Below, piece after piece: positions 1-64,000 of a stretch of DNA of 64,000 nt. A program made the position numbers and the translations under genes. Below the pieces are notes generated by a model. The model was not told where the DNA came from, searched no databases, and saw only the letters and a list, made by a program, of their open reading frames with translations. The stretch covers positions 1 to 64,000 of the forward strand of contig JAFYOS010000016.1 of the NCBI GenBank assembly GCA_017560125.1, given 5' to 3'. Each line of letters starts with the position of its first letter. The stretch's first letter is position 1. This DNA is from Bacteroidaceae bacterium (GTDB taxonomy: Bacteria; Bacteroidota; Bacteroidia; Bacteroidales; Bacteroidaceae).

Positions 1-2968
1 CGATGGCAAGATACTGACCATTGCCAAGGATTCGCTGCGCGAGGGTGTGAACCGCGCCATCGTCTTTGTCGACGACAGCCTCCCGCTTGCCGAACGCCAA
101 TTCTTTGTGATGCACGAAACCATCCAACTCGGCGACCGCGAAACGGCCAAGCTAAAAATCACCGCCAAAGGCGAGCCCTTGCACAAGCTAGCACTTAAGC
201 CTCACGAGAAATTCAGTGTGACCATCGAGCGCGAGGATGGCAAGCCCATCGAGGATAACGCCGAGCTGTCGCTCTCCATCAGCGATGCCGCAGGCCGTCA
301 GCAAACCTCCTACACGCACAACATGTACAGCTACCTGCTGCTTGGTTCCGAACTGAAGGGCTACATCCCCGATGCGGCACGCTACTTCGACCCGGCCAAC
401 AAGAGCCGCGCCGAAGAACTCGACCTGCTGATGCTCACCAACGGCTGGACATCGTACGACTGGAGCAAGCTTGCACGAAAGGATGTGAAGCTCGACCAGC
501 CTATGGAAAAGGGTATCACCATCAAGGGCACATTCTATAAAAAAGAGAAAAACAAGAAAATCGGAGAGCTTGGTCGCTTCACCCTTCTCCCCATGAAGAA
601 CCTTGGCATGAAATTCGAAATCTGCTACATGGACAGTACCATCAGCAACTACGAATTTGCATCGGACAACAAGGGTTCGTTCCAGTTGCAGACCGAAGAT
701 TTCTATGGCAAGAAAATAGCAGCGCTCACTCCACTGTTGGAGTCCGACCAGATAATCGATACCATCTATTCCTATGCCCTCGACCGCTACTATTCGCCTG
801 AATTCCGTCTGTACGACTACTGGGAGCGCCACATAGGCATGCCGCTCACCGCCAAAGAAAAACGCGAGCAGGAGGCCAAGGCCATTAAAATGCGCCCCTT
901 CGAATATATGCTATCATCGGTAGAGGTATCAGCGGCCAAGGATTTTGAGCGTTACAGCCGCCCGCCCCACAGCGAAATGCGCTTCGACTACCTGGACGAG
1001 TGGGAATATGCACAGGATGTGACCTTCCTGAAAATATCCAAGGATTTCGATGAAACTAGTAGCGAGATGGCCGACCTTCACATGGAGCGCATGAACGAAG
1101 CGGCCAACGAGGAGGAGGCGCTGATGTACTTGGATGACTATACAGCCAAAACGGGACTGAGCACCATCACCTCGGCAACGGGACCATACTATCCCGATAA
1201 CACTGTGCCCTATGTAAAATATTTGGGCAACACCAGATACTGGTCGCCACAAAGAATAGAAAAGACCATGAGCGGTGGAGGTGTGACAAATCGTGACCCC
1301 AACGACCTTGTAATACCTTATCAGATATTCCCCAACGCCTATACCGCTGCCGACGTTGTGCGCAGTGCCATCAAGCGCCACAATTACAACTGGGCCTATT
1401 GGGTGCAATTGATGGTGGTTGCCGGTGCATATAATCCCGATTCGGTGCCTCGTCCCGACAACGACTATCTGAAGGGAAAAGACCCGGTGAAAATGACAAA
1501 TTTCAAGGAATTTGTTATCCGTAGCGATAAAGATACCCGCGACCAGTTCTTTAACTATCAATTGGAGTGGACGCGCAAGGGTCGCTCTATGGATAACAAG
1601 ATGCACTACATGCGATTCTATCTGGGATTTCTGTCACAAATGTATGTGACCAATTCGGAAGGAACCGATGGATTTGTGCCATATAATTTTTATCGTCAGA
1701 TTGTGGACGGAATGCATTTGGGACGTTCGGAACCCTTGCATCCCAATTATGTAGCCTGCATGATACCTTACACCGCCGAAGATGAGCAGAAGGGTATTGT
1801 TCCCGACCTGCACACGGGCAGTTCGAAGCGCTACACCTCGGTGCAGGGCTACAGCGAGAGCAAGCAGTTCTATTCGCCCGACTACAAGGGGCAGCAACCC
1901 ACAGAAAAGGACTTCCGTCGCACGTTAATATGGGTACCATCGGCCAAGGCAAACTGCGGTAAGGCCACCATAGAGCTGTGCAACAGCAGCGTGGCCAAGG
2001 AGATCAGCGTAAACGCCGAGGGTTGCGGTGGTGGAACAATATATGGCAGCGACCTTAGCATCGTTACACGCACACTGAACGATGAGCAACGAGCTGCAGC
2101 CGAGCAGAACGTAACCACCACGCTGCGCAACAACCCCGCCATGCTTGCCTATTGCATAAAACTGATAGGCGACGGCCAAAAGCTCTACAAGGAGCAGGAA
2201 TATAAAGCGGCATTCGACCGTTTTAACGAAGCCGCTGCTATGGGTGAGCCTACCGCAATGTTCTACACCGGTGTATGCTATGCCAACGGCAATGGCGTGG
2301 ATAAAAACCCCCAGAAGGCCTTCCGCATGTTCCGAAGCGCAGCCAATGGCAAGAATATTGCAGCCATGCACAACCTTGCCAACTGCTACATGCAGGGCGT
2401 CGGCACAACCGCGAATAATAGCCTTGCCCTAAAATGGTACACCGCAGCAGCCGACAGCGGCTATTTGCGCTCCATGAGCATGCTTGCAAAGAGCTACGAA
2501 GAGGGAATACTGTCTGAGAAATCACCTGAAAAGGCTATTGAGTGGTACAAGCTCGCCGCAGAAAAGGAGGAACCTTATGCCATTTATAAGGTTGCCCGCC
2601 TACACGAGCACGAAGATTCCGTAGCAGGCAAAAAGGGCAAGGTATTGCGCAGTTCACAGGCCATCACGCTGTTTACCCGCGCCGCCAAGCTGCGCAACGT
2701 GCAGGCACAGATGAAGCTTGCCGAGCTATACGGCAACGGCCGCTATGTGAAGAAAAACAAGAAGCAACGCTTCGAATGGCTTCATCATGCAGCCAACAAC
2801 GGCGTGATGGAGGCGCAGGAACAGGTTGCCGAGTGCTTCGAAAAGGGACGTGGCGTTGAAAAGAACCATCCCAAGGCTTACCAATGGTACAAGAAGGCTG
2901 CGGCACAGGGCAGCGAGCTTGGCAAGGTGAAGGCCAAGGAATTTGAGCTGTTCAAATTTTATAAATAG
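1..2968 (+). CDS. MG2-like surface protein with C-terminal Sel1 repeats (5' end cut by window edge)
   Basis: The frame is open to the first base of the window (codons from position 2), so the apparent GTG at 47 is an internal Val and the true start lies upstream. The first ~650 visible residues resemble the macroglobulin/MG2-like large envelope proteins of Bacteroidetes, including the typical stretch YLLLGSELKGYI followed by LDLLMLTNGWTSYDW. From about residue 700 (counted from position 47) to the end there are six or seven Sel1/TPR-like repeats of ~36 residues (pattern A..G...A...L...Y..G.GV..N...A..WY..AA). Sel1 solenoids bind proteins. The fusion suggests a surface or periplasmic scaffold, but the substrate is unknown. 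The missing N-terminus probably carries the export signal. Family assignment is by resemblance only. Confidence 0.72.
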   Translation, partial: DGKILTIAKDSLREGVNRAIVFVDDSLPLAERQFFVMHETIQLGDRETAKLKITAKGEPLHKLALKPHEKFSVTIEREDGKPIEDNAELSLSISDAAGRQQTSYTHNMYSYLLLGSELKGYIPDAARYFDPANKSRAEELDLLMLTNGWTSYDWSKLARKDVKLDQPMEKGITIKGTFYKKEKNKKIGELGRFTLLPMKNLGMKFEICYMDSTISNYEFASDNKGSFQLQTEDFYGKKIAALTPLLESDQIIDTIYSYALDRYYSPEFRLYDYWERHIGMPLTAKEKREQEAKAIKMRPFEYMLSSVEVSAAKDFERYSRPPHSEMRFDYLDEWEYAQDVTFLKISKDFDETSSEMADLHMERMNEAANEEEALMYLDDYTAKTGLSTITSATGPYYPDNTVPYVKYLGNTRYWSPQRIEKTMSGGGVTNRDPNDLVIPYQIFPNAYTAADVVRSAIKRHNYNWAYWVQLMVVAGAYNPDSVPRPDNDYLKGKDPVKMTNFKEFVIRSDKDTRDQFFNYQLEWTRKGRSMDNKMHYMRFYLGFLSQMYVTNSEGTDGFVPYNFYRQIVDGMHLGRSEPLHPNYVACMIPYTAEDEQKGIVPDLHTGSSKRYTSVQGYSESKQFYSPDYKGQQPTEKDFRRTLIWVPSAKANCGKATIELCNSSVAKEISVNAEGCGGGTIYGSDLSIVTRTLNDEQRAAAEQNVTTTLRNNPAMLAYCIKLIGDGQKLYKEQEYKAAFDRFNEAAAMGEPTAMFYTGVCYANGNGVDKNPQKAFRMFRSAANGKNIAAMHNLANCYMQGVGTTANNSLALKWYTAAADSGYLRSMSMLAKSYEEGILSEKSPEKAIEWYKLAAEKEEPYAIYKVARLHEHEDSVAGKKGKVLRSSQAITLFTRAAKLRNVQAQMKLAELYGNGRYVKKNKKQRFEWLHHAANNGVMEAQEQVAECFEKGRGVEKNHPKAYQWYKKAAAQGSELGKVKAKEFELFKFYK

Positions 2969-3159
2969 CGAATAAGACACTTTGTCTGCGGTTGATGATT
3001 ATGTAAAAACCATGTAGCCACCTATCGTAATATATGCTTCGTTACGTAAATGATTGTATTGGCGTTTTTTGTGCCTGTTTAATTGAAGCTTAATTTTTTT
3101 GAAACATTTTTGAAATATTATCATTGTTATTTTGCACTTGATTTCAAGAAGAAAATAAT

Positions 3160-4896
3160 ATGAGTATTTTACAAGTGTTTACACTGTTAGGAGCATTGGG
3201 TATGTTCCTGTACGGAATGAATTTGATGAGCTCGGGATTGCAAAAAGCTGCCGGTGACAGGCTTCGCGGGTTCTTGTCGGCAATGACCTCGAACCCTTTT
3301 AAGGGCGTTATGACCGGAGTGGGCGTCACCTCAATCATACAGTCGTCGTCGGCAACAACGGTGATGGTTGTCAGCTTTGTGAATGCCGGTCTTCTGACGC
3401 TGACACAGGCGATAAGCGTCATCATGGGAGCAAATATAGGTACAACGGTTACTGCATGGATGGTTGCATGGCTGGGCTTCAAGGCCGATATATCTATACT
3501 TGCCGTGCCGTTGATGTTCTTGGGCTTTCTCTTCTCCAATTCGAAGAAGGACAACCGCAGAAATATAGGTGAACTGATAGCCGGCTTCTCTCTTCTGTTC
3601 CTTGGCCTCTCTTTCATGAAGGATTCTGTTCCTGACCTGCGACAGACACCCGAGGTGCTGGAATTTGTATCGGCATGGTCGTCACATGGCTTTGGATCGG
3701 TATTGCTTTTCCTCGCTTTCGGTACTATATTAACCCTTGTGCTGCAATCGTCGTCGGCAACAATGGCCATTACGCTTATCATGCTGAGCATGGGATGGAT
3801 ACCTTTTGCTATGGCGTGTGCTATGGTGCTTGGCGAGAATATTGGTACCACCATCACGGCGAATATAGCTGCTTCGGTCGGTAATACACAGGCCAAGCGT
3901 GCGGCGATGTCCCACACTATATTTAATCTGTTCGGTGTTATATGGGCACTGGTGCTGTTCCGTCCCTTCCTGAGCCTTGTAGGCAGTGTTACTGAAAATT
4001 TGTTCGGACTACCCAATCCTGCAGCCGAGGATTTTGCTGTTGCAGGTTCGTCATCGGCCGAGGGTACAGCGGCATTGTATGGCCTCTCTATGCTGCACAC
4101 CATGTTCAATGTCATTAACACGCTGTTGCTTGTGTGGCTTACAAAGTGGATAGCGAAGGCTGTCACTTGGATTGTTCGTGCTCCCGAAAACCAAGAGAAA
4201 GAGGTGTTCAAGCTCAAATATATTTCGGCCGGACATCTTGCCACACCCGAATTGTCTGTTGAGCAGGCCTTTGAAGAGGTTATACATTTTGCACAGATAT
4301 CTAAGAACGGTGCCGAATATGCCAAGGAGGCTATCAACCAGGCCGATGGAGATGGCTTCGAGGCGCTCAGAGAGAAACTGGTTAAGTACGAAGATATTTC
4401 CGACCGTGTGGAGTATGAAATTGCATCGTTCCTGAATGGTGTATCTGCCGAGGAGGTGAGTGAAAGTACTTCGAACAAGATAAAGGCTGTGTATAAAATT
4501 ATAGGTGAGCTGGAGTCGCTCGGCGATTCGGCTGAAACGATAGGTCGCATATTGTCGAGAAAGAATATACATAAGAAAAGCTTCGATTCGGAGGCAGTGG
4601 CGAACCTTAACGCAATGGCCGATGCGGTGGCTGCTGCCTATGATGTGATGATTGCCAATCTGATGGCTGCTCATAGGGACGAACTCGTGGATATTACCAA
4701 TGCCTACAATGCCGAGGAGCGTATAAATACCTTGCGCAACAATTATCGTGATGCAGTTATCGAGGATATGGATAATGGTAACAAGAATTATCAGACGTCG
4801 GTCTATTATATGGATATAATGAACGCCTATGAGCGTATGGGCGACTTCATGATAAATGTTTCACAGGACCTTGAACGTGGATTTGTTCATAAATGA
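3160..4896 (+). CDS. Na/Pi cotransporter family protein with PhoU-like tail
   Basis: 578 residues. The N-terminal ~340 residues are membrane segments with the two inverted-repeat signatures of the NptA/NPT2 family: QSSSA at 61-65 followed by GANIGTT, and QSSSA at 196-200 followed by GENIGTT. The C-terminal ~230 residues are soluble and helical, like the PhoU-type domain fused to many bacterial members. Expected role: sodium-coupled phosphate (or related anion) transport across the inner membrane. It stands alone on the plus strand, 191 bp after the upstream gene, with a strong hairpin just after its stop. Family assignment is firm; substrate is inferred from the family. Confidence 0.9.
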   Translation: MSILQVFTLLGALGMFLYGMNLMSSGLQKAAGDRLRGFLSAMTSNPFKGVMTGVGVTSIIQSSSATTVMVVSFVNAGLLTLTQAISVIMGANIGTTVTAWMVAWLGFKADISILAVPLMFLGFLFSNSKKDNRRNIGELIAGFSLLFLGLSFMKDSVPDLRQTPEVLEFVSAWSSHGFGSVLLFLAFGTILTLVLQSSSATMAITLIMLSMGWIPFAMACAMVLGENIGTTITANIAASVGNTQAKRAAMSHTIFNLFGVIWALVLFRPFLSLVGSVTENLFGLPNPAAEDFAVAGSSSAEGTAALYGLSMLHTMFNVINTLLLVWLTKWIAKAVTWIVRAPENQEKEVFKLKYISAGHLATPELSVEQAFEEVIHFAQISKNGAEYAKEAINQADGDGFEALREKLVKYEDISDRVEYEIASFLNGVSAEEVSESTSNKIKAVYKIIGELESLGDSAETIGRILSRKNIHKKSFDSEAVANLNAMADAVAAAYDVMIANLMAAHRDELVDITNAYNAEERINTLRNNYRDAVIEDMDNGNKNYQTSVYYMDIMNAYERMGDFMINVSQDLERGFVHK

Positions 4897-4916
4897 TTTC
4901 ACCAATAGATAAACAT

Positions 4917-4946
4917 AGCGCTGGCACCCGCATGGGTGCCAGCGCT
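4917..4946. terminator. Hairpin between convergent genes
   Basis: A perfect 13-bp inverted repeat (arms 4917-4929 and 4934-4946, loop GCAT) lies 20 bp after the Na/Pi transporter stop and 23 bp before the end of the convergent EamA gene. The stem is GC-rich, but neither side has a long T run, so terminator activity is likely but not certain. Confidence 0.65.
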
Positions 4947-4969
4947 GCTTATTGCATGTGTAGTAATAT

Positions 4970-5890
4970 TTATGCCTTGCCCTTGTTGATGATATATATG
5001 CCGGCAGTGGCAAGCACTATTGCGACTATATATTTCAGATGGAATGGCTCGCCCAGATAGAGGCACGAGCTGATGGCGCCCACTGCCGGAATGAGCGAAT
5101 TGTAGATGGCTACTTTGCCCACAGGGTTGCAGCTGAGCAGTTTGTTGTATAGCGCAAAGCCCAATGCGGAAATGCAGATGAGCAGCGCGAGTATTACCAT
5201 TCCTTTGGCGGTGACGATGGGCATGGTGGCGCCGTAGAACAATCCGGCTGCAAGTAGCAGCAGACCACCCAGGGCGAGGCTGTATCCGGTGCCGACAAAT
5301 ATATCTACCCTGCGACTGACACCGCGTGTCATCAGTCCGGCAAATGCCGAGCAGAGGGCGTTGAGGATTATCATGCCGTCGCCCGACATGGTGAAACGGC
5401 CGCTGTCGCCACCGCCCATGTTCAGTGCCAATATGCCGCTAAATCCCACGGCGCAACCTATAATCTTGTTCGTTGTCAGGCGGTCGCTCTTGAAGAAAAG
5501 GCATGCGAGCAGCACCAGTGTGAAGACGCTGAGCGAATTGAGTATGGCTGCGCGTGCACCCTCGCTGTGCGATAGTCCTATGTAGAAGAAGGCGTAGTGC
5601 AGGGTGGTGTTCAGTAGCGAGAATAGCAGCATGTAGCCCCAGTCGCTACTCTTGCTGACGGTGAAACTGCGGCGTGTGGCAAGTGCGATGGCAAGTATTA
5701 TTATGCCTGAAATGGTGAACCTTATTCCGGCAAAGAGCATTTTGCTGCCTGTCATGCTCTGCTCGATGCCAAATTCGGCGAATCCCTCTTTTATCAACGG
5801 ATAGGCCCATCCCCATGCTATGGCTGCCGTCAAGGCAAACAGTGTGACCCATAGGGGACGCTGGAATATGCTTCTGTTTTCTTGTTCCAT
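4970..5890 (-). CDS. EamA/DMT family transporter
   Basis: About 306 residues with some ten hydrophobic segments in two homologous halves, typical of the drug/metabolite transporter superfamily (EamA). Substrate cannot be told; members export amino acids, metabolites or drugs. An in-frame ATG at 5920 would add ten residues, but a perfect TAnnTTTG element (TACCTTTG, complement of 5908-5915) falls on those codons. I therefore prefer the ATG at 5890, whose product begins MEQENRS; 5920 remains possible. It is separated from the upstream MFS gene by an intrinsic terminator, so it is probably its own transcription unit. Confidence 0.85.
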   Translation of the reverse strand: MEQENRSIFQRPLWVTLFALTAAIAWGWAYPLIKEGFAEFGIEQSMTGSKMLFAGIRFTISGIIILAIALATRRSFTVSKSSDWGYMLLFSLLNTTLHYAFFYIGLSHSEGARAAILNSLSVFTLVLLACLFFKSDRLTTNKIIGCAVGFSGILALNMGGGDSGRFTMSGDGMIILNALCSAFAGLMTRGVSRRVDIFVGTGYSLALGGLLLLAAGLFYGATMPIVTAKGMVILALLICISALGFALYNKLLSCNPVGKVAIYNSLIPAVGAISSCLYLGEPFHLKYIVAIVLATAGIYIINKGKA

Positions 5891-5907
5891 GGTTGCTGTT
5901 TTGCTTG

Positions 5908-5915
5908 CAAAGGTA
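5908..5915 (-). promoter_or_regulatory. Putative -7 element for the EamA gene
   Basis: TACCTTTG on the minus strand is a perfect match to the Bacteroidetes -7 consensus TAnnTTTG. I see no clear TTTG -33 partner 19-20 bp upstream. It would place the transcript start near 5902, just before the ATG at 5890. Confidence 0.4.
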
Positions 5916-5960
5916 CTCATATTTTTGTGATGCGCTTTTGCTGTGCGCCCATCTTTTTAT

Positions 5961-6000
5961 AAAAAAACAGACTGCATAGCTTGGTTGCTTGCAGTCTGTT
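5961..6000 (-). terminator. Intrinsic terminator of the S9 peptidase-MFS operon
   Basis: An 11-bp perfect stem (arms 5966-5976 and 5990-6000, 13-nt loop) is followed on the minus strand by a run of seven T (complement of 5961-5967, overlapping the stem foot by two). It lies 25 bp after the MFS stop codon. Confidence 0.85.
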
Positions 6001-6024
6001 CATATGCTTGGAATGGTGGATTGC

Positions 6025-7395
6025 CTACTTCATGTTGCTCTCTTCCAGTCCGTAGTGCTTGGCGGCATCCTCGCGTTTGAGCATCACCGCTATTGCTATT
6101 GCCACAAGGCCGAACAGTGCGAAGATTGTCATGGGCAGGGTGTAGTCGTACGTTGTTCCGGCCGCAGTTTCCACTGTCGAGTATTTCTCTATTATCCAAC
6201 CGATGAGTACGGGCACCATAGAGAGGCCGATATTTTGTATGTAGAATATGATGGCATAGGCCGAGCCCAACTGCTTCATGGGAATAATCTTGGGAACCGA
6301 TGGCCACAGTGCCGACGGCACAAGCGAGAAGGCGATACCCAGCAGTATCATGACGATGATGGCGAACCATCCATAATTGAGGATGGGCAGGGCGAAGAGT
6401 ACATGCACGATGGTCAGCAGGAACGAGCCGATAATCATGAGTGTGGCTCCCTTGCCTATGCGGTCGTACATTGAACCGAATACGGGTGTGAGCAATATTG
6501 TGCCGAAGGGCAGCATTGCGGGAATGAGGCCTGCAAGGTCGGGGGTTACTTCGTATTTATATATCATCAGCTTGGTGGCGAACTTCAGGAAGGGGAATAC
6601 ACCTGCATAGAACATCAAACAGAGCAGTGTGATGAGCCAGAAGCCCTTGTTTGTGAATATGAGTGTGAGGTCGCTCAGCTTGAAGCTCTCCTCTTCGTCG
6701 GCTGCTGTTGCTGCTACCGAATTGTCGAGCTTTTTGTCCATGACGCAATATACGAGGTACGAAAGAAGGCCTATGCAGAGCAGTGCCGCACCAATGAGCA
6801 GGGGTGACGATACGCTGTCGAATGCCTTGGCTACGGGCAGACTGCATGCGAGCGCAGCTGCTGTACCTATACGTGCCATTGCTACCTGCAAGCCCATAGC
6901 AAGGGCTAGCTCGTGGCCTGTGAACCACTTGGCAATGATTTTGGTGACGGTTATTCCGGTAATCTCGGCGCCCATGCCGAAGATGGCAAATCCAAGGGCT
7001 GCGAGTGCAACCTGCATGGGGTAGCCGAAGAGCATTGCATCGCCGAAACTGTTGTCGATGGCATACCACTTGAGCATTGCTCCTACAAACATCAGGGCGC
7101 AGCTGATTACTCCGGTGAAGCGTATGCCGCACTTGTCGAGAATGATGCCTCCGAAGAAGAGCATGAGCAGGAATACGTTGATGTATCCGTATGCGCCCGA
7201 GAAGAAGCCATATTCACCGCTGGTCCAGCCAAGGCCGCCCTCGGCTACGCTTTTTGTGAGTATATCCTCGAGCGGTGCCATGATGTCGGTGATGAAGTAA
7301 CCGCACATCATGGTGAACGAAACGATGAGCATCGCACTCCAACGTGCTGCTGCCGAGTCGCTCAGTTTTTTCTGTATGTTCTGTGTTATTGTCAT
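6025..7395 (-). CDS. MFS transporter
   Basis: 456 residues with about twelve membrane segments in two six-helix halves, a central polar loop near residues 215-235 and a conserved-looking loop 8/9 segment (GSMYDRIGKG) typical of the major facilitator superfamily. Inner-membrane secondary transporter; the substrate is not evident, and resemblance to sugar-phosphate/oxalate-formate-type MFS proteins is only general. It starts 18 bp after the S9 peptidase stop, so the two are probably cotranscribed. That pairing would fit import of the peptidase's products, but this is inference. Confidence 0.85.
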   Translation of the reverse strand: MTITQNIQKKLSDSAAARWSAMLIVSFTMMCGYFITDIMAPLEDILTKSVAEGGLGWTSGEYGFFSGAYGYINVFLLMLFFGGIILDKCGIRFTGVISCALMFVGAMLKWYAIDNSFGDAMLFGYPMQVALAALGFAIFGMGAEITGITVTKIIAKWFTGHELALAMGLQVAMARIGTAAALACSLPVAKAFDSVSSPLLIGAALLCIGLLSYLVYCVMDKKLDNSVAATAADEEESFKLSDLTLIFTNKGFWLITLLCLMFYAGVFPFLKFATKLMIYKYEVTPDLAGLIPAMLPFGTILLTPVFGSMYDRIGKGATLMIIGSFLLTIVHVLFALPILNYGWFAIIVMILLGIAFSLVPSALWPSVPKIIPMKQLGSAYAIIFYIQNIGLSMVPVLIGWIIEKYSTVETAAGTTYDYTLPMTIFALFGLVAIAIAVMLKREDAAKHYGLEESNMK

Positions 7396-7413
7396 TTGTT
7401 ATGCTGTTTAGGG

Positions 7414-9549
7414 TTATTTGTTTTCGGGCTTCACCCATTTGTCGAGCCAAGCGAAGAAGGTGCGCTGCCACAGGATGCCGTTCTGGGGGCGAAGTACCCA
7501 GTGGTTCTCGTCGGGGAAGAGCAGCAACTGTGCGGGTACGCCGCGGAGCTTGGCTGCATTGAAGGCTGCCATCGACTGCGATGCAAGGATGCGGTAGTCG
7601 CGCTCGCCGTGTATGAGCAATATGGGGGTGTCCCACTTCTCTACAAAGCGGTGGGGCGAATTGGGATATGTGCGCAGTGTCTTTTCGTTCTTCTCGTAAG
7701 GTGCGCCACCGAGATCCCAATTGGTGAACCATGATTCCTCGGTCTCGTAGTACTGCTGATCCATGTTGAAGAAGCCGTCGTGGGCAATAAAGGCCTTGAA
7801 GCGCTTGTTGTGGTGGCCTGCCATCCACATGGCGGTGTATCCACCGAAGCTTGCGCCTACGCATCCCAAGCGGTTCTCATCTACATAGGGCTCCTTGGCG
7901 AAGTCGTCGATGGCTGCGAAGAGATCCTGCATGCACAGACCGCCGTAGTCGCCGCTGATAGCCTCGTTCCACTCCATGCCGAAGCCGGGAAGACCGCGAC
8001 GGTTGGGGGCGATGACGATGTAGTCGTTGGCTGCCATTATCTGGAAGTTCCAACGGTAGCTCCAGAACTGGCTGACGGGTGACTGGGGACCACCTTGGCA
8101 GAAGAGCAGTGTGGGGTATTTCTTGTTGGGGTCGAACTGAGGGGGATAGATTACCCACGAGAGTATCTGCTTGCCATCGACCGATTTTGTCCAGCGTGCC
8201 TCTACCTTGCCGCGCTGCAACTGGTCGAGGATGTGCTTGTTCTCCTCGGTGAGCTGTGTTATGTTGCCACCTGCTTTGGCATCGAGGGTGTAGATGTCTG
8301 TGGGCTCGCTGATAGACTGGCGTGTAGCGATGAGCTTGTCGCCAAGCAATGCTACCGATGTGTAGTCGTAGTTGCCGTCGGTTATCTTGGTGAGCTTGCC
8401 GTCGAGGTCGATGTTATATATCATTGATGCGCCGTGCCATACACCTGTGAAGTAGAGGCTTTTGCTGTCGGCTGCCCAGCAGTAGCTTTCGACGCTGCTG
8501 TCGAAGGGCTTTTCGCTGATGTAGTTCTGTGTGCCGTCGGCGAGGTTCATTACGCACAGACGGTTCTGGTCGCTCTCGTAGCCGTCGCGCTTCATGCTGA
8601 GCCATGCGATGTGTGTGCCGTCGGGTGAGAAACTGGGGGCTGTGTCGTAGCCGTAGTTCGATGTGGCGGCACTCATCTTGCACAGATTTACCGATGAACC
8701 GTCGGCTGTGTCGTACAGATAGATGTCGGTGTCGGTGCTTATTGAATATTCAACGCCCATTTTCTTTACACAGGCGTATGCAATTTTCTTGGAATCGTTG
8801 CTCCATGCGAGCTGCTCAACGCCACCGAAGGGGCGGTTGGGGCAGTCATACTTTGTGCCTTCGAGGATGTCCTTGCCGCCTGTTATTGCTTTGCCGTCGA
8901 ACTGCGCTACGAAGGGGTGGGGGGCTGTTGTGAGCCACTGGTCCCAGTGCTTGTACATGAGGTCGTCGATGATGACACCCTGTGACAAGGGCAGGTCGGG
9001 GTATATATCGGCTGTGCTCTCCTTGATGGGTATCTGCTGGATGAGAATGACGCTTTTTTCGTCGGGCGAGAAGAGGAAGCCCTCTACATCATTCTCGCAG
9101 TTGCTAAGCTGTTTGCGCTCGCTGCCGTCGGGATTCATTTCCCACACTTGGCTGCTGCCGCTTGCGTTCGACAGGTAGGCGATTTTTGTTCCGCCTTTAA
9201 TCCACACGGCACCGCTTTCGTTGGCGGCTGTCGTTGTGAGAAGGGTCTGGTTGCTGCCATCGGCACCCATTATGTGCAGGGTGTGGTGGCTCTTGTTCTT
9301 CGGCACGCTGTAGTAGCTTACGCCGTACAGCACCTTGCTTGCGTCGGGCGATACGCTCACTGCTCCTATTCGTCCCATTGCCCAAAGTGATTCGGGGGTA
9401 AGACGGCCGTTTTCTACCTTAATCGACGATTTGCCGATTATATCTGCTGTGTCGGTTGCCTGTGTACTGCTTGCTTCGTTGCAGTTGCAACCTGTAATTG
9501 CGGCTCCAGTTATTACCATTGCTGCCATGATTGATTTTATACCTTTCAT
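7414..9549 (-). CDS. S9 family prolyl-oligopeptidase-like peptidase, lipoprotein
   Basis: 711 residues. The N-terminus has a hydrophobic signal ending in a lipobox-like TGC (Cys20/21), then acidic/polar residues, suggesting a signal-peptidase-II lipoprotein in the periplasm or outer membrane. Residues ~60-440 form a WD/beta-propeller of the DPP/acylaminoacyl-peptidase type, with repeated S-P-D-G/E-x motifs. The C-terminal alpha/beta hydrolase carries the triad: Ser567 in GASFGG, Asp651 in GERDYRI, His683 in ENHW. Expected activity: release of di- or oligopeptides in the cell envelope. First gene of a unit with the MFS transporter, with a well-formed promoter upstream. Confidence 0.92.
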   Translation of the reverse strand: MKGIKSIMAAMVITGAAITGCNCNEASSTQATDTADIIGKSSIKVENGRLTPESLWAMGRIGAVSVSPDASKVLYGVSYYSVPKNKSHHTLHIMGADGSNQTLLTTTAANESGAVWIKGGTKIAYLSNASGSSQVWEMNPDGSERKQLSNCENDVEGFLFSPDEKSVILIQQIPIKESTADIYPDLPLSQGVIIDDLMYKHWDQWLTTAPHPFVAQFDGKAITGGKDILEGTKYDCPNRPFGGVEQLAWSNDSKKIAYACVKKMGVEYSISTDTDIYLYDTADGSSVNLCKMSAATSNYGYDTAPSFSPDGTHIAWLSMKRDGYESDQNRLCVMNLADGTQNYISEKPFDSSVESYCWAADSKSLYFTGVWHGASMIYNIDLDGKLTKITDGNYDYTSVALLGDKLIATRQSISEPTDIYTLDAKAGGNITQLTEENKHILDQLQRGKVEARWTKSVDGKQILSWVIYPPQFDPNKKYPTLLFCQGGPQSPVSQFWSYRWNFQIMAANDYIVIAPNRRGLPGFGMEWNEAISGDYGGLCMQDLFAAIDDFAKEPYVDENRLGCVGASFGGYTAMWMAGHHNKRFKAFIAHDGFFNMDQQYYETEESWFTNWDLGGAPYEKNEKTLRTYPNSPHRFVEKWDTPILLIHGERDYRILASQSMAAFNAAKLRGVPAQLLLFPDENHWVLRPQNGILWQRTFFAWLDKWVKPENK

Positions 9550-9580
9550 ATCTTGTAGTATTTTATTTCGCTTTATTATT

Positions 9581-9611
9581 CAAAGATAGTGCATGTGGAA
9601 TGCAATACAAA
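9581..9611 (-). promoter_or_regulatory. Bacteroidetes-type promoter of the S9 peptidase operon
   Basis: On the minus strand, TTTG (complement of 9608-9611), 19 bp, then TATCTTTG (complement of 9581-9588). This matches the -33 TTTG / -7 TAnnTTTG consensus with good spacing, and lies 31 bp before the ATG. An AT-rich 9-bp hairpin (9609-9628) overlaps the -33 box and could also end transcription from prmC. Confidence 0.75.
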
Positions 9612-9638
9612 ACAATTTTAATTGTTTTTGTAACAGGG

Positions 9639-10478
9639 TTATATGGTTGCACGTACCATTCGGTCGTTGTCGGCAAAATCCTTGCGTAGCTCTATGTTTT
9701 TGTAGCCGAGCTGCGAGAGCATTTCGCAGACCTCCGCCCCATGTTCGCGGTTTATTTCGAAGTATAGCTTGCCGCTGGCGGTAAGCATCTGTTTTGCTTT
9801 TTCCGCTATCGTCCGATAGAAGAGCAGCGGATCGTTGTCGGGGACGAAGAGCGCAAGCGATGGTTCCCATTGCAGCACATTGCTCTCCATCTGCTCTTTT
9901 TCTATCTCCTTGATATATGGCGGGTTGCTCACGATGACGTCGAACGTGTCGCTGCTCTGCGGGGTGTATGCGAGGATGTCGTGCTGTTCGAATTTTATTT
10001 CTGTTGCGTTGTTCTTGCTGTTATCGGCGGCTGTGGCGAGTGCCTCGGCCGATATGTCCCATGCGCTTACATCGCTCTGCGGTAGCTGCTTTGCCAATGC
10101 GATGGCTATGCAGCCGCTACCTGTGCCGATGTCGAGTATGCGGCATTTTGTGTGGCGGTTTTCCTGTGCTATCCAGCGTACCAGTTCGCCTGTTTCGGGA
10201 CGGGGGATCAGCACCGAGGGGTTGACGCCGATGATGGAATCGCAGAATTCGGTGCTGCCTGTGATGTATTGGATGGGCTCGTTGTGGAGCAGGCGCTCTA
10301 TGGCTGTGTCGAGCAGCTGCGCCTTTTCTGTTGTGAGGGTTACGTCGTCGCGCAGGAACAGTGTGGTGTTGTCTATCTGCAATAGGTCTGTGGCGACGAT
10401 GCGTATAAACGCGTCAATCTCGCCGGGACTGTATTGGCCGGCGAGTTTTTCGCGTATTTTTCTGGTGATTTGTCGCAT
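9639..10478 (-). CDS. prmC: Peptide chain release factor N5-glutamine methyltransferase
   Basis: 279 residues from the ATG at 10478, product starting MRQITRKI. The frame stays open far upstream (to 10952), but that extension lies over the HAD gene and has no family similarity. Motifs: IPRPETGE at 91-98, SAM-binding DIGTGSG at 116-122, catalytic NPPY at 185-188. PrmC methylates the GGQ glutamine of RF1/RF2. It starts 5 bp after the HAD gene and is the last gene of the valS-prmC run. Confidence 0.95.
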   Translation of the reverse strand: MRQITRKIREKLAGQYSPGEIDAFIRIVATDLLQIDNTTLFLRDDVTLTTEKAQLLDTAIERLLHNEPIQYITGSTEFCDSIIGVNPSVLIPRPETGELVRWIAQENRHTKCRILDIGTGSGCIAIALAKQLPQSDVSAWDISAEALATAADNSKNNATEIKFEQHDILAYTPQSSDTFDVIVSNPPYIKEIEKEQMESNVLQWEPSLALFVPDNDPLLFYRTIAEKAKQMLTASGKLYFEINREHGAEVCEMLSQLGYKNIELRKDFADNDRMVRATI

Positions 10479-10483
10479 GCTCG

Positions 10484-11227
10484 TTACCTGTTGGCTGTGA
10501 GTGCTTCGAATAGATTGTCCCACTCCTGTGCCAGTGCAGGCATCGAGGGGAATACGTGTGAGGCTCCTGCGTTGTAAAGGATTTCCTCTTGCAACGGGCC
10601 TGTGTTTACGGCTATTGTAAACAGGTTTGCTGCAACGCCGGCCTGTACGCCAAGTGGCGCGTTCTCCACCACAATGGCTTCGTGGGGTGCGAATCCGCCG
10701 CGCTCCAACGCCAGCAGATAGGGGTCGGGGTGGGGCTTGCCGCGCTTCACATTGAAGCTTGTTATTATGTGGTTGGGGGCAAAAAGACCGGGAAATTTCT
10801 CCTCTATGCGTTCGAGCAGGGTGGGGGTGCCCGAGCCTGTCACTATCATGGGTGTGAGGCCGCACTCCTTTACCTTGTTCACCACTTCGATGGCTCCCGG
10901 CATGCGGGGCGTTTCGGGATAGGTGGCATAGAGGTCGCATTTTGCTTTGCACAGGCGGTCAATCTCCTCCTGTGTGGGCATGGTGCCGAACTGGGCAAGG
11001 CTGGCTGTTGTGATGGTGCTGCTGCCCGTGCGGCCTTCGTTCATATATACATCGGTGGGGGTGAAATTGTATCCAGCTTCCTGCATCACCTGTGACCAGG
11101 CGCTTGCGTGGTAGGGCATGGAGTCGAACAGCACTCCGTCCATGTCGAATAAAACAGCACGCAACTGCAAGGCGGGTAGGCCTTGCAGTTGCAGATAGCT
11201 GTCTATTTTATCTCTGTATTCAGACAT
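10484..11227 (-). CDS. HAD family hydrolase (beta-phosphoglucomutase-like)
   Basis: 247 residues. DxD nucleophile motif FDMDGVLFDS with Asp28 and Asp30, a helical cap inserted after it, the TGSG motif for phosphate binding, KRGKPHPDP with the catalytic Lys, and VENAPLGVQAG carrying the acidic residue for Mg. This is a subfamily I HAD phosphatase or phosphoglucomutase. About 22 residues precede the first strand, slightly longer than usual. It sits between pgi (15 bp) and prmC (5 bp) in the same operon; the substrate may be a sugar phosphate, by context only. Confidence 0.88.
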   Translation of the reverse strand: MSEYRDKIDSYLQLQGLPALQLRAVLFDMDGVLFDSMPYHASAWSQVMQEAGYNFTPTDVYMNEGRTGSSTITTASLAQFGTMPTQEEIDRLCKAKCDLYATYPETPRMPGAIEVVNKVKECGLTPMIVTGSGTPTLLERIEEKFPGLFAPNHIITSFNVKRGKPHPDPYLLALERGGFAPHEAIVVENAPLGVQAGVAANLFTIAVNTGPLQEEILYNAGASHVFPSMPALAQEWDNLFEALTANR

Positions 11228-11242
11228 AAAATTATGCTCTTA

Positions 11243-12586
11243 TTAGAGGCGTGCGCGGATTGCCTTGCTCTCCTCCTCGTAGCCGGGTTTGTCGAGCAAT
11301 GCGAACATGTTCTTCTTGTATGCCTCAACGCCGGGCTGGTTGAAGGGGTTAACGCCGAGAACGTAACCGCTGATACCGCAACCAATCTCGAAGAAGTAGA
11401 TGAGCTGACCGAGGTAGTACTCGTTGAGCTTGGGAATAGAGATGCGGATGTTGGGTACACCACCGTCAACGTGAGCAAGCTGTGTGCCGAGCTCGGCCAT
11501 CTTGTTCACCTCGTCAACGTGCTTGCCAGCGAGGAAATTAAGACCGTCAAGGTTCTCCTCGTCCGAGGGAACTGTGATTGAGCTGTTGGGCTCCTCGATA
11601 GAGAGAACTGTTTCGAAGATGGTGCGCTCGCCCTCCTGAATCCACTGGCCCATTGAGTGGAGGTCGGTTGTGAAATCTACCGATGCGGGGAAGATACCCT
11701 TGTTCTCCTTACCCTCAGACTCGCCGTAGAGCTGCTTCCACCACTCTGATGTGAAGTGGAGCTTGGGCTGGTAGTTTACGAGAATCTCAATCTTTTTGCC
11801 TGCTGCATAGAGAGCGTTACGTGTTGCTGCATACATTGCTGCAATGTTCTCTGTGAAGGGAACAGTGGGAGCTGTTGCTTTCTCCATGTCCTGTGCACCG
11901 TTTACAAGTGCCTCGATGTCGAAGCCTGCGATGGCGATGGGGAGAAGACCTACGGGTGTGAGTACCGAGAAGCGGCCACCTACGTTGTCGGGGATGATGA
12001 AGCTCTTGTAACCCTCTTTGTTCGCTGTGATGCGTGCTGCACCCTTAACAGCGTCGGTGATGGCTACGATTACCTTGCTTGCCATCTCCTTGCCACGCTG
12101 GTCCTCGCACTGCTTCTTGAGCAGACGGAATGCAAGCGCTGTCTCGGTTGTTGTACCCGATTTAGAGATGTTGATTACACCGAATTTCTTGTCCTTAAGG
12201 AACTCGGTGAGCTCGCTCAAGTAGTCCTCGCTGATGTTGTGACCTGCGAAGATTACTGTGGGGTTCTTCTTGTCGCCGATGAAGGCTGCGAAGTTGTTGC
12301 TGAGTGCCTCGATGATGGCGCGTGCGCCGAGGTAGCTACCGCCGATACCTGCTACTACTACCACTTCGCAGTTCTCGCGCAATACCTGTGCTGTTGCCTT
12401 AATCTCCTCGATGAACTCTTTTGTTATTGATGAGGGAAGGTGCAACCAACCGAGGAAGTCGTTTCCGGGGGCTGTACCCTCTTCCAATGCTTTCTGTGCT
12501 TCTGCTACTTTGCTCTCGTATGCGAGGATTGTCTCCTCTGATACAAAGCCTTTTACCTTGTCGATGTTTAATGCAATATTTTTCAT
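11243..12586 (-). CDS. pgi: Glucose-6-phosphate isomerase
   Basis: 447 residues, the short bacterial/archaeal-type length. Sugar-phosphate motifs GGSYLGARA (82-90) and SKSGTTTET (141-149), and the family signature [15 protein letters not shown]. It interconverts glucose-6-phosphate and fructose-6-phosphate in the cytoplasm. It follows gpsA by 22 bp and precedes the HAD gene by 15 bp. Confidence 0.97.
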
Positions 12587-12608
12587 TTTTCTATAAAATA
12601 TATGTTTC

Positions 12609-13607
12609 TTATTTGAATGAATCTGTCAACAACTTGATCTCTATGACGGGTGATATGCCCTCGTAGAGTATGTTGTAAACGGCGTCGATGATGGGGGTGT
12701 TTATGCGGTAGTGCTTGTTTATCTCCTTGATGCACTTGGCGCCATAGTAACCTTCGGCAATCATTTCCATTTCTATCTGTGCGCTCTTCACCGAGTAGCC
12801 TTTTCCTATCATCGTACCGAATATGCGGTTGCGGCTGAAGTTCGAGTAACCGGTTACGAGCAGGTCGCCCAGATATACCGAGTCGTTGATGGTGCGGTTG
12901 ATGGGGTGCACCACGTTTATGAAACGGTTCATCTCGATTACGGCGTTCGACATGAGCACTGCCTGGAAGTTGTCGCCATATTTCAGACCGCCGCAGATGC
13001 CGGCTGCGATGGCGTAGATGTTCTTGAGCACCGAACCGAACTCGATACCTACGACGTCCTCGCTCACCGAGGTCTTGATGAAGTTGTTGGCGAGCTTGGC
13101 GGCAAACTGTGTTGCGTGCTCAATGTTGCTGCAACCTACTGTAAGGTATGAAAGACGCTCCAATGCTACCTCCTCGGCGTGGCAGGGGCCTGCCATTACC
13201 GACAGATTGTCGTAGGGTACCTTATACACGCGGTGGAAGTATTCCGATATGATGAGGTTCTCGTCGGGTACGATACCCTTGATTGCGTTTACGATGAACT
13301 TGTCGCGTATGTCCTCTTTGAGCTTTTTCAAGTGGCTCTTGATGTAGGGCGAGGGTGTTACGAAGACCAGTATGTCCGATTCGCGTGCAACCTTGTTGAT
13401 GTCCGACGAAAAATTTATACGGCTTGTGTCGAAGCGCACCGATGACAGGTAGGCCGGGTTGTGTCCCAAGCGTTTGAAGTCCTCGATACGGTCGTCGCGA
13501 CGTATGTACCAGTTGATTTTTTCTACGTTACTAAGGAGTATCTTGGCTATGGCTGTTGCCCAGCTGCCACCTCCCATTATCGCAACGGTTGCATTGGTTA
13601 AATCCAT
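12609..13607 (-). CDS. gpsA: Glycerol-3-phosphate dehydrogenase [NAD(P)+]
   Basis: 332 residues. Rossmann motif GGGSWATA at 12-19, then [14 protein letters not shown] and the catalytic-Lys segment [13 protein letters not shown] of the GpsA family. It reduces dihydroxyacetone phosphate to sn-glycerol-3-phosphate, the backbone of membrane phospholipids. Between lysS (26 bp) and pgi (22 bp), same strand. Confidence 0.96.
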
Positions 13608-13633
13608 AGTTAAGCTTTTTATTAGTGTTATGT

Positions 13634-15361
13634 TTATGCCAATTTGTTAATCCACTCTGTTACGTCGTTCACCGAGGGGGTGGTGTAACCGAGCTTGTAT
13701 TTCTTGTTGATGCCGCCAATCTCCTGCTGTATCTTCTGAGCGTTGCCGTCCTTCAGGTCAGACACGAGGTTGTAGCCGGCTTTCTGCAATACGGGTACCC
13801 ACTCTTCGGGGATGCCAATTGCGGCGAATGCCGATACGGGATCTTTGGGGATTTTCTTTTCGGGGCGCATCTGGGGGAAGAAAAGTACCTCCTGGATGGC
13901 TACCTGACCTGTCATGAGCATAGCAAGACGGTCCATACCGATACCCATTCCCGATGTGGGGGGCATACCATACTCCAACGCGCGTACGAAGTCCTGATCG
14001 ATGAACATTGCTTCGTCGTCGCCCTTCTCGCTCAGGCGCAACTGCTCCTGGAAGCGCTCTGCCTGGTCGATGGGGTCGTTAAGCTCGCTGTATGCGTTGC
14101 AAAGCTCCTTGCCGTTGACCATGAGCTCGAAACGCTCTGTGAGCTCGGGGTTCTCGCGGTGGCGTTTGCACAAGGGTGACATCTCGATGGGGTAGTCGGT
14201 GATGAATGTGGGCTGTATGTAGTTGCCCTCGCAGAACTCGCCGAATATCTCGTCGATGAGCTTGCCTTTACCCATTGTCTCGTCAACCTCCATTTTCAGT
14301 TTCTTGCAGATAGCGAAGATTTCCTCCTCGCTCTTGCCGTTGAGGTCGTAGCCGGTGAATTCCTTGATGGCCTCGAGCATGGGCACGCGACGGAAGGGTG
14401 CCTTGAAGCTGATGACATTGTCGCCCACCTTCACCTCTGTGGTGCCGTTTACATCGAGGGCGATTTTCTCGAGCATCTGCTCGGTGAAGTTCATCATCCA
14501 GTTGTAGTCCTTGTAGGCTACGTATATCTCCATGCAGGTGAACTCGGGGTTGTGTGTGCGGTCCATACCTTCGTTGCGGAAGTTCTTAGAGAACTCGTAA
14601 ACACCTTCGAAACCACCCACGATGAGTCTTTTCAGGTAGAGCTCGTTGGCGATGCGCAGGTAGAAGGGTATGTCGAGCGCGTTATGGTGTGTGATGAAGG
14701 GGCGTGCTGCCGCTCCACCGGGGATTGACTGAAGTACGGGGGTTTCTACCTCCATGTAGCCTTTCGAATTGAAGAATTCGCGCATTGAATTGTATATCTT
14801 GTTGCGCTTGATGAATATCTCCTTAACATCGTCGTTTACAACCAAATCGACGTAGCGCTGGCGGTAACGCAATTCGGGGTCTTCGAATTTGTCGTATGCC
14901 ACGCCGTCTTTGTACTTAACGATGGGCAGGGGACGTATGCTCTTCGAGAGCACTGTGAGCTCCTTGGCATGTACGGTGATTTCGCCTGTCTGTGTGCGGA
15001 ATACAAAACCTTTGATACCAACGAAATCGCCGATGTCGAGAAGGCGTTTGAATATTACATTGTATCCATCCTTGTTGTCGCCGGGGCAGATGTCGTCGCG
15101 TGTGATATATACCTGTACGCGGCCTTTTGAGTCCTGCAATTCGATGAATGATGCCTTACCCATTACGCGGCGGCTCATCATACGGCCTGCAATGCACACC
15201 TCTCTGGGCTCGTCCTCGTCCTTGAAGTCGGCAACGATGTCTGTCGAGAAGGCGTTGGTGGGGTATTCGGCTGCGGGATAGGGCTCTATGCCCATGTTAC
15301 GCAATTCGTTCAGTGATTCGCGACGGAATATCTCCTGTTCGCTAAGTTCCAATATATTCAT
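13634..15361 (-). CDS. lysS: Lysyl-tRNA synthetase, class II, with C-terminal extension
   Basis: 575 residues. OB-fold anticodon-binding domain in the first ~150 residues, then the class II core with motif 2 ([14 protein letters not shown]) and motif 3 ([11 protein letters not shown]). The usual enzyme ends soon after motif 3 at ~505 residues; here about 72 residues (504-575) follow, predicted helical and ending [12 protein letters not shown]. Similar tails occur in Bacteroidetes LysRS; their role is not established to my knowledge. It sits 21 bp after the UDP-glucuronate decarboxylase gene. Confidence 0.96.
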
Positions 15362-15382
15362 TTTTGTATGTGTTTATCTCGT

Positions 15383-16318
15383 TTATACTATTTTCTTGAA
15401 ATACTCTATTGTGCGCTGCAATCCTTCGGCCAGCTGTATGTTGGGCTGCCATCCGCTGAGCTCGCGGCGTGCGACGCTGATGTCGGGCTTGCGCTGACGG
15501 GGGTCGTCCTGGGGCAGTGGCTGGAAGATTATCTTCGACCTTGAACCAGTGAGCTCTATTACCTTTTCGGCAAGTTCGAGCATGGTGAATTCGCCGGGGT
15601 TTCCTATGTTCACGGGGCCGGTGAATTGGTCGTCGGTGTGCATCATTCTTATCATGCCTTCTACAAGGTCATCGACATACTGGAAACTGCGTGTCTGCTT
15701 GCCGTCGCCATATATTGTGATGTCCTTGCCTTGCAGTGCCTGTACGATGAAGTTCGACACGACGCGACCGTCGTTCATGCTCATGCGCGGGCCGTATGTA
15801 TTGAATATACGTACTATCTTTATGCGTACGTTGTTCTGCCTGTGATAGTCCATGAAGAGGGTTTCGGCACAGCGCTTGCCCTCGTCGTAACACGAGCGTA
15901 TGCCTATGGGGTTTACGTTGCCCCAGTAGCTCTCCACCTGTGGGTGGATTGTGGGGTCGCCATAGACCTCGCTTGTCGATGCTTGCAGAATCTTGGCACG
16001 TACCTGCTTGGCCAGTCCGAGCATGTTCATTGAGCCTATCACGCAGGTCTGTATGGTCTTCACTGCGTCGTACTGATAGTGTACGGGCGATGCAGGACAT
16101 GCAAGGTTGTATATCTCATCAACCTCGGCTGTGTAGGGCTTGGTGATGTCGTGACGTACAAGCTCGAAGTGATCGTTGCCTATCAGGTGGCGTATGTTGT
16201 CTTTACTGCCTGTAAAGTAGTTGTCGAGGCATATTACATCGTTGCCTTCGTTCAGAAGACGTTCGCACAGATGCGATCCGATGAAGCCTGCTCCTCCTGT
16301 TACAAGTATTCGTCTCAT
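15383..16318 (-). CDS. UDP-glucuronate decarboxylase (UXS-like SDR)
   Basis: 311 residues. NAD-binding GGAGFIGS at 8-15; active-site Tyr144 and Lys148 (SCYDEGKR); Thr/Ser in ASTSEVYG; the pattern [12 protein letters not shown] is characteristic of UDP-xylose synthase. It converts UDP-glucuronate to UDP-xylose for surface polysaccharide synthesis. Next best reading: a related dTDP-glucose 4,6-dehydratase, but the ACPASP segment favours UXS. Four bp separate it from the upstream coiled-coil gene. Confidence 0.88.
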
Positions 16319-16322
16319 TGTT

Positions 16323-17207
16323 CTATTTCTTTATAGTGAAACTGTTTGAGCCTATCATGTTGCCGTCGGCAAAGATATATACTTTGTATGTGCCGGCTTG
16401 CAGGAACTCCTCTATATCCCAATATACGTTCACCTTCTGCTCCTCGCCGTTGTACTCTATGTATTTCTTTATAGAGTATTTAAGGCTCTGGTTTTCGTAT
16501 GCGAAGGTGTCGCCGGCGCTTTTTGCAAGCACCTCTTCGTCGGGCTTGAGTATGCGCACGTATATGGTCTTTTCACCGGTTTGTGTGGTGATGTTCTTTG
16601 CGATGGTGAAACCAATGGCAAATTTCTTGGCGTCTTTTATCTTCTTGGCCTCTTTACCGTTTTTCTTCAGAGGGGTGAAGGTGATACCAATGGCATCGAG
16701 CTGCGAGGCGAGGTTTACCTTTTTGGTGAGGTTCTCTTTCTCCTCGGTTATTTTGTTTATGGTGCGCGATGCTTCGCTGTAACGTGCTTTTACTCGTTTG
16801 TTCTCTTTCTGCAGCTCTTCGTTCACGCGGTTCAGTGAGTCAATCTGTACGACGTAGCTGCGTAGCACGGCGCGTACGGTTTTGAGCTCCTTCTTCAGGC
16901 GTGTAATTTCGGCTGCATCGGTTGCTTTGGTCTGTCGCAACTCCTCGAGCAACTGCTGTGTCTTCAGTTTCTCTTGCTCGAGCTTGTCCTGCAACGAGTC
17001 GTTGGTGATGCGTATCTGCAATTCGTCGTACTGTGTGGCGAAGCTCGAATATTCGTTCTCGAGCTCCTCTTTTTCGAGTGCGAAAAGCTCCTGCATCTCT
17101 ACGTTCTGCTTGCGGCTGTCCATGAGCATTACGCCCATGATGATGGCTGCAATCAGCAGTAGCGCCGAAATTGAAATGAAGGTTATTTTCTGTTTGTCCA
17201 ATGTCAT
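16323..17207 (-). CDS. Inner-membrane-anchored coiled-coil protein, function unknown
   Basis: 294 residues. One N-terminal membrane helix (about 9-30), a long charged heptad-rich coiled coil (about 35-165, rich in E/K/L/Q), then a ~110-residue domain that looks beta-rich and ends TFTIKK. Topology suggests a bitopic protein with the coiled coil outside the cytoplasm. I do not recognise a named family. It lies 13 bp after valS and 4 bp before the decarboxylase, so it belongs to the housekeeping run. Confidence 0.75.
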
Positions 17208-17220
17208 TTTCTATAACTGT

Positions 17221-19971
17221 TTAGTTCGACAATTTCTGGATGTTTTCCTTGAGCATTGCAATCTTCTCGTTTGCGTCGGACTGCTTTTTCTTCTCGGCTG
17301 CAATGATGTTTTCGGGTGCTTTGCCTACGAAATTGGTGTTGCTCAGCTTGGCCTCTACCTTCTTGAGGAAGCCTTCGAGGTATGTGAGCTCTTCCTGAAG
17401 CTTTGCAATCTCGGCATCCTTGTCGATGAGGTCGCCCAAGGGTACTGCATACTCGGTGGTGCCTACGCGGAACGATGTTGCTGCGCTGTCGGCTGTTGCC
17501 ACATAGTCTATCGACGACAGTTCGGCCATCTTGGCAAGTACGCTCTCCAAGCCCTTGACGGGTGCTTCGCCTACAATCTGCAATGCGAGCGGTGTGCGGG
17601 GCGAAATGCTCTTCTGTGTGCGTATTGCTCTGATGTTGGTGATAATCTCTTTTACTGCTTCTATCTTGGCTGTGAGCTCGGCGTCGTAGGGTGTGCACAG
17701 GTCGGCGATGCTCTGTGTCATGAGGCTCTCCCCCTCGTTGCGCTCGTAGAGCGACTGCCACAGCTCCTCGGTGATGAAGGGCATGAAGGGGTGCAACAGA
17801 CGCAACAGGTCGTTGAAGAAGCCGAGTGTGGCCTCGTAGGTTGCCTGGTCGATGGGTGAACCGTATGCGGGTTTTACCATTTCGAGATACCATGCCGAGA
17901 ACTCGTCCCAGAAGAGGGTATATACGCTCATCAGTGCTTCGCTGATGCGGTATTTGCCAAAGAGGTCTTCAATCTCGGCTGCCTTCTGCGAAAGCACTGC
18001 CTTGAACCAGTCGATGGCTATTGCCGAGCTTTCGGGTTGTGCTGTTTCGGCGCTTACTGCCCAGCCTTTTACCAAGCGGAAGGCGTTCCATATCTTGTTG
18101 CAGAAGTTACGTCCCTGCTCGCACAGCGATTCATCGAAGAGGATGTCGTTTCCGGCGGGTGCTGAAAGCATGATACCCATGCGCACGCCGTCGGCACCGT
18201 ACTGCGCTATCAATTCCAGCGGATCGGGGCTGTTGCCGAGCGATTTGCTCATCTTGCGGCCCAGCTTGTCGCGTACGATTCCGGTGAAATATACGTTGCG
18301 GAAGGGCATGTCGCCTTTGTACTCGTAGCCGGCCATAATCATGCGGGCTACCCAGAAGAAGATGATATCCGGGCCTGTTACAAGGTCGCATGTGGGGTAG
18401 TAGTACTCAATCTCCTTGTTGCCGGGGTTGCGTATGCCGTCGAACAACGAGATGGGCCACAACCACGAGCTGAACCATGTGTCGAGTGCGTCCTCGTCCT
18501 GTGTCAACTGGTCGGCTGTGATGTTCTCGTAGCCCTCAATCTTGCTTGCGAGCTCCACTGCCTTCTCGATGCTTTCGGCCACCACGAAGCGCTCCTCTGC
18601 GCCTTCGGCTGTGGGCAGGAAGTAGGCGGGTATGCGATGGCCCCACCATAGCTGGCGGCTGATGCACCAATCCTGTATGTTCTCGAGCCAGTTTTTGTAT
18701 GTTGTCTTGTATTTTGCGGGATAGAATTTCAGCTGATCCTCCATTACGGGGGGGAGTGCAATGTCGGCAAAGTGCTGCATGCTCAGGAACCACTGCATGC
18801 AGAGGCGGGGCTCTACTGCGGTGTCGGCGTTACGCTCGCTATATCCAACCTTGTTTACATAGTCCTCGACCTTCTCGAGCAGACCTGCTGCCTCGAGGTC
18901 TTTTACAATCTGCTTGCGCACATCCATGCGATCCATGCCTACGTACATGCCGGCTGCCTCGCTCAGTGTACCGTCGGGGTTGAAAATGTCTATGGTCTCA
19001 AGGTTGTGCTTCTTGCCAAGCATGTAGTCGTTGGTGTCGTGAGCAGGTGTTACCTTCAGACAGCCTGTACCGAATTCAATCTCCACATAGCGGTCTTCCA
19101 CAACGGGGATTGAGCGACCTACGAGGGGTACGATGACATTCTTGCCCTTGAGCCAGCTGTTCTTGGGGTCTTTGGGGTTGATGCACATTGCTGTGTCGCC
19201 CATGATGGTCTCGGGGCGGGTGGTTGCAACCACTGCATAGCGGCGACCATCGGCGTCGCAGTGGAGTATCTGGTGCTTCACTGTGGGGTCGAACGGTGCG
19301 TCGGGTGTGAGTGTAACTGCGTCGCTCTCCTGTCCGTCGGTGCTGCCGGCGGGTTCATCTACATAGTATTTAAGGTAGTAGAGCTTGCTCTTTTCCTCTT
19401 TATATATAACCTCCTCGTTACTGAGGGCTGTCTGTGCCTTGGGATCCCAGTTTACCATACGAAGGCCGCGGTATATGAGGCCTTTGTTATAGAGGTCGCA
19501 GAATACCTTGATAACGCTTTCGCTACGTACCTCGTCCATTGTGAACGATGTGCGCTCCCAGTCGCATGATGCGCCAAGCTTGCGCAACTGCTTCAGGATG
19601 ATGCCGCCGTGCTCGTCGGTCCATGCCCATGCGTGCTTCAGGAACTCCTCGCGTGTGAGATCGCTCTTCTTGATGCCTTGCTCGGCGAGCTTCTTCACAA
19701 CCTTGGCCTCTGTGGCGATTGATGCGTGGTCGGTTCCGGGCACCCAGCATGCGTTCTTGCCCATCATGCGTGCATGACGTACAAGAATGTCCTGTATGGT
19801 GTTGTTGAGCATATGTCCCATATGCAGCACTCCGGTAACATTGGGCGGAGGAATAACTATAGTGTAGGGTTCTCTATCATCGGGCTCGGAATGAAACAGA
19901 TTGTGCTTCATCCAATATTCATACCATTTTTCCTCAACCTCTGCGGGGATATATGTACTTGCTAAACTCAT
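17221..19971 (-). CDS. valS: Valyl-tRNA synthetase
   Basis: 916 residues. Class I signatures HMGH (50-53, in [14 protein letters not shown]) and KMSKS (573-577); [15 protein letters not shown] and the editing-domain TTRPET are typical of ValRS; the C-terminal ~65 residues form the tRNA-binding coiled coil seen in bacterial ValRS. It heads the run of eight same-strand genes down to prmC. Confidence 0.98.
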
Positions 19972-20011
19972 GGAAATATATTTTTATTGGCAATTTACTA
20001 AAAATTATCTG

Positions 20012-20019
20012 CAAAGGTA
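20012..20019 (-). promoter_or_regulatory. Putative -7 element for valS
   Basis: TACCTTTG on the minus strand, perfect TAnnTTTG, 41 bp before the valS ATG. No clear -33 TTTG at the expected distance. Confidence 0.45.
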
Positions 20020-20039
20020 ATCTATATTATTAAAATAAT

Positions 20040-20047
20040 TACATTTG
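20040..20047 (+). promoter_or_regulatory. Putative -7 element for mazG
   Basis: TACATTTG, perfect TAnnTTTG, 20 bp before the mazG ATG in the divergent valS/mazG intergenic region. The surrounding AT-rich sequence shows no clear -33 box. Confidence 0.45.
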
Positions 20048-20067
20048 CAACCGAAAAAATAAGATAT

Positions 20068-20853
20068 ATGCATAGCAGAAGTGAAATTTTAGAGGCTTTC
20101 AGCCGCTTTCTCGACGTTCTGGACGAGTTGCGCGAGAAGTGTCCGTGGGACAGAAAACAGACAAACGAGTCGTTGCGCCCTAATACCATCGAAGAGGTGT
20201 ATGAGCTTTCCGAGGCTTTGGTGAACGACGATACGCAAGATATATGCAAGGAGCTTGGCGATGTGGCACTACACGTTGCTTTCTATGCCAAGATAGCATC
20301 GGAGAAGAATCAGTTCGATATGAAGGATGTCTTCGACCGTCTTTGCGAGAAACTGATATATCGCCATCCCCATGTGTTCGGCTCCACTCAGGCCGAAACG
20401 GCCGGCGAGGTGTGCAAGAACTGGGAGCAGTTGAAACTGAAGGAGAAGGGCGGAAACAAGAGCCTTTTGAGTGGTGTTCCCGTTACATTGCCATCGCTCA
20501 TAAAAGCCTATCGCATGCAGGAGAAGGCTGCCAACGTGGGCTTCGACTGGGAGAAGAAAGAGGATGTGTGGGACAAGGTTTCCGAGGAGATGCAGGAGCT
20601 GCGCGTGGAGCTTGAGCGTGGCGACAAGGATGCTTCCGAGGCCGAATTCGGCGATTTTGTATTCAGTCTTGTGAATGCCGCACGCCTGTACAATATAAAT
20701 CCCGACACCGCATTGGAATTGACCAATAAAAAATTTTACAGCCGTTTTTCCTATGTGGAGCAGCGTGCAAAGGAGCAGGGCAAGGAACTTCGCGATATGA
20801 CCCTTGGCGAAATGGACGAGTATTGGAATGAGGCTAAGCGCGCCGAGCGTTAA
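20068..20853 (+). CDS. mazG: Nucleoside triphosphate pyrophosphohydrolase
   Basis: 261 residues with two MazG-like all-alpha domains. The first has CPWDRKQTNESL and the metal-binding EEVYELSEAL segment; the second has KAANVGFDW and EEMQEL. Hydrolyses (d)NTPs to the monophosphate and pyrophosphate, as house-cleaning or in stress control. Divergent from valS; a strong bidirectional terminator follows. Confidence 0.95.
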   Translation: MHSRSEILEAFSRFLDVLDELREKCPWDRKQTNESLRPNTIEEVYELSEALVNDDTQDICKELGDVALHVAFYAKIASEKNQFDMKDVFDRLCEKLIYRHPHVFGSTQAETAGEVCKNWEQLKLKEKGGNKSLLSGVPVTLPSLIKAYRMQEKAANVGFDWEKKEDVWDKVSEEMQELRVELERGDKDASEAEFGDFVFSLVNAARLYNINPDTALELTNKKFYSRFSYVEQRAKEQGKELRDMTLGEMDEYWNEAKRAER

Positions 20854-20876
20854 TGTCCGTTGCAATAGAGCGAATT

Positions 20877-20917
20877 ATAAATGAAAAGAGCACCATTATG
20901 GTGCTCTTTTCATTTAT
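20877..20917. terminator. Bidirectional intrinsic terminator (mazG / TlpA-like gene)
   Basis: Perfect 19-bp inverted repeat (arms 20877-20895 and 20899-20917, 3-nt loop) with A-rich and T-rich outer ends, so it has a terminator form on both strands. It sits between convergent genes. Confidence 0.9.
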
Positions 20918-22161
20918 TGTAATTTCTCTTTCAGTATGTGTTCCACCTCGTCGGCTGTCGGCTTTATGGCAAGGATGGTGCCGTCGCGATCGACAAGCAC
21001 GGTGATGCCGCCGGCGTTGTTCACGCCGTATTTGCTCCATATATTGTTCTCGTCGGATAGTTCAAGCAGGTTCAGCCACGGGTAACCATCCTTGGCAATG
21101 GCCTGCTGCATGTCCTCGCGCTTGTTTTCGCGTGCTACGCCTACGATGGTAAATCCGCGTTCCTTGTATGCGTTGTAAATGGGAATCATGCTCTTCGATG
21201 TGCGACGGCATGGGCTGCACCACGATGCCCACAGGTCTATGAGTGCTATCTTGCCGGCAATCTCGCGGCTCAGCGTGTGCGGGGTACCGTTAAGGTCGGG
21301 CGCTGTGAAATCGATGTATCGTCCACCCACCTTGATGCCTAAGCTCTGCACCCATGTTTCCATATATTGTCCCAATGGGTGGTTCAGGTAGCGCTCTCGG
21401 TATATTTCGTTGAACAGGGTGGTGCATAGCGCTTCATCGACCTCTTTGTACATTGTTTTTCTTTGCAGCATGTGCAGGCCTACTATGCCACGGTCGTTGC
21501 GTATGAAATCGAATATGTATTTCTCGTACTCCTCATATACCTTATCGCTCTTGGCCTGAAGGGCGTGATACTCGGGTGTATATGCCTCGCCCGATTCGTA
21601 TAAGGCGTTGGCCTGTTGTGCTATCTCCTTTTTTGTCTGGTCGTCCTTGGCAGCATTGAACTGTGCATGCAATTCAATCATTTTGGGCGTTTCCCATCGT
21701 CCTATTCTTTTTAGCGAGTCCTCCTCATGCTCTATCTGAGCTATCATGCTGTCCAGCGGCGACTGAAGGCGCATGTAGTTGCTGTTGCTTGGTGTCACGC
21801 TGCTGATGGTCGGTATTTTATCATCTGCGCCGGCGTAGAATGTGATGGCCACTTCGCCCTGTTCGGCAAAGAACTCGGCGGTGTACCAGATGCCACTATT
21901 GTATTGCTCCATTGCCACCAGTTCGTAGGGCATAATTTCGTTTGTGTAAATGTCGTACGCGAATCTTCCGTCTATTACGGGAATGCTGTCCGGTGGTGTG
22001 GTTCGCATGTCGTTGCACGAGGGTGTGAGCAGCATCATGGTGTATGTCGAATCGGCTACCGTTCCTTCGATGTGGCAATGTATCTTGCTGTTTTGACCGG
22101 TGCAGGCGCCAATCAGCATCGTGGCTGCTATCAGCGCTGTTTGTTTTATCGTCTTTTTCAT
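20914..22161 (-). CDS. TlpA-like thioredoxin-fold lipoprotein (thiol-disulfide oxidoreductase)
   Basis: 415 residues from ATG 22161 (MKKTIKQTAL). An ATG-like start 24 bp further upstream would overlap a TAnnTTTG element at 22183-22190. The signal peptide ends in a lipobox IGAC (Cys19/20 region), so an envelope lipoprotein. An N-terminal DUF4369-like beta domain is followed by a helical linker and a C-terminal TlpA/AhpC-type domain with WCSPC (Cys315, Cys318). Such proteins are common in Bacteroidetes and probably reduce or isomerise envelope disulfides; partner unknown. Confidence 0.88.
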   Translation of the reverse strand: MKKTIKQTALIAATMLIGACTGQNSKIHCHIEGTVADSTYTMMLLTPSCNDMRTTPPDSIPVIDGRFAYDIYTNEIMPYELVAMEQYNSGIWYTAEFFAEQGEVAITFYAGADDKIPTISSVTPSNSNYMRLQSPLDSMIAQIEHEEDSLKRIGRWETPKMIELHAQFNAAKDDQTKKEIAQQANALYESGEAYTPEYHALQAKSDKVYEEYEKYIFDFIRNDRGIVGLHMLQRKTMYKEVDEALCTTLFNEIYRERYLNHPLGQYMETWVQSLGIKVGGRYIDFTAPDLNGTPHTLSREIAGKIALIDLWASWCSPCRRTSKSMIPIYNAYKERGFTIVGVARENKREDMQQAIAKDGYPWLNLLELSDENNIWSKYGVNNAGGITVLVDRDGTILAIKPTADEVEHILKEKLQ

Positions 22162-22182
22162 TTTTTTATGATTTTCCTGTTG

Positions 22183-22190
22183 CAAATTTA
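22183..22190 (-). promoter_or_regulatory. Putative -7 element for the TlpA-like gene
   Basis: TAAATTTG on the minus strand, perfect TAnnTTTG, 21 bp before the chosen ATG; no convincing -33 box. Confidence 0.4.
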
Positions 22191-22307
22191 TAGAATATTA
22201 TTGTAACAGCTCGAAAATGTTATTATAATATAACACTATTTGTAGGTGTGGCATTGGTCGCTTATGATGGTTTTTTTATGTGAAATGAAAAAATAATATC
22301 AAATTTA

Positions 22308-22339
22308 CTTGTCTATATGTAAACTATGCTTTACATTTG
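22308..22339 (+). promoter_or_regulatory. Promoter of the membrane protein-XRE pair
   Basis: TTG (22309-22311), 20 bp, TACATTTG (22332-22339): a good -33/-7 pair. The transcript would start near 22346, leaving a ~40-nt leader before the ATG at 22386. Confidence 0.65.
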
Positions 22340-22385
22340 CAGCGTGATCACAATTCATATTATGTAAAATTAAAAATCTGTAGTT

Positions 22386-22784
22386 ATGAAAAATTTATTG
22401 TTTCCCCACAGCTTCCAAAAAGTAGGTTGGGCTGTTTTTGCCATTGGTGTTCTCACCGGTGCTTATATCCTATTAGTTCAGTACGATTCGAGCTACACGC
22501 TCAACAACGTGGCTATTATAAGCATCTGCGTAGGTGCTCTGCTTGCCACCTGCTCGCGCGAAAAAGTAGAGGACGAAATGACACAGCAATTGCGATTGAA
22601 CTCCTTGCTTACAGCGCTGTATATCAATTATCTGACGCTTATTGTCTGCTCGTTGCTTGTCTATGATTTGGAATTCTTGCATGTGATGATGTATAATATG
22701 TTTACGATTTTGCTTATCTTTATGGTGGTTTTCCGCTATAAGATATGGCGAGCAAAGAAGGTAGTAGCAGAATATGAAGAATAG
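22386..22784 (+). CDS. Small four-helix membrane protein, function unknown
   Basis: 132 residues with four hydrophobic segments (about 12-31, 38-55, 71-91, 96-116) and a charged tail. No family recognised with certainty; it resembles the small membrane proteins that often precede YozG-like regulators. Its last 11 bases overlap the start of the XRE gene, so translation is probably coupled. It could be an immunity- or sensor-like partner of the regulator, but that is conjecture. Confidence 0.75.
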   Translation: MKNLLFPHSFQKVGWAVFAIGVLTGAYILLVQYDSSYTLNNVAIISICVGALLATCSREKVEDEMTQQLRLNSLLTALYINYLTLIVCSLLVYDLEFLHVMMYNMFTILLIFMVVFRYKIWRAKKVVAEYEE

Positions 22785-22974
22785 AATAAGGGTTGCACGT
22801 GCCGAGGTGCGCATGACGCAACAGCAATTGGCCGATGCAACGGGGGTGAGCAGACAGACTATAAATGCCATCGAGAGCGGCAAGTTCGTTCCTTCGACCA
22901 TATTGGCATTGAAGATTGCTGCCACCTTCGGGCAGGCTGTCGAGGAGCTCTTCCAGTTGGAGGATGGCGATTGA
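22774..22974 (+). CDS. Small XRE/Cro-type helix-turn-helix regulator
   Basis: 66 residues, nearly all one HTH domain: MTQQQLADATGVSRQTINAI with the recognition helix SRQTINAIE, ending LFQLEDGD. Like YozG-type regulators: minimal, DNA-binding, no effector domain. It overlaps the upstream membrane-protein gene by 11 bp, so the two form one unit. Likely autoregulatory; targets unknown. Confidence 0.9.
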   Translation: MKNRIRVARAEVRMTQQQLADATGVSRQTINAIESGKFVPSTILALKIAATFGQAVEELFQLEDGD

Positions 22975-23020
22975 TAGGGCTTACCTGGTAGGGTGGTTAC
23001 CGCTCCCGGGTTGCAATATA

Positions 23021-23053
23021 AAAAATGGCTGTGATAATATCACAGCCATTTTT
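23021..23053. terminator. Bidirectional intrinsic terminator (XRE / PII-like gene)
   Basis: Perfect 15-bp inverted repeat (23021-23035 and 23039-23053, 3-nt loop) with A5 and T5 ends, between convergent genes. Confidence 0.9.
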
Positions 23054-23072
23054 CTATGCGGTTATGTTTGCA

Positions 23073-23366
23073 TTATATGCTTTGCTCGATGTTCCAAACA
23101 AATGCGCGCAAGCCCAAGAGCTCTGAATCCTCGTCGAGGGCTTTGAGCTCCTTCAACACCTTGTCAACGCGTGCGTCATCGACTATTGTGATGATTCCCG
23201 AACACATTGAGGGCCATGCGTGTGAACCGTAATGAGGCTCACCGGTCTTGCTTCCGCGTCCCTGCATCTGTTCGAAGTAAGAGAAGCCGCGGCAGTTGTT
23301 GTGCTCAAGCACTGAGATAACTGCGTCTTTGTGTGCCTGGTCGAATGCTATAAATATACTTTTCAT
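23073..23366 (-). CDS. PII-like small protein linked to the RND efflux operon
   Basis: 97 residues, starting MKSIFIAFDQ, with an alternating beta-alpha-beta pattern and the Gly-rich loop QGRGSKTG in the middle, like PII/CutA-fold proteins. It follows the RND pump gene by 21 bp on the same strand. Proteins like this sit beside HAE-type pumps in other Bacteroidetes. A ligand-sensing role on the pump is plausible, but neither ligand nor partner is shown here. The PII T-loop Tyr motif is not recognisable, so classical nitrogen control is unlikely. Confidence 0.75.
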   Translation of the reverse strand: MKSIFIAFDQAHKDAVISVLEHNNCRGFSYFEQMQGRGSKTGEPHYGSHAWPSMCSGIITIVDDARVDKVLKELKALDEDSELLGLRAFVWNIEQSI

Positions 23367-23387
23367 AGTGTTGTCTGTTGTTGTTTG

Positions 23388-26300
23388 TTAGCGCTTTTGT
23401 CCTTTAAGCATTTCAATTTCCTTGTTCTCTTTCCAGTAGGCGTTCAGTTCGCGCTGTGCACGAATCTTGCGACGCTTAACGATGATTCCGTTACCACCGA
23501 AGATACAGTACATTACGGGTACATATATCAAGGTCATGATGGTAGAAATTGTAAGACCGCCGATTACCGATACACCGAGGGGACGCCACATCTCGGCACC
23601 TACACCCTGGCTCACTGCCATGGGCACCATACCGAGGATGGTTGTAAGGGTTGTCATGAGCACGGGGCGCAGACGGCTCTTACCGGCGCGTACCGATGCC
23701 TGGATGAGACCAAGACCACGCTCGCGCAACAACATGGTGTAGTCGATGAGCACGATACCGTTCTTCACTACAATACCGATGAGCATCACACCACCAAGGA
23801 TTGACATCACGTTCATGGTTGTGCCTGTAAGTGCAAGGGCGATAAGGATACCGCTCAATCCGAAGGGCACACTAAGAATGATGATGAAGGGGTAGGTGAG
23901 CGACTCGAACTGCGCTGCCATCACAATGAACACAAGTATCAGAATGAGGATGGCGAGGGTTCCGAGGTCTTTGTTCGATTCCATCTGGTCCTCGTATGAA
24001 CCGGCAATCTGCACGCTTACACCCGAGGGGATATCGAGCTTCTCGATTACTTTGTTACCATACTCGACACCGTCGCTAAGTGCAACGCCTGCCTTGAGTA
24101 CAGCGTTTACGGTTACAATGCGCTCGCGGTCTTTACGCTCGATGGTGGGAGGTGTCTCGCGGATAACAACCTTACCAAGGTCTTTCACGCGAATGCCCTT
24201 GCCGTTGTTTGTGTAGAGCACTACATTCTCGATGTCGGCGAGAGAGGTACGGCTGCTGGGCTCGTAGCGTACTCGCACGTCGTACTCGTCACCGTCCTCG
24301 CGGAAGTACGATGCAAGCGAACCATTATAGCGGTTGCGCAGATAGGTTGCTGCTGTGCTCAGGTTCAGGCCGTGCATAGCAAGTTTCTCGCGGTCGAATT
24401 CCACCTGGTATTCGGGCTGATAGTCGCTTCGGCTGATATTCACCTGAGTAACATTGCTCCATGCGCGAAGCGAGTCGGCAAGTGCAACAGAAAGCTTGTC
24501 GGTAGCATCCATGTCGTATCCGTAGATCTCGAATGACGCCATGCTCTGGCCACCCATTGAGCTCTGACCACCACCCATGTTTACAATGTATTTTGCAACG
24601 TCGGGTATCTGCTTCAAATCCAGACGCATTTCGTCGCAGATGGCGTCGAGCTTTCTTTCGCGCTTGTTCGAGGGTACGAGCGAGATATTGAAACTGATGA
24701 TGTGTGAACCGTTCGACTGGATGGCTGCAAAGGTGTTGTCCTCGTCGGCCTGTCCCACGCGGAAGTTACATGCGTTGATGTCGTCGCCGTAGCGCTCCAT
24801 CCATTTGTTTGTGAGGCCAAGGGCAAGCTCGCGTGCAATCTCCACGCGTGTGCCAATGGGCATTTCAATGGTGATACCAATACGGCCGTTGTCGTTAGCA
24901 GGGAAGAACTCACTCTTTATCAAGGGGAAGCAGAACAAGCTGGCACCGAAGAATGCGAAACAGGTGATGATTACAGTCCAACGGTGGCGTACTGCCCAGT
25001 CGATGCGGTTGGCATACCATACATCGAGCTTGTCGAGCATGCGCTGTATGGGGGTATAGAACTTGATGAAGAACTTGCTCTGTTTCTTCTGCAAGCGGAG
25101 CATCTGCGAGCAGAGCATGGGGATGATTGTAAGCGCACCGATTGTAGATACTATCATGATGATACACATCATCCAGCCAAGCTGTTTGAAGAGCACTCCC
25201 GACATACCTGTTACCATGGTCAAGGGGAAGAACACGGCAAGCATGGTCAGTGTAGAGGCTATAACCGAAATAGCCACCTCGTTGGTTCCGTGTATAGCGG
25301 CATGCTTGGGGCTTGCACCGCGTTCGATGTGTGTGGTTACGTTCTCGAGCACCACAATGGCGTCATCGACAACGCTACCGATAGCGATGCTAAGACACGA
25401 CAGCGAAATGATGTTCAACGAACCGCCTGTTGCAAACAGGTAGATGAACGACGCGATGAGCGAGAAGGGGATGGTGATACCGATTACCACGGTTGCTCTC
25501 CAGCGACCGAGGAAGGCAAATACCACGATAACCACGAATATCAATGCGTACATGATTGTCTCGCCGAGCGAATTCACTGTCAGCATGATGTTGTCCGAGG
25601 TGTTTACTATAAGACCGAGCTTTACATCCGAGGGAAGGTTCTTCTGCAATTTGGGTAGAGCCTCCATCACCTTGTTCGAGATGGCCACCGAGTTGGCACC
25701 GCTCTGTTTCTGTACGATAATCATCGCACCCTCTTCGCCGTTGTTGAACGCCTGCTGTGAGCGCTCCTGGCGGCTATCGACGATGCGTGCAACGTCGCGA
25801 AGGTAGATGTTTGCACCATTGTGCGAGCCTACTATCAGGTTCAACATCTCCTGGGGGGTGTTGAACTCGCCCTCGACGCGCAGTGAATAGGTGTTGCTAC
25901 CAATATCCATTGTTCCGCCGGGGATGTTTCTGTTCTCGGCTGCGATAACCGAGCTTACAGTCTCGATGGGGATGTTGTATGCCTCCATCTTCACGGGGTC
26001 CATGTAGATGTTGATTTCGCGCTTGGGTGCACCGGCGATTGACACGGTACCTACTCCGTCGATGCGGGCAAGCGGGTTCACCACGTTGTCGTCAAGTATC
26101 TTGTAAAGCGCATTCTGGCTCTCGTCGGCTGTAACCGAAAGCATCAGAATGGGAATCATGTCTGTCGAGAACTTGAAAATGATGGGGGTGTTGGCATCGT
26201 CGGGGAGTGCCGAGCTCACCATGTCGAGCTTGTCGCGCACGTCGTTTGTGAGCACGTCGATGTCGTATCCATACTCGAATTCAAGTGTAATTACAGAGAT

Positions 26301-26561
26301 ATTTTCGCTCGATTTCGAGGTGATGTGTTTCAGGTGTTCCACCGAGTTCAACGTGTTCTCCAATGGGCGGGTTACGTTGTTCTCGATATCCGAAGCACTT
26401 GCACCGCTATATGTAGTCAATACCATTATCGAGTTGGTCTCGATATCCGGATAGAGATCCACGGGAAGTTTCGATAACGAGAAGAGACCGAGGATTACAA
26501 TTGCCACAAAGCAGAGTGCGGTCATAATCGGTCTTCTTACTGCTCCTTCGTATAAACTCAT
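23388..26561 (-). CDS. RND efflux pump, HAE1-type inner-membrane permease
   Basis: 1057 residues, the full length of the AcrB/MexB/HAE family. The N-terminus MSLYEGAVRRPIMTAL precedes TM1, followed by two ~300-residue periplasmic loops and twelve TM helices. The TM4 region SLSCLSIAIGSVVDDAIVVLENV carries the conserved Asp pair for proton relay. It exports amphiphilic compounds by proton-motive force through the adaptor and TolC encoded upstream. Drug or lipid substrate unknown. It is followed by the PII-like gene at 21 bp and preceded by the adaptor at 54 bp. Confidence 0.95.
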   Translation of the reverse strand: MSLYEGAVRRPIMTALCFVAIVILGLFSLSKLPVDLYPDIETNSIMVLTTYSGASASDIENNVTRPLENTLNSVEHLKHITSKSSENISVITLEFEYGYDIDVLTNDVRDKLDMVSSALPDDANTPIIFKFSTDMIPILMLSVTADESQNALYKILDDNVVNPLARIDGVGTVSIAGAPKREINIYMDPVKMEAYNIPIETVSSVIAAENRNIPGGTMDIGSNTYSLRVEGEFNTPQEMLNLIVGSHNGANIYLRDVARIVDSRQERSQQAFNNGEEGAMIIVQKQSGANSVAISNKVMEALPKLQKNLPSDVKLGLIVNTSDNIMLTVNSLGETIMYALIFVVIVVFAFLGRWRATVVIGITIPFSLIASFIYLFATGGSLNIISLSCLSIAIGSVVDDAIVVLENVTTHIERGASPKHAAIHGTNEVAISVIASTLTMLAVFFPLTMVTGMSGVLFKQLGWMMCIIMIVSTIGALTIIPMLCSQMLRLQKKQSKFFIKFYTPIQRMLDKLDVWYANRIDWAVRHRWTVIITCFAFFGASLFCFPLIKSEFFPANDNGRIGITIEMPIGTRVEIARELALGLTNKWMERYGDDINACNFRVGQADEDNTFAAIQSNGSHIISFNISLVPSNKRERKLDAICDEMRLDLKQIPDVAKYIVNMGGGQSSMGGQSMASFEIYGYDMDATDKLSVALADSLRAWSNVTQVNISRSDYQPEYQVEFDREKLAMHGLNLSTAATYLRNRYNGSLASYFREDGDEYDVRVRYEPSSRTSLADIENVVLYTNNGKGIRVKDLGKVVIRETPPTIERKDRERIVTVNAVLKAGVALSDGVEYGNKVIEKLDIPSGVSVQIAGSYEDQMESNKDLGTLAILILILVFIVMAAQFESLTYPFIIILSVPFGLSGILIALALTGTTMNVMSILGGVMLIGIVVKNGIVLIDYTMLLRERGLGLIQASVRAGKSRLRPVLMTTLTTILGMVPMAVSQGVGAEMWRPLGVSVIGGLTISTIMTLIYVPVMYCIFGGNGIIVKRRKIRAQRELNAYWKENKEIEMLKGQKR

Positions 26562-26615
26562 ATCTGTTTGTTTTTAATGTGTTTCTTACTGTTATAATTT
26601 GTGGGTGGGGCGGGG

Positions 26616-27632
26616 TTACTTGATTACTTCCACTTCCACGCCGTTGGCAAGTCTGTTGTGTCCTGCGATTACAACCTGTGCACCGGGCTCAACGCCTGAT
26701 ACAATCTCGTATTTGTCGCCCATGCGACGGCCGAGTTCAACCTTGTTGTATGATACTTTGCCTGCGTTGTAAACATATACATAGTAGTCGCCGCTGCCAA
26801 GCTGTTTTACAACTGCCTGGTCGGGAACAACCACGTGGCTCTGTGTACCGAAATTCACTGTTGCGCGGCCATACATACCGGGACGCACGCGACGGTCTTT
26901 GTTGGCAACCTTCAGTTCCACGGGGAATGTGTGTGTAGCAGCGTCGATTGTGGGGTAAACGATGCTTACGGTTGCGGGGAAAGCCTCCTCGCCGTATGCC
27001 TCGAACTGTACGCTCACGGGTGTCTTCTTGTCAATCTTTGCATAGTAGGGCTCGCTTACGTTGATGTTCATCTTGACGGGAGCAATCTGCTCGATTACAA
27101 GGATGGGAGCAGCGCCGCTCATGTCGCCGTTGTCGTAGTTACGTGCTGTAACGACACCGCTGATGGGGCTGAGCATTACTGTGTTCTCGAGCTTGTTGTT
27201 ATATGCCTTCAGGTTCACGTCGAGTGCTGTCTTGGCATTGTCGAGCTCGGCTTTCGATGCGCCACCTACTTTGTAGAGCTCGTTGATGCGGTTGAACTCA
27301 ACCTTCTGGTTTTCTATCTGAAGGGCGAGCTGCTCGAGGTTGCTTGCGTCGAGCTGAACGAGCTTCTGACCTTTTGTTACATTGTCACCTACCTCGGCAT
27401 ATATCTTGCTGATGCGGAGGTTGCTGCTGGGCGAAATGTTGTTCTTCACCTCGGCCTCTACGGTTGTGGTGAACTCGTGCAACTGCTCAACATCCTCTAC
27501 TGTGGAGTTCGCTATTTTTACTTTAGGCTTTTCATCTTGAACAGCTACGGTTGCTGTGTTTTGGTCTGAGCTGCTGCATGAAGCGAGGATTGCCATGGCA
27601 GCCATTGCGATGATTGTCAGATGTTTTTTCAT
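26616..27632 (-). CDS. RND efflux periplasmic adaptor (membrane fusion lipoprotein)
   Basis: 338 residues from ATG 27632 (MKKHLTIIAM); 16 further in-frame codons upstream would run into the preceding spacer. The lipobox LASC gives Cys19 as the lipid anchor. Then barrel-sandwich, a short alpha-hairpin (EQLALQIENQKVEFNRINEL), the second lipoyl half (MLSPISGVVTARNYDNGD), beta-barrel and membrane-proximal domains, as in AcrA/MexA. It bridges the RND pump and TolC. 22 bp after tolC. Confidence 0.93.
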   Translation of the reverse strand: MKKHLTIIAMAAMAILASCSSSDQNTATVAVQDEKPKVKIANSTVEDVEQLHEFTTTVEAEVKNNISPSSNLRISKIYAEVGDNVTKGQKLVQLDASNLEQLALQIENQKVEFNRINELYKVGGASKAELDNAKTALDVNLKAYNNKLENTVMLSPISGVVTARNYDNGDMSGAAPILVIEQIAPVKMNINVSEPYYAKIDKKTPVSVQFEAYGEEAFPATVSIVYPTIDAATHTFPVELKVANKDRRVRPGMYGRATVNFGTQSHVVVPDQAVVKQLGSGDYYVYVYNAGKVSYNKVELGRRMGDKYEIVSGVEPGAQVVIAGHNRLANGVEVEVIK

Positions 27633-27654
27633 AATTATATATATCTTTCTTTTA

Positions 27655-28977
27655 TTATTCTTTTCCGATGATTGTCTCAAACTCCGATTTTGCTACAAGG
27701 TAGTTGTATATAGAGTTGTGGTATGTCAACTGCACGTTTGTGAGTGACACCTGTGAGCTGTTGAGCTCGAGGATTGTTCCTTTACCCACTTCGTAGCGTT
27801 TTTCGCTTATCGATACCTCTTTCTTGGCGAGTTCAACCGATTTTTTGTTTGTCTCGAGCTGCTCGGCACTTGATACCATGTTGTCGAGCTGGCCCTGTGC
27901 CTGCATTCTGAGCTGACGCTCTGTGTTTAGGCGGTTCTCGGCGAGCTGCCACTGCTGTATCTTGTTCGATTTCAGCTTGGTGAAGTTGCTTGCCTTGAAC
28001 AAGGGGATGCTGAGTGATAGCGAGATAGACGATGAATTACTCCAGTTGTAGTTGTAGAATTCCCAGTTGGTGTTCGAACGCGACAGGTACTGGTAGCTGC
28101 CTACGAGTGCGAGTGTGGGGTGGAAATTGGTGTAGAGCATCTTGCGCTGCTGGTTCAGCAATTCGCCGTTCATGTCAATCTGCTTCAGTGTGCTGTTGCC
28201 GTCGAGCGATATCTGCGATGCCGATGTGGCGTCTATCTGCATCTGACCCTCGTAGTTGGCGAGCTTGTCGTTTGTGGCGAGGTCAACATCGGCTGTTACG
28301 CCCATGAGTACCTTCAATTGCAGCTTGGCGAGGTTTACGGCGTTCTTGCTGCTCACCACGTTGGGCCACACGCTGCGGTGCTGCACCTCGGCGCTTATTT
28401 TGTCGTATTCGCTCACCTTGCCCTGCTCGTATTTCGCTTTCACTACGTTGTAGTTGCGTTCGGTGAGCTTGTAGCTCTCCATGAGCACATCGTATGAGTC
28501 CTGTGCGAGCATCAGCTGGTAGTAGGCCTTCTTCACTTGGTTGATGAGCTCCATCTTCGAGCCGCGGCTCTTCTCCACAGCGAGCTCTATGTCTTTCTGG
28601 CCCATTGTGATGCTGCGGTAGATGGCGGGAGCATACAGGGGAAGCGACACGTTGAGGCCACCGTTCCATGTATTCGAGTCGTCCATACCCATCTTGAAGC
28701 TACCCATGCTGGTTTTTATTTCGGCAACCTTGATGTCGTATGATATGGTTCCGTCGATAGATGCCGAGGGAAGCATGCTTTGCCATGCCTCTTTCTTGGC
28801 GATCTTCTTGAGTTCTATTTCCTGCTCGGCAACCTTCATGGTGGGGTTGTCGCTCAATGCCAGCTCTATGGCTTTGTCAAGCGTCAGATTCAGAACCGGC
28901 AGTGCTTCTTGTGCGCGTGTCAGCGTGAATATCGCCAACATCGACAGTACTAAGGTTAATCTCATTTTACAATTCAT
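27655..28977 (-). CDS. TolC-like outer membrane efflux protein (RND operon)
   Basis: 440 residues. Signal peptide to about Ala22 (TRAQEALP), then two tandem OEP repeats rich in helical coiled coil: pattern LDKAIELALSDNPTMKVAEQE in the first, NRLNTERQLRMQAQGQLDN in the second. Forms the trimeric exit duct for the adjacent RND pump. An alternative ATG at 28965 would drop four residues. It follows TetR by 5 bp. Confidence 0.92.
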   Translation of the reverse strand: MNCKMRLTLVLSMLAIFTLTRAQEALPVLNLTLDKAIELALSDNPTMKVAEQEIELKKIAKKEAWQSMLPSASIDGTISYDIKVAEIKTSMGSFKMGMDDSNTWNGGLNVSLPLYAPAIYRSITMGQKDIELAVEKSRGSKMELINQVKKAYYQLMLAQDSYDVLMESYKLTERNYNVVKAKYEQGKVSEYDKISAEVQHRSVWPNVVSSKNAVNLAKLQLKVLMGVTADVDLATNDKLANYEGQMQIDATSASQISLDGNSTLKQIDMNGELLNQQRKMLYTNFHPTLALVGSYQYLSRSNTNWEFYNYNWSNSSSISLSLSIPLFKASNFTKLKSNKIQQWQLAENRLNTERQLRMQAQGQLDNMVSSAEQLETNKKSVELAKKEVSISEKRYEVGKGTILELNSSQVSLTNVQLTYHNSIYNYLVAKSEFETIIGKE

Positions 28978-28982
28978 AAATT

Positions 28983-29609
28983 TTATTCTGTTTTTTGGTT
29001 TTTCTTTATGTAGTCCTCTATAATCTGTTGTCCTTTTGTGGTGGAAACGCCTCTGAGGTAGGCGAGGATGAAGGTGTCGCTCATCTGCTCAATGCTGTAG
29101 TGGTCGAACAGTGTGGTGGTTGTTATGAACTTTACGCTGTCCTTTACAATGTAGAGCAGTACTTCGAAATTGGTGTCTTCGCGGAAGATACCCTCTTTTA
29201 TTCCGCTCTCGAGCCATGCTCTCACCTTGTGCTCGTTCTTGCGCGAGTGTCGTTGGTCCTCTTCTATCAATTTGGGATATTTTTCCAGTTCGCGGAAGTA
29301 ATTTTTGTTGACCGATTTAATCTGTTTCAGATAGAGGTAGTAGAGCGACAGTATCACCTCCATGGTGTCGTGGGAGTTGCGTATGATTTCCTTCGCCCTT
29401 TCCACGGTGCGTGCCTGCCCATATTTTATTCCCTCGTAGAGCAGTTCCTCCTTGTTGTCGAAGTGCTTGTAGAGCGTGCGTTTGGAAATGCCAAGGGCGG
29501 TGGCGATGTCGTCCATCTTCACCTCCTTTATTCCATGTTTGTGGAATAGCTCGTTGGCTTTCGTTATAATGCTTATGTGAAGGTCGTTCTTCTCGCAGTT
29601 TGCACTCAT
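28983..29609 (-). CDS. TetR/AcrR family regulator of the RND operon
   Basis: 208 residues. N-terminal HTH GIKEVKMDDIATALGISKRTLYKHF typical of TetR; the C-terminal ~150 helical residues form the ligand-binding/dimer domain. First gene of the TetR-TolC-adaptor-RND-PII unit, so the operon is probably autoregulated and induced by a pump substrate. A 24-bp palindrome overlaps its promoter. Confidence 0.92.
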   Translation of the reverse strand: MSANCEKNDLHISIITKANELFHKHGIKEVKMDDIATALGISKRTLYKHFDNKEELLYEGIKYGQARTVERAKEIIRNSHDTMEVILSLYYLYLKQIKSVNKNYFRELEKYPKLIEEDQRHSRKNEHKVRAWLESGIKEGIFREDTNFEVLLYIVKDSVKFITTTTLFDHYSIEQMSDTFILAYLRGVSTTKGQQIIEDYIKKNQKTE

Positions 29610-29632
29610 GTTACTCTACTCTAATTCGGGTG

Positions 29633-29664
29633 CAAAGTTAGCATGAAAACTTTTTCGCTCCAAA
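29633..29664 (-). promoter_or_regulatory. Promoter of the TetR-RND operon
   Basis: Minus strand: TTTG (complement of 29661-29664), 20 bp, TAACTTTG (complement of 29633-29640), 24 bp before the TetR ATG. Good match to the Bacteroidetes consensus. Confidence 0.7.
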
Positions 29665-29670
29665 AAGTTT
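29647..29670. promoter_or_regulatory. Probable TetR operator (inverted repeat)
   Basis: Arms AAACTTTTT (29647-29655) and AAAAAGTTT (29662-29670) around a 6-bp spacer CGCTCC. It covers the -33 box and most of the promoter spacer, the place where a TetR dimer would block transcription. Binding by the neighbouring TetR protein is inferred. Confidence 0.6.
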
Positions 29671-29803
29671 CCATACTAATTACAGAAAAAAATCTTTAAT
29701 TTAATTTTTTTTAAAAATAACAGACATTGCCACTGTGTTTCCGGACATTTTATTTCGTCAATAGAGCATTCCGGGCGTGGCTTGAAGGGCGTTCGACGGG
29801 GTG

Positions 29804-30781
29804 TTATTTGAATTTTATTGTAAAGATGGTATGGCGCTTCTCGGGATAGCTCTCTGCAAGCAAATCTCCGCTATGCAACCTCATTATTTGGCGGCTCAGG
29901 CACAATCCGATGCCGTTGCCATGTTCCTTGGTGCTGTAGAATGGGAGGAATATATCCTCTATGCGGTTATGGGCAATGCCGTCGCCGTTGTCGGTGACGG
30001 TTATTTGCGGGCTGTTTTCGCATAGCGTGGCACGCAATATCACGTGTCCCTCTTCCTGTGCCGCTGCCGATTCTATTGCATTGCGCAGAAGGTTGTTCAG
30101 CACGATGCGTATTCCAGATGGGTCGGCATATATTTCAATGTCGGAGTAGTGTATGGTCAGTTTCACGTTCGCCGCTTCGTTTTCGAAAAGCTTAAACATT
30201 TCGCCGAACAGTTCGGGTATGGATATTTTGCTTGGAGCGGGTGGCGGCAAGTGGGTGAGTGTGTGGTATGAGTCGAGGAAATTTTTTATGCTTTTGCTTT
30301 GGTTATTTATTATTGTCATGCCCTCTTTTATATCATCCTGTTCTATGGGTGCGCTGCTGCTTATGTAGTAATCGGACAGCGTGACGATGGGGGTGACGGT
30401 ATTCCTTATTTCGTGGGTTATTATACGCAGAATGCGGTCGTAGTATATTTTCTTTGTCTCGATGGTGCGTTCATTTTCGTGGTATTTGACCAATATTTCG
30501 TTCATGTTGTCGTACATTTCTTGCAACATGCTGTCGTTGATATTTGGCATTCTTATCATGCGTTCGTTGCAGCGTATCGACATCAGAAACATTTTCACCT
30601 GCCTGATGGGGTAGTGTATGAGCCGTATGGTGTGTACAACGAGCATCACCAATATGAATATGGGTATCGACAGCCATAGCAGGTCAGTGGCTTGCGTCGC
30701 CATGACGGTAATTACCACCGTGTCGAGGATGATGGCAGCAATGTATAGTGCAAGACGTATGTGGTAGTAGCTATAGGCCAT
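29804..30781 (-). CDS. Sensor histidine kinase with minimal sensor region
   Basis: 325 residues. Two N-terminal membrane helices (about 10-29 and 33-53) are joined by only a few residues, so there is no extracytoplasmic sensor domain. Phospho-acceptor His123 in RIITHEIRNT; N box NNLLRNAIESA; G boxes DNGDGIAHN and GNGIGLCLS. It overlaps the response regulator gene by 11 bp and is cotranscribed with it. This form of kinase often reads the membrane or a partner transporter; here the divergent ABC export operon is the likely partner. Confidence 0.92.
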   Translation of the reverse strand: MAYSYYHIRLALYIAAIILDTVVITVMATQATDLLWLSIPIFILVMLVVHTIRLIHYPIRQVKMFLMSIRCNERMIRMPNINDSMLQEMYDNMNEILVKYHENERTIETKKIYYDRILRIITHEIRNTVTPIVTLSDYYISSSAPIEQDDIKEGMTIINNQSKSIKNFLDSYHTLTHLPPPAPSKISIPELFGEMFKLFENEAANVKLTIHYSDIEIYADPSGIRIVLNNLLRNAIESAAAQEEGHVILRATLCENSPQITVTDNGDGIAHNRIEDIFLPFYSTKEHGNGIGLCLSRQIMRLHSGDLLAESYPEKRHTIFTIKFK

Positions 30782-31319
30782 ATTTTTCTATCTTGTTGTA
30801 TAGTGTGCGACGCGATATTCCAAGGATTTCGGCGCTTTTTGTGATGTTGCGTCCAGTCTCTTTCAGCACTTTGGCAAGCCTCTCTTTTTCTATCTCTTTG
30901 AGCGTGGGTGTCTCCTCGGGTTTCTCTTGCGAGCCTCTATTTTTTTCTATGGCCGTTACAATTTTTTCTATCAGTTCGCGGTTGTCCCACGGCTTGGTAA
31001 CAAAATCGTCGGCGCCCTGTTTCATGGCGCGGACTGCTATGTCGATGTCGCCGAAGGCTGTCATCAGTATCACAGCCGGTGCATTGGGACGTTGCTTGAT
31101 GGTGTCGAGCCAGTAGAGCCCCTCTTCGCAGTCGAGACGGCCTTTGCCGAAGTTCATGTCCAGCAGTATGGCATCGACGTCGCCGCCGGCAAGTATGGCC
31201 GATACGAGGTTGGGATGCGATATGGTGCCTACAACGGCAAATTCTTTCTTCAGTATCAGTTTCAGCGTCTGAAGCAGTGTTTCGTTGTCGTCAATGGCAA
31301 GAATGTGATAGTTATACAT
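30771..31319 (-). CDS. Response regulator, REC plus Fis-type HTH (PrrA/ActR-like)
   Basis: 182 residues from ATG 31319 (MYNYHILAID); the frame is open further upstream, but the added residues have no family character and cover the operator region. Receiver domain with Asp54 (ILLDMN), Thr/Lys switch (Lys109 in TKPW). Short linker, then Fis HTH from about 142 (ITKSAEILGISRRTLYNKIEKYGL). It has no AAA+ domain, so it does not act through sigma-54. It faces the TolC-adaptor-ABC operon, and two palindromes in the spacer are its likely sites. Confidence 0.92.
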   Translation of the reverse strand: MYNYHILAIDDNETLLQTLKLILKKEFAVVGTISHPNLVSAILAGGDVDAILLDMNFGKGRLDCEEGLYWLDTIKQRPNAPAVILMTAFGDIDIAVRAMKQGADDFVTKPWDNRELIEKIVTAIEKNRGSQEKPEETPTLKEIEKERLAKVLKETGRNITKSAEILGISRRTLYNKIEKYGL

Positions 31320-31398
31320 GTGCGGGCTTTTATTGTATCGCGAAAATAACACGAAATAGGAATATAATGGAGCGTTTTCGATGTTTTTTTGTGTATAG

Positions 31399-31484
31399 TG
31401 TGCAAATATTGCACACCTCTCTATCCATGCCTCGTTGGCAGGGCGTAAATAGTGCCTTTTGGGCAAGTGTGCACTATTTGCACA
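31399..31484. promoter_or_regulatory. Two operator-like palindromes between the response regulator and tolC
   Basis: Two copies of TGTGCA-N5-TGCACA, at 31399-31415 and 31468-31484, centres 69 bp apart. The first has perfect 8-bp arms (31398-31416). Both lie in the 252-bp divergent spacer, which has no other gene. They are the likely binding sites of the Fis-type regulator at 30771-31319, allowing joint control of both directions. No confident core promoter could be placed. Confidence 0.6.
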
Positions 31485-31571
31485 AAATCGATGCAAAAAG
31501 CGCGAATTCCACGAATTTGCTTAAAAATGCATTTTTTCCTTATTTCCTTTGTCGCAGTAAAAGCAAAACCC

Positions 31572-32903
31572 ATGAGAAAATTAACAGTAACAATCATCCT
31601 TATTCTTTCTGCATGCATGGCGGTGTGTGCCCACGAGGCAGACCTCTCTTCGCCAATGACATTGCAGGAGTGTCTTGTCTATGCTCGCGACCACTCGTCG
31701 GTGAATTTGCAGAACCGATACAGCTACGAGCAGCAGCGCATAGCGCTACAGAACAGCGCCATGCAGTTCCTTCCCTATATAAGCGCGTCGGCAAATGCCA
31801 ACATCAGTTTCGGTCGTGGCATCGACCCCGAAACAAATACCTATGGCACCAAACAGACCTTGGGATCGAGCTTTGGTCTTTCAATGTCGTTGCCACTCTT
31901 CGACGGCCTTGTCAATGTGAATAATTACAAAATGAACCGTAGCTATGTGCGCACATCGCAGACAACAGCCCAGATGGAGGCCGACGAGGTGTCGCTCGCA
32001 GTCATCAAGGCATTCTACAACGTAGTATATTGCAAGGAGCTTGTTCTACAGGTGCAGCTGTCGCTGGAGGTTGCACGCGAAAACCTGCGCCAGACACGTA
32101 GGCAGGAGCAGTTGGGTAGCAAATCGCGAGCCGATGTCGATGAAATGTCTGCTACAGTCGCCGACAACGAATACCAGCTTGTCAATCAGCAAAATCTGTT
32201 GGATATGGCCCGGCTCGACCTCAAGGCTGCAATGTCGTGGCCTGCCGAGCGACCGATAGAGATTGATGGCCGTTTGCAGGAGGTGGGCGATGAGGATGCC
32301 TTCAGCTGCGACATCAATCTACTGGAACTGCCAAGGGCAAGGATAGCCGGCGAAAAACTGCATCAGCGGAAACTGGCCGTACGCATTGCTCGCGGAAATT
32401 TCATTCCCTCGATATCGCTCTCGGCAGGAATGTCAACATCGTATTACAAGACACTGAACATGCACTACGATGCAGCGCCTTTCCACCGTCAGTTCAAAGA
32501 CAACATCGGAAAGTCCATAAGCACCGGAATTTCCATTCCCATCTTCGGTCGATTGAGCAAGTACAACAGCCTTCGCACCAGCAAGCTGAACTATAAGATT
32601 GAGCAGGCGGCATACGACGAAACCATGCGCAACCTTACGACCGAAATGATGAAACTGGTGATGAACCTTCAGGGGGCACGCAAGGAGTACCTCTCGTCCA
32701 TCAGCCGACTGACCGCGGTAGAGAGCGCCCATGCCGCCATTCAACGCAAATATGAGCTTGGCAAAATTTCGGCGCTCGAACTATCGACCAGCAGTTCGCG
32801 ACTAGCACAGGCACGTGCCACGCTCACAGGTAAGCACATACAGCTGCTCATACAAAAAATACAATATGATTATTACAACGGTAAACCATATATAAAAGAA
32901 TAG
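31572..32903 (+). CDS. TolC-like outer membrane efflux protein (ABC system ii)
   Basis: 443 residues from ATG 31572 (MRKLTVTIIL); in-frame codons from 31452 overlap the operator region and are not a signal peptide. Signal peptide to about Ala20 (AVCAHEADL), then two OEP repeats, the second ending KYELGKISALELSTSSSRLAQA. First gene of TolC-adaptor-ATPase-permease-permease; the adaptor starts 3 bp after its stop. Confidence 0.92.
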   Translation: MRKLTVTIILILSACMAVCAHEADLSSPMTLQECLVYARDHSSVNLQNRYSYEQQRIALQNSAMQFLPYISASANANISFGRGIDPETNTYGTKQTLGSSFGLSMSLPLFDGLVNVNNYKMNRSYVRTSQTTAQMEADEVSLAVIKAFYNVVYCKELVLQVQLSLEVARENLRQTRRQEQLGSKSRADVDEMSATVADNEYQLVNQQNLLDMARLDLKAAMSWPAERPIEIDGRLQEVGDEDAFSCDINLLELPRARIAGEKLHQRKLAVRIARGNFIPSISLSAGMSTSYYKTLNMHYDAAPFHRQFKDNIGKSISTGISIPIFGRLSKYNSLRTSKLNYKIEQAAYDETMRNLTTEMMKLVMNLQGARKEYLSSISRLTAVESAHAAIQRKYELGKISALELSTSSSRLAQARATLTGKHIQLLIQKIQYDYYNGKPYIKE

Positions 32904-32906
32904 ATT

Positions 32907-34157
32907 ATGGATAAGATAATTGAACAGAAAAAGGGGCTTAAAAAAAGGCATGTACCCTTTATTATCGGTGGTGTTTTATTATTATTTCTTTTCGGGTGGA
33001 TGCTCTTTGGCGACCACAGCAGCAAAATGCGCATCGATAGCAAGAATATACTCATCAGTAAGGTGGAGCAGGGTAGTTTCAACGACTACATCCGCATCAA
33101 CGGACAGGTGCAACCGGCAACGGTGGTACAGGTGTCTGCCCTCGAAAGTGGTATTGTCGATTACAAGCCGGTGAAGGAGGGAGCTATGGTCAAGCGCGGC
33201 GATGTTATCCTTGTACTGCGCAACCCCAACCTGGCCCAAGAGACGCTGAATAGCGAGTCGCAGCTTGCCGAACGGCAGAATATGTTGCGCGACACCGAGA
33301 TTAACATGGAGAAGGACAAGCTATCCATGCAGCAGTCGCGCCTGAGCGCAATCACCGATGCCAATCGCACTCGTCGAGCCTACGAGCAGATAAAGACCCT
33401 CTACGACGAGGGGCTCTCCTCGCGCGAGGAGTATCTGCGCGCCAAAGAGGATTACGAGCTTGCTCAGAGCCAGCTCAATCTGCTCATCGAGCGTCTGCAC
33501 CAGGATTCCCTCTATCGCAGCGTGCAGCTATCCAAAATGCAAGAGAGCCTTAATAATATGCAGGAGAACCTGCTGCTCGTGCGCCAGCGTGCCGACAACC
33601 TGAAGGTGAAGGCCCCATACGACGGCCAGTTGGGTAGCTTCACTGCCGAGCTTGGTCAGAATATAGGTGCCGGCATGTTGATAGGACAGATAAACGTCCT
33701 TGGCGAATATAAGATAGTGGTTAATATAGACGAACGCTACATCGACCGCATAACAGCGGGCTTGCCGGGCACATTCGAGCGACAGGGAGTGGAGTACGCC
33801 GTACAGGTGAGCACCGTCTATCCCGAGGTGCGCAACGGGCAGTTCCGTGCCGACCTCACCTTCACCCAAGAAGTGCCCGATAATATTCGCGTAGGTCAGA
33901 CATATTATATAAATTTGGAGCTTGGCGAGCCCACTCCGGCATTGCTCATCCCAAGGGGCAGCTTCTTTGGCGTCACCGGTGGAAAATGGCTCTTCGTGGT
34001 GTCGCCCGATGGCAGCGAGGCAGTGCGACGCGAAATAAAGATAGGTCGCCAGAACCCGCAATATTATGAGGTGCTCGAAGGCTTGTCGCCCGGCGAGAGC
34101 GTGGTTACTTCGGGTTACGACAGCTTCGGCAGTTCAGAAAAATTATTATTGAAATAA
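32907..34157 (+). CDS. HlyD/MacA-type periplasmic adaptor (ABC system ii)
   Basis: 416 residues. N-terminal cytosolic basic stretch, one TM helix (about 18-37), then the first lipoyl half (VVQVSALESGIVDYKPVKEGA), a long coiled-coil hairpin (~100-225), the second lipoyl half (KAPYDGQLGSFTAELGQ) and beta-barrel/MP domains. Inner-membrane-anchored, unlike the lipidated RND adaptor. It links the FtsX-type permeases to TolC. Confidence 0.93.
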   Translation: MDKIIEQKKGLKKRHVPFIIGGVLLLFLFGWMLFGDHSSKMRIDSKNILISKVEQGSFNDYIRINGQVQPATVVQVSALESGIVDYKPVKEGAMVKRGDVILVLRNPNLAQETLNSESQLAERQNMLRDTEINMEKDKLSMQQSRLSAITDANRTRRAYEQIKTLYDEGLSSREEYLRAKEDYELAQSQLNLLIERLHQDSLYRSVQLSKMQESLNNMQENLLLVRQRADNLKVKAPYDGQLGSFTAELGQNIGAGMLIGQINVLGEYKIVVNIDERYIDRITAGLPGTFERQGVEYAVQVSTVYPEVRNGQFRADLTFTQEVPDNIRVGQTYYINLELGEPTPALLIPRGSFFGVTGGKWLFVVSPDGSEAVRREIKIGRQNPQYYEVLEGLSPGESVVTSGYDSFGSSEKLLLK

Positions 34158-34175
34158 AATTTAAAAAATACGATT

Positions 34176-34859
34176 ATGAAACTAAGTACAGAAAATTTGG
34201 AAAAGGTGTTCCGTACGGAACTTGTGGAAACAGTTGCACTAAACGGTGTTTCGATAAATGTGAACGATGGCGAATTTGTGGCAATCATGGGCCCGTCGGG
34301 TTGTGGAAAATCCACACTGCTCAACATTTTGGGGCTGCTCGACAACCCCTCGGAAGGCAGTTACAAGATAGACGATGTAGAAGTCGGCGGACTGAAAGAG
34401 AAGGAGCGCACTGCCTATCGTCGCGGAAAGATTGGCTTCGTGTTCCAGTCGTTCAACCTCATCGAGGAGATGACGGTGGAAGAGAATATAGCTCTGCCTC
34501 TGACCTACCTGAACTATTCGTCAGCCGAGCGCAAGAAGATGGTCGAAGAGGTTATGCTCAGCCTGAACATCGCCCATCGTGCAAAGCATTTTCCCAACCA
34601 GTTGTCGGGTGGTCAGCAGCAGCGTGTGGCAATTGCCCGCGCGGTGGTTACAAACCCCGGTCTTATCCTTGCAGACGAGCCTACGGGTAACCTCGACTCG
34701 AAGAACGGTAGCGATGTAATGGCTATCCTCTCCGAACTGAACCGACAGGGCACTACCATTGTGATGGTTACCCACTCCAAGAGGGATGCAAAGTATGCCA
34801 ACCGTGTGATTAACCTCTTCGACGGTCTTGTTGTGGATACGCTTGAGGACCGCATGTAG
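34176..34859 (+). CDS. ABC transporter ATP-binding protein, MacB/LolD type (system ii)
   Basis: 227 residues, a single nucleotide-binding domain: Walker A GPSGCGKST, Q loop FQSFNLIEEM, signature LSGGQQQR, Walker B LILADEPTGNLDS, H loop THS. The LolD/MacB-type spacing and neighbours mark it as the motor of the two FtsX-like permeases that follow (21 bp). Confidence 0.96.
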   Translation: MKLSTENLEKVFRTELVETVALNGVSINVNDGEFVAIMGPSGCGKSTLLNILGLLDNPSEGSYKIDDVEVGGLKEKERTAYRRGKIGFVFQSFNLIEEMTVEENIALPLTYLNYSSAERKKMVEEVMLSLNIAHRAKHFPNQLSGGQQQRVAIARAVVTNPGLILADEPTGNLDSKNGSDVMAILSELNRQGTTIVMVTHSKRDAKYANRVINLFDGLVVDTLEDRM

Positions 34860-34880
34860 TATTTTATAAACAATCATACA

Positions 34881-37307
34881 ATGATACGTAATTTTATAAA
34901 TACACTCAAGCGTTACAAGCTATCCTCGGCATTGAATATAGTAGGGCTTGCCATAGCGATAGCCGCATCGTATATCCTGTTTGTGCAATCGACCTACGAG
35001 CTTGGCTACAACAAGAATATAAAAGATGCCGACCGCCTTTTCCGCATGGAGCAGAACTTTTATGCCGTAGGCAGCGATTACTCGGCACACTGGAGCGCTC
35101 CGCTTGCAAGAGTGCTGCTTGATGGCAATCCCGCTGTGGAGGCCTATCACTTCGGGTATATTCATGGCTCACTTGTTGACCACTGCTTTGAAAAGACGCC
35201 CGAAGCGCCATCGCTGAAACTCATCGGACTGGAATTTACAATGGAGGCTTTCAATGCGCTCGGCTTCGAACTTGTCGAGGGCGATTTTGAACCTGTGAGC
35301 AAGCGCATGGCCATTGCCTTCAGCCGTCTGACAGCCGAAAAATATGATATAAAGGTTGGCGACCACGTTTCGTGGGGCGGCACATATAATCCTTCTGCGG
35401 CGATGCCTGTTGCTGCCATCTTCGAGGATTTTCCCGAAAATTGCGACCTTGCAGGGTTGCAGGCTGCCTACGGCGACTATTGGGACAAAATATCGAACAA
35501 CGACGGAAGCAATTGGAACAATCCCTGTTATGTGAAATTGAACAGCGCCGACGATGTTGAGGCCTTCTACGACTTTGCATGGCAACGTTTGATGGAGGAT
35601 GAAGGCTCCAAAGAGCAGTTGGAACAGTGGGGTATCACCCGCGAGACTCTTTACAAGAAATTGCGCCTTACACCCTTTACCGAAACATATTTTGCATCGG
35701 GAGTGTCGGGCAGCGACCTTGCAACCGGCAACCGCATTGCCGTATATACAATGCTGACGATGGCAATCTTGGTGCTGGTGCTTGCATTCATCAACTTCTT
35801 CAATTTCTATGTAGCGCTTGTCCCCAAACGCATACGCAGCATAAACACGCAGAAGATTATGGGTGCATACACCGCTACGCTCCGCGCGGGTATTCTGATA
35901 GAGTCGTTGCTGATGTCTCTTGTAGCAGTGGCAGTGGCTGCCTTGCTGGTGCGCATCGCAGCGTTGTGCGGCATTGAACAGTTACTCGCTACCACCACCC
36001 TCGATTTTGGCAATCATCAGGCGCTTGCGGCATGCATGGTGTGTGCAGTGCTACTGTTTGCTGTGATTACGGCACTTTACCCCGCTTGGTATCTGACCTC
36101 CTTTTCGCCTGCATTTGTGCTGAAGGGCAGTTTCGGTGCAAGCACTTCGGGCAGGCTGTTGCGCAACGCACTCATCGGAGTGCAGTTTGTGGTGGCATTT
36201 ATCTTCATCATCGTCGCATCGTTCATCTACTTGCAGTACCGCTTCATGCAGACTTATGACATGGGATTCGAAAAGGAGAATGTGATTGCTTTCAATCTTG
36301 GACAAGTAAGCTACAACCACACGCTGGCGGACAAGCGCGAGACGGTGCGCTCGGCATTCATGAGCAACCCCGATATTTTGGACGTTACTTTCGGTTACGA
36401 GGATATTGTCCGAGTAGGTGGAATGTCGTGGGGACGCAAATTCAGGGACAAAGAGAATATTCAGTTCAAGGTCTATCCTGTGCACTACAATTTCCTTAAG
36501 ACAATGGGTATCGACATTGTAGAGGGACGCGACTTCACTGCTGACGATGCACGCAGCGGCAACCGCTACATTTTCAACAAGGCGGCGAAAGAGAAGTATG
36601 GACTCTGCGTAGGCGAAATTGTGCCCGGAACGCACAATGGCGAGGCATCGGAGGTGGTAGGCATCTGCGAGGACTTCAATTACCGTCCTCTTCACTACCC
36701 GATAGAGCCGTATGCCTTCTACATATTCCCACCGCACGACGAATGGCGAGGTTGTACCAATCTTTACATAAAGATGCGCCCCGGAAGTTCGTTTGCCGAG
36801 GTACTGCAGTTCATCAAGGACGAGACAATGAAACTGAATCCTAAACTGACGGCATTTAACGTAGAGCCGATACTCTTCGAACAGCAGTTGGAAAATGCCT
36901 TCTACCGTAAGGAGTATGATCAGTTTGTGGTAATTTCGCTCTTCTCGCTACTGTCGATTGTGATTGCTCTGCTTGGTGTGTTCGGCCTCGTATTTTTTGA
37001 GACTGAGTATCGCCGCAGCGAAATTGCCATCCGTCGCGTGAACGGTGCATTGGTAAGTGATATTCTGATGCTCTTCAGTGGTCGTTTCGTCAAGATGCTT
37101 GTGGTCTGCTTTGCCATTGCTGTGCCCATAGCCACATATTTCATGACAACGTGGTTGCAGGAATTTGCCTACAAGGCTCCGCTCCATCTGTGGGTGTATG
37201 CTGTTGCGTTCCTTGCCGTTGCATTGTTGGTTGTGGCAGTGGTTGTAACAAGTTCGTGGCGTGTAGTTACTCAGAATCCTGTAGAGGTTATCAATAGAGT
37301 ACAGTAA
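34881..37307 (+). CDS. Full-size MacB/FtsX-type ABC permease 1 (system ii)
   Basis: 808 residues made of two MacB-PCD/FtsX units: TM1 (about 17-38), periplasmic domain, FtsX helices (~285-420), then a second TM plus periplasmic domain (from ~425) and a final FtsX unit (~678-800) ending PVEVINRVQ. Coupling-helix motifs RSINTQKIMGA and RRSEIAIRRVNGA are present in the two halves. It forms a heterodimer or separate complexes with the next gene (24 bp on). Mechanotransmission rather than a lumenal path is typical of this family; substrate unknown. Confidence 0.92.
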   Translation: MIRNFINTLKRYKLSSALNIVGLAIAIAASYILFVQSTYELGYNKNIKDADRLFRMEQNFYAVGSDYSAHWSAPLARVLLDGNPAVEAYHFGYIHGSLVDHCFEKTPEAPSLKLIGLEFTMEAFNALGFELVEGDFEPVSKRMAIAFSRLTAEKYDIKVGDHVSWGGTYNPSAAMPVAAIFEDFPENCDLAGLQAAYGDYWDKISNNDGSNWNNPCYVKLNSADDVEAFYDFAWQRLMEDEGSKEQLEQWGITRETLYKKLRLTPFTETYFASGVSGSDLATGNRIAVYTMLTMAILVLVLAFINFFNFYVALVPKRIRSINTQKIMGAYTATLRAGILIESLLMSLVAVAVAALLVRIAALCGIEQLLATTTLDFGNHQALAACMVCAVLLFAVITALYPAWYLTSFSPAFVLKGSFGASTSGRLLRNALIGVQFVVAFIFIIVASFIYLQYRFMQTYDMGFEKENVIAFNLGQVSYNHTLADKRETVRSAFMSNPDILDVTFGYEDIVRVGGMSWGRKFRDKENIQFKVYPVHYNFLKTMGIDIVEGRDFTADDARSGNRYIFNKAAKEKYGLCVGEIVPGTHNGEASEVVGICEDFNYRPLHYPIEPYAFYIFPPHDEWRGCTNLYIKMRPGSSFAEVLQFIKDETMKLNPKLTAFNVEPILFEQQLENAFYRKEYDQFVVISLFSLLSIVIALLGVFGLVFFETEYRRSEIAIRRVNGALVSDILMLFSGRFVKMLVVCFAIAVPIATYFMTTWLQEFAYKAPLHLWVYAVAFLAVALLVVAVVVTSSWRVVTQNPVEVINRVQ

Positions 37308-37331
37308 TTTTAGGAACAACAATTTAATAAC

Positions 37332-39791
37332 ATGAAAGCACTAAGAAATTTGTATATAACTCTGCGCAGTATGCCTGTCGTAACGGGGTTGAACATCTTT
37401 GGCCTTGCCGTTGCAATTTCTGTAGCATATATGATATTTGTGCAAGTGAACCATGAACTTAGCTTCAATAAGGGGATAAAGGATGCCGACCGAACTGCTT
37501 TAATCATTAGCGACGGCGATTTTATGGGCGAGCGAACCATCCACACCAATATGTCGCGTGGCGCGGTGGAATTTATACGCAACAGCGTGCCTATGGTCGA
37601 AAAGGTGGGCTCTATAAATATTCTCGGCGACCGACGCGGCGGTTGCACCGAGGACAATCCCGAAGGCTTTCTGTTCAATGTCAGCAATATTCTCTATCCT
37701 GCTACTACATTGGAAATGTTCGGATTCGAACTTGTAGAGGGCGACACTGCCTCACTCGCCACATACGGCAATATGGCTGTCAGCGAAAGCTTTGCCCGCC
37801 GCCACAATCTGAAACTCGGTTCGCGTATAGGCCACACATACAACGAGGATATTCCTATCTTCAGCGAGGCATACTGGAAGGGAACGGTAACGGCCATCTA
37901 CCGCGACTTCCCTGAAAATTGCGACCTTGCGACACTCGATGCCATCGGCAATTTCGACAGAAATGATATTAGCGACTGGAGCAATTGGAATTTCCAAGTC
38001 TATGTAAAACTTGCAGACGGCTACACATTTGCCCAATTTGACAGCACACTGACGAAACTCTTTGTCGAGGAACAGGCGAGAATCAAACGCGACGGCGATC
38101 CCAAACGCTATTTTACCGTTCCGGTAAGTGAACTTTACTACAATCAGCCGGCAGAAATAAAGTATAGCCATCCATCGTCGAAGGGCGACCTTTCAACCAC
38201 TCTGTCGCTTGCCGCCATTGCTGTGGTGCTGCTGTTGGTGGCATTCATCAACTACTTGAACTTTGTGATGTCGCTTATCCCCATGCGTACACGAAGTGTG
38301 AATACACAACGCATAATGGGTGCGTCGGTCGAGTCGTTGCGCCTTGATTTTATCGCCGAGTCATTCCTCTTTCTGTTGGCGGCTGTGGTGCCGGCGCTCT
38401 TCATTGTTGCTGCTGTCGGCAAAAGCGGCCTTTCGTCGCTCTTTATAACATCGGTGGATATCGCGGAGCATTGGGGCATAATGCTCGGAATAATTGTGGC
38501 AGGTGTGCTGCTGTCGCTGCTCGTTTCGCTCTATCCGGCGTTCTACATCACCTCCTTCTCGCCCGCATTTGCACTGAACGGCAATTTCGGACGTGGCAGA
38601 AAGGGCATCGCACTGCGTACACTGCTCATAGGAGTGCAGTTCTTCGTATGCTTCGTGCTTATAGTGGCGGCTCTTTTCATCTGGTTGCAGAACCGCTATC
38701 TGATGTCGGCAGACATGGGATTCAACCGCGAGCATCTGCTCACTGTGGAACTTCCGCAGAAGCAATATTTCCTTGAGGGGCAGACTCCACGCGACGAACT
38801 TGCCGACAAATTGATGCAGGGCGGTTATGTGAAGGATGTCGCCTTCTCCAACGGCGACTTCATAGCCAACCGTCGCTGGACGGTGGGACGCACCATCAAC
38901 GGCCCGCTACCCGAAAATGTGAGCAGGGATATTAACTTCTCACCGTTTCAGGTGTCGTGGAATTTCCTGCAGGTGATGGGCGTCGATGTTGTCGATGGGC
39001 GAGGCTTCTTGCCCGAAGATGTGCAGAGTGCCTGTGGCGGGCTTGTCTTTACCGAGGCTGCAAAGGCGCAGTATCATTTGACGACCGACAATAGCGTCGC
39101 TCCGCGAGGAATGGATGTCCCCATCGTAGGTTTCTGCCGCAATGTGAATGCACGCTCGCTGCACGAACAACAGGGTGCCTTTGCCTTCTATTGCATGGGG
39201 CAGGACGAAATGGGAGTACCGGGCAAGAAGTTTTATGCCATGCGCAACCTCTACATACGCCTTGTGGCAGGTGCGGATGTAGCAGAGGCAGTGGAGCATA
39301 TAAGAAAGTGTATAGTGGATTATTTCCCCGGCATTGCGCCTGCATCGTTCGATGTGGAGTTTTTCGACGATGTGCTGCGCCGTCAGTACGAGAGGGAACA
39401 GCGCCTTGCTATGATGGTGGGACTGTTTGCAGCGGTGGTGATAATCGTGTCGCTCATGGGATTGTTCGCGGCAGTGCTGTTCGAGGTGAAATTCATGGAG
39501 CGAGAGATTGCCCTGCGTCGTGTGAACGGTGCCATGACAACCGACATATTCATGATGATAAATTGGAAATATATTAAAATCCTTATAATAAGTTATGTGT
39601 TTGCCACGCCCTTGTCCTGCCTGTTCGTAAACGGTTGGTTGCAGTCGTTTGCCTATAGGGTGGACCTCTATTGGTGGGTATTCCTGTTGTCGTTCATAGC
39701 TGTTATTGCAGTTGCACTCTCTGTGGTAACCTTTACAGCGTGGCGGGTGGTGAACCGCAACCCGATAGATGTTCTTGGCAAGGGAGATTGA
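37332..39791 (+). CDS. Full-size MacB/FtsX-type ABC permease 2 (system ii)
   Basis: 819 residues, paralogue of the preceding gene with the same layout: TM1 near 15-37, first FtsX unit near 290-420 (motif RSVNTQRIMGAS), second half from ~425 and last FtsX unit near 690-815 (motif EREIALRRVNGAM), ending NPIDVLGKGD. Its periplasmic domains differ clearly from those of permease 1, which fits a heteromeric exporter. Last gene of the plus-strand operon. Confidence 0.92.
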   Translation: MKALRNLYITLRSMPVVTGLNIFGLAVAISVAYMIFVQVNHELSFNKGIKDADRTALIISDGDFMGERTIHTNMSRGAVEFIRNSVPMVEKVGSINILGDRRGGCTEDNPEGFLFNVSNILYPATTLEMFGFELVEGDTASLATYGNMAVSESFARRHNLKLGSRIGHTYNEDIPIFSEAYWKGTVTAIYRDFPENCDLATLDAIGNFDRNDISDWSNWNFQVYVKLADGYTFAQFDSTLTKLFVEEQARIKRDGDPKRYFTVPVSELYYNQPAEIKYSHPSSKGDLSTTLSLAAIAVVLLLVAFINYLNFVMSLIPMRTRSVNTQRIMGASVESLRLDFIAESFLFLLAAVVPALFIVAAVGKSGLSSLFITSVDIAEHWGIMLGIIVAGVLLSLLVSLYPAFYITSFSPAFALNGNFGRGRKGIALRTLLIGVQFFVCFVLIVAALFIWLQNRYLMSADMGFNREHLLTVELPQKQYFLEGQTPRDELADKLMQGGYVKDVAFSNGDFIANRRWTVGRTINGPLPENVSRDINFSPFQVSWNFLQVMGVDVVDGRGFLPEDVQSACGGLVFTEAAKAQYHLTTDNSVAPRGMDVPIVGFCRNVNARSLHEQQGAFAFYCMGQDEMGVPGKKFYAMRNLYIRLVAGADVAEAVEHIRKCIVDYFPGIAPASFDVEFFDDVLRRQYEREQRLAMMVGLFAAVVIIVSLMGLFAAVLFEVKFMEREIALRRVNGAMTTDIFMMINWKYIKILIISYVFATPLSCLFVNGWLQSFAYRVDLYWWVFLLSFIAVIAVALSVVTFTAWRVVNRNPIDVLGKGD

Positions 39792-39810
39792 GAAACCGTT
39801 TTTCAATACA

Positions 39811-39862
39811 AAGGCCGATGCTGCCGCTTCGTCGTGAGACGCAGCGGCAGCATTGGCTTTAT
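39811..39862. terminator. Bidirectional terminator between the two ABC loci
   Basis: A 15-bp stem with one mismatch (arms 39815-39829 and 39844-39858, 14-nt loop), flanked by AAA on the left and TTTA on the right. It lies in the 81-bp gap between convergent genes. Confidence 0.75.
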
Positions 39863-39872
39863 ATCCAGCTCC

Positions 39873-41189
39873 CTATCTACCGGGGAATGTAATGGTGAAT
39901 CGTGTCAGGCCGTCGTTGTCGGTCTGTAGTGTGAAGTGGCAACCGTGGCTGCTTAGTATTTCGCGGGTGAAGATAAGGCCTATTCCCTGTCCACCGACCT
40001 TGGTGGTGAAGAAGGGGCTGAAGAGGTTGCGCTCGACCTCTTTATCTATGCCGCGACCGTTGTCGGTTATTATTATCTGCGAGGGCGAGGGGAGGGTGGT
40101 GATGCTTATCTCGCCGTTCTGCTCGATGCTCTCCACCGAGTTCTTTATTACGTTTACAAGCACCTGTTCGAGCAGCGTGGCATCTATGTTGGCGGGTACG
40201 GGCTCGGCCGATAGTGCCATTTTCAGTGTGATGTCGTGCTCGCGGCACATGTTTTCCATGAACAGCTTGCATCGTTCTATGCAGTCGTTCAGGTCGCTCT
40301 CTTTCAGTATGGGCTTGGGGATTTTCACCACGTCGGCGAATCGGGTGATGAAACGGCTCATGCTGTAGCCGCGCTCTTCGCACACCTCCATCACCTTGCA
40401 CAGTTCCTCGGCATCGCTCTGCATTGTTTCGGGCGTCATGGTGCGCAGCGCCTCGCTTGCCGAGTCGAGCGTCGATGTTATTCCGCCCATGGTGTTGTTC
40501 ACCTCGTGGGCAATCATGCGTATCACTTTTTCGTAGGCACTCTTTTCGGCGCGATGCAGCTCCTCGGTCATGGGTTCTATGAGCACGAAGGGATGGGCGA
40601 ATCCTCTGTCGCGGAACGACAGACGCGAGCAGTTATAGACCTCTGTTCCGTTGAGCCTTATGGTCTGCGATTTTTCGTCGTCAATCTTGGCTATCTCTTC
40701 GGCCAGTCGGGAGCCCACCGTTTGCAGTTGCTTACCAATGGCCTCGTCGCCTGCTGCCAGGAATTTTTTTGCCGAGGGGTTCATGGTTGTTATCTTGCCA
40801 TCGAAATCGAGGATTATCACTCCCATTGGCGAGGCGTTGATGAGCAGGTCGAGGAAGTGGTTCTGCTCCCTGAGGCGCAGGCGCTCGTTCTTCATCTGCT
40901 TCATCATGCGGTTGAAGATGGCTACAATGCGGTCGGCCTCGCGTTGTCCCACGGGCGACAGCTGGCTGCTGAAATCCTGTTCGTGCAGCAGCTCCATACC
41001 GTCCGAAATGCTCTTCATGGGCTTCACCACCTTGCGATAGAAGTAGAAAAGGAAGACGATGCATGCCAATGTGAGTGCTTCGGTCAGATAGAATATTGCG
41101 CCGCTATGCTGGGGCGTTTGCACTATGAGCAACACCCACACTGCTATAAGCAGCGATACGAGAATGAGGAACAGGGTACGCAGTCGCAT
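39873..41189 (-). CDS. Sensor histidine kinase (NtrY-like) of the permease array
   Basis: 438 residues. Two TM helices (about 5-23 and 31-50) with a very short outer loop, HAMP-like linker (50-105), PAS domain (about 110-210, NASPMGVIILDFDG), His228 in RMIAHEVNNTMGG, N box NVIKNSVESIE, G boxes DNGRGID and GQGIGLIFT. Partner of the NtrC-type regulator, whose stop is 17 bp upstream. As the last gene of the array it may be raised when the array is on. Confidence 0.93.
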   Translation of the reverse strand: MRLRTLFLILVSLLIAVWVLLIVQTPQHSGAIFYLTEALTLACIVFLFYFYRKVVKPMKSISDGMELLHEQDFSSQLSPVGQREADRIVAIFNRMMKQMKNERLRLREQNHFLDLLINASPMGVIILDFDGKITTMNPSAKKFLAAGDEAIGKQLQTVGSRLAEEIAKIDDEKSQTIRLNGTEVYNCSRLSFRDRGFAHPFVLIEPMTEELHRAEKSAYEKVIRMIAHEVNNTMGGITSTLDSASEALRTMTPETMQSDAEELCKVMEVCEERGYSMSRFITRFADVVKIPKPILKESDLNDCIERCKLFMENMCREHDITLKMALSAEPVPANIDATLLEQVLVNVIKNSVESIEQNGEISITTLPSPSQIIITDNGRGIDKEVERNLFSPFFTTKVGGQGIGLIFTREILSSHGCHFTLQTDNDGLTRFTITFPGR

Positions 41190-41206
41190 GGGCGGGTGTT
41201 GTAGTT

Positions 41207-42565
<1,359 letters not shown>

Positions 42566-42619
42566 GGTTACAAATTTACTGTTTATTTTATAGACTGCTT
42601 CTATTTATCGTCATTTATT

Positions 42620-43960
42620 TTATTCCTTCAGTGCGTCGGCGGGGCTGCTCTTTACCGATGCGGCAACGGGCAGGCTTGCTCCTACAGCGCACACCGCCAT
42701 TATGAACAGGTAGCTTATGCCGCTTACGATGAGGAAGTGGGGCACGGGCTTGTTGTACCATGCGAGGGTTTCACCTATGGGCTTAAAGCCGTTGCCATGG
42801 AAGCCTATAGGCTCGGCAAAGCCGCTTATGTATATATAGTGTATGAGTAGGGGCATTGCAAACGCAAAGGCTATGGTGGCAAGTATTGTCGCCTCGGTTA
42901 CGAACTGCCCTACGATGGTGGCACGGGTGGCGCCCACGCTCTGCATGATGCCTATCTCCTGGCGGCGGGCAACGGCTCGTACCCAAAATGTGCCGATGAT
43001 TCCCAACAGCGCGCATAGCAGTGCAAACGACGAGAGGATGATGTTTTTGCGATATTTATTTGTTATTCCTTGCATCTTCTCATATTGTTTTATCTTCTCG
43101 GCGTGCGAAGTGATGGTGTGGCAATAGATATTTCCTCCTCTCAGTGTGGGCATAATCTCGTTGCGGAATTTTTTTTCAAATTCGTCCTTGTCAGTCCCTT
43201 TCTTCACCTTAATATGCAGGTCGTAGTTCGCAAGAATTATTTGGGGTAAACGGGGCGATAATCTGTCGGGGAAAACAGCCGATGCATCGGGGTCGTGATA
43301 TGTATGAACCTGAACATCCTTAAATATTCCTTTTACGGTATATTTTATTTTATGATTCGAATAATTATTCTCTTGTTCTATTTCCTTGCCTATTGCGTTG
43401 TCTGTTCCGAATAGCTCTTTGGCAAGGCTTTCCGAAATATAGATGCAGTCCCAGCCTCTCTCTATTTCTATGATTTTATTTGTGCGTGCATCTGCGATGC
43501 CGTATGTGGCAAAGAAATTACTGTTTTCGGTTTCGTAGCAACTGAAATATTTTATAGTGGTTTCTGTTTTTTTGTTGTCGGCGCGCATGGTGCTGTCGAT
43601 GATATAATTGTTGTATGAAGCAGTATTGCCACCCGGGAAACCGTGCAACAGGGCGTAGCTCTCCACTTCGGGCAGCGACTCAATCTGTTGCAGCATTTGT
43701 ATGAATTTTTCTCCCGCTTCTTGGTTGCTGTACCCCTCGAAGCGTGTGTCGTGCTTGCGGCTTTTTTCTTTGTATCTTTCAAGGTCTATTATATATACGT
43801 CCTCGGCGTCGTAGCCTTTGTCTATGTTGTTGCGGCTAGTGATGTTGAACAGCGGGTCGATGGCGAGCCATATGCATATGCTCACTACGAACAGTTCAAG
43901 GAATATCCATGCGTTTTCTTTGCGCTCGTTCCATATCTGGTGCAGGATTTTTGTTATCAT
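42620..43960 (-). CDS. Array permease A6 (half-size MacB/FtsX type)
   Basis: 446 residues. Class A of the array: start MITKILHQIWNERKENAW, TM1 (about 17-38), periplasmic domain to ~285, three FtsX helices, coupling motif RRQEIGIMQSVGATRATI and C-terminal PADALKE. The periplasmic part has LPEVESY, a class A hallmark, and is otherwise its own sequence. Pairs with B6 upstream (12 bp). Last permease before the regulator genes (54 bp). Confidence 0.9.
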   Translation of the reverse strand: MITKILHQIWNERKENAWIFLELFVVSICIWLAIDPLFNITSRNNIDKGYDAEDVYIIDLERYKEKSRKHDTRFEGYSNQEAGEKFIQMLQQIESLPEVESYALLHGFPGGNTASYNNYIIDSTMRADNKKTETTIKYFSCYETENSNFFATYGIADARTNKIIEIERGWDCIYISESLAKELFGTDNAIGKEIEQENNYSNHKIKYTVKGIFKDVQVHTYHDPDASAVFPDRLSPRLPQIILANYDLHIKVKKGTDKDEFEKKFRNEIMPTLRGGNIYCHTITSHAEKIKQYEKMQGITNKYRKNIILSSFALLCALLGIIGTFWVRAVARRQEIGIMQSVGATRATIVGQFVTEATILATIAFAFAMPLLIHYIYISGFAEPIGFHGNGFKPIGETLAWYNKPVPHFLIVSGISYLFIMAVCAVGASLPVAASVKSSPADALKE

Positions 43961-43972
43961 GGGTGGGTATGT

Positions 43973-45292
43973 TTATCTTTTATGATACAGTGATTCTATA
44001 ATGTTTCTCTTCAGCGCAAGCAGGGTAGGCACAAGCGCCGAAGCGATGTTTAGTAGCAATGCGAGTAGCAACACCGATGCAATAACTGTGGGGTTGAAAA
44101 GCATTTCCAGTGTTATTCCCCTGGCTATGGTGTCGTTGCTTATTTCTTCGTCTAAAAGGGTTACTATCCAATCACAATTTTTATATACGATTATGTAGGT
44201 AAGTATAAACCCGATGATTGCTCCTATGGCAGTGAAGAGCATGTTTTCGTACAGCACCTGCGTTATTATCTGCCTGTTTGTAGCACCGTAGGCCTTGCGT
44301 ACACCTATTTCGGCCAGGCGGCTGTTCATGCGCGTGGATATCAGGCCGCAAAGGTTCAGCGCGGGGATTAACAGGAAGGCAAGCAGCAGATAGATATACT
44401 CCAGTATGGCTGTGAACAGGTTGCTGTCGTGTTTCACATCCATTGCCTTTTGCCAGTACTCGTAGATATTTATTTCTATTTTATTTTTGGTCGCGCCATT
44501 CTGTTGTAATATTCTTTTATATATCTCTTCAACCTCTTTTTTTATGGAGTCGCTTTGTTCGGCTGTCTCGGCAAGGGCGTACATGCATGTATGCCCACCG
44601 CTTATTATTTCGTTGGCATCTATATTGTAGAATTTATCTTCGTCGAAGTATCGCGCGTGATGTATGGATACGAATATATTGCCGGCCGATGGGGTATTTG
44701 TAAGGCATGTGCGCTGGTCTTCTACCACTCCCACTATGCTGTAACTGTCTGTATCAATGTATATGTGTCGTCCTACAACCTTTGTGGTTGCAAACAGCTT
44801 CTTGGCAAGCGAGGCGGTGATGACTGCTACGGGGCTATGTTCCTCCTCTTTGGTGAAAGGGCGTCCCTGCACGAAGCGGAAATTGAATAACTGCCAATAA
44901 CCGCAATCGACGTAGGCCGGCAGTTCGAATATTGTGGTGGTGCTGTTGTCGGACGATATTTCGCATATATGCTCAAGGGTGCTGTATAGCCCCTCTTCGC
45001 GTACTCCGACCTTTTTCAATAGCTTCGATTCCTGCTTCAACTGTTCTATGCATTTCAGCTTAGGGTAATCTATTCTGCCGCTTCCGTTTTCATTGCGTTC
45101 AATGATTTCTGAAAATATGAGCAATCGGTTGCGCTGCTCTTCGGGGTAGAGCGGCCCCAGTTTTATGTATAGTATGACGAAAATGGTCATGGCCATTGCT
45201 ATGCTTGCGGCTGTTCCTGCGATGTATATGCCAGTGAACAGTCGCTGCTGCTTCATCATTGTCCATGCTTGGCGAAAAAATTGTCTTATCAT
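43973..45292 (-). CDS. Array permease B6 (half-size MacB/FtsX type)
   Basis: 439 residues. Class B: start MIRQFFRQAWTMMKQQRLF, TM1 (about 20-43), YIKLGPLYPEEQR just after it, periplasmic domain, then FtsX helices with MNSRLAEIGVRKAYGATN and end ESLYHKR. 44 bp after tolC and 12 bp before A6, so tolC-B6-A6 form the distal sub-operon under the second sigma-54-like promoter. Confidence 0.9.
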   Translation of the reverse strand: MIRQFFRQAWTMMKQQRLFTGIYIAGTAASIAMAMTIFVILYIKLGPLYPEEQRNRLLIFSEIIERNENGSGRIDYPKLKCIEQLKQESKLLKKVGVREEGLYSTLEHICEISSDNSTTTIFELPAYVDCGYWQLFNFRFVQGRPFTKEEEHSPVAVITASLAKKLFATTKVVGRHIYIDTDSYSIVGVVEDQRTCLTNTPSAGNIFVSIHHARYFDEDKFYNIDANEIISGGHTCMYALAETAEQSDSIKKEVEEIYKRILQQNGATKNKIEINIYEYWQKAMDVKHDSNLFTAILEYIYLLLAFLLIPALNLCGLISTRMNSRLAEIGVRKAYGATNRQIITQVLYENMLFTAIGAIIGFILTYIIVYKNCDWIVTLLDEEISNDTIARGITLEMLFNPTVIASVLLLALLLNIASALVPTLLALKRNIIESLYHKR

Positions 45293-45336
45293 GGTTGGTT
45301 GTGGGTGTCTTGCCCTTTATATAATTGTTACAAATA

Positions 45337-46827
45337 TCACGAATTATTTTTACTTCGTTTAATTATTTTCTCGAAATCTGCATCGATGTTTGTGTTGCGC
45401 TCCCAGTCCCATAGGGTGATGCTGCGTATCTTGTAATAGTAGTACCAATAGTACATAAGCTCGGAAATGTGGTTGCGGCGTGCCTGGTCCTTGCTCACCT
45501 GGGCATCGTTCAGGTCGAGGGTGCTTATCTTGCCTATGATGAAGGTCTCGACGTTTGTCATGTAGCGTCGGCGGGCGATGGTGTCGGCCTCTTGTGCTAT
45601 TTCGAGCTGCGTGCGCTGGTTGTTGAACTGCTCGACAAGGATGAACAAGTTCTGTTTGAAGTTGAGCATCTCCTGTTCAATGCGGCTGGCGGTTATCTCG
45701 CGGTAGCTCTCGGCCATGCGCAGTCGGCCGCGGCGTTTGCCCCAGTCGATAAGTGGTATTTGAAGCCCAACTTGCACATATTGGTTGTCGTTCAGACGGT
45801 CGTAGGCTGGTTCAATGTCGCGATCGACGCCGCTCAATCCCACCTGTGCGGTCAGGTTTATCTGTCGCAGGTTGCCCTTGGCGCTGGCTACGTCGTAGTC
45901 GGCTTGCAGGCGACGGCGTTCAAGGTTTTTTGTGATGGAATTGTTTTCCAATGCCTTCTGAAGGACGTCGTCGTATATCAGTGCGATGGGCGAGAGCGTG
46001 TCGGGCTGCATGGGCTCTATCTCGCTATTCTCGTCGAGTGCAAGGAAGGAGCGCAGGGTGAACATGGCGCTCTTCATGTTGCTTTCATTCTCGGTGAGGG
46101 TGCTGCGGGCGTTCAGTGTGTTCAGGCGCAGCTGCAACAGGTCGTTGTCGCTTATCTTGCCCATGTCGTGCTTGGTGCGTGCCACCTCGTAGAGCTTTTC
46201 GGCGTTGTTGAGGTTTTGTCGGGCGATGCTCACATTCTCTTTGGCCAGCAGCAGGTTGAAAAAATAGTTGATGGCGCTCATGGTCACCTGTTCGGTGGCA
46301 GTCAGGAAGTTGGCCTTGGCCTCGGCATAGCGTATGGGCTCTATGCGGCGGTTCCACTTGGTGCTGTTCACTCCGAAGATGGGTTGGTTCAGGGTGAGGG
46401 CTATGGGGGTGCTCATGTAGCGCTGTTGCTTGTCGCCGCTAAGGGTTTTCAGGTAGTCGAGCGAGGAATTCAGCGACAGGGTTCCGCCTGTAGCCCATAT
46501 ATTCTGTTGCACCGACAGCTTGCCATACATCTGCATGTAGTTGTTGCGCACGAAGGTGTATGTACCATCGCTGTTCTGATAGCTGTTGTAGCTCTTGCTG
46601 TAGCTGGGCGCTGTTGCCTGGAAATTTATTTCGGGCAGAAGGCCGGCGCGATAGATGCGATACTGCCAATAGGCCGAGCGCAATTCGTCTAGGGCTACGG
46701 CGGCGTCGAGGCTCTGTGTGCGTGCCAGCAGTATGGTTTCTTCGAGGGTCAGGTGCATGACGTTGCTGTTTGCACCAATGGCGATGGTGGCAAGCAGTGT
46801 CATTACAAGGGTGGTCAGTCGTTTCAT
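45337..46827 (-). CDS. TolC-like outer membrane efflux protein of the array
   Basis: 496 residues. Signal peptide to about Ala19 (IAIGANSNV), then two OEP repeats with long helical segments (LTLEETILLARTQSLDAAV; TASRIEQEMLNFKQNLFIL). The only outer-membrane channel in the array. It has its own 169-bp upstream region containing a sigma-54-like promoter and activator block, unlike the other internal genes. Confidence 0.92.
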   Translation of the reverse strand: MKRLTTLVMTLLATIAIGANSNVMHLTLEETILLARTQSLDAAVALDELRSAYWQYRIYRAGLLPEINFQATAPSYSKSYNSYQNSDGTYTFVRNNYMQMYGKLSVQQNIWATGGTLSLNSSLDYLKTLSGDKQQRYMSTPIALTLNQPIFGVNSTKWNRRIEPIRYAEAKANFLTATEQVTMSAINYFFNLLLAKENVSIARQNLNNAEKLYEVARTKHDMGKISDNDLLQLRLNTLNARSTLTENESNMKSAMFTLRSFLALDENSEIEPMQPDTLSPIALIYDDVLQKALENNSITKNLERRRLQADYDVASAKGNLRQINLTAQVGLSGVDRDIEPAYDRLNDNQYVQVGLQIPLIDWGKRRGRLRMAESYREITASRIEQEMLNFKQNLFILVEQFNNQRTQLEIAQEADTIARRRYMTNVETFIIGKISTLDLNDAQVSKDQARRNHISELMYYWYYYYKIRSITLWDWERNTNIDADFEKIIKRSKNNS

Positions 46828-46852
46828 ATTATATTTTTTTATTTGTATAGTA

Positions 46853-46868
46853 TCAAAATGCGTGCCAA
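46853..46868 (-). promoter_or_regulatory. Sigma-54-like promoter of tolC
   Basis: Minus strand TTGGCACG-CATT-TTGA (complement of 46853-46868). The -24 half is a perfect TTGGCACG; the -12 half is TTGA rather than TTGC. The -24/-12 spacing is correct. It lies 25 bp before the tolC ATG. The same variant occurs at 62452-62467. Confidence 0.75.
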
Positions 46869-46912
46869 AGTATTATTCCCTTGTTTATTAGTGTGTTAGC
46901 TGTTTTTGTGGG

Positions 46913-46947
46913 TGTCCGTTTTCGGACAGTATGTTCGCTTTTGTACG
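46913..46947 (-). promoter_or_regulatory. Putative enhancer (activator) block upstream of tolC
   Basis: A palindrome TGTCCG-TTTT-CGGACA (46913-46928), 3 bp, then TGTTCG-CTTT-TGTACG (46932-46947). It matches 62512-62546 at 30 of 35 positions and sits 45 bp upstream of the -24 element. Likely binding site of the NtrC-type regulator at 41207-42565. Confidence 0.65.
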
Positions 46948-46996
46948 GTGCTGGGGTATTTATTGCTATTATTGTTTTTTCATGTATCGCATAAAA

Positions 46997-48277
46997 TTAT
47001 TCCTCTCTTAGTGCATCGGCGGGTTGTATTCGTGTAGCGCGATAGACGGGAATCCATGTGCCAATGATGGTAATCAGCAGCATTGCCACGTAGGTGATAG
47101 CCGTCACCCATGCAAAATGGATGTAGAAATTGTTCACTCCATACTCGGGGTTGGGCGTGAAACACTCCTTGTCGAAATAGCATACACCGGGCTGGGCGAA
47201 ACCTTCGGTTACCACGAAATGCAGCACAATGGGCATTGCCGTAGCAAATGCCAATGTGAGCAGAATGAGTGCTTCGGTGATGTACTGCTTCACCACACGG
47301 CTGCGCGATGCGCCCATGCTGCACATGATGCCTATGTCGCTGCGGCGGTTATCCATTCGTGTCCAGAATGTGCCAAGCATGCACAGGAATATGCAGGCGA
47401 GGGCGAAACTGCAGAAAATGAATTTCGGGCGCAGAGTGCTTGCTGCTATCTTGCTCGTTGAACTGTTTTTCAGATACTCGTCTATGCTAAGCAGCTTAAT
47501 CTCCTCTATGAATTTGCCGCACTCATCCTCGTTCAACATGTTATTGAGCTTTTGCGCGAAGAGCCTCCTGTCTGTGCCCTTTTGCAGTTTCACAATTATT
47601 TTGTTGGAGAGGCTCGAATAGAACCAGTCTTCTTCTATATTTATAAGATATATTATCGATGGTAGCGGTTCCACATAATCGTTTATTTTGTAATCCTCGT
47701 ACACGCCTATAATCTCGCGTTCCTCCATGGGTTTTTTGCCAATGACCTCTGTGGTGCCGTAGGTGTTTATTGCTGCCGATTTTGATACCAGTATTTGTGT
47801 CGCAGGGTTTATATTTTCGGGAAGCGTGAGCAGTTTGCCGCTGTTTGCATCCTTCAGCCCCAGGGTGTGAAGGGCATTTCTATCCCAATTCCATAGATAA
47901 TGAAATGCGAGTACTACATGCATCCCTTCCTGTTTATCGGGATCGGCGTACAGGGCGTCGCTTACAGATGTGGCATTGCCGTTGAAATTGGTTGTCAGCA
48001 TGGTGGTAATATGATTTTCAACCTCGGGCATCTTCTCTATCTTGTGTAGTATGTTCCTGAACACATCGAGATTATTTTCTGCGCTAACGTCGCACCTTAA
48101 TTCGATAAAATATCTATCCTCCTTTTCGTAGTTGTCGGGGATGGCCTTTGTGGCATAGATAACATACAGCGGGTCGATGAGCATCCACAGAAAGACGGCT
48201 ATAACAAGAAGCTCGGCAAATATCCAACTGTTTTGCCAGCGCTGGTTCCATATTTGGTGCAATATATTCTTTATCAT
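46997..48277 (-). CDS. Array permease A5 (half-size MacB/FtsX type)
   Basis: 426 residues. Class A: MIKNILHQIWNQRWQNSW, TM1, periplasmic domain with MPEVENH, FtsX helices with RRSDIGIMCSMGASRSRV, end PADALREE. Its last ~137 residues differ from those of A4 at only five positions, while the periplasmic domains are clearly different. 2 bp after B5. Last gene before the tolC promoter region. Confidence 0.9.
   Translation of the reverse strand: MIKNILHQIWNQRWQNSWIFAELLVIAVFLWMLIDPLYVIYATKAIPDNYEKEDRYFIELRCDVSAENNLDVFRNILHKIEKMPEVENHITTMLTTNFNGNATSVSDALYADPDKQEGMHVVLAFHYLWNWDRNALHTLGLKDANSGKLLTLPENINPATQILVSKSAAINTYGTTEVIGKKPMEEREIIGVYEDYKINDYVEPLPSIIYLINIEEDWFYSSLSNKIIVKLQKGTDRRLFAQKLNNMLNEDECGKFIEEIKLLSIDEYLKNSSTSKIAASTLRPKFIFCSFALACIFLCMLGTFWTRMDNRRSDIGIMCSMGASRSRVVKQYITEALILLTLAFATAMPIVLHFVVTEGFAQPGVCYFDKECFTPNPEYGVNNFYIHFAWVTAITYVAMLLITIIGTWIPVYRATRIQPADALREE
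46999..47410. repeat. Long direct repeat, copy 1 (3' end of A5)
   Basis: About 412 bp nearly identical to 49631-50042. It covers the C-terminal transmembrane and cytosolic part of A5, and identity stops abruptly at the periplasmic domain. Points to recent duplication or gene conversion. Confidence 0.85.
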
Positions 48278-48279
48278 AC

Positions 48280-49599
48280 CTATTTCCTTTTACTGAGTGA
48301 ATATACAATGCTGTGGCGCAGCGATGCCACAAGCGGAATGAATGCCGACGCTATGTTTATTGCCATGCACAGCAGCAGTGTGGCTATGAATAGCGGCACG
48401 TTGAATAGCGACGAGGTGGGCAGTTGCGGAGTGCCCATTTTTTGCGTATTATACATGCTTAGCGAAATTTGTTCTTCCGTGTCGTAAAGGTAGATTATCC
48501 ACTCTTCTGTGCAGTAAACAATGGCAATGCTCAGTAGCAATCCCAACGTGCCACCTATGAGCGTGAGCAGCATATTTTCGCATAGTATATGCCCGGCGAT
48601 GCTTTTGTTTGTTGCGCCGTAGGCCTTGCGCACGCCGAACTCCACCATGCGGTTCTCCATGCGCGAGAATATCATGTTGCCAAGGTTCAGTGCCGGAATC
48701 AGCAGGAAGGCGCTAATCATGATTATTATTTCGGTGAGGAATTTTCGGAGCGCATCGCTGTTGTATATCTGCTCTATGGTGGTGTTTATATTATCTATTT
48801 TGTATGCGCGTTTTTCGTTGTCGGCATTGATGCGTGTGACAAGGTTTTCAATCTCTTTTTTCAGTGCATCGCGCTCGCCGACGCTCTTTGCCGTAGCATA
48901 AATCCTGCAATTTCCCAACAGGGTATTTTCCATCTGCTTTTTATCTAGGTAGAGCTCCTCTTTGGGGCGCATGCTTATGGGTATATACATAGATGCAGAT
49001 GTCTCGGGTGTGATGCTCGTAACATCCTCGACCACTCCTACGATGGTAAGGTTTTTGCCGTTGACTATTATCTGTTCTCCGGCGACCTTGGTGGTCGAGA
49101 ATAGTTCGGTTGCGAGGCTGCGCGAAACGACAACCATCGGCGTCATTTTCTTCTCCTCGTCATCGTTGAATGAGCGGCCATCGATGAAATAAAAATCGAA
49201 CACTCGCCAGAATGGTGCATCGACATATGCTGCGGGTCGTTTCAAGCGCTTCTTGTTGTCGCTTGTCGTTACGGGAGTGCTGAAGTCGTAGTAGCTCCCG
49301 CTTTTGCAGCATACTTCGTCTAGGTGCTTGCAGTTTTCTTTAATTAGTGTGCTAAACGCGGGCGAAAAGTGTCTTTGTGCCCATTGCTCGCTCTCCTTTT
49401 CCTTGCTGGCCAAGTTGGGGAGTATCAGCATCCTGTCGCGGTTTTCTTCGGGATAGATAGGCGCGAATTTTATGTAGAGAACAGCGAAGGTAATCATTAT
49501 CATTGTTACCGACAGGGCTGTTCCGGCAATGTATATGCCGGTGAACAGCTTGTGCTGTTTCATCATCGTCCATGCTTGTCGTAGGGCTTGTTTTATCAT
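48280..49599 (-). CDS. Array permease B5 (half-size MacB/FtsX type)
   Basis: 439 residues. Class B: first 55 residues identical to B4 (MIKQALRQAWTMMKQHKLF start), then a different periplasmic domain. FtsX part with MENRMVEFGVRKAYGATN; end VYSLSKRK, a tail type shared only with B4 rather than the SLYHKR/ALYHRR of the other B proteins. Pairs with A5 (2 bp). Confidence 0.9.
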   Translation of the reverse strand: MIKQALRQAWTMMKQHKLFTGIYIAGTALSVTMIMITFAVLYIKFAPIYPEENRDRMLILPNLASKEKESEQWAQRHFSPAFSTLIKENCKHLDEVCCKSGSYYDFSTPVTTSDNKKRLKRPAAYVDAPFWRVFDFYFIDGRSFNDDEEKKMTPMVVVSRSLATELFSTTKVAGEQIIVNGKNLTIVGVVEDVTSITPETSASMYIPISMRPKEELYLDKKQMENTLLGNCRIYATAKSVGERDALKKEIENLVTRINADNEKRAYKIDNINTTIEQIYNSDALRKFLTEIIIMISAFLLIPALNLGNMIFSRMENRMVEFGVRKAYGATNKSIAGHILCENMLLTLIGGTLGLLLSIAIVYCTEEWIIYLYDTEEQISLSMYNTQKMGTPQLPTSSLFNVPLFIATLLLCMAINIASAFIPLVASLRHSIVYSLSKRK

Positions 49600-49607
49600 G
49601 GTGGGGT
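49433..49607. repeat. Direct repeat, copy 1 (5' end of B5)
   Basis: About 172 bp nearly identical to 52106-52277 (5' end of B4), and in part (about 90 bp) to 54859-54950 (5' end of B3). It encodes the N-terminal arm, TM1 and the first residues outside. Confidence 0.8.
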
Positions 49608-49628
49608 GTGTTATTTTTTATAATATGT

Positions 49629-50933
49629 TTATTCCTCTTTCAGTGCATCGGCTGGTTGTATTCGTGTAGCGCGATAGACCGGAATCCATGTGCCAATGAT
49701 TGTAATCAGCAGCATTGCCACGTAGGTGATAGCCGTCACCCATGCAAAATGGATATAGAAATTGTTCATTCCATACTCGGGGTTGGGCGTGAAGTTCTCC
49801 TTATCGAAATCGCACACTCCCGGCTGGGCGAAGCCTTCGGTTACCACGAAGTGCAGTACAATGGGCATTGCCGTTGTAAAGGCCAGTGTGAGCAGAATGA
49901 GTGCTTCGGTAATGTACTGCTTCACCACACGGCTGCGCGAAGCTCCCATGCTGCACATGATGCCTATGTCGCTGCGGCGGTTGTCCATGCGTGTCCAGAA
50001 TGTGCCCAGCATGCACAGGAATATGCAGGCGAGGGCAAAGCTGTTTAGTATAATCTTTTGGTTGATTGTGTAGCGTGCCTCTTTCTCTATGTGTGTATCT
50101 TCTTGTAGCTCGTCGAGTGTGAGTACCTTTACCTGGAAATTGTTCTCTTTATCTATTTCGCTTACAACGCCTTCTACTTTTCGTGTGAAGTGGTCGATGT
50201 CCGTTCCCTCGGCCAGTTTCACAATCCTCTTGGAACTGTTGCTCGAAATAGAGTAGAGGCTGTTTTCCTTAAACTGTATCATCGACGGCAACGGCTCAGT
50301 GTATGTGTCCAGTTGGAAATCGTCATAGACCCCGCGGATAGTATATTTTGTGTGCGGGTCGTTGTGCATTTTGCCAATGACCTCTGTGGTTCCGAACAGT
50401 CTTATTGCCGCAAGGCGCGAAATGAAAATGTCATTGGCTGTGTTTATCTCTTTGGGTACGGTCAGCGTCTTTCCGCTGTTTGCATCCTTCAGCCCCAGTG
50501 TGGCGAACATATTTTGGTCGCCCTCCCAAATGTAGCTGTATAGCCACACGTTTATCAATGAGTCTTTCTTCTGCTCGTCGTAATATAGCTTGTCGGTGCA
50601 ATGCATGGTGCTGTTGAATGCTCCAAGGTTCATGTAGGTGTCCATGCTGCTCTCCACCTCGGGCAGGCTCTTTATTGCGTGTATTATGTTGCAGTATTGG
50701 TTGTAGAGCGAGAGGTTGTTTTCTTCCTTCAGCATTTCGAAGTAATCGAAATCCAACCTTACACAATACCTGTCGCGCTTCTCATAGTTGTCGGGGATGG
50801 CCTTTGTGGCAAAAATCACATATATGGGGTCGCTTATCATCCATATGAAAATGGTGGTCAGCAACAGCACACCGAATATCAGGCTGTTGTAGCGACGTTC
50901 GTTCCATGCTTGGTGCAATATCTTTGTAATCAT
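49629..50933 (-). CDS. Array permease A4 (half-size MacB/FtsX type)
   Basis: 434 residues. Class A: MITKILHQAWNERRYNSL, TM1, periplasmic domain with LPEVESS, FtsX helices with RRSDIGIMCSMGASRSRV, end PADALKEE. C-terminal ~137 residues near-identical to A5. 6 bp after B4. Confidence 0.9.
   Translation of the reverse strand: MITKILHQAWNERRYNSLIFGVLLLTTIFIWMISDPIYVIFATKAIPDNYEKRDRYCVRLDFDYFEMLKEENNLSLYNQYCNIIHAIKSLPEVESSMDTYMNLGAFNSTMHCTDKLYYDEQKKDSLINVWLYSYIWEGDQNMFATLGLKDANSGKTLTVPKEINTANDIFISRLAAIRLFGTTEVIGKMHNDPHTKYTIRGVYDDFQLDTYTEPLPSMIQFKENSLYSISSNSSKRIVKLAEGTDIDHFTRKVEGVVSEIDKENNFQVKVLTLDELQEDTHIEKEARYTINQKIILNSFALACIFLCMLGTFWTRMDNRRSDIGIMCSMGASRSRVVKQYITEALILLTLAFTTAMPIVLHFVVTEGFAQPGVCDFDKENFTPNPEYGMNNFYIHFAWVTAITYVAMLLITIIGTWIPVYRATRIQPADALKEE
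49631..50042. repeat. Long direct repeat, copy 2 (3' end of A4)
   Basis: Partner of 46999-47410, same orientation, about 2.6 kb away, which is one B/A pair length. Same sharp edge at the periplasmic domain. Confidence 0.85.
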
Positions 50934-50939
50934 GGTTAT

Positions 50940-52271
50940 CTATTTTCTTCTGTTGAGTGAATATACTATGCTGTGGCGCATTTTTGCCGCTACCGGCAAC
51001 AGTGCCGATACAATGTTTATGAGCATGCACGCAACGAGTGTTGCTGCAAACAGTGTGGGATTGAATATCATCGAGAAATCTATAATCTGTTCACCCCAGT
51101 TGTCTATATCCCATATGTAGTTGCTCAATATATCTCCCGAATCGAACAGGTATAGCACCCATTTGCTTGCACCGAAAAGCACTGTGGCGCTTATGGCGAA
51201 GCCCAATATGCCGCCGACGAGTGTGAGTAGCATGTTTTCTATCAGCACTTGCGACACAATGTCCCAACGGCTTGCTCCGTAGGCGCGGCGTACGCCCATT
51301 TCCACCATGCGGTTATCCATGCGCGATAGTATCATTATGCTTAGGCACAGGGCGGGTATCAGTAGGAAGGCGGCTATTATCAGCACAATCTCTTTTATGA
51401 AATTGCGGAACGCATCGTTGCCGAAATCTGTGCGGTTGTATATGGCCTCGACGTGTGTGAATATGTCGTCGGCTATATCGTATGTGTATGGTGTGCTGCT
51501 CGCATTGTAGCGTGCAATCTTCTCGGTAATCTCCTTTTTCAGCAGCTCTTTTTCTGCTGCTTTTTTTACCGTTGCATGTATGTCGTACATTCCCGCAAGC
51601 TCCATTCTTGTGTTGTCGAACCATAGCTTGTTGCTGTTCAGTCCTAAAGGCATATATATTGCATAGGTGTTGGTTATGGCGCTTGGCGCGTCCTTTATCA
51701 CTCCTATAATGGTAAGCTCCTCGCCATCGACATATATATGCTTGCCGGCAACCTTGTGGGTTGCGAACAGCTTCATGGCTGTGCTCTGTGCTATTACTGC
51801 CACACGATTGTTGCTTCGGACGTCGTGCTCGCCGAAGGGGTGCCCGTCGATGAACCTGTATGTATATATTTTCCAGAACTGCTCGTCGGTATATACGGCA
51901 TATTCCTTTATTCTCTTTGTGCTTTTATCTGCCGATGCCGACAGCTTTTTAGCCTTGTTCGAACGTACGTTGCACGAGAGGTTGTCGAGGTATTTGCTAT
52001 CTTCTTTTATCAGTTCGGCCAGTTTCGTCGAGCAGTTATATGCTTGTTTCGTTTCCCCCTCTGTATCGCTATATATGGTAGTGATTCTTTTTATCAGCAG
52101 TGTTTTGTCGCGGTTTTCTTCGGGATAGATGGGTGCGAATTTTATGTAGAGCACAGCGAAGGTAATCATTATCATTGTTACCGACAGGGCTGTTCCGGCA
52201 ATGTATATGCCGGTGAACAGCTTGTGCTGTTTCATCATCGTCCATGCTTGTCGTAGGGCTTGTTTTATCAT
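50940..52271 (-). CDS. Array permease B4 (half-size MacB/FtsX type)
   Basis: 443 residues. Class B: N-terminal 55 residues identical to B5, then an unrelated-looking periplasmic domain. FtsX motif MDNRMVEMGVRRAYGASR; end VYSLNRRK. 6 bp before A4. One half of the most recent pair duplication with B5/A5. Confidence 0.9.
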   Translation of the reverse strand: MIKQALRQAWTMMKQHKLFTGIYIAGTALSVTMIMITFAVLYIKFAPIYPEENRDKTLLIKRITTIYSDTEGETKQAYNCSTKLAELIKEDSKYLDNLSCNVRSNKAKKLSASADKSTKRIKEYAVYTDEQFWKIYTYRFIDGHPFGEHDVRSNNRVAVIAQSTAMKLFATHKVAGKHIYVDGEELTIIGVIKDAPSAITNTYAIYMPLGLNSNKLWFDNTRMELAGMYDIHATVKKAAEKELLKKEITEKIARYNASSTPYTYDIADDIFTHVEAIYNRTDFGNDAFRNFIKEIVLIIAAFLLIPALCLSIMILSRMDNRMVEMGVRRAYGASRWDIVSQVLIENMLLTLVGGILGFAISATVLFGASKWVLYLFDSGDILSNYIWDIDNWGEQIIDFSMIFNPTLFAATLVACMLINIVSALLPVAAKMRHSIVYSLNRRK

Positions 52272-52277
52272 GGTGTG
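52106..52277. repeat. Direct repeat, copy 2 (5' end of B4)
   Basis: Partner of 49433-49607, same orientation. Identity ends where the periplasmic domain begins. Confidence 0.8.
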
Positions 52278-52300
52278 GGTGTGTTATTTTTATAATATGT

Positions 52301-53632
52301 TTATTCCTCTTTCAGTGCGTCGGCGGGAAGTATTCTGGTTATGCGCCATGCGGGGATTGCTGCTCCGGCTATGGCGATAATCATCAGTATGATATATGTG
52401 GTTGCTGTCACACATGTAAAGTGCAAGGGGCCTCCAAGGGTTGATGGATCGGGTTTTATTACAATGTCCATGGGGTTGGTATATCCGTTTACATGCAGAT
52501 GGTGCAGCACAAAGAGCATTGCAACAGCAAAGCCAATGTTCACCAGCAATGTTGCTTCGGTAATAAACTGCCGTATGATGGTGCGTTTCGATGCGCCCAC
52601 GCTGCGCATGATGCCTATTTCGCACTTGCGCGACGAGGTGCGTATCCAGAATGCGCTGAGAATGCCCAAAAACATGGCGAACAACGAGAACAACGCCATG
52701 CTTGTGTACATTGTTATTCTACCCGGCACTCCTCTCGATTCGTTTTGTCGTTCCCTCTTTGCTTTGTGCGACTCGATTCCCGTGCAATATACATTGCCGG
52801 CCTTCAGTAGGGGCATCACCTCTGCTTTGAACCTCTTTTCGAATGCCTCTTGGTCAACCTCCTTTTTCAGTCGTATGTGAATGGGTATATTTCTATATTG
52901 CGTTGGTCGTCCATCGTTGCGCTTTATCATTATCGGCCCCTGATCGGCGTAGTCCATTATTTGCATGTCCTTGAATACTCCGCTGATAGTGTAGCATATA
53001 TCTCTGGAGTACATCTTTTTGCCAATGGCTTCGCTCGTTCCGCCATAATGCAGTTCGGCAAGCTTTTCGGATATATATATGTTGTTCTCGGTGTCGTCCT
53101 TGCGGGGTGTGAATATTTCGCCGGTGAATGCGTCCTTCACTCTGAATGTGGTAAAATAGTCGTAGCCTTCGATGTTGTATATTTCGTGCATATTGAATGC
53201 GAGCCCCTTTTCCTTAACCAATTTCATAAATTTCTCGTGGTCGTCGTAATATGCATCTATGCTCTCTGTGAAGTAAGGCGTTGATATAAATAGCGAATTC
53301 GCTCCTGGGTACTGGTTGTAGCCTGTAAGGCAGTAGCTCTCGACCTCGGGCAGGTTGCGCACTACATTGTACAGATTGAAATAGCTTTCGCCGCTCCTCT
53401 CTGTATCTACGTTATCGCGGCTATATCGGTTGTCGTATGGTTGGTAACTGGTGAACGATACAAGATATGTGCCGTCGAGGTTGTAGCCGTCGTCTATGCT
53501 GTCGAGGCGTACCAGTGTGAACAGCGGGTCGAACGCCACCCATAGCATGATGCTTGCGGCGATAATCTCTACTACTAACCAGCTGTTTTCGCGTCGCTCG
53601 TTGTATATTATGTGTAGTATCTTCTTTATCAT
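52301..53632 (-). CDS. Array permease A3 (half-size MacB/FtsX type)
   Basis: 443 residues. Class A: MIKKILHIIYNERRENSW, TM1, periplasmic domain with LPEVESY and a Tyr-rich segment, FtsX helices with RKCEIGIMRSVGASKRTI, end PADALKEE. More diverged than A4/A5. 5 bp after B3. Confidence 0.9.
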   Translation of the reverse strand: MIKKILHIIYNERRENSWLVVEIIAASIMLWVAFDPLFTLVRLDSIDDGYNLDGTYLVSFTSYQPYDNRYSRDNVDTERSGESYFNLYNVVRNLPEVESYCLTGYNQYPGANSLFISTPYFTESIDAYYDDHEKFMKLVKEKGLAFNMHEIYNIEGYDYFTTFRVKDAFTGEIFTPRKDDTENNIYISEKLAELHYGGTSEAIGKKMYSRDICYTISGVFKDMQIMDYADQGPIMIKRNDGRPTQYRNIPIHIRLKKEVDQEAFEKRFKAEVMPLLKAGNVYCTGIESHKAKRERQNESRGVPGRITMYTSMALFSLFAMFLGILSAFWIRTSSRKCEIGIMRSVGASKRTIIRQFITEATLLVNIGFAVAMLFVLHHLHVNGYTNPMDIVIKPDPSTLGGPLHFTCVTATTYIILMIIAIAGAAIPAWRITRILPADALKEE

Positions 53633-53637
53633 GGGGC

Positions 53638-54939
53638 TTATCTTTTGTGGTACAACGATTGTATGATGTCTTTTCTAAGGGCCAATAACGTGGGCACAAG
53701 CGCCGAGGCTATGTTCAGCAGTGCGCTCATCAGCAGTGCGCACAGGAATATTGTGGGGTTGAGGAGCATTTCGGCGCTCAGCTGGTTGCCGGCTTCGGCT
53801 GTGTATCCAATTCCAATGTGGCTCTCTATGAGCGTGGTCATGCGGTAGCTGAATGTATATACCACCACATAGGAGAGCAGTAACCCTGCAACTGCTCCCA
53901 ACAGGGTGAGTAACATGTTTTCGCATAGTACCTGCGCTAAAATCTGTCGTCCCGTGGCACCGTAGGCACGGCGCACGCCTATTTCCACCATGCGCCCTTT
54001 CATGCGCGACGATATCATTCCTCCCAGGTTCAGCGCGGGAATGAAAAGCACGGCGAGTATGATGTAGAAGTATGTTTTCAGAGCGTCCCACACGCTTTCG
54101 TCCTTCTCGAGGAAGAAGGCCGCTTGCCAGTAGTTCGTTATATCCATCTCGTAGTCGAATATCTCTTCGCTGGGCTGATAGTAACGGTTGAATATGCTTT
54201 CAATCTCGTTGAGCAGTGCCTCTCTTTTGCCATCGTGTGCCCGGGCATATAGCTTAAAGAACTTTTTGGAGTTCTTTCCATCGGTGTGAACTGGATAGCT
54301 ATTTATGCTGGCAAACGGGTTATATATAGTGAGCCATATTTTTCCGTAGCTGTAGGGCGTACATCGTGTGGCATCCTGCACAACGCCTATTATGCGATAG
54401 TATCTGCCGTTCAGCTTTATCTCCTTGCCGGCGACCTTGGTCGATGCAAAAAGCTGCATGGCAAGCGACTCGCTTATCACTGCCACATCTTCGTGCATCT
54501 CCTTTTCGGTAAATCCCTTTCCATCGACGAAATTGTAGTCGAACACCTGCCACCATCCGTCGTTCACGAATATTACTTTTTCATCGACCTCGACGTTGTT
54601 GCCGTCAACGGTTATCGGAAGCTTTTGCAGCGAACTGTAAATGTCATATACAGCTATGGCCTTCATTTGCTTTGCCTCGCGTTGCAGCGTTTCTATGAAA
54701 TCGAGATTGAAATAGTTTGTTTCGAATTTTTTCTTTGGCGTTTTGTGGATTTCGCGAATCGATACGAGTATATCGTCGCGATGGTACTCGGGGTAGATGT
54801 TTCCTACGTTTATGTAGATGACGATGAACAGTATCATTATTATTGATATGCTCACTGATGTTCCGGCAATGTATATGCCGGTGAACAGCTTGTGCTGTTT
54901 CATCATCGTCCATGCTTGGTTCAGGGTTTGTTTTATCAT
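53638..54939 (-). CDS. Array permease B3 (half-size MacB/FtsX type)
   Basis: 433 residues. Class B: MIKQTLNQAWTMMKQHKLF, TM1, periplasmic domain, FtsX helices with MKGRMVEIGVRRAYGATG, end QSLYHKR. Shares about 90 bp of its 5' end with B4 and B5. It follows the ATPase after an 89-bp spacer with a strong hairpin. Confidence 0.9.
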   Translation of the reverse strand: MIKQTLNQAWTMMKQHKLFTGIYIAGTSVSISIIMILFIVIYINVGNIYPEYHRDDILVSIREIHKTPKKKFETNYFNLDFIETLQREAKQMKAIAVYDIYSSLQKLPITVDGNNVEVDEKVIFVNDGWWQVFDYNFVDGKGFTEKEMHEDVAVISESLAMQLFASTKVAGKEIKLNGRYYRIIGVVQDATRCTPYSYGKIWLTIYNPFASINSYPVHTDGKNSKKFFKLYARAHDGKREALLNEIESIFNRYYQPSEEIFDYEMDITNYWQAAFFLEKDESVWDALKTYFYIILAVLFIPALNLGGMISSRMKGRMVEIGVRRAYGATGRQILAQVLCENMLLTLLGAVAGLLLSYVVVYTFSYRMTTLIESHIGIGYTAEAGNQLSAEMLLNPTIFLCALLMSALLNIASALVPTLLALRKDIIQSLYHKR

Positions 54940-54982
54940 GGTGGGGTGTATTGTTTTGTTGTATCCTTTTGCTATCGCAAGC

Positions 54983-55016
54983 GGTTAAGGGCCATTGCAG
55001 TAAATGGCCCTTAACC
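54983..55016. other. Strong hairpin between the array ATPase and permease B3
   Basis: Perfect 14-bp inverted repeat (54983-54996 and 55003-55016, 6-nt loop) 12 bp after the ATPase stop. No T run follows on the minus strand, so it is not a standard terminator. It may protect the 3' end of upstream mRNA or partly stop transcription. Confidence 0.6.
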
Positions 55017-55028
55017 TTTGTTGTGTGC

Positions 55029-55694
55029 CTATTCAATCTGGCGACCGTCGAAGAAGCGTATGGTGCGCGAGGTCTGCTTTGCCTGCTCCTCGTTGTGGGT
55101 TACCATCACAATGGTGCGGCCATCTTCGCGGTTCAGCTTGTGAAGGATCTCCATCACCTCGGCACCCATCTTCGAATCGAGGTTACCGGTGGGCTCATCG
55201 GCGAGGATAATCTCGGGGTTGCCTATGATGGCGCGGGCTATGGCTACACGCTGGCACTGACCGCCCGACAGCTGTGTGGGCATGTGGTACATGCGGTGTG
55301 TGAGCCCCACACGTTCGAGCATCTCCTTGGCAAGGCGTGTGCGCTCCTTGGCGCTTATCTTGCGATAGAGCAGGGGCAGTTCCACGTTGTCAATCACGTT
55401 GAGCGAGTTTATCAGGTGGAAGCTCTGGAAGACGAAGCCCAGGGTGTTGTTACGGAAGGCTGCAAGCTCCTTCTCGGTCATCTGATCGACGGTGGTGCCG
55501 GCAATCTCTATGGTGCCGCTTGTAGGCTTGTCGAGCAATCCCATGATGTTGAGCAGGGTGGATTTGCCACATCCCGAGGGTCCCATGATGCTAAGGAATT
55601 CTCCTTTGTGTACTTCGATGTTTACATTTTCGAGCGCCTGTGTCTCTACTGAATCGGTGCGGTAAATCTTGTTTACTCCAGTTAATTTAATCAT
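55029..55694 (-). CDS. Sole ABC ATP-binding protein of the permease array (MacB/LolD type)
   Basis: 221 residues: Walker A GPSGCGKST, Q loop FQSFHLINSL, signature LSGGQCQR, Walker B IILADEPTGNLDS, H loop THN. The only nucleotide-binding domain among twelve permeases from 42.6 to 61.1 kb. It lies in the middle of the locus, after A2 (47 bp) and before B3. It presumably powers all permease pairs. Confidence 0.96.
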   Translation of the reverse strand: MIKLTGVNKIYRTDSVETQALENVNIEVHKGEFLSIMGPSGCGKSTLLNIMGLLDKPTSGTIEIAGTTVDQMTEKELAAFRNNTLGFVFQSFHLINSLNVIDNVELPLLYRKISAKERTRLAKEMLERVGLTHRMYHMPTQLSGGQCQRVAIARAIIGNPEIILADEPTGNLDSKMGAEVMEILHKLNREDGRTIVMVTHNEEQAKQTSRTIRFFDGRQIE

Positions 55695-55741
55695 AATTGT
55701 ATGGTTTTAATTGTTAATATATAATTCGTTTTTTACGGTTT

Positions 55742-57016
55742 CTATTCTCTTAGCGCGTCGGCCGGCAGCGAGCGTGTGATGCGTATCGATGGCAGCAGTG
55801 CGCCGGCAATGGCTATTGCACTTATCAGCAGATAGGCAACGGCTGTGACTATGGCAAAGTGGGGCAGTGCGCGGTTGTGCAGATAGCTTTGGTCGGGGGT
55901 CTCGTTGTGTATCCACGAGGGTACCTTGGCTAGTGGCTCGGCGAAGCCCTCGACATATATGTAGTGCGCGATGAACGGCATCGATACAATGAAGGCAACT
56001 GTAACGAGTATCATCGCTTCGGCGACAAACTGCCCTATGACGCGCCCTTTGGTTGCTCCCATACTGCGCATGATGCCTATGTCGCGACGGCGGCTGTTGG
56101 TGCGTATCCAGAATGCGCTTAACACGCCCAAGAAGGCACAGAAGAGCGCGAAGCCCGACAGCCCGGCATAGAGGCGGTACTTGTTGGTGATGTTGTATTG
56201 CTTGTCGTGTTTCTCTATGCGCTCCATGTACGATTCCAATCCGGTGATGTGATAGACGCCGTGGCTGTACTTGGGCATAATTTCCTCTTCAAATTTCTTT
56301 TTGAACGCATCTTCGTCGGTGCTGTCCTTTAGCCTGAAATAGATTTCTTCGCCGAATGTAAAGTTATCGACGTTGTTGCAGAAAAGTACGATTGGGGTGT
56401 ATTCGTCGTAGTTGAGTAGCTGTAAATCTTCGAACACTCCTAAAATGGTGAACTCCTCACGGTGTACATTCATAATCTTCTTACCAACTACGTCGGTGGT
56501 GCCGAAAAGCGACATTGCTTGGCGTCGCGACAGATAAGCACCGTCGCTTCCTGCATAGTCGGCCTGTTGCAGCACCTTGCCTGTCTTTACATCAATCGCT
56601 CTTATTGTCTCGAAGAGACGGCTCTTGTCGTTGGTTTTAATATTGTAAAAGCGTGCTGCTTTCCAATCGACGAGGCTGTCGGGCCTGTCGTCGGGAATAG
56701 CCAGCATGGTCGATGAATATCCGCCGGGGTTGGGTTGTAATTCGCATTGGGCTATGAAACTACATTCTATTTCGGGAATATTGTCAAACGCATCGGCTAA
56801 CTGATTTAGAAATTCTTTTTCGGTATTGTAAGCGTCGTACTTCACTTTATATACTTTTTCGGGGGTGTAGCCTTTGGGTAGGTTGCCGCGACACACAAGA
56901 GTGAACAGTGGGTCGATGGCGAGCCACAGGAACAGGCTGGCGACTATCAGTTCAAGGAAGAGCCACGCGTTTTGCTTGCGCTCGTTCCATATTTGGTGTA
57001 TGATTTTTGTTATCAT
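55742..57016 (-). CDS. Array permease A2 (half-size MacB/FtsX type)
   Basis: 424 residues. Class A: MITKIIHQIWNERKQNAW, TM1, periplasmic domain with IPEIECS, FtsX helices with RRRDIGIMRSMGATKGRV, end LPADALRE. 64 bp after B2, 47 bp before the ATPase. Confidence 0.9.
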   Translation of the reverse strand: MITKIIHQIWNERKQNAWLFLELIVASLFLWLAIDPLFTLVCRGNLPKGYTPEKVYKVKYDAYNTEKEFLNQLADAFDNIPEIECSFIAQCELQPNPGGYSSTMLAIPDDRPDSLVDWKAARFYNIKTNDKSRLFETIRAIDVKTGKVLQQADYAGSDGAYLSRRQAMSLFGTTDVVGKKIMNVHREEFTILGVFEDLQLLNYDEYTPIVLFCNNVDNFTFGEEIYFRLKDSTDEDAFKKKFEEEIMPKYSHGVYHITGLESYMERIEKHDKQYNITNKYRLYAGLSGFALFCAFLGVLSAFWIRTNSRRRDIGIMRSMGATKGRVIGQFVAEAMILVTVAFIVSMPFIAHYIYVEGFAEPLAKVPSWIHNETPDQSYLHNRALPHFAIVTAVAYLLISAIAIAGALLPSIRITRSLPADALRE

Positions 57017-57080
57017 GGTGCGTGGTGTTTTGTTTTTCTTTTTCTTTTTCGTATGTTATTAGCATTAAGTAACGCGGTGG

Positions 57081-58337
57081 TTATCTTTTATGATAGAGCG
57101 ACTGAATGATATCCTTCTTCAGAGCTATAAGCGTAGGCACAAGCGCTGAAGCTATGTTCAGCACCAACGTCAGTGCCACTATGCAGACAATAACCGTGGG
57201 GTTCAGCAGCATGTCGGCGTTTATTTCGCGTGGCGAGAGGTCGTTTACGCGGGTATCGAAAAAGGCGGTTATCCAACTGCTGCCGGTGATGATTACTATG
57301 TAGCTGAGGACTACTCCCAGCACGGTGCCGACGATGGTCAGCAACAGATTTTCCCATAGCACTTGTGTGATAATTTCGCTGTTGGTGGCACCGTAGGCCT
57401 TGCGTACACCTATTTCGTCTAGACGGCTGTCCATGCGCGAAGAGATCATTCCGCTCAGGTTAAGCGCGGGGATGAATAGAAACGCCAGCAGTATGTAAAG
57501 GTATTTTCCCATTGCCTCGAAGGGGGTTGTCTCGGTGTCGCAGTCGAGCGCATTCTGCCAATATTTTTCCATCTCCATTGTGTAAGTGAAGTTTTTGGGT
57601 CTCGTTTGAGTGTATCGGTTGAATGCATCGTTAATCTCGGCCATACATTTATCGATGTTGTCCGAAGTTATATATGCATGATAGTGGCCCTGAAATTCAT
57701 TTTCGTTGTAAAATACAGATGCGATCCATATGTTGCCTTGTGTGATGGGGGTGCAACCGCTTGCTGCTTCCACCACTCCCACTATTCTATAGGGCGTATC
57801 ATCGATGTTAAGGCTTTTGCCGGCAACGTGTGTGTCGGCAAAGAGTTCCTGTGCAAGGGTGGTGCTGATTACTGCTACATTTTCGTTCATCTGCTCCTTG
57901 GTGAAGGGCAGGCCGTCGATGAATCGGTAGTTGAATACCTGCCAATATTCGGCGTTCACATTGGCAATGTTTTCTACTCTTTTCTTGCTCTTGTCGATTG
58001 TTTCAACGTTTCTATTTCTTTGATTACTTGAGAGTAACGCTACTTTGTCTATGCTTTTGCCCTCGCGTTTCAATAGGTCGGCGAATTTGCCGGATATTCC
58101 CAATCCGCGTGTGGATGAGTAACCTCCCTCGTGCTTTTCGCATTCCTGTGTGTTCTCAATCACCAGCATACGTTGGCGGTTGTACTCGGGATATACCGGG
58201 CCCAGTTTAATGTAAAAAATGATGAATAGGGTCATGGCAAGGGCTATGCTGACGGCTGTGCCTATCAGGTACATGCCTGTGAAGAGCTTTTGCTGTTTCA
58301 TCATTGTCCATGCTTGGTGCAGAAAATGTTTTATCAT
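57081..58337 (-). CDS. Array permease B2 (half-size MacB/FtsX type)
   Basis: 418 residues, the shortest of the class B set. MIKHFLHQAWTMMKQQKLF, TM1, periplasmic domain, FtsX helices with MDSRLDEIGVRKAYGATN, end QSLYHKR. 28 bp after A1. Confidence 0.9.
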   Translation of the reverse strand: MIKHFLHQAWTMMKQQKLFTGMYLIGTAVSIALAMTLFIIFYIKLGPVYPEYNRQRMLVIENTQECEKHEGGYSSTRGLGISGKFADLLKREGKSIDKVALLSSNQRNRNVETIDKSKKRVENIANVNAEYWQVFNYRFIDGLPFTKEQMNENVAVISTTLAQELFADTHVAGKSLNIDDTPYRIVGVVEAASGCTPITQGNIWIASVFYNENEFQGHYHAYITSDNIDKCMAEINDAFNRYTQTRPKNFTYTMEMEKYWQNALDCDTETTPFEAMGKYLYILLAFLFIPALNLSGMISSRMDSRLDEIGVRKAYGATNSEIITQVLWENLLLTIVGTVLGVVLSYIVIITGSSWITAFFDTRVNDLSPREINADMLLNPTVIVCIVALTLVLNIASALVPTLIALKKDIIQSLYHKR

Positions 58338-58365
58338 GGTCGTTTGGTTTTTATTGTGGTTGTTC

Positions 58366-59691
58366 TTATTCTTTTAATGCATCGGCGGGGCGCTCCTTCA
58401 CCGTTGCCGCGGTGGGGATGGTTGCGCCTATTGTGCTTATGAGCACCACCATTAGGTAGCTTGCAATGGTTACTACCACGAAGCGCGCTATGGGTTGGCT
58501 GTGCAGGTACTCGCCCTGCTGGTAGCCAATGCTCTTGATATAGCCTTCGAGTGGCTGTGCAAAGCCGCTTACATATACCTTGTGGGCGATGAGGGGTAGG
58601 GCAAGTACGAAGGCAAGGCTCGACAGCATCAGCGCTTCGGTTACAAACTGCCGCACTATAGTGGTGCGTGTGGCGCCAATGCTCTGCATGATACCTATCT
58701 CGCGGCGGCGAGCCGAAGCACGCAACCAGAATGTGCCGAAGATACCCATAAATCCGCAAAGCAGGGCAAAGAGCGAGAGGATAATATTCTGTCGGTAGAG
58801 GTTGTTTATTCCGTATATTTCCGATACGCCATCTATTGTTTCTTGCATAGAGCTTATGCCTGAGCAATAGTAGTTGCCGGCCTTCAGCTTGGGCTGCACT
58901 TCGGCAGCGAAGCGTTTCGCAAATTTATCGGCATCGACACCATCTTTCAGCTTTATCGTCAGGGTGCGCATGAAAAGATAGTTGCCGCCTGCATGTGTCA
59001 GCAGTTTTTCCATTACAATCATTATAGGCAAATATTCGTCGTAGATTTTGTGTTGGAAATTTTCTATTACGCCCATCACCTTCCATCGGAAATCTCTGTC
59101 GCGCTCGGCATGGAACTCCTGTCCCACGCAGTCGGTTGTGCCGAACAGCTCCATGGCGGCAAGTTCGCTGATGTAGGCATTCAGTATGCCCGGTTGAACC
59201 TCGCCTTTCTGCTCGACTACCTTGCCGGTTTTCGCGTCCTTTATTCTGTAGGTCTTGAAGTAGTTGTAGTCGTTGGCATAGAAGTATCTCATCGGGACGG
59301 TTACTTCTCTTCCGTCGGCGCGTTGTGTGCTATCTACACTGCATTTGCTGTTGAAGGCTTCGCCGTTTCCCGGGTACATAAACCCTATGCTGTGTGTCTC
59401 CACTTCGGGGAGCTCTTTTATTATGTTAACGCATTGCATATAGGCGTCGGCAATGTATTGCTTGTCTTCGAGCTTGGGGTCGTACTTTGTACTGCCTTCT
59501 ATCTGCTTTTTGAAATTTATTGTATAGCCATTGTTGTTGTCGTAATTTGCGGGTATGTTGTTGCGGCTGACGAGATCGACTATGGGGTCGATGCTGAGCC
59601 ACACGAAGAGGCTCACGACGACGAGCTCCAGGAAGAGCCATGCGTTTTGCTTGCGCTCATTCCATATTTGGTGAAGGGTTTTTGTTATCAT
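58366..59691 (-). CDS. Array permease A1 (half-size MacB/FtsX type)
   Basis: 441 residues. Class A: MITKTLHQIWNERKQNAW, TM1, periplasmic domain with LPEVETH, FtsX helices with RRREIGIMQSIGATRTTI, end RPADALKE. The closest class A relative is A6 at the far end of the array. 78 bp after B1. Confidence 0.9.
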   Translation of the reverse strand: MITKTLHQIWNERKQNAWLFLELVVVSLFVWLSIDPIVDLVSRNNIPANYDNNNGYTINFKKQIEGSTKYDPKLEDKQYIADAYMQCVNIIKELPEVETHSIGFMYPGNGEAFNSKCSVDSTQRADGREVTVPMRYFYANDYNYFKTYRIKDAKTGKVVEQKGEVQPGILNAYISELAAMELFGTTDCVGQEFHAERDRDFRWKVMGVIENFQHKIYDEYLPIMIVMEKLLTHAGGNYLFMRTLTIKLKDGVDADKFAKRFAAEVQPKLKAGNYYCSGISSMQETIDGVSEIYGINNLYRQNIILSLFALLCGFMGIFGTFWLRASARRREIGIMQSIGATRTTIVRQFVTEALMLSSLAFVLALPLIAHKVYVSGFAQPLEGYIKSIGYQQGEYLHSQPIARFVVVTIASYLMVVLISTIGATIPTAATVKERPADALKE

Positions 59692-59769
59692 GGGTGGTGT
59701 TATTGTTTCTATTTCGAATCGAATGTTATTTTACTAAGTATAGTCCTAAGTAACCTTAATCATATTCTT

Positions 59770-61068
59770 TTACCTTCTATGATACAGCGCCTCGATGATG
59801 TTTCCTCGCAACGCCAGCACTGTGGGGATAAGTGCCGAGGCGATGTTCAGCACCATGGTGATGAGTAGCACTATGGCTACAACCGTGGGGTTCAGCAGCA
59901 TTTCCATCGTCAGTCCCGTTGTGGGGCCTGTGTGAATGCCTTTATCGAGTAGCGTGATTATCCAATCGTATCCGCCGGCTACAAGCAGGTAGGAGAGCAG
60001 CAAGCCTATTGCCGCGCCTACGAAGGTGAGCAGTAGGTTTTCGTACAGCACTTGCGAAATTATATGTCGGGTGGTGGCTCCATAGGCGCGACGCACGCCT
60101 ACTTCGTCCAGACGGTTGTTCATGCGGGTGGATATCATTCCGCACAGGTTCAGGGCGGGGATGAACAGGAAGGCGAGTATCGCATACAGGTATTTTGCTA
60201 TGCCGTTGTATAGGCTGCCCTCTTGTCCGAATGTATTGTATAGCTGGAAGGCATTTTCCCAATGCTTAATAAGCGACAGATGGAATTCAGAATCGCCGTA
60301 GCCCGAAAATTGCTGTATATATTTGTTGAAGATATCCTTGATTTCGTTTTTTAGTGCATCGACCTCGTGTGCCGATTTTGCAAGCATGAATATTTGTTTG
60401 TTGCCTATGATGTCTTTGTCTTCGTTCATCAATTTGTCGCGGTAGTAGGCTGGTGCCCAGATGTCGCTGCTTGTGTGGCCGCTTTCTTGGCCGGTGGCTG
60501 CCGGTTCCACTACGCCCACTATCTTGTGCTGTGTGTTGTCTATGCTCACATGTTCGCCACATATGTCGTGACGGGCAAATAGCTTGTCGGCGAGCGTGGT
60601 GGTTACCACTGCAACGGGTTCGTACTCCTCCTGCGCGGTGAATCCGTGGCCGTGGATGAAACGGAAATCGAATAGGTTCCAGTATTCGCTATCGACATAT
60701 GCGGCCTCTTCTATTGTTTCTGTTTCGTTCTTTATATTTGTGATTATCTGCTCACTGGGAATGCCGGTCAATCGGATGCACATCTTATCTATGTGCTTGG
60801 CCTCTTTCTTGATGGCATCGACAAGCCGTTGTGTGGTAGCTCCGAACTCGCTGTAGTCGTCGCTTTTGTGGTATTCTTGTATCCACACGAAGCTCAGCAT
60901 CCTGTCGCGGTTGTACTCGGGGTAGAGAGGGCCCAGTTTTATATAGAGGGTGATGATGACGGCCATTGCCATGGCTATGCTTATGGCGGTGCCGGCGATA
61001 TACATGACGGTGAACAGTCGCTGCTGCTTCATCATCGTCCATGCCTGTCGGAAAAATTGTCTTATCAT
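59770..61068 (-). CDS. Array permease B1 (half-size MacB/FtsX type)
   Basis: 432 residues. Class B: MIRQFFRQAWTMMKQQRLF (same arm as B6), TM1, periplasmic domain, FtsX helices with MNNRLDEVGVRRAYGATT, end EALYHRR. First permease after the adaptor, from which a 91-bp spacer with a hairpin separates it. Confidence 0.9.
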   Translation of the reverse strand: MIRQFFRQAWTMMKQQRLFTVMYIAGTAISIAMAMAVIITLYIKLGPLYPEYNRDRMLSFVWIQEYHKSDDYSEFGATTQRLVDAIKKEAKHIDKMCIRLTGIPSEQIITNIKNETETIEEAAYVDSEYWNLFDFRFIHGHGFTAQEEYEPVAVVTTTLADKLFARHDICGEHVSIDNTQHKIVGVVEPAATGQESGHTSSDIWAPAYYRDKLMNEDKDIIGNKQIFMLAKSAHEVDALKNEIKDIFNKYIQQFSGYGDSEFHLSLIKHWENAFQLYNTFGQEGSLYNGIAKYLYAILAFLFIPALNLCGMISTRMNNRLDEVGVRRAYGATTRHIISQVLYENLLLTFVGAAIGLLLSYLLVAGGYDWIITLLDKGIHTGPTTGLTMEMLLNPTVVAIVLLITMVLNIASALIPTVLALRGNIIEALYHRR

Positions 61069-61114
61069 GGTTGTTTGCTATTACGGGTTCTTGCTGTAGT
61101 GCTCTCCTTGCGGT

Positions 61115-61142
61115 GGCAATGGCGCGTTTTTACGCCATTGCC
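61115..61142. other. Hairpin between the array adaptor and permease B1
   Basis: Perfect 10-bp GC-rich inverted repeat (61115-61124 and 61133-61142, 8-nt loop), 17 bp after the adaptor stop, with no T run. Like the one after the ATPase, it could set relative expression of the shared subunit. Confidence 0.55.
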
Positions 61143-61159
61143 GGTGTCGAATACATAAC

Positions 61160-62407
61160 TTATTTTAATTTTATTTTCTCTTTGTGGGCGAATGTGGATA
61201 CATCGGATATTACCACTTGGTCGCCCTCTTGCAGCCCCTCGACAACCTCTACATGGTCGAAGTTAGAGTCGCCCAGCTTCACCTTGCGGCGTATCAGCTC
61301 GTTCTGCTCGTTGCGCACGAATAGGTTGTATGTGCCTGCTCCCACATAGTACGAGGCGTTGCGTATGCGTAGCACATCGTCGTGTATGGAATTCATTATA
61401 TATACATCGGTGCGCACACCGGGTCGCAGGCGTTTGTGGTTGTCGTTGATGAGGCGCACTTCGAACTGTATGCTGCCGTTAAGGCTCTTGGGGGCTACGT
61501 TGCCTATGCGTCCTTCGAGCTTTTCGGTGCCTATCTTCACTAGGCATTTTTTGCCGGGTGATACATATTCGCTCATGGCGTCGGATATTTGTGCTTTTAT
61601 GATGTAGTGGCCAAGGTCGGATATGATGGCTATCTGGCTGCCGCTACCCACTTGGGCACCTATCTGCTCGTTGATGTAGGTGAGGACGGCCTTGCGGGGC
61701 GAAAGGATGCGGGCGTCGTCGAAGGTGCGCTTCATCTCCTCGAGCTTTTTTGTGAAGATGGCGAATTCGAGCTCCTGCACGCGCACGTTCGATGCTTTTA
61801 TCTCGCGGTCGTTCTTCAGCTGTTCGCGCTGCTGCTCAAGACGCAGGCGGGCGGTCTGTACGGCCATTTCGGCCTGTCGCACCTTGTCGGCTGTTCCCGA
61901 ACCGATGCTGTCGAGGTAGCGCTCGTTGTTGAGCTCGGCTTCTAAGCGGTTCAGCTCCATTGCGTTTATCTTTATGTTCATTTCGAGGCTCGACAGGGCG
62001 GTCTTGTTGTTCAGTTTCAGTTGCTCGAGCTGGTGGCGGCGTATCTCTTTTTCGTCGAGCAGTTTCTTGTACTCGTTCTCGGTGCTGGTGAGGTCGAGGC
62101 GCAGCAGGGGAGTGCCCACATCGACGCTGTCGCCGCTGTGGCAATAGACCTCTACTATGCGCGAACTGATGGGCGAATTTATTATCTCCTCGAAGGCTGG
62201 ATGCACTTCGCCCGAGGCTGTCACGCTGGTCTCTATGGTGCCGTGGTCGATGGTGCTGAAGGTGAGCGATTTTGCGTTCACCGTGCTGCGGGCGTAGTTG
62301 ATGCCTGCCGCGACGATGGCTGCGAGCAGTGCGAATGCGCCTACTATTTTGCCTATGCGGATAAGCATCTTTTTCTGCTTTTCTTTTTTGGGTATTTCTC
62401 TGTCCAT
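61160..62407 (-). CDS. HlyD/MacA-type periplasmic adaptor of the permease array
   Basis: 415 residues. Basic N-terminus, TM helix (about 18-37), lipoyl half (EEIINSPISSRIVEVYCHSGDSV), long coiled-coil hairpin (~95-215), second lipoyl half (RILSPRKAVLTYINEQIGA), beta-barrel and C-terminal strands. The only adaptor in the array and the first gene after the upstream sigma-54-like promoter. It should bridge permease pairs to the TolC at 45337-46827. Confidence 0.93.
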   Translation of the reverse strand: MDREIPKKEKQKKMLIRIGKIVGAFALLAAIVAAGINYARSTVNAKSLTFSTIDHGTIETSVTASGEVHPAFEEIINSPISSRIVEVYCHSGDSVDVGTPLLRLDLTSTENEYKKLLDEKEIRRHQLEQLKLNNKTALSSLEMNIKINAMELNRLEAELNNERYLDSIGSGTADKVRQAEMAVQTARLRLEQQREQLKNDREIKASNVRVQELEFAIFTKKLEEMKRTFDDARILSPRKAVLTYINEQIGAQVGSGSQIAIISDLGHYIIKAQISDAMSEYVSPGKKCLVKIGTEKLEGRIGNVAPKSLNGSIQFEVRLINDNHKRLRPGVRTDVYIMNSIHDDVLRIRNASYYVGAGTYNLFVRNEQNELIRRKVKLGDSNFDHVEVVEGLQEGDQVVISDVSTFAHKEKIKLK

Positions 62408-62451
62408 AATTTTTTGTTGTTCGTTTGTGGTATTTTTCTACCATATACATA

Positions 62452-62467
62452 TCAAAAACCGTGCCAA
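62452..62467 (-). promoter_or_regulatory. Sigma-54-like promoter of the array
   Basis: Minus strand TTGGCACG-GTTT-TTGA (complement of 62452-62467): perfect -24 half, -12 half TTGA instead of TTGC, correct spacing, 44 bp before the adaptor ATG. Same form as the tolC promoter. Confidence 0.75.
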
Positions 62468-62511
62468 ACTGTTAATGCGTTGATAATGTGGTGAATGACG
62501 ATTTTCGGGGG

Positions 62512-62546
62512 TGTACGATTTCGGACACTTTGTTCGTTTTTGTACG
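62512..62546 (-). promoter_or_regulatory. Putative enhancer (activator) block upstream of the array
   Basis: TGTACG-ATTT-CGGACA (62512-62527), 3 bp, TGTTCG-TTTT-TGTACG (62531-62546); half-sites recur about every 10 bp. 30 of 35 positions match 46913-46947, at nearly the same distance from the -24 element. Confidence 0.65.
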
Positions 62547-62560
62547 TTTTTGGTCAGGGA

Positions 62561-62594
62561 AATAAAAAACGCTCCGACTAAAATAGTCGGAGCG
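62561..62594 (-). terminator. Intrinsic terminator of the secA transcription unit
   Basis: Perfect 11-bp stem (62570-62580 and 62584-62594, 3-nt loop) followed on the minus strand by T6-A-TT. It lies 32 bp after the small acidic protein gene and just upstream of the array's activator block, so it insulates the array from secA transcription. Confidence 0.88.
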
Positions 62595-62626
62595 GTGGTA
62601 TGTGGGATGATTTCATGCGTGCGGGT

Positions 62627-63067
62627 TTATTCGCTCAGCAGGTGTTTCAGGAATTCATCCATCTCTTCGTCGAGACCTTTCAGCAGTTCGGTGTCGAGGA
62701 GCATTGTGTCGTCGTCGATGTAGGCGATATCTACTATTGCCTCTTTGTTCTCATCGACGAGGGTACACGAGTATGGCTTCAGTATGTTTATCTTGTCGAG
62801 CAATCCTACTTTCTGCATCTGCGATAGTTCGGAGCGGAGCGTCTTTTCTATTGATGACGTCTGCTCTTGGGCTGGCGCGTTCCACTCTTCTATGGTTGTT
62901 TTGGCCAATTCGTTGTCGTCGTCATCGAATATGGTGAGCGCGCCCTGAGAACTATCTACCTGGAAGTAGAGGTCGGTTATGGTTGCGTTTTCAAAACTAC
63001 CGAATTTGTCGGTTACTGAGAGTATTGCGTCCAGCAATGCTTCTCGTGATTGTTTGCTGAGTGACAT
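62627..63067 (-). CDS. Small acidic conserved-type protein next to secA, function unknown
   Basis: 146 residues from ATG 63067 (MSLSKQSREA); a TTG 21 bp upstream is in frame but less likely. Rich in Asp/Glu with a DDDDNE run near the middle and an acidic helical C-terminus (LDEEMDEFLKHLLSE). No signal peptide or membrane segment. I do not recognise a family. It starts 33 bp after secA on the same strand. Confidence 0.7.
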   Translation of the reverse strand: MSLSKQSREALLDAILSVTDKFGSFENATITDLYFQVDSSQGALTIFDDDDNELAKTTIEEWNAPAQEQTSSIEKTLRSELSQMQKVGLLDKINILKPYSCTLVDENKEAIVDIAYIDDDTMLLDTELLKGLDEEMDEFLKHLLSE

Positions 63068-63100
63068 ATTGCTCTTTTTTAGGTTCAACGATTGTGGTTC

Positions 63101-64000
63101 CTATACGTTCTTTCCGTGGCAGTTCTTGAATTTTTTACCGCTACCACAGGGACAGGGGTCGTTGCGGCCTACTGTCTTTTCTACGCGGATGGGCTCGCGA
63201 CGGGGCTGCTCGCGGGTGTCTCGGCCTGCGGCTGCCTGCTGGTTGGCGTCGTTGAGGTCCACCTTTGTCTCGTGGTACTGCTGCTTGGGACGGTTGGCCT
63301 TTTCGGGGTCGGGGGCAGCGTTCACCTGGTTGGGATCCTGTACGGGTATCTGACCGCGCATGAGTACCGATATTGTCTTGTCGTTTATCTTGTTTACCAT
63401 CTTGTCGAAGAGGTTTACAGATTCCAGTTTGAATATCAACAGCGGGTCTTTCTGCTCGTAGCTTGCGTTCTGCACCGAGTGCTTCAGGTCGTCGAGGTCG
63501 CGGAGGTTCTCTTTCCATGCCTCGTCGATGGTGTGAAGAAGGATGGCCTTCTCGAAGCATTTGATTATCTCCTTGCCCTTGCTTTCGTATGCCTTGGCGA
63601 TGTTTACAGGTATCTGATATATGTGACGGCCGTCGGTAATGGGTACATATATGAACTGCTCTCTCATCGCTTCGTTGTTGTTATATATATATTCTATATA
63701 AGGATAAGCAATTTCGGCCATACGGTCGTTCTTGCGCTTGAAGCTGTCGAGAACTACATCGAATGCGATGTTTGCTCTCTCTTCGCCGTCGAGCTTGTCG
63801 TACTCCTCTTTGTCCTTGAAGGGGAGCTCGGTGGCAAGCACCTTGAGGAATTCGAGCTTTGCGTCTTCGAAGGTGCAGGCGTCGAGGATGGTGTAGCAAC
63901 GGTCCCATATCATGTTCACGATGTCCATGCCGATGCGCTCGCCCATGAGTGCGTGGCGACGCTTGGTGTAGATGACCGTACGCTGCTTGTTCATCACGTC
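63101..64000 (-). CDS. secA: Preprotein translocase ATPase SecA (C-terminal part; 5' end beyond window)
   Basis: The last ~299 residues. The frame is open to the window edge and reads [11 protein letters not shown], the conserved helical-scaffold start, followed by HALMGERIG. It ends with the Pro/Gln-rich linker and the zinc-binding tail [14 protein letters not shown] (Cys-x-Cys-x8-Cys-His), which binds SecB or ribosome. Drives Sec protein export. The same-strand small acidic gene follows. Confidence 0.97.

What the first reader, a model, noticed from the sequence alone, without database searches (positions are those of the whole stretch)
42620..62407. Twelve half-size MacB/FtsX permeases sharing one ATPase, one adaptor and one TolC
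Seen: twelve 418-446-residue permeases on one strand, in six B-then-A pairs, with a single nucleotide-binding protein (55029-55694), one HlyD adaptor (61160-62407) and one TolC (45337-46827). Known: a MacB/LolCDE exporter uses two permease subunits and two copies of an ATPase. Inference: each B/A pair is a heterodimer and the six pairs compete for common ATPase, adaptor and channel, giving one exporter with exchangeable substrate-receiving heads. Runs of FtsX-like permeases occur in Bacteroidetes genomes, but I know of no described mechanism for an array of this size.
Basis: partly seen in the sequence, partly recalled or inferred. Interest (0 to 1): 0.85.

Follow-up and report, generated by a model that had tools for sequence, protein, structure and literature searches.

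The report
Expandable permease array on one ATPase
A gut bacterium carries six matched pairs of export-pump membrane proteins but only one motor, one connector and one outer channel for them, and relatives carry the same pump with one to seven pairs, which suggests a machine whose receiving heads can be multiplied.

Summary
Twelve MacB/FtsX-type permeases (418-446 aa) form six A-B pairs with one ATPase, one HlyD adaptor and one TolC, followed by an NtrC-type regulator and a histidine kinase. It is not an assembly oddity: in 20 Bacteroidales loci seen end to end, pairs number 1 to 6 while the ATPase is single in 19; the isolate Bacteroides oleiciplenus has 7 pairs and one ATPase on one contig. 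A-B pairs are the units of change: their trees match by pair (r 0.93; partner shuffles at most 0.73), more than equally adjacent non-cognate neighbours (0.95 against 0.81). Across paralogues, membrane and ATPase-facing parts are conserved and partly gene-converted; the periplasmic heads are old, divergent, under purifying selection, with orthologues elsewhere. Sigma-54 sites stand before adaptor, TolC or ATPase, before none of 224 permease genes; the exact enhancer-promoter pattern occurs twice in this genome, both here. The ten other similar ATPases all fit other systems. Best reading: a VarACDEF/MacAB-TolC-like exporter with a multiplied set of heterodimeric heads on a shared motor. Sharing is inferred from genomes; binding, competition and substrates are untested. 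New variant of a known kind.

The parts
61160..62407 (-). HlyD/MacA-like periplasmic adaptor, first gene of the operon
   Evidence: HlyD_3, HlyD_D23; RND_mfp under cut-off
59770..61068 (-). A1 permease (MacB_PCD + FtsX)
58366..59691 (-). B1 permease (FtsX)
57081..58337 (-). A2 permease
55742..57016 (-). B2 permease
55029..55694 (-). single ATPase (MacB/LolD/DarD-like NBD)
   Evidence: ABC_tran; best NCBIfam DarD, LolD, under cut-off
53638..54939 (-). A3 permease
52301..53632 (-). B3 permease
50940..52271 (-). A4 permease; 5' end near-identical to that of A5 (gene conversion)
49629..50933 (-). B4 permease; 3' end near-identical to that of B5 (gene conversion)
48280..49599 (-). A5 permease
46997..48277 (-). 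B5 permease
45337..46827 (-). TolC-family outer-membrane channel
   Evidence: OEP
43973..45292 (-). A6 permease
42620..43960 (-). B6 permease
41207..42565 (-). NtrC-type sigma-54 activator (response regulator)
   Evidence: Sigma54_activat, Response_reg, HTH_8
39873..41189 (-). histidine kinase, two N-terminal TM helices with a very short link
   Evidence: HATPase_c; hydropathy
62451..62468 (-). sigma-54 -24/-12 promoter-like site before HlyD (TTTGGCACGGTTTTTGAT)
62512..62546 (-). enhancer-like (UAS) block of the first promoter
46852..46869 (-). second sigma-54 promoter-like site, before TolC (TTTGGCACGCATTTTGAT)
46913..46947 (-). enhancer-like block of the second promoter, same layout
54983..55016 (-). 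14-bp-stem hairpin right after the ATPase gene, no U tract on the transcribed strand
61115..61142 (-). hairpin right after the HlyD gene

Best explanation
One operon, probably NtrC/sigma-54-controlled, encodes a tripartite MacB-type (type VII) ABC exporter with a multiplied receiving part. Each adjacent A and B permease forms a fixed heterodimer, equivalent to one fused ~800-aa permease. Two copies of the single ATPase dock on the conserved cytoplasmic loops of any pair, and the common adaptor and TolC complete the channel. The pairs differ in their periplasmic heads, so they probably accept different periplasmic substrates (peptides or amphipathic toxins by family analogy, not shown). Evolution adds, keeps or loses whole A-B pairs while motor, adaptor, channel and regulator stay single; within a genome the membrane parts are partly homogenised by gene conversion and the heads are kept apart. 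Shown: anatomy, size series, pair co-evolution, conversion tracts, promoter-like sites. Inferred: heterodimer, shared docking, shared channel, different substrates, and that pairs coexist and compete.
For: Gene-order table of 42 contigs from 34 genomes: A precedes B (exceptions below). In 20 end-to-end loci pairs number 1,2,3,4,5,6 in 5,8,3,1,2,1 loci, one ATPase in 19 of 20. Tree distances of A and B over 104 pairs: r 0.926, against mean 0.578 and maximum 0.728 in 2000 within-genome partner shuffles. Linkage control, 46 triplets: cognate 0.948, equally adjacent non-cognate 0.811, bootstrap difference 0.084-0.222. Fused permeases: the A profile scores the N half over the C half in 7 of 7, the B profile the C half over the N half in 6 of 7; A1 and B1 align to the first and second part of ADOP. 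Window paralogue identity: cytoplasmic loop 0.67 (A), 0.59 (B); heads 0.28, 0.26. Conversion tracts A4/A5, B4/B5. dN/dS 0.04-0.25 in 30 orthologue comparisons chosen by me. Ten of ten other ATPases (E <= 1e-20) placed in other systems or families. Sigma-54 sites: HlyD 18 of 32, TolC 4 of 22, ATPase 5 of 33, A 0 of 115, B 0 of 109, background 31 of 5000. Exact enhancer-plus-promoter pattern twice in this genome, both here. Tested one-pair precedent VarACDEF (PMC5595328, passages).
Against: Pair co-evolution is also what tandem duplication of two-gene units gives; the linkage control reduces this but does not remove it; nearest neighbours agree in only 72 of 104 pairs. On N halves of fused permeases the B profile outscores the A profile in 4 of 7, so A is not clearly 'the N half'. 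One locus (G203) has two ATPases. In G028 the fourth A of a contig has no B in the next 5 kb. The locus is patchy: a clear A-type (E < 1e-80) is seen in 14 of 37 same-genus genomes, the own included, perhaps partly through broken assemblies. One ATPase for six pairs needs more ATPase than permease, and the dosage devices found are not general: an ATPase promoter site in 5 of 33 loci, four of them one Bacteroides lineage; the hairpin test fails against permease gaps of 40 nt or more (p 0.75). No substrate gene was recognised.
Confidence: 0.62

Rival explanations
1. Sensor-exporter array: the MacB-type pairs are also receptors. Their ATPase cycling is read by the short-loop, intramembrane-type kinase in the same operon, as BceAB is read by BceS, so any occupied head raises the whole operon through the NtrC-type regulator.
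For: The 20 kinases of at least 380 aa examined show two N-terminal TM cores 7-17 residues apart and no periplasmic sensor domain in 19; one (G070) shows an extra core. Regulator and kinase, or the regulator, were seen with the array in 23 of 34 genomes. BceB is MacB-related and its kinase is proposed to sense transporter cycling (PMC10314905, passages; PMC5985334, passages).
Against: The kinase has a PAS-like domain and could sense a cytoplasmic or membrane signal instead. The stretches fetched for B. oleiciplenus and its kin show no kinase gene beside the array. No set of unrelated kinases was measured as a control. No kinase-permease contact was tested.
Confidence: 0.2
2. Combinatorial mixing: any A pairs with any B, giving up to 36 heads.
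For: TM parts of some paralogues are homogenised within a genome, so non-cognate packing may be possible.
Against: Pair-specific co-evolution; in one comparison both heads of pair 2 share the same more recent history between two species (head dS 0.18 in A and in B, rest 0.61 in both).
Confidence: 0.08
3. Ordinary paralogue expansion: several separate pumps, most redundant or weakly used, with ATPase and channel simply borrowed; no system-level meaning.
For: A-type permeases are spread over Bacteroidales (30 of 393 genomes, the own included); pair number varies freely among species.
Against: Heads are under purifying selection in the comparisons made and have orthologues in other species; alternation and single-copy motor are kept over an order.
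Confidence: 0.2
4. Most pairs use other ATPases encoded elsewhere.
For: The genome encodes other MacB/LolD-type ATPases.
Against: The two nearest (58%, 55%) sit with fused permeases; the next two match LolD and FtsE best, and the genome has LolC/E-like and FtsX-like proteins, though not adjacent in each case; the other six match PotA, MsbA, AztA, GldA, PstB and MlaF best. The regulatory pattern is not found elsewhere.
Confidence: 0.05

Closest known systems
VarACDEF of Vibrio cholerae
   Same: Two different 4-TM MacB-like permeases, separate ATPase, adaptor and outer-membrane channel (PMC5595328, passages); equals a one-pair locus such as G001 or G341.
   Different: One pair only; LysR-type regulation; here 1 to 7 pairs and NtrC/sigma-54-type control.
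MacAB-TolC
   Same: MacB_PCD and FtsX domains, adaptor, TolC; A profile matches MacB structures at 1.6e-18, B at 5.3e-11.
   Different: MacB is a homodimer with fused ATPase (PMC5985334, passages; PMC5595328).
ADOP / DarB / YbbP fused permeases
   Same: A1 aligns to the first, B1 to the second part of ADOP; half-by-half scores lean the same way.
   Different: Here split into two genes; scores far under the ADOP cut-off.
ECF group II importers and MceG
   Same: Several specificity units sharing one motor (PMC7755397, start of abstract in listing; PMC9947336, abstract).
   Different: Importers of other families (unit genes scattered in the genome: recalled); here an exporter with all units in one operon and adaptor and channel shared as well.
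Bce modules
   Same: MacB-related permease with an intramembrane-sensing kinase (PMC10314905, passages).
   Different: BceB is a 10-TM single permease; no adaptor or TolC (recalled); here an NtrC-type regulator.

Membership tests
MacB (type VII) ABC superfamily | FtsX domain and 4-TM layout with a periplasmic domain after TM1 | tested here: met
   FtsX over cut-off 12 of 12; hydropathy gives TM1, a long gap, then three further TM regions in 9 of 12 and four (third region split) in p1, p3 and p7
MacB (type VII) ABC superfamily | MacB_PCD periplasmic domain | tested here: inconclusive
   over cut-off in 6 of 6 A and 2 of 6 B; one B under cut-off, three B without a match at 0.001
Tripartite MacAB-TolC-type exporter | adaptor and TolC encoded with the permease | tested here: met
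Tripartite MacAB-TolC-type exporter | assembled adaptor-permease-TolC complex exporting a substrate | not testable with these tools
   needs biochemistry; structure prediction off
LolCDE | LolC/E equivalog score | tested here: not met
   A1 scores 19.6 bits against cut-off 362; B1 not listed (only A1 and B1 were scanned); the genome has separate LolC/E-like proteins
ADOP fused permease | single ~800-aa duplicated permease over cut-off 622 | tested here: not met
   A1 127.9, B1 92.4 bits
Bce module | intramembrane-sensing kinase with transporter | tested here: met
   hydropathy of 20 kinases, 19 with two close TM cores; sensing itself untested
Bce module | 10-TM BceB permease with one large extracellular domain | tested here: not met
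   4-TM-type paired permeases
ECF group II | EcfT scaffold and S-components | tested here: not met
   the 12 permeases match FtsX/MacB families and no ECF family in Pfam at 0.001

The most novel reading that the evidence does not exclude
A single envelope machine that both senses and exports through many interchangeable receptor heads: each A-B head recognises a different periplasmic compound, all drive one ATPase, one adaptor and one TolC, and the shared conformational cycling is read by one sensor-less kinase that tunes the whole operon, so the repertoire can be enlarged by adding two-gene head cassettes without new motors or regulators.
Probability: 0.2. Interest if true: 0.85.

Novelty: new variant of a known kind. 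Interest (0 to 1): 0.62.

Why it matters
If several heterodimeric heads share one motor and one trans-envelope channel, efflux capacity can be broadened by adding two-gene cassettes. That would be an export counterpart of the shared-motor ECF and MceG importers, with a natural series from one to seven heads in which to test it, including cultured Bacteroides. It would also give a tractable system for asking how one ATPase chooses among partners.

Tried and rejected
Hairpin dosage idea: hairpins directly after HlyD and ATPase in the window and several near relatives are strong (z -3.2 and -5.0 in the window), but over the loci shared subunits differ from permeases only weakly (p 0.035) and not from permease gaps of 40 nt or more (p 0.75; 17 of 66 such gaps fold below -15 kcal). 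Kept only as a local feature.

Rapid head shuffling: rejected as the main mode. The best A-head match lies in another genome in 34 of 34 cases (mean 0.816 against 0.354 for own paralogues), for B in 28 of 28. Pair 2 of window and G020 has heads of A and B more alike at silent sites than the rest of the genes; other comparisons are mixed or the other way round (for example B of G028/G020 pair 1: head 0.17, rest 0.06).

Complex modelling: an alignment of A-B pairs read through the intervening stop was prepared, but the predictor is switched off.

Limits of the census: at most 4 candidates per genome were scored, so its copy numbers are lower bounds; of its 30 genomes with a match I looked at the locus in 13 and did not fetch 17. 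The loci were chosen by me, with preference for genomes with several matches, so the size distribution is not a random sample. Left out of the table: L053 (G009, contig ends inside an A), L076 and duplicate copies. Arrays break short-read assemblies: G003, G009 and G020 have a piece of the locus running into a contig end, so sizes in MAGs are minima. The tree set keeps A and B of 380-560 aa only; A ORFs over 470 aa were trimmed to a conserved start.

Paper searches for a description of such arrays listed none that is, by title and abstract start, about them; most listed papers were not opened. One search (ADOP) gave nothing of use.
Full report
WHAT IS THERE. Read along the transcript (- strand): HlyD adaptor, A1 B1, A2 B2, ATPase, A3 B3, A4 B4, A5 B5, TolC, A6 B6, NtrC-type response regulator, histidine kinase. 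A-type permeases carry MacB_PCD and FtsX, B-type FtsX with a weak or undetected MacB_PCD. Profiles of A and B match solved MacB at 1.6e-18 and 5.3e-11. The ATPase is of the MacB/LolD/DarD kind but under the cut-off of each of the 25 NCBIfam models shown. The window belongs to an unnamed 2.61-Mb genome; relatives found by name are Bacteroidaceae/Bacteroidales MAGs (several from water buffalo, roe deer and goat gut), Bacteroides isolates and MAGs, and Prevotellaceae MAGs.

A SIZE SERIES. I fetched the locus from relatives and annotated all with the same profiles; the final table has 42 contigs from 34 genomes. In 20 loci seen from HlyD to TolC or the regulator genes, the number of A-B pairs is 1 in G001, G056, G341, G104 and SRR78; 2 in G012, G034, G007, G019, G353, G396, G070 and G163; 3 in G014, G029 and G203; 4 in G401; 5 in G024 and G146; 6 in the window. 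The ATPase is single in 19; G203 has two. G056 has no TolC in the stretch. The other loci are cut by contig ends or show no TolC and regulator in the stretch fetched: B. oleiciplenus 7 pairs, B. stercorirosoris 6, B. cellulosilyticus 5 (one A interrupted), each with one ATPase; G061 7 pairs over two contigs with one ATPase; G020 eight A genes over four contigs, with no ATPase on them. The loci are my choice and not a random sample. In the genus, 14 of 37 genomes (own included) show a clear A-type (E < 1e-80), so the locus is patchy or often unassembled. Over the order, 30 of 393 genomes (own included) have an A-type permease at E <= 1e-45 (at most four candidates scored per genome); I looked at 13 of these 30 loci.

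THE PAIR IS THE UNIT. A is followed by B except at contig ends, at one interrupted A gene (G066), at one 83-aa A fragment (G241), and in G028, where the fourth A of contig C135 is followed by unrelated genes and no B matches in the next 5 kb. Trees of 109 A and 104 B proteins give matching distances over 104 pairs (r 0.926; within-genome partner shuffles mean 0.578, maximum 0.728, 0 of 2000 reach it; nearest neighbours agree in 72 of 104). To separate this from linkage, I compared 46 directly adjacent triplets: cognate A-B r 0.948, the equally adjacent B and next A r 0.811; the bootstrap difference over genomes is 0.084-0.222. Against seven fused permeases the A profile prefers the N half in 7 of 7 (some margins are 1 to 2 bits) and the B profile the C half in 6 of 7; but on the N halves the B profile outscores the A profile in 4 of 7. 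So a pair looks like a fused permease cut in two, more clearly for B than for A. A heterodimer is the natural reading, but it is inference.

HEADS AND ENGINES. Within the window the six A share 0.67 identity in the first helix and in the cytoplasmic (ATPase-facing) loop, but 0.28 in the periplasmic head; the six B share 0.52, 0.59 and 0.26. In a clade of six genomes each head's best match is in another genome (A 34 of 34; B 28 of 28), mean identity 0.82 and 0.72 against 0.35 and 0.33 for the best own paralogue. Heads are thus old, separately kept specificities. dN/dS is 0.04-0.25 in 30 orthologue comparisons that I chose from the tree; several dS values are near saturation. Adjacent pairs exchange membrane parts: the first 40 codons of A4 and A5 are 98-100% identical at DNA level while their orthologues in G061 are 80-87%; the last ~135 codons of B4 and B5 are 83-97% identical while their heads are 37-75%. 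The ATPase is the most conserved part compared: 96-97% between window and three relatives, against 85-92% for HlyD and 86-87% for TolC.

NO OTHER MOTOR FOUND. Besides this one, ten ATPases of the genome match it at E <= 1e-20. Two (58% and 55%) sit with fused permeases: three on C26, two at 34881-39791. The others match best LolD, FtsE, PotA, MsbA, AztA, GldA, PstB and MlaF; apart from PotA these scores are under the family cut-offs. The genome also has two LolC/E-like proteins and an FtsX-like protein. The two fused-permease loci have 2 and 3 permeases per ATPase, so permease excess over ATPase is a habit of this genome.

CONTROL. A sigma-54 -24/-12 site starts 59 nt before HlyD and a second one 40 nt before TolC, each preceded, 45 nt upstream, by an enhancer-like palindrome TGTCCG-N4-CGNACA. 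The palindrome (TGTNCG-N4-CGNACA) is found within 200 nt before HlyD in 26 of 32 loci, TolC 5 of 22, ATPase 0 of 31 and regulator 4 of 23; background 35 of 4000. Sigma-54 sites stand before HlyD in 18 of 32, TolC 4 of 22, ATPase 5 of 33 (four from one Bacteroides lineage), A 0 of 115, B 0 of 109, regulator 0 of 23, kinase 2 of 22; background 31 of 5000. ATPase plus TolC against permeases: Fisher p 2.6e-7, inflated by relatedness. In this genome the exact pattern TGTCCG-N4-CGNACA, 30-60 nt, TGGCA occurs twice, both here, and its reversed control not at all (looser forms were not searched). RpoN is present. In other species the pattern also occurs away from the array (G013, G014, G020). A 2025 survey already reports sigma-54 enrichment of an FtsX-like permease COG in Bacteroidia (PMC12316311, passages). 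Of 20 kinases examined, 19 have two N-terminal TM cores 7-17 residues apart; G070 shows an extra core; all also show a hydrophobic stretch in the PAS region near residue 120, which I take to be soluble. Intramembrane-sensing kinases of Bce modules look alike in this respect (PMC10314905, passages).

MECHANISM. The simplest working unit is known: VarD and VarE (two 4-TM MacB-like permeases), VarF ATPase, VarA adaptor and VarC channel form a tripartite pump (PMC5595328, passages), and the MacB review lists homodimer, heterodimer and fused layouts (PMC5985334, passages). A one-pair locus here has this parts list plus a regulator and kinase. I take the array to be this machine with its receiving heterodimer multiplied. 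Sharing of the motor by all pairs follows from the lack of alternatives and from conservation of the ATPase-facing loop; it is not shown. That heads bind different substrates follows from their divergence and retention; it is not shown. Competition for motor and channel would follow if motor or adaptor is limiting, as has been proposed for ECF transporters (PMC7755397, start of abstract in search listing). The extra promoters before TolC and ATPase in some loci would ease that limit.

VERDICT. Observation right, interpretation plausible and strengthened, but its physical core is untested. It is a new variant of a known kind; no paper listed in searches is, by title and abstract start, about it.

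Noticed in passing
window 31452-39791: Convergent neighbour: a second MacB-type system with two fused ~810-aa permeases per single ATPase (TolC, HlyD, ATPase, M1, M2); the kinase at 29804-30781 beside it also begins with two hydrophobic stretches and a short link (by eye).
   Followed up: partly
window 23388-29609: An RND efflux gene set with a TetR-type regulator (AcrB-like 1057 aa, adaptor, OEP): three tripartite exporters lie within about 40 kb.
   Followed up: no
L056 5067-12034 (own genome C26): Three fused ~770-aa permeases with a single ATPase, plus HlyD, TolC and an NtrC-type regulator.
   Followed up: partly
L079 11759-12448 and L081 11652-12912: In B. oleiciplenus and B. stercorirosoris a gene for a secreted-looking ~206-210-aa protein sits inside the array between a B and the next A (after the pair that follows the ATPase).
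   Followed up: no
L091 2856-5704 (G203): A gene for an 860-868-aa secreted-looking protein lies between the last B and TolC; this locus also has two ATPase genes.
   Followed up: no
L083/L084 (B. cellulosilyticus): One A gene of the array is interrupted by several kb of inserted DNA.
   Followed up: no
L086, L037, L033-L036: Gaps between array genes in G061, G028 and G020 hold short interspersed inverted-repeat elements (CTCTCCCTCTT...AAGAGGGAG); by eye I saw none in the window's gaps printed.
   Followed up: no
L112, L118 (G013, G014): The same enhancer-promoter signature lies before a ~484-aa secreted-looking protein gene, next to a gene that looks like ispE (recalled), a possible second target of the regulator in some species.
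   Followed up: partly
L037 14832-20000 (G028): After the fourth A gene the contig continues with unrelated genes on the other strand instead of a B gene: rearrangement or chimeric assembly.
   Followed up: partly
window 54983-55016 and 61115-61142: Strong hairpins directly after the ATPase and HlyD genes without a terminator U tract on the transcribed strand; also present, with other sequence, in several near relatives, not general.
   Followed up: yes
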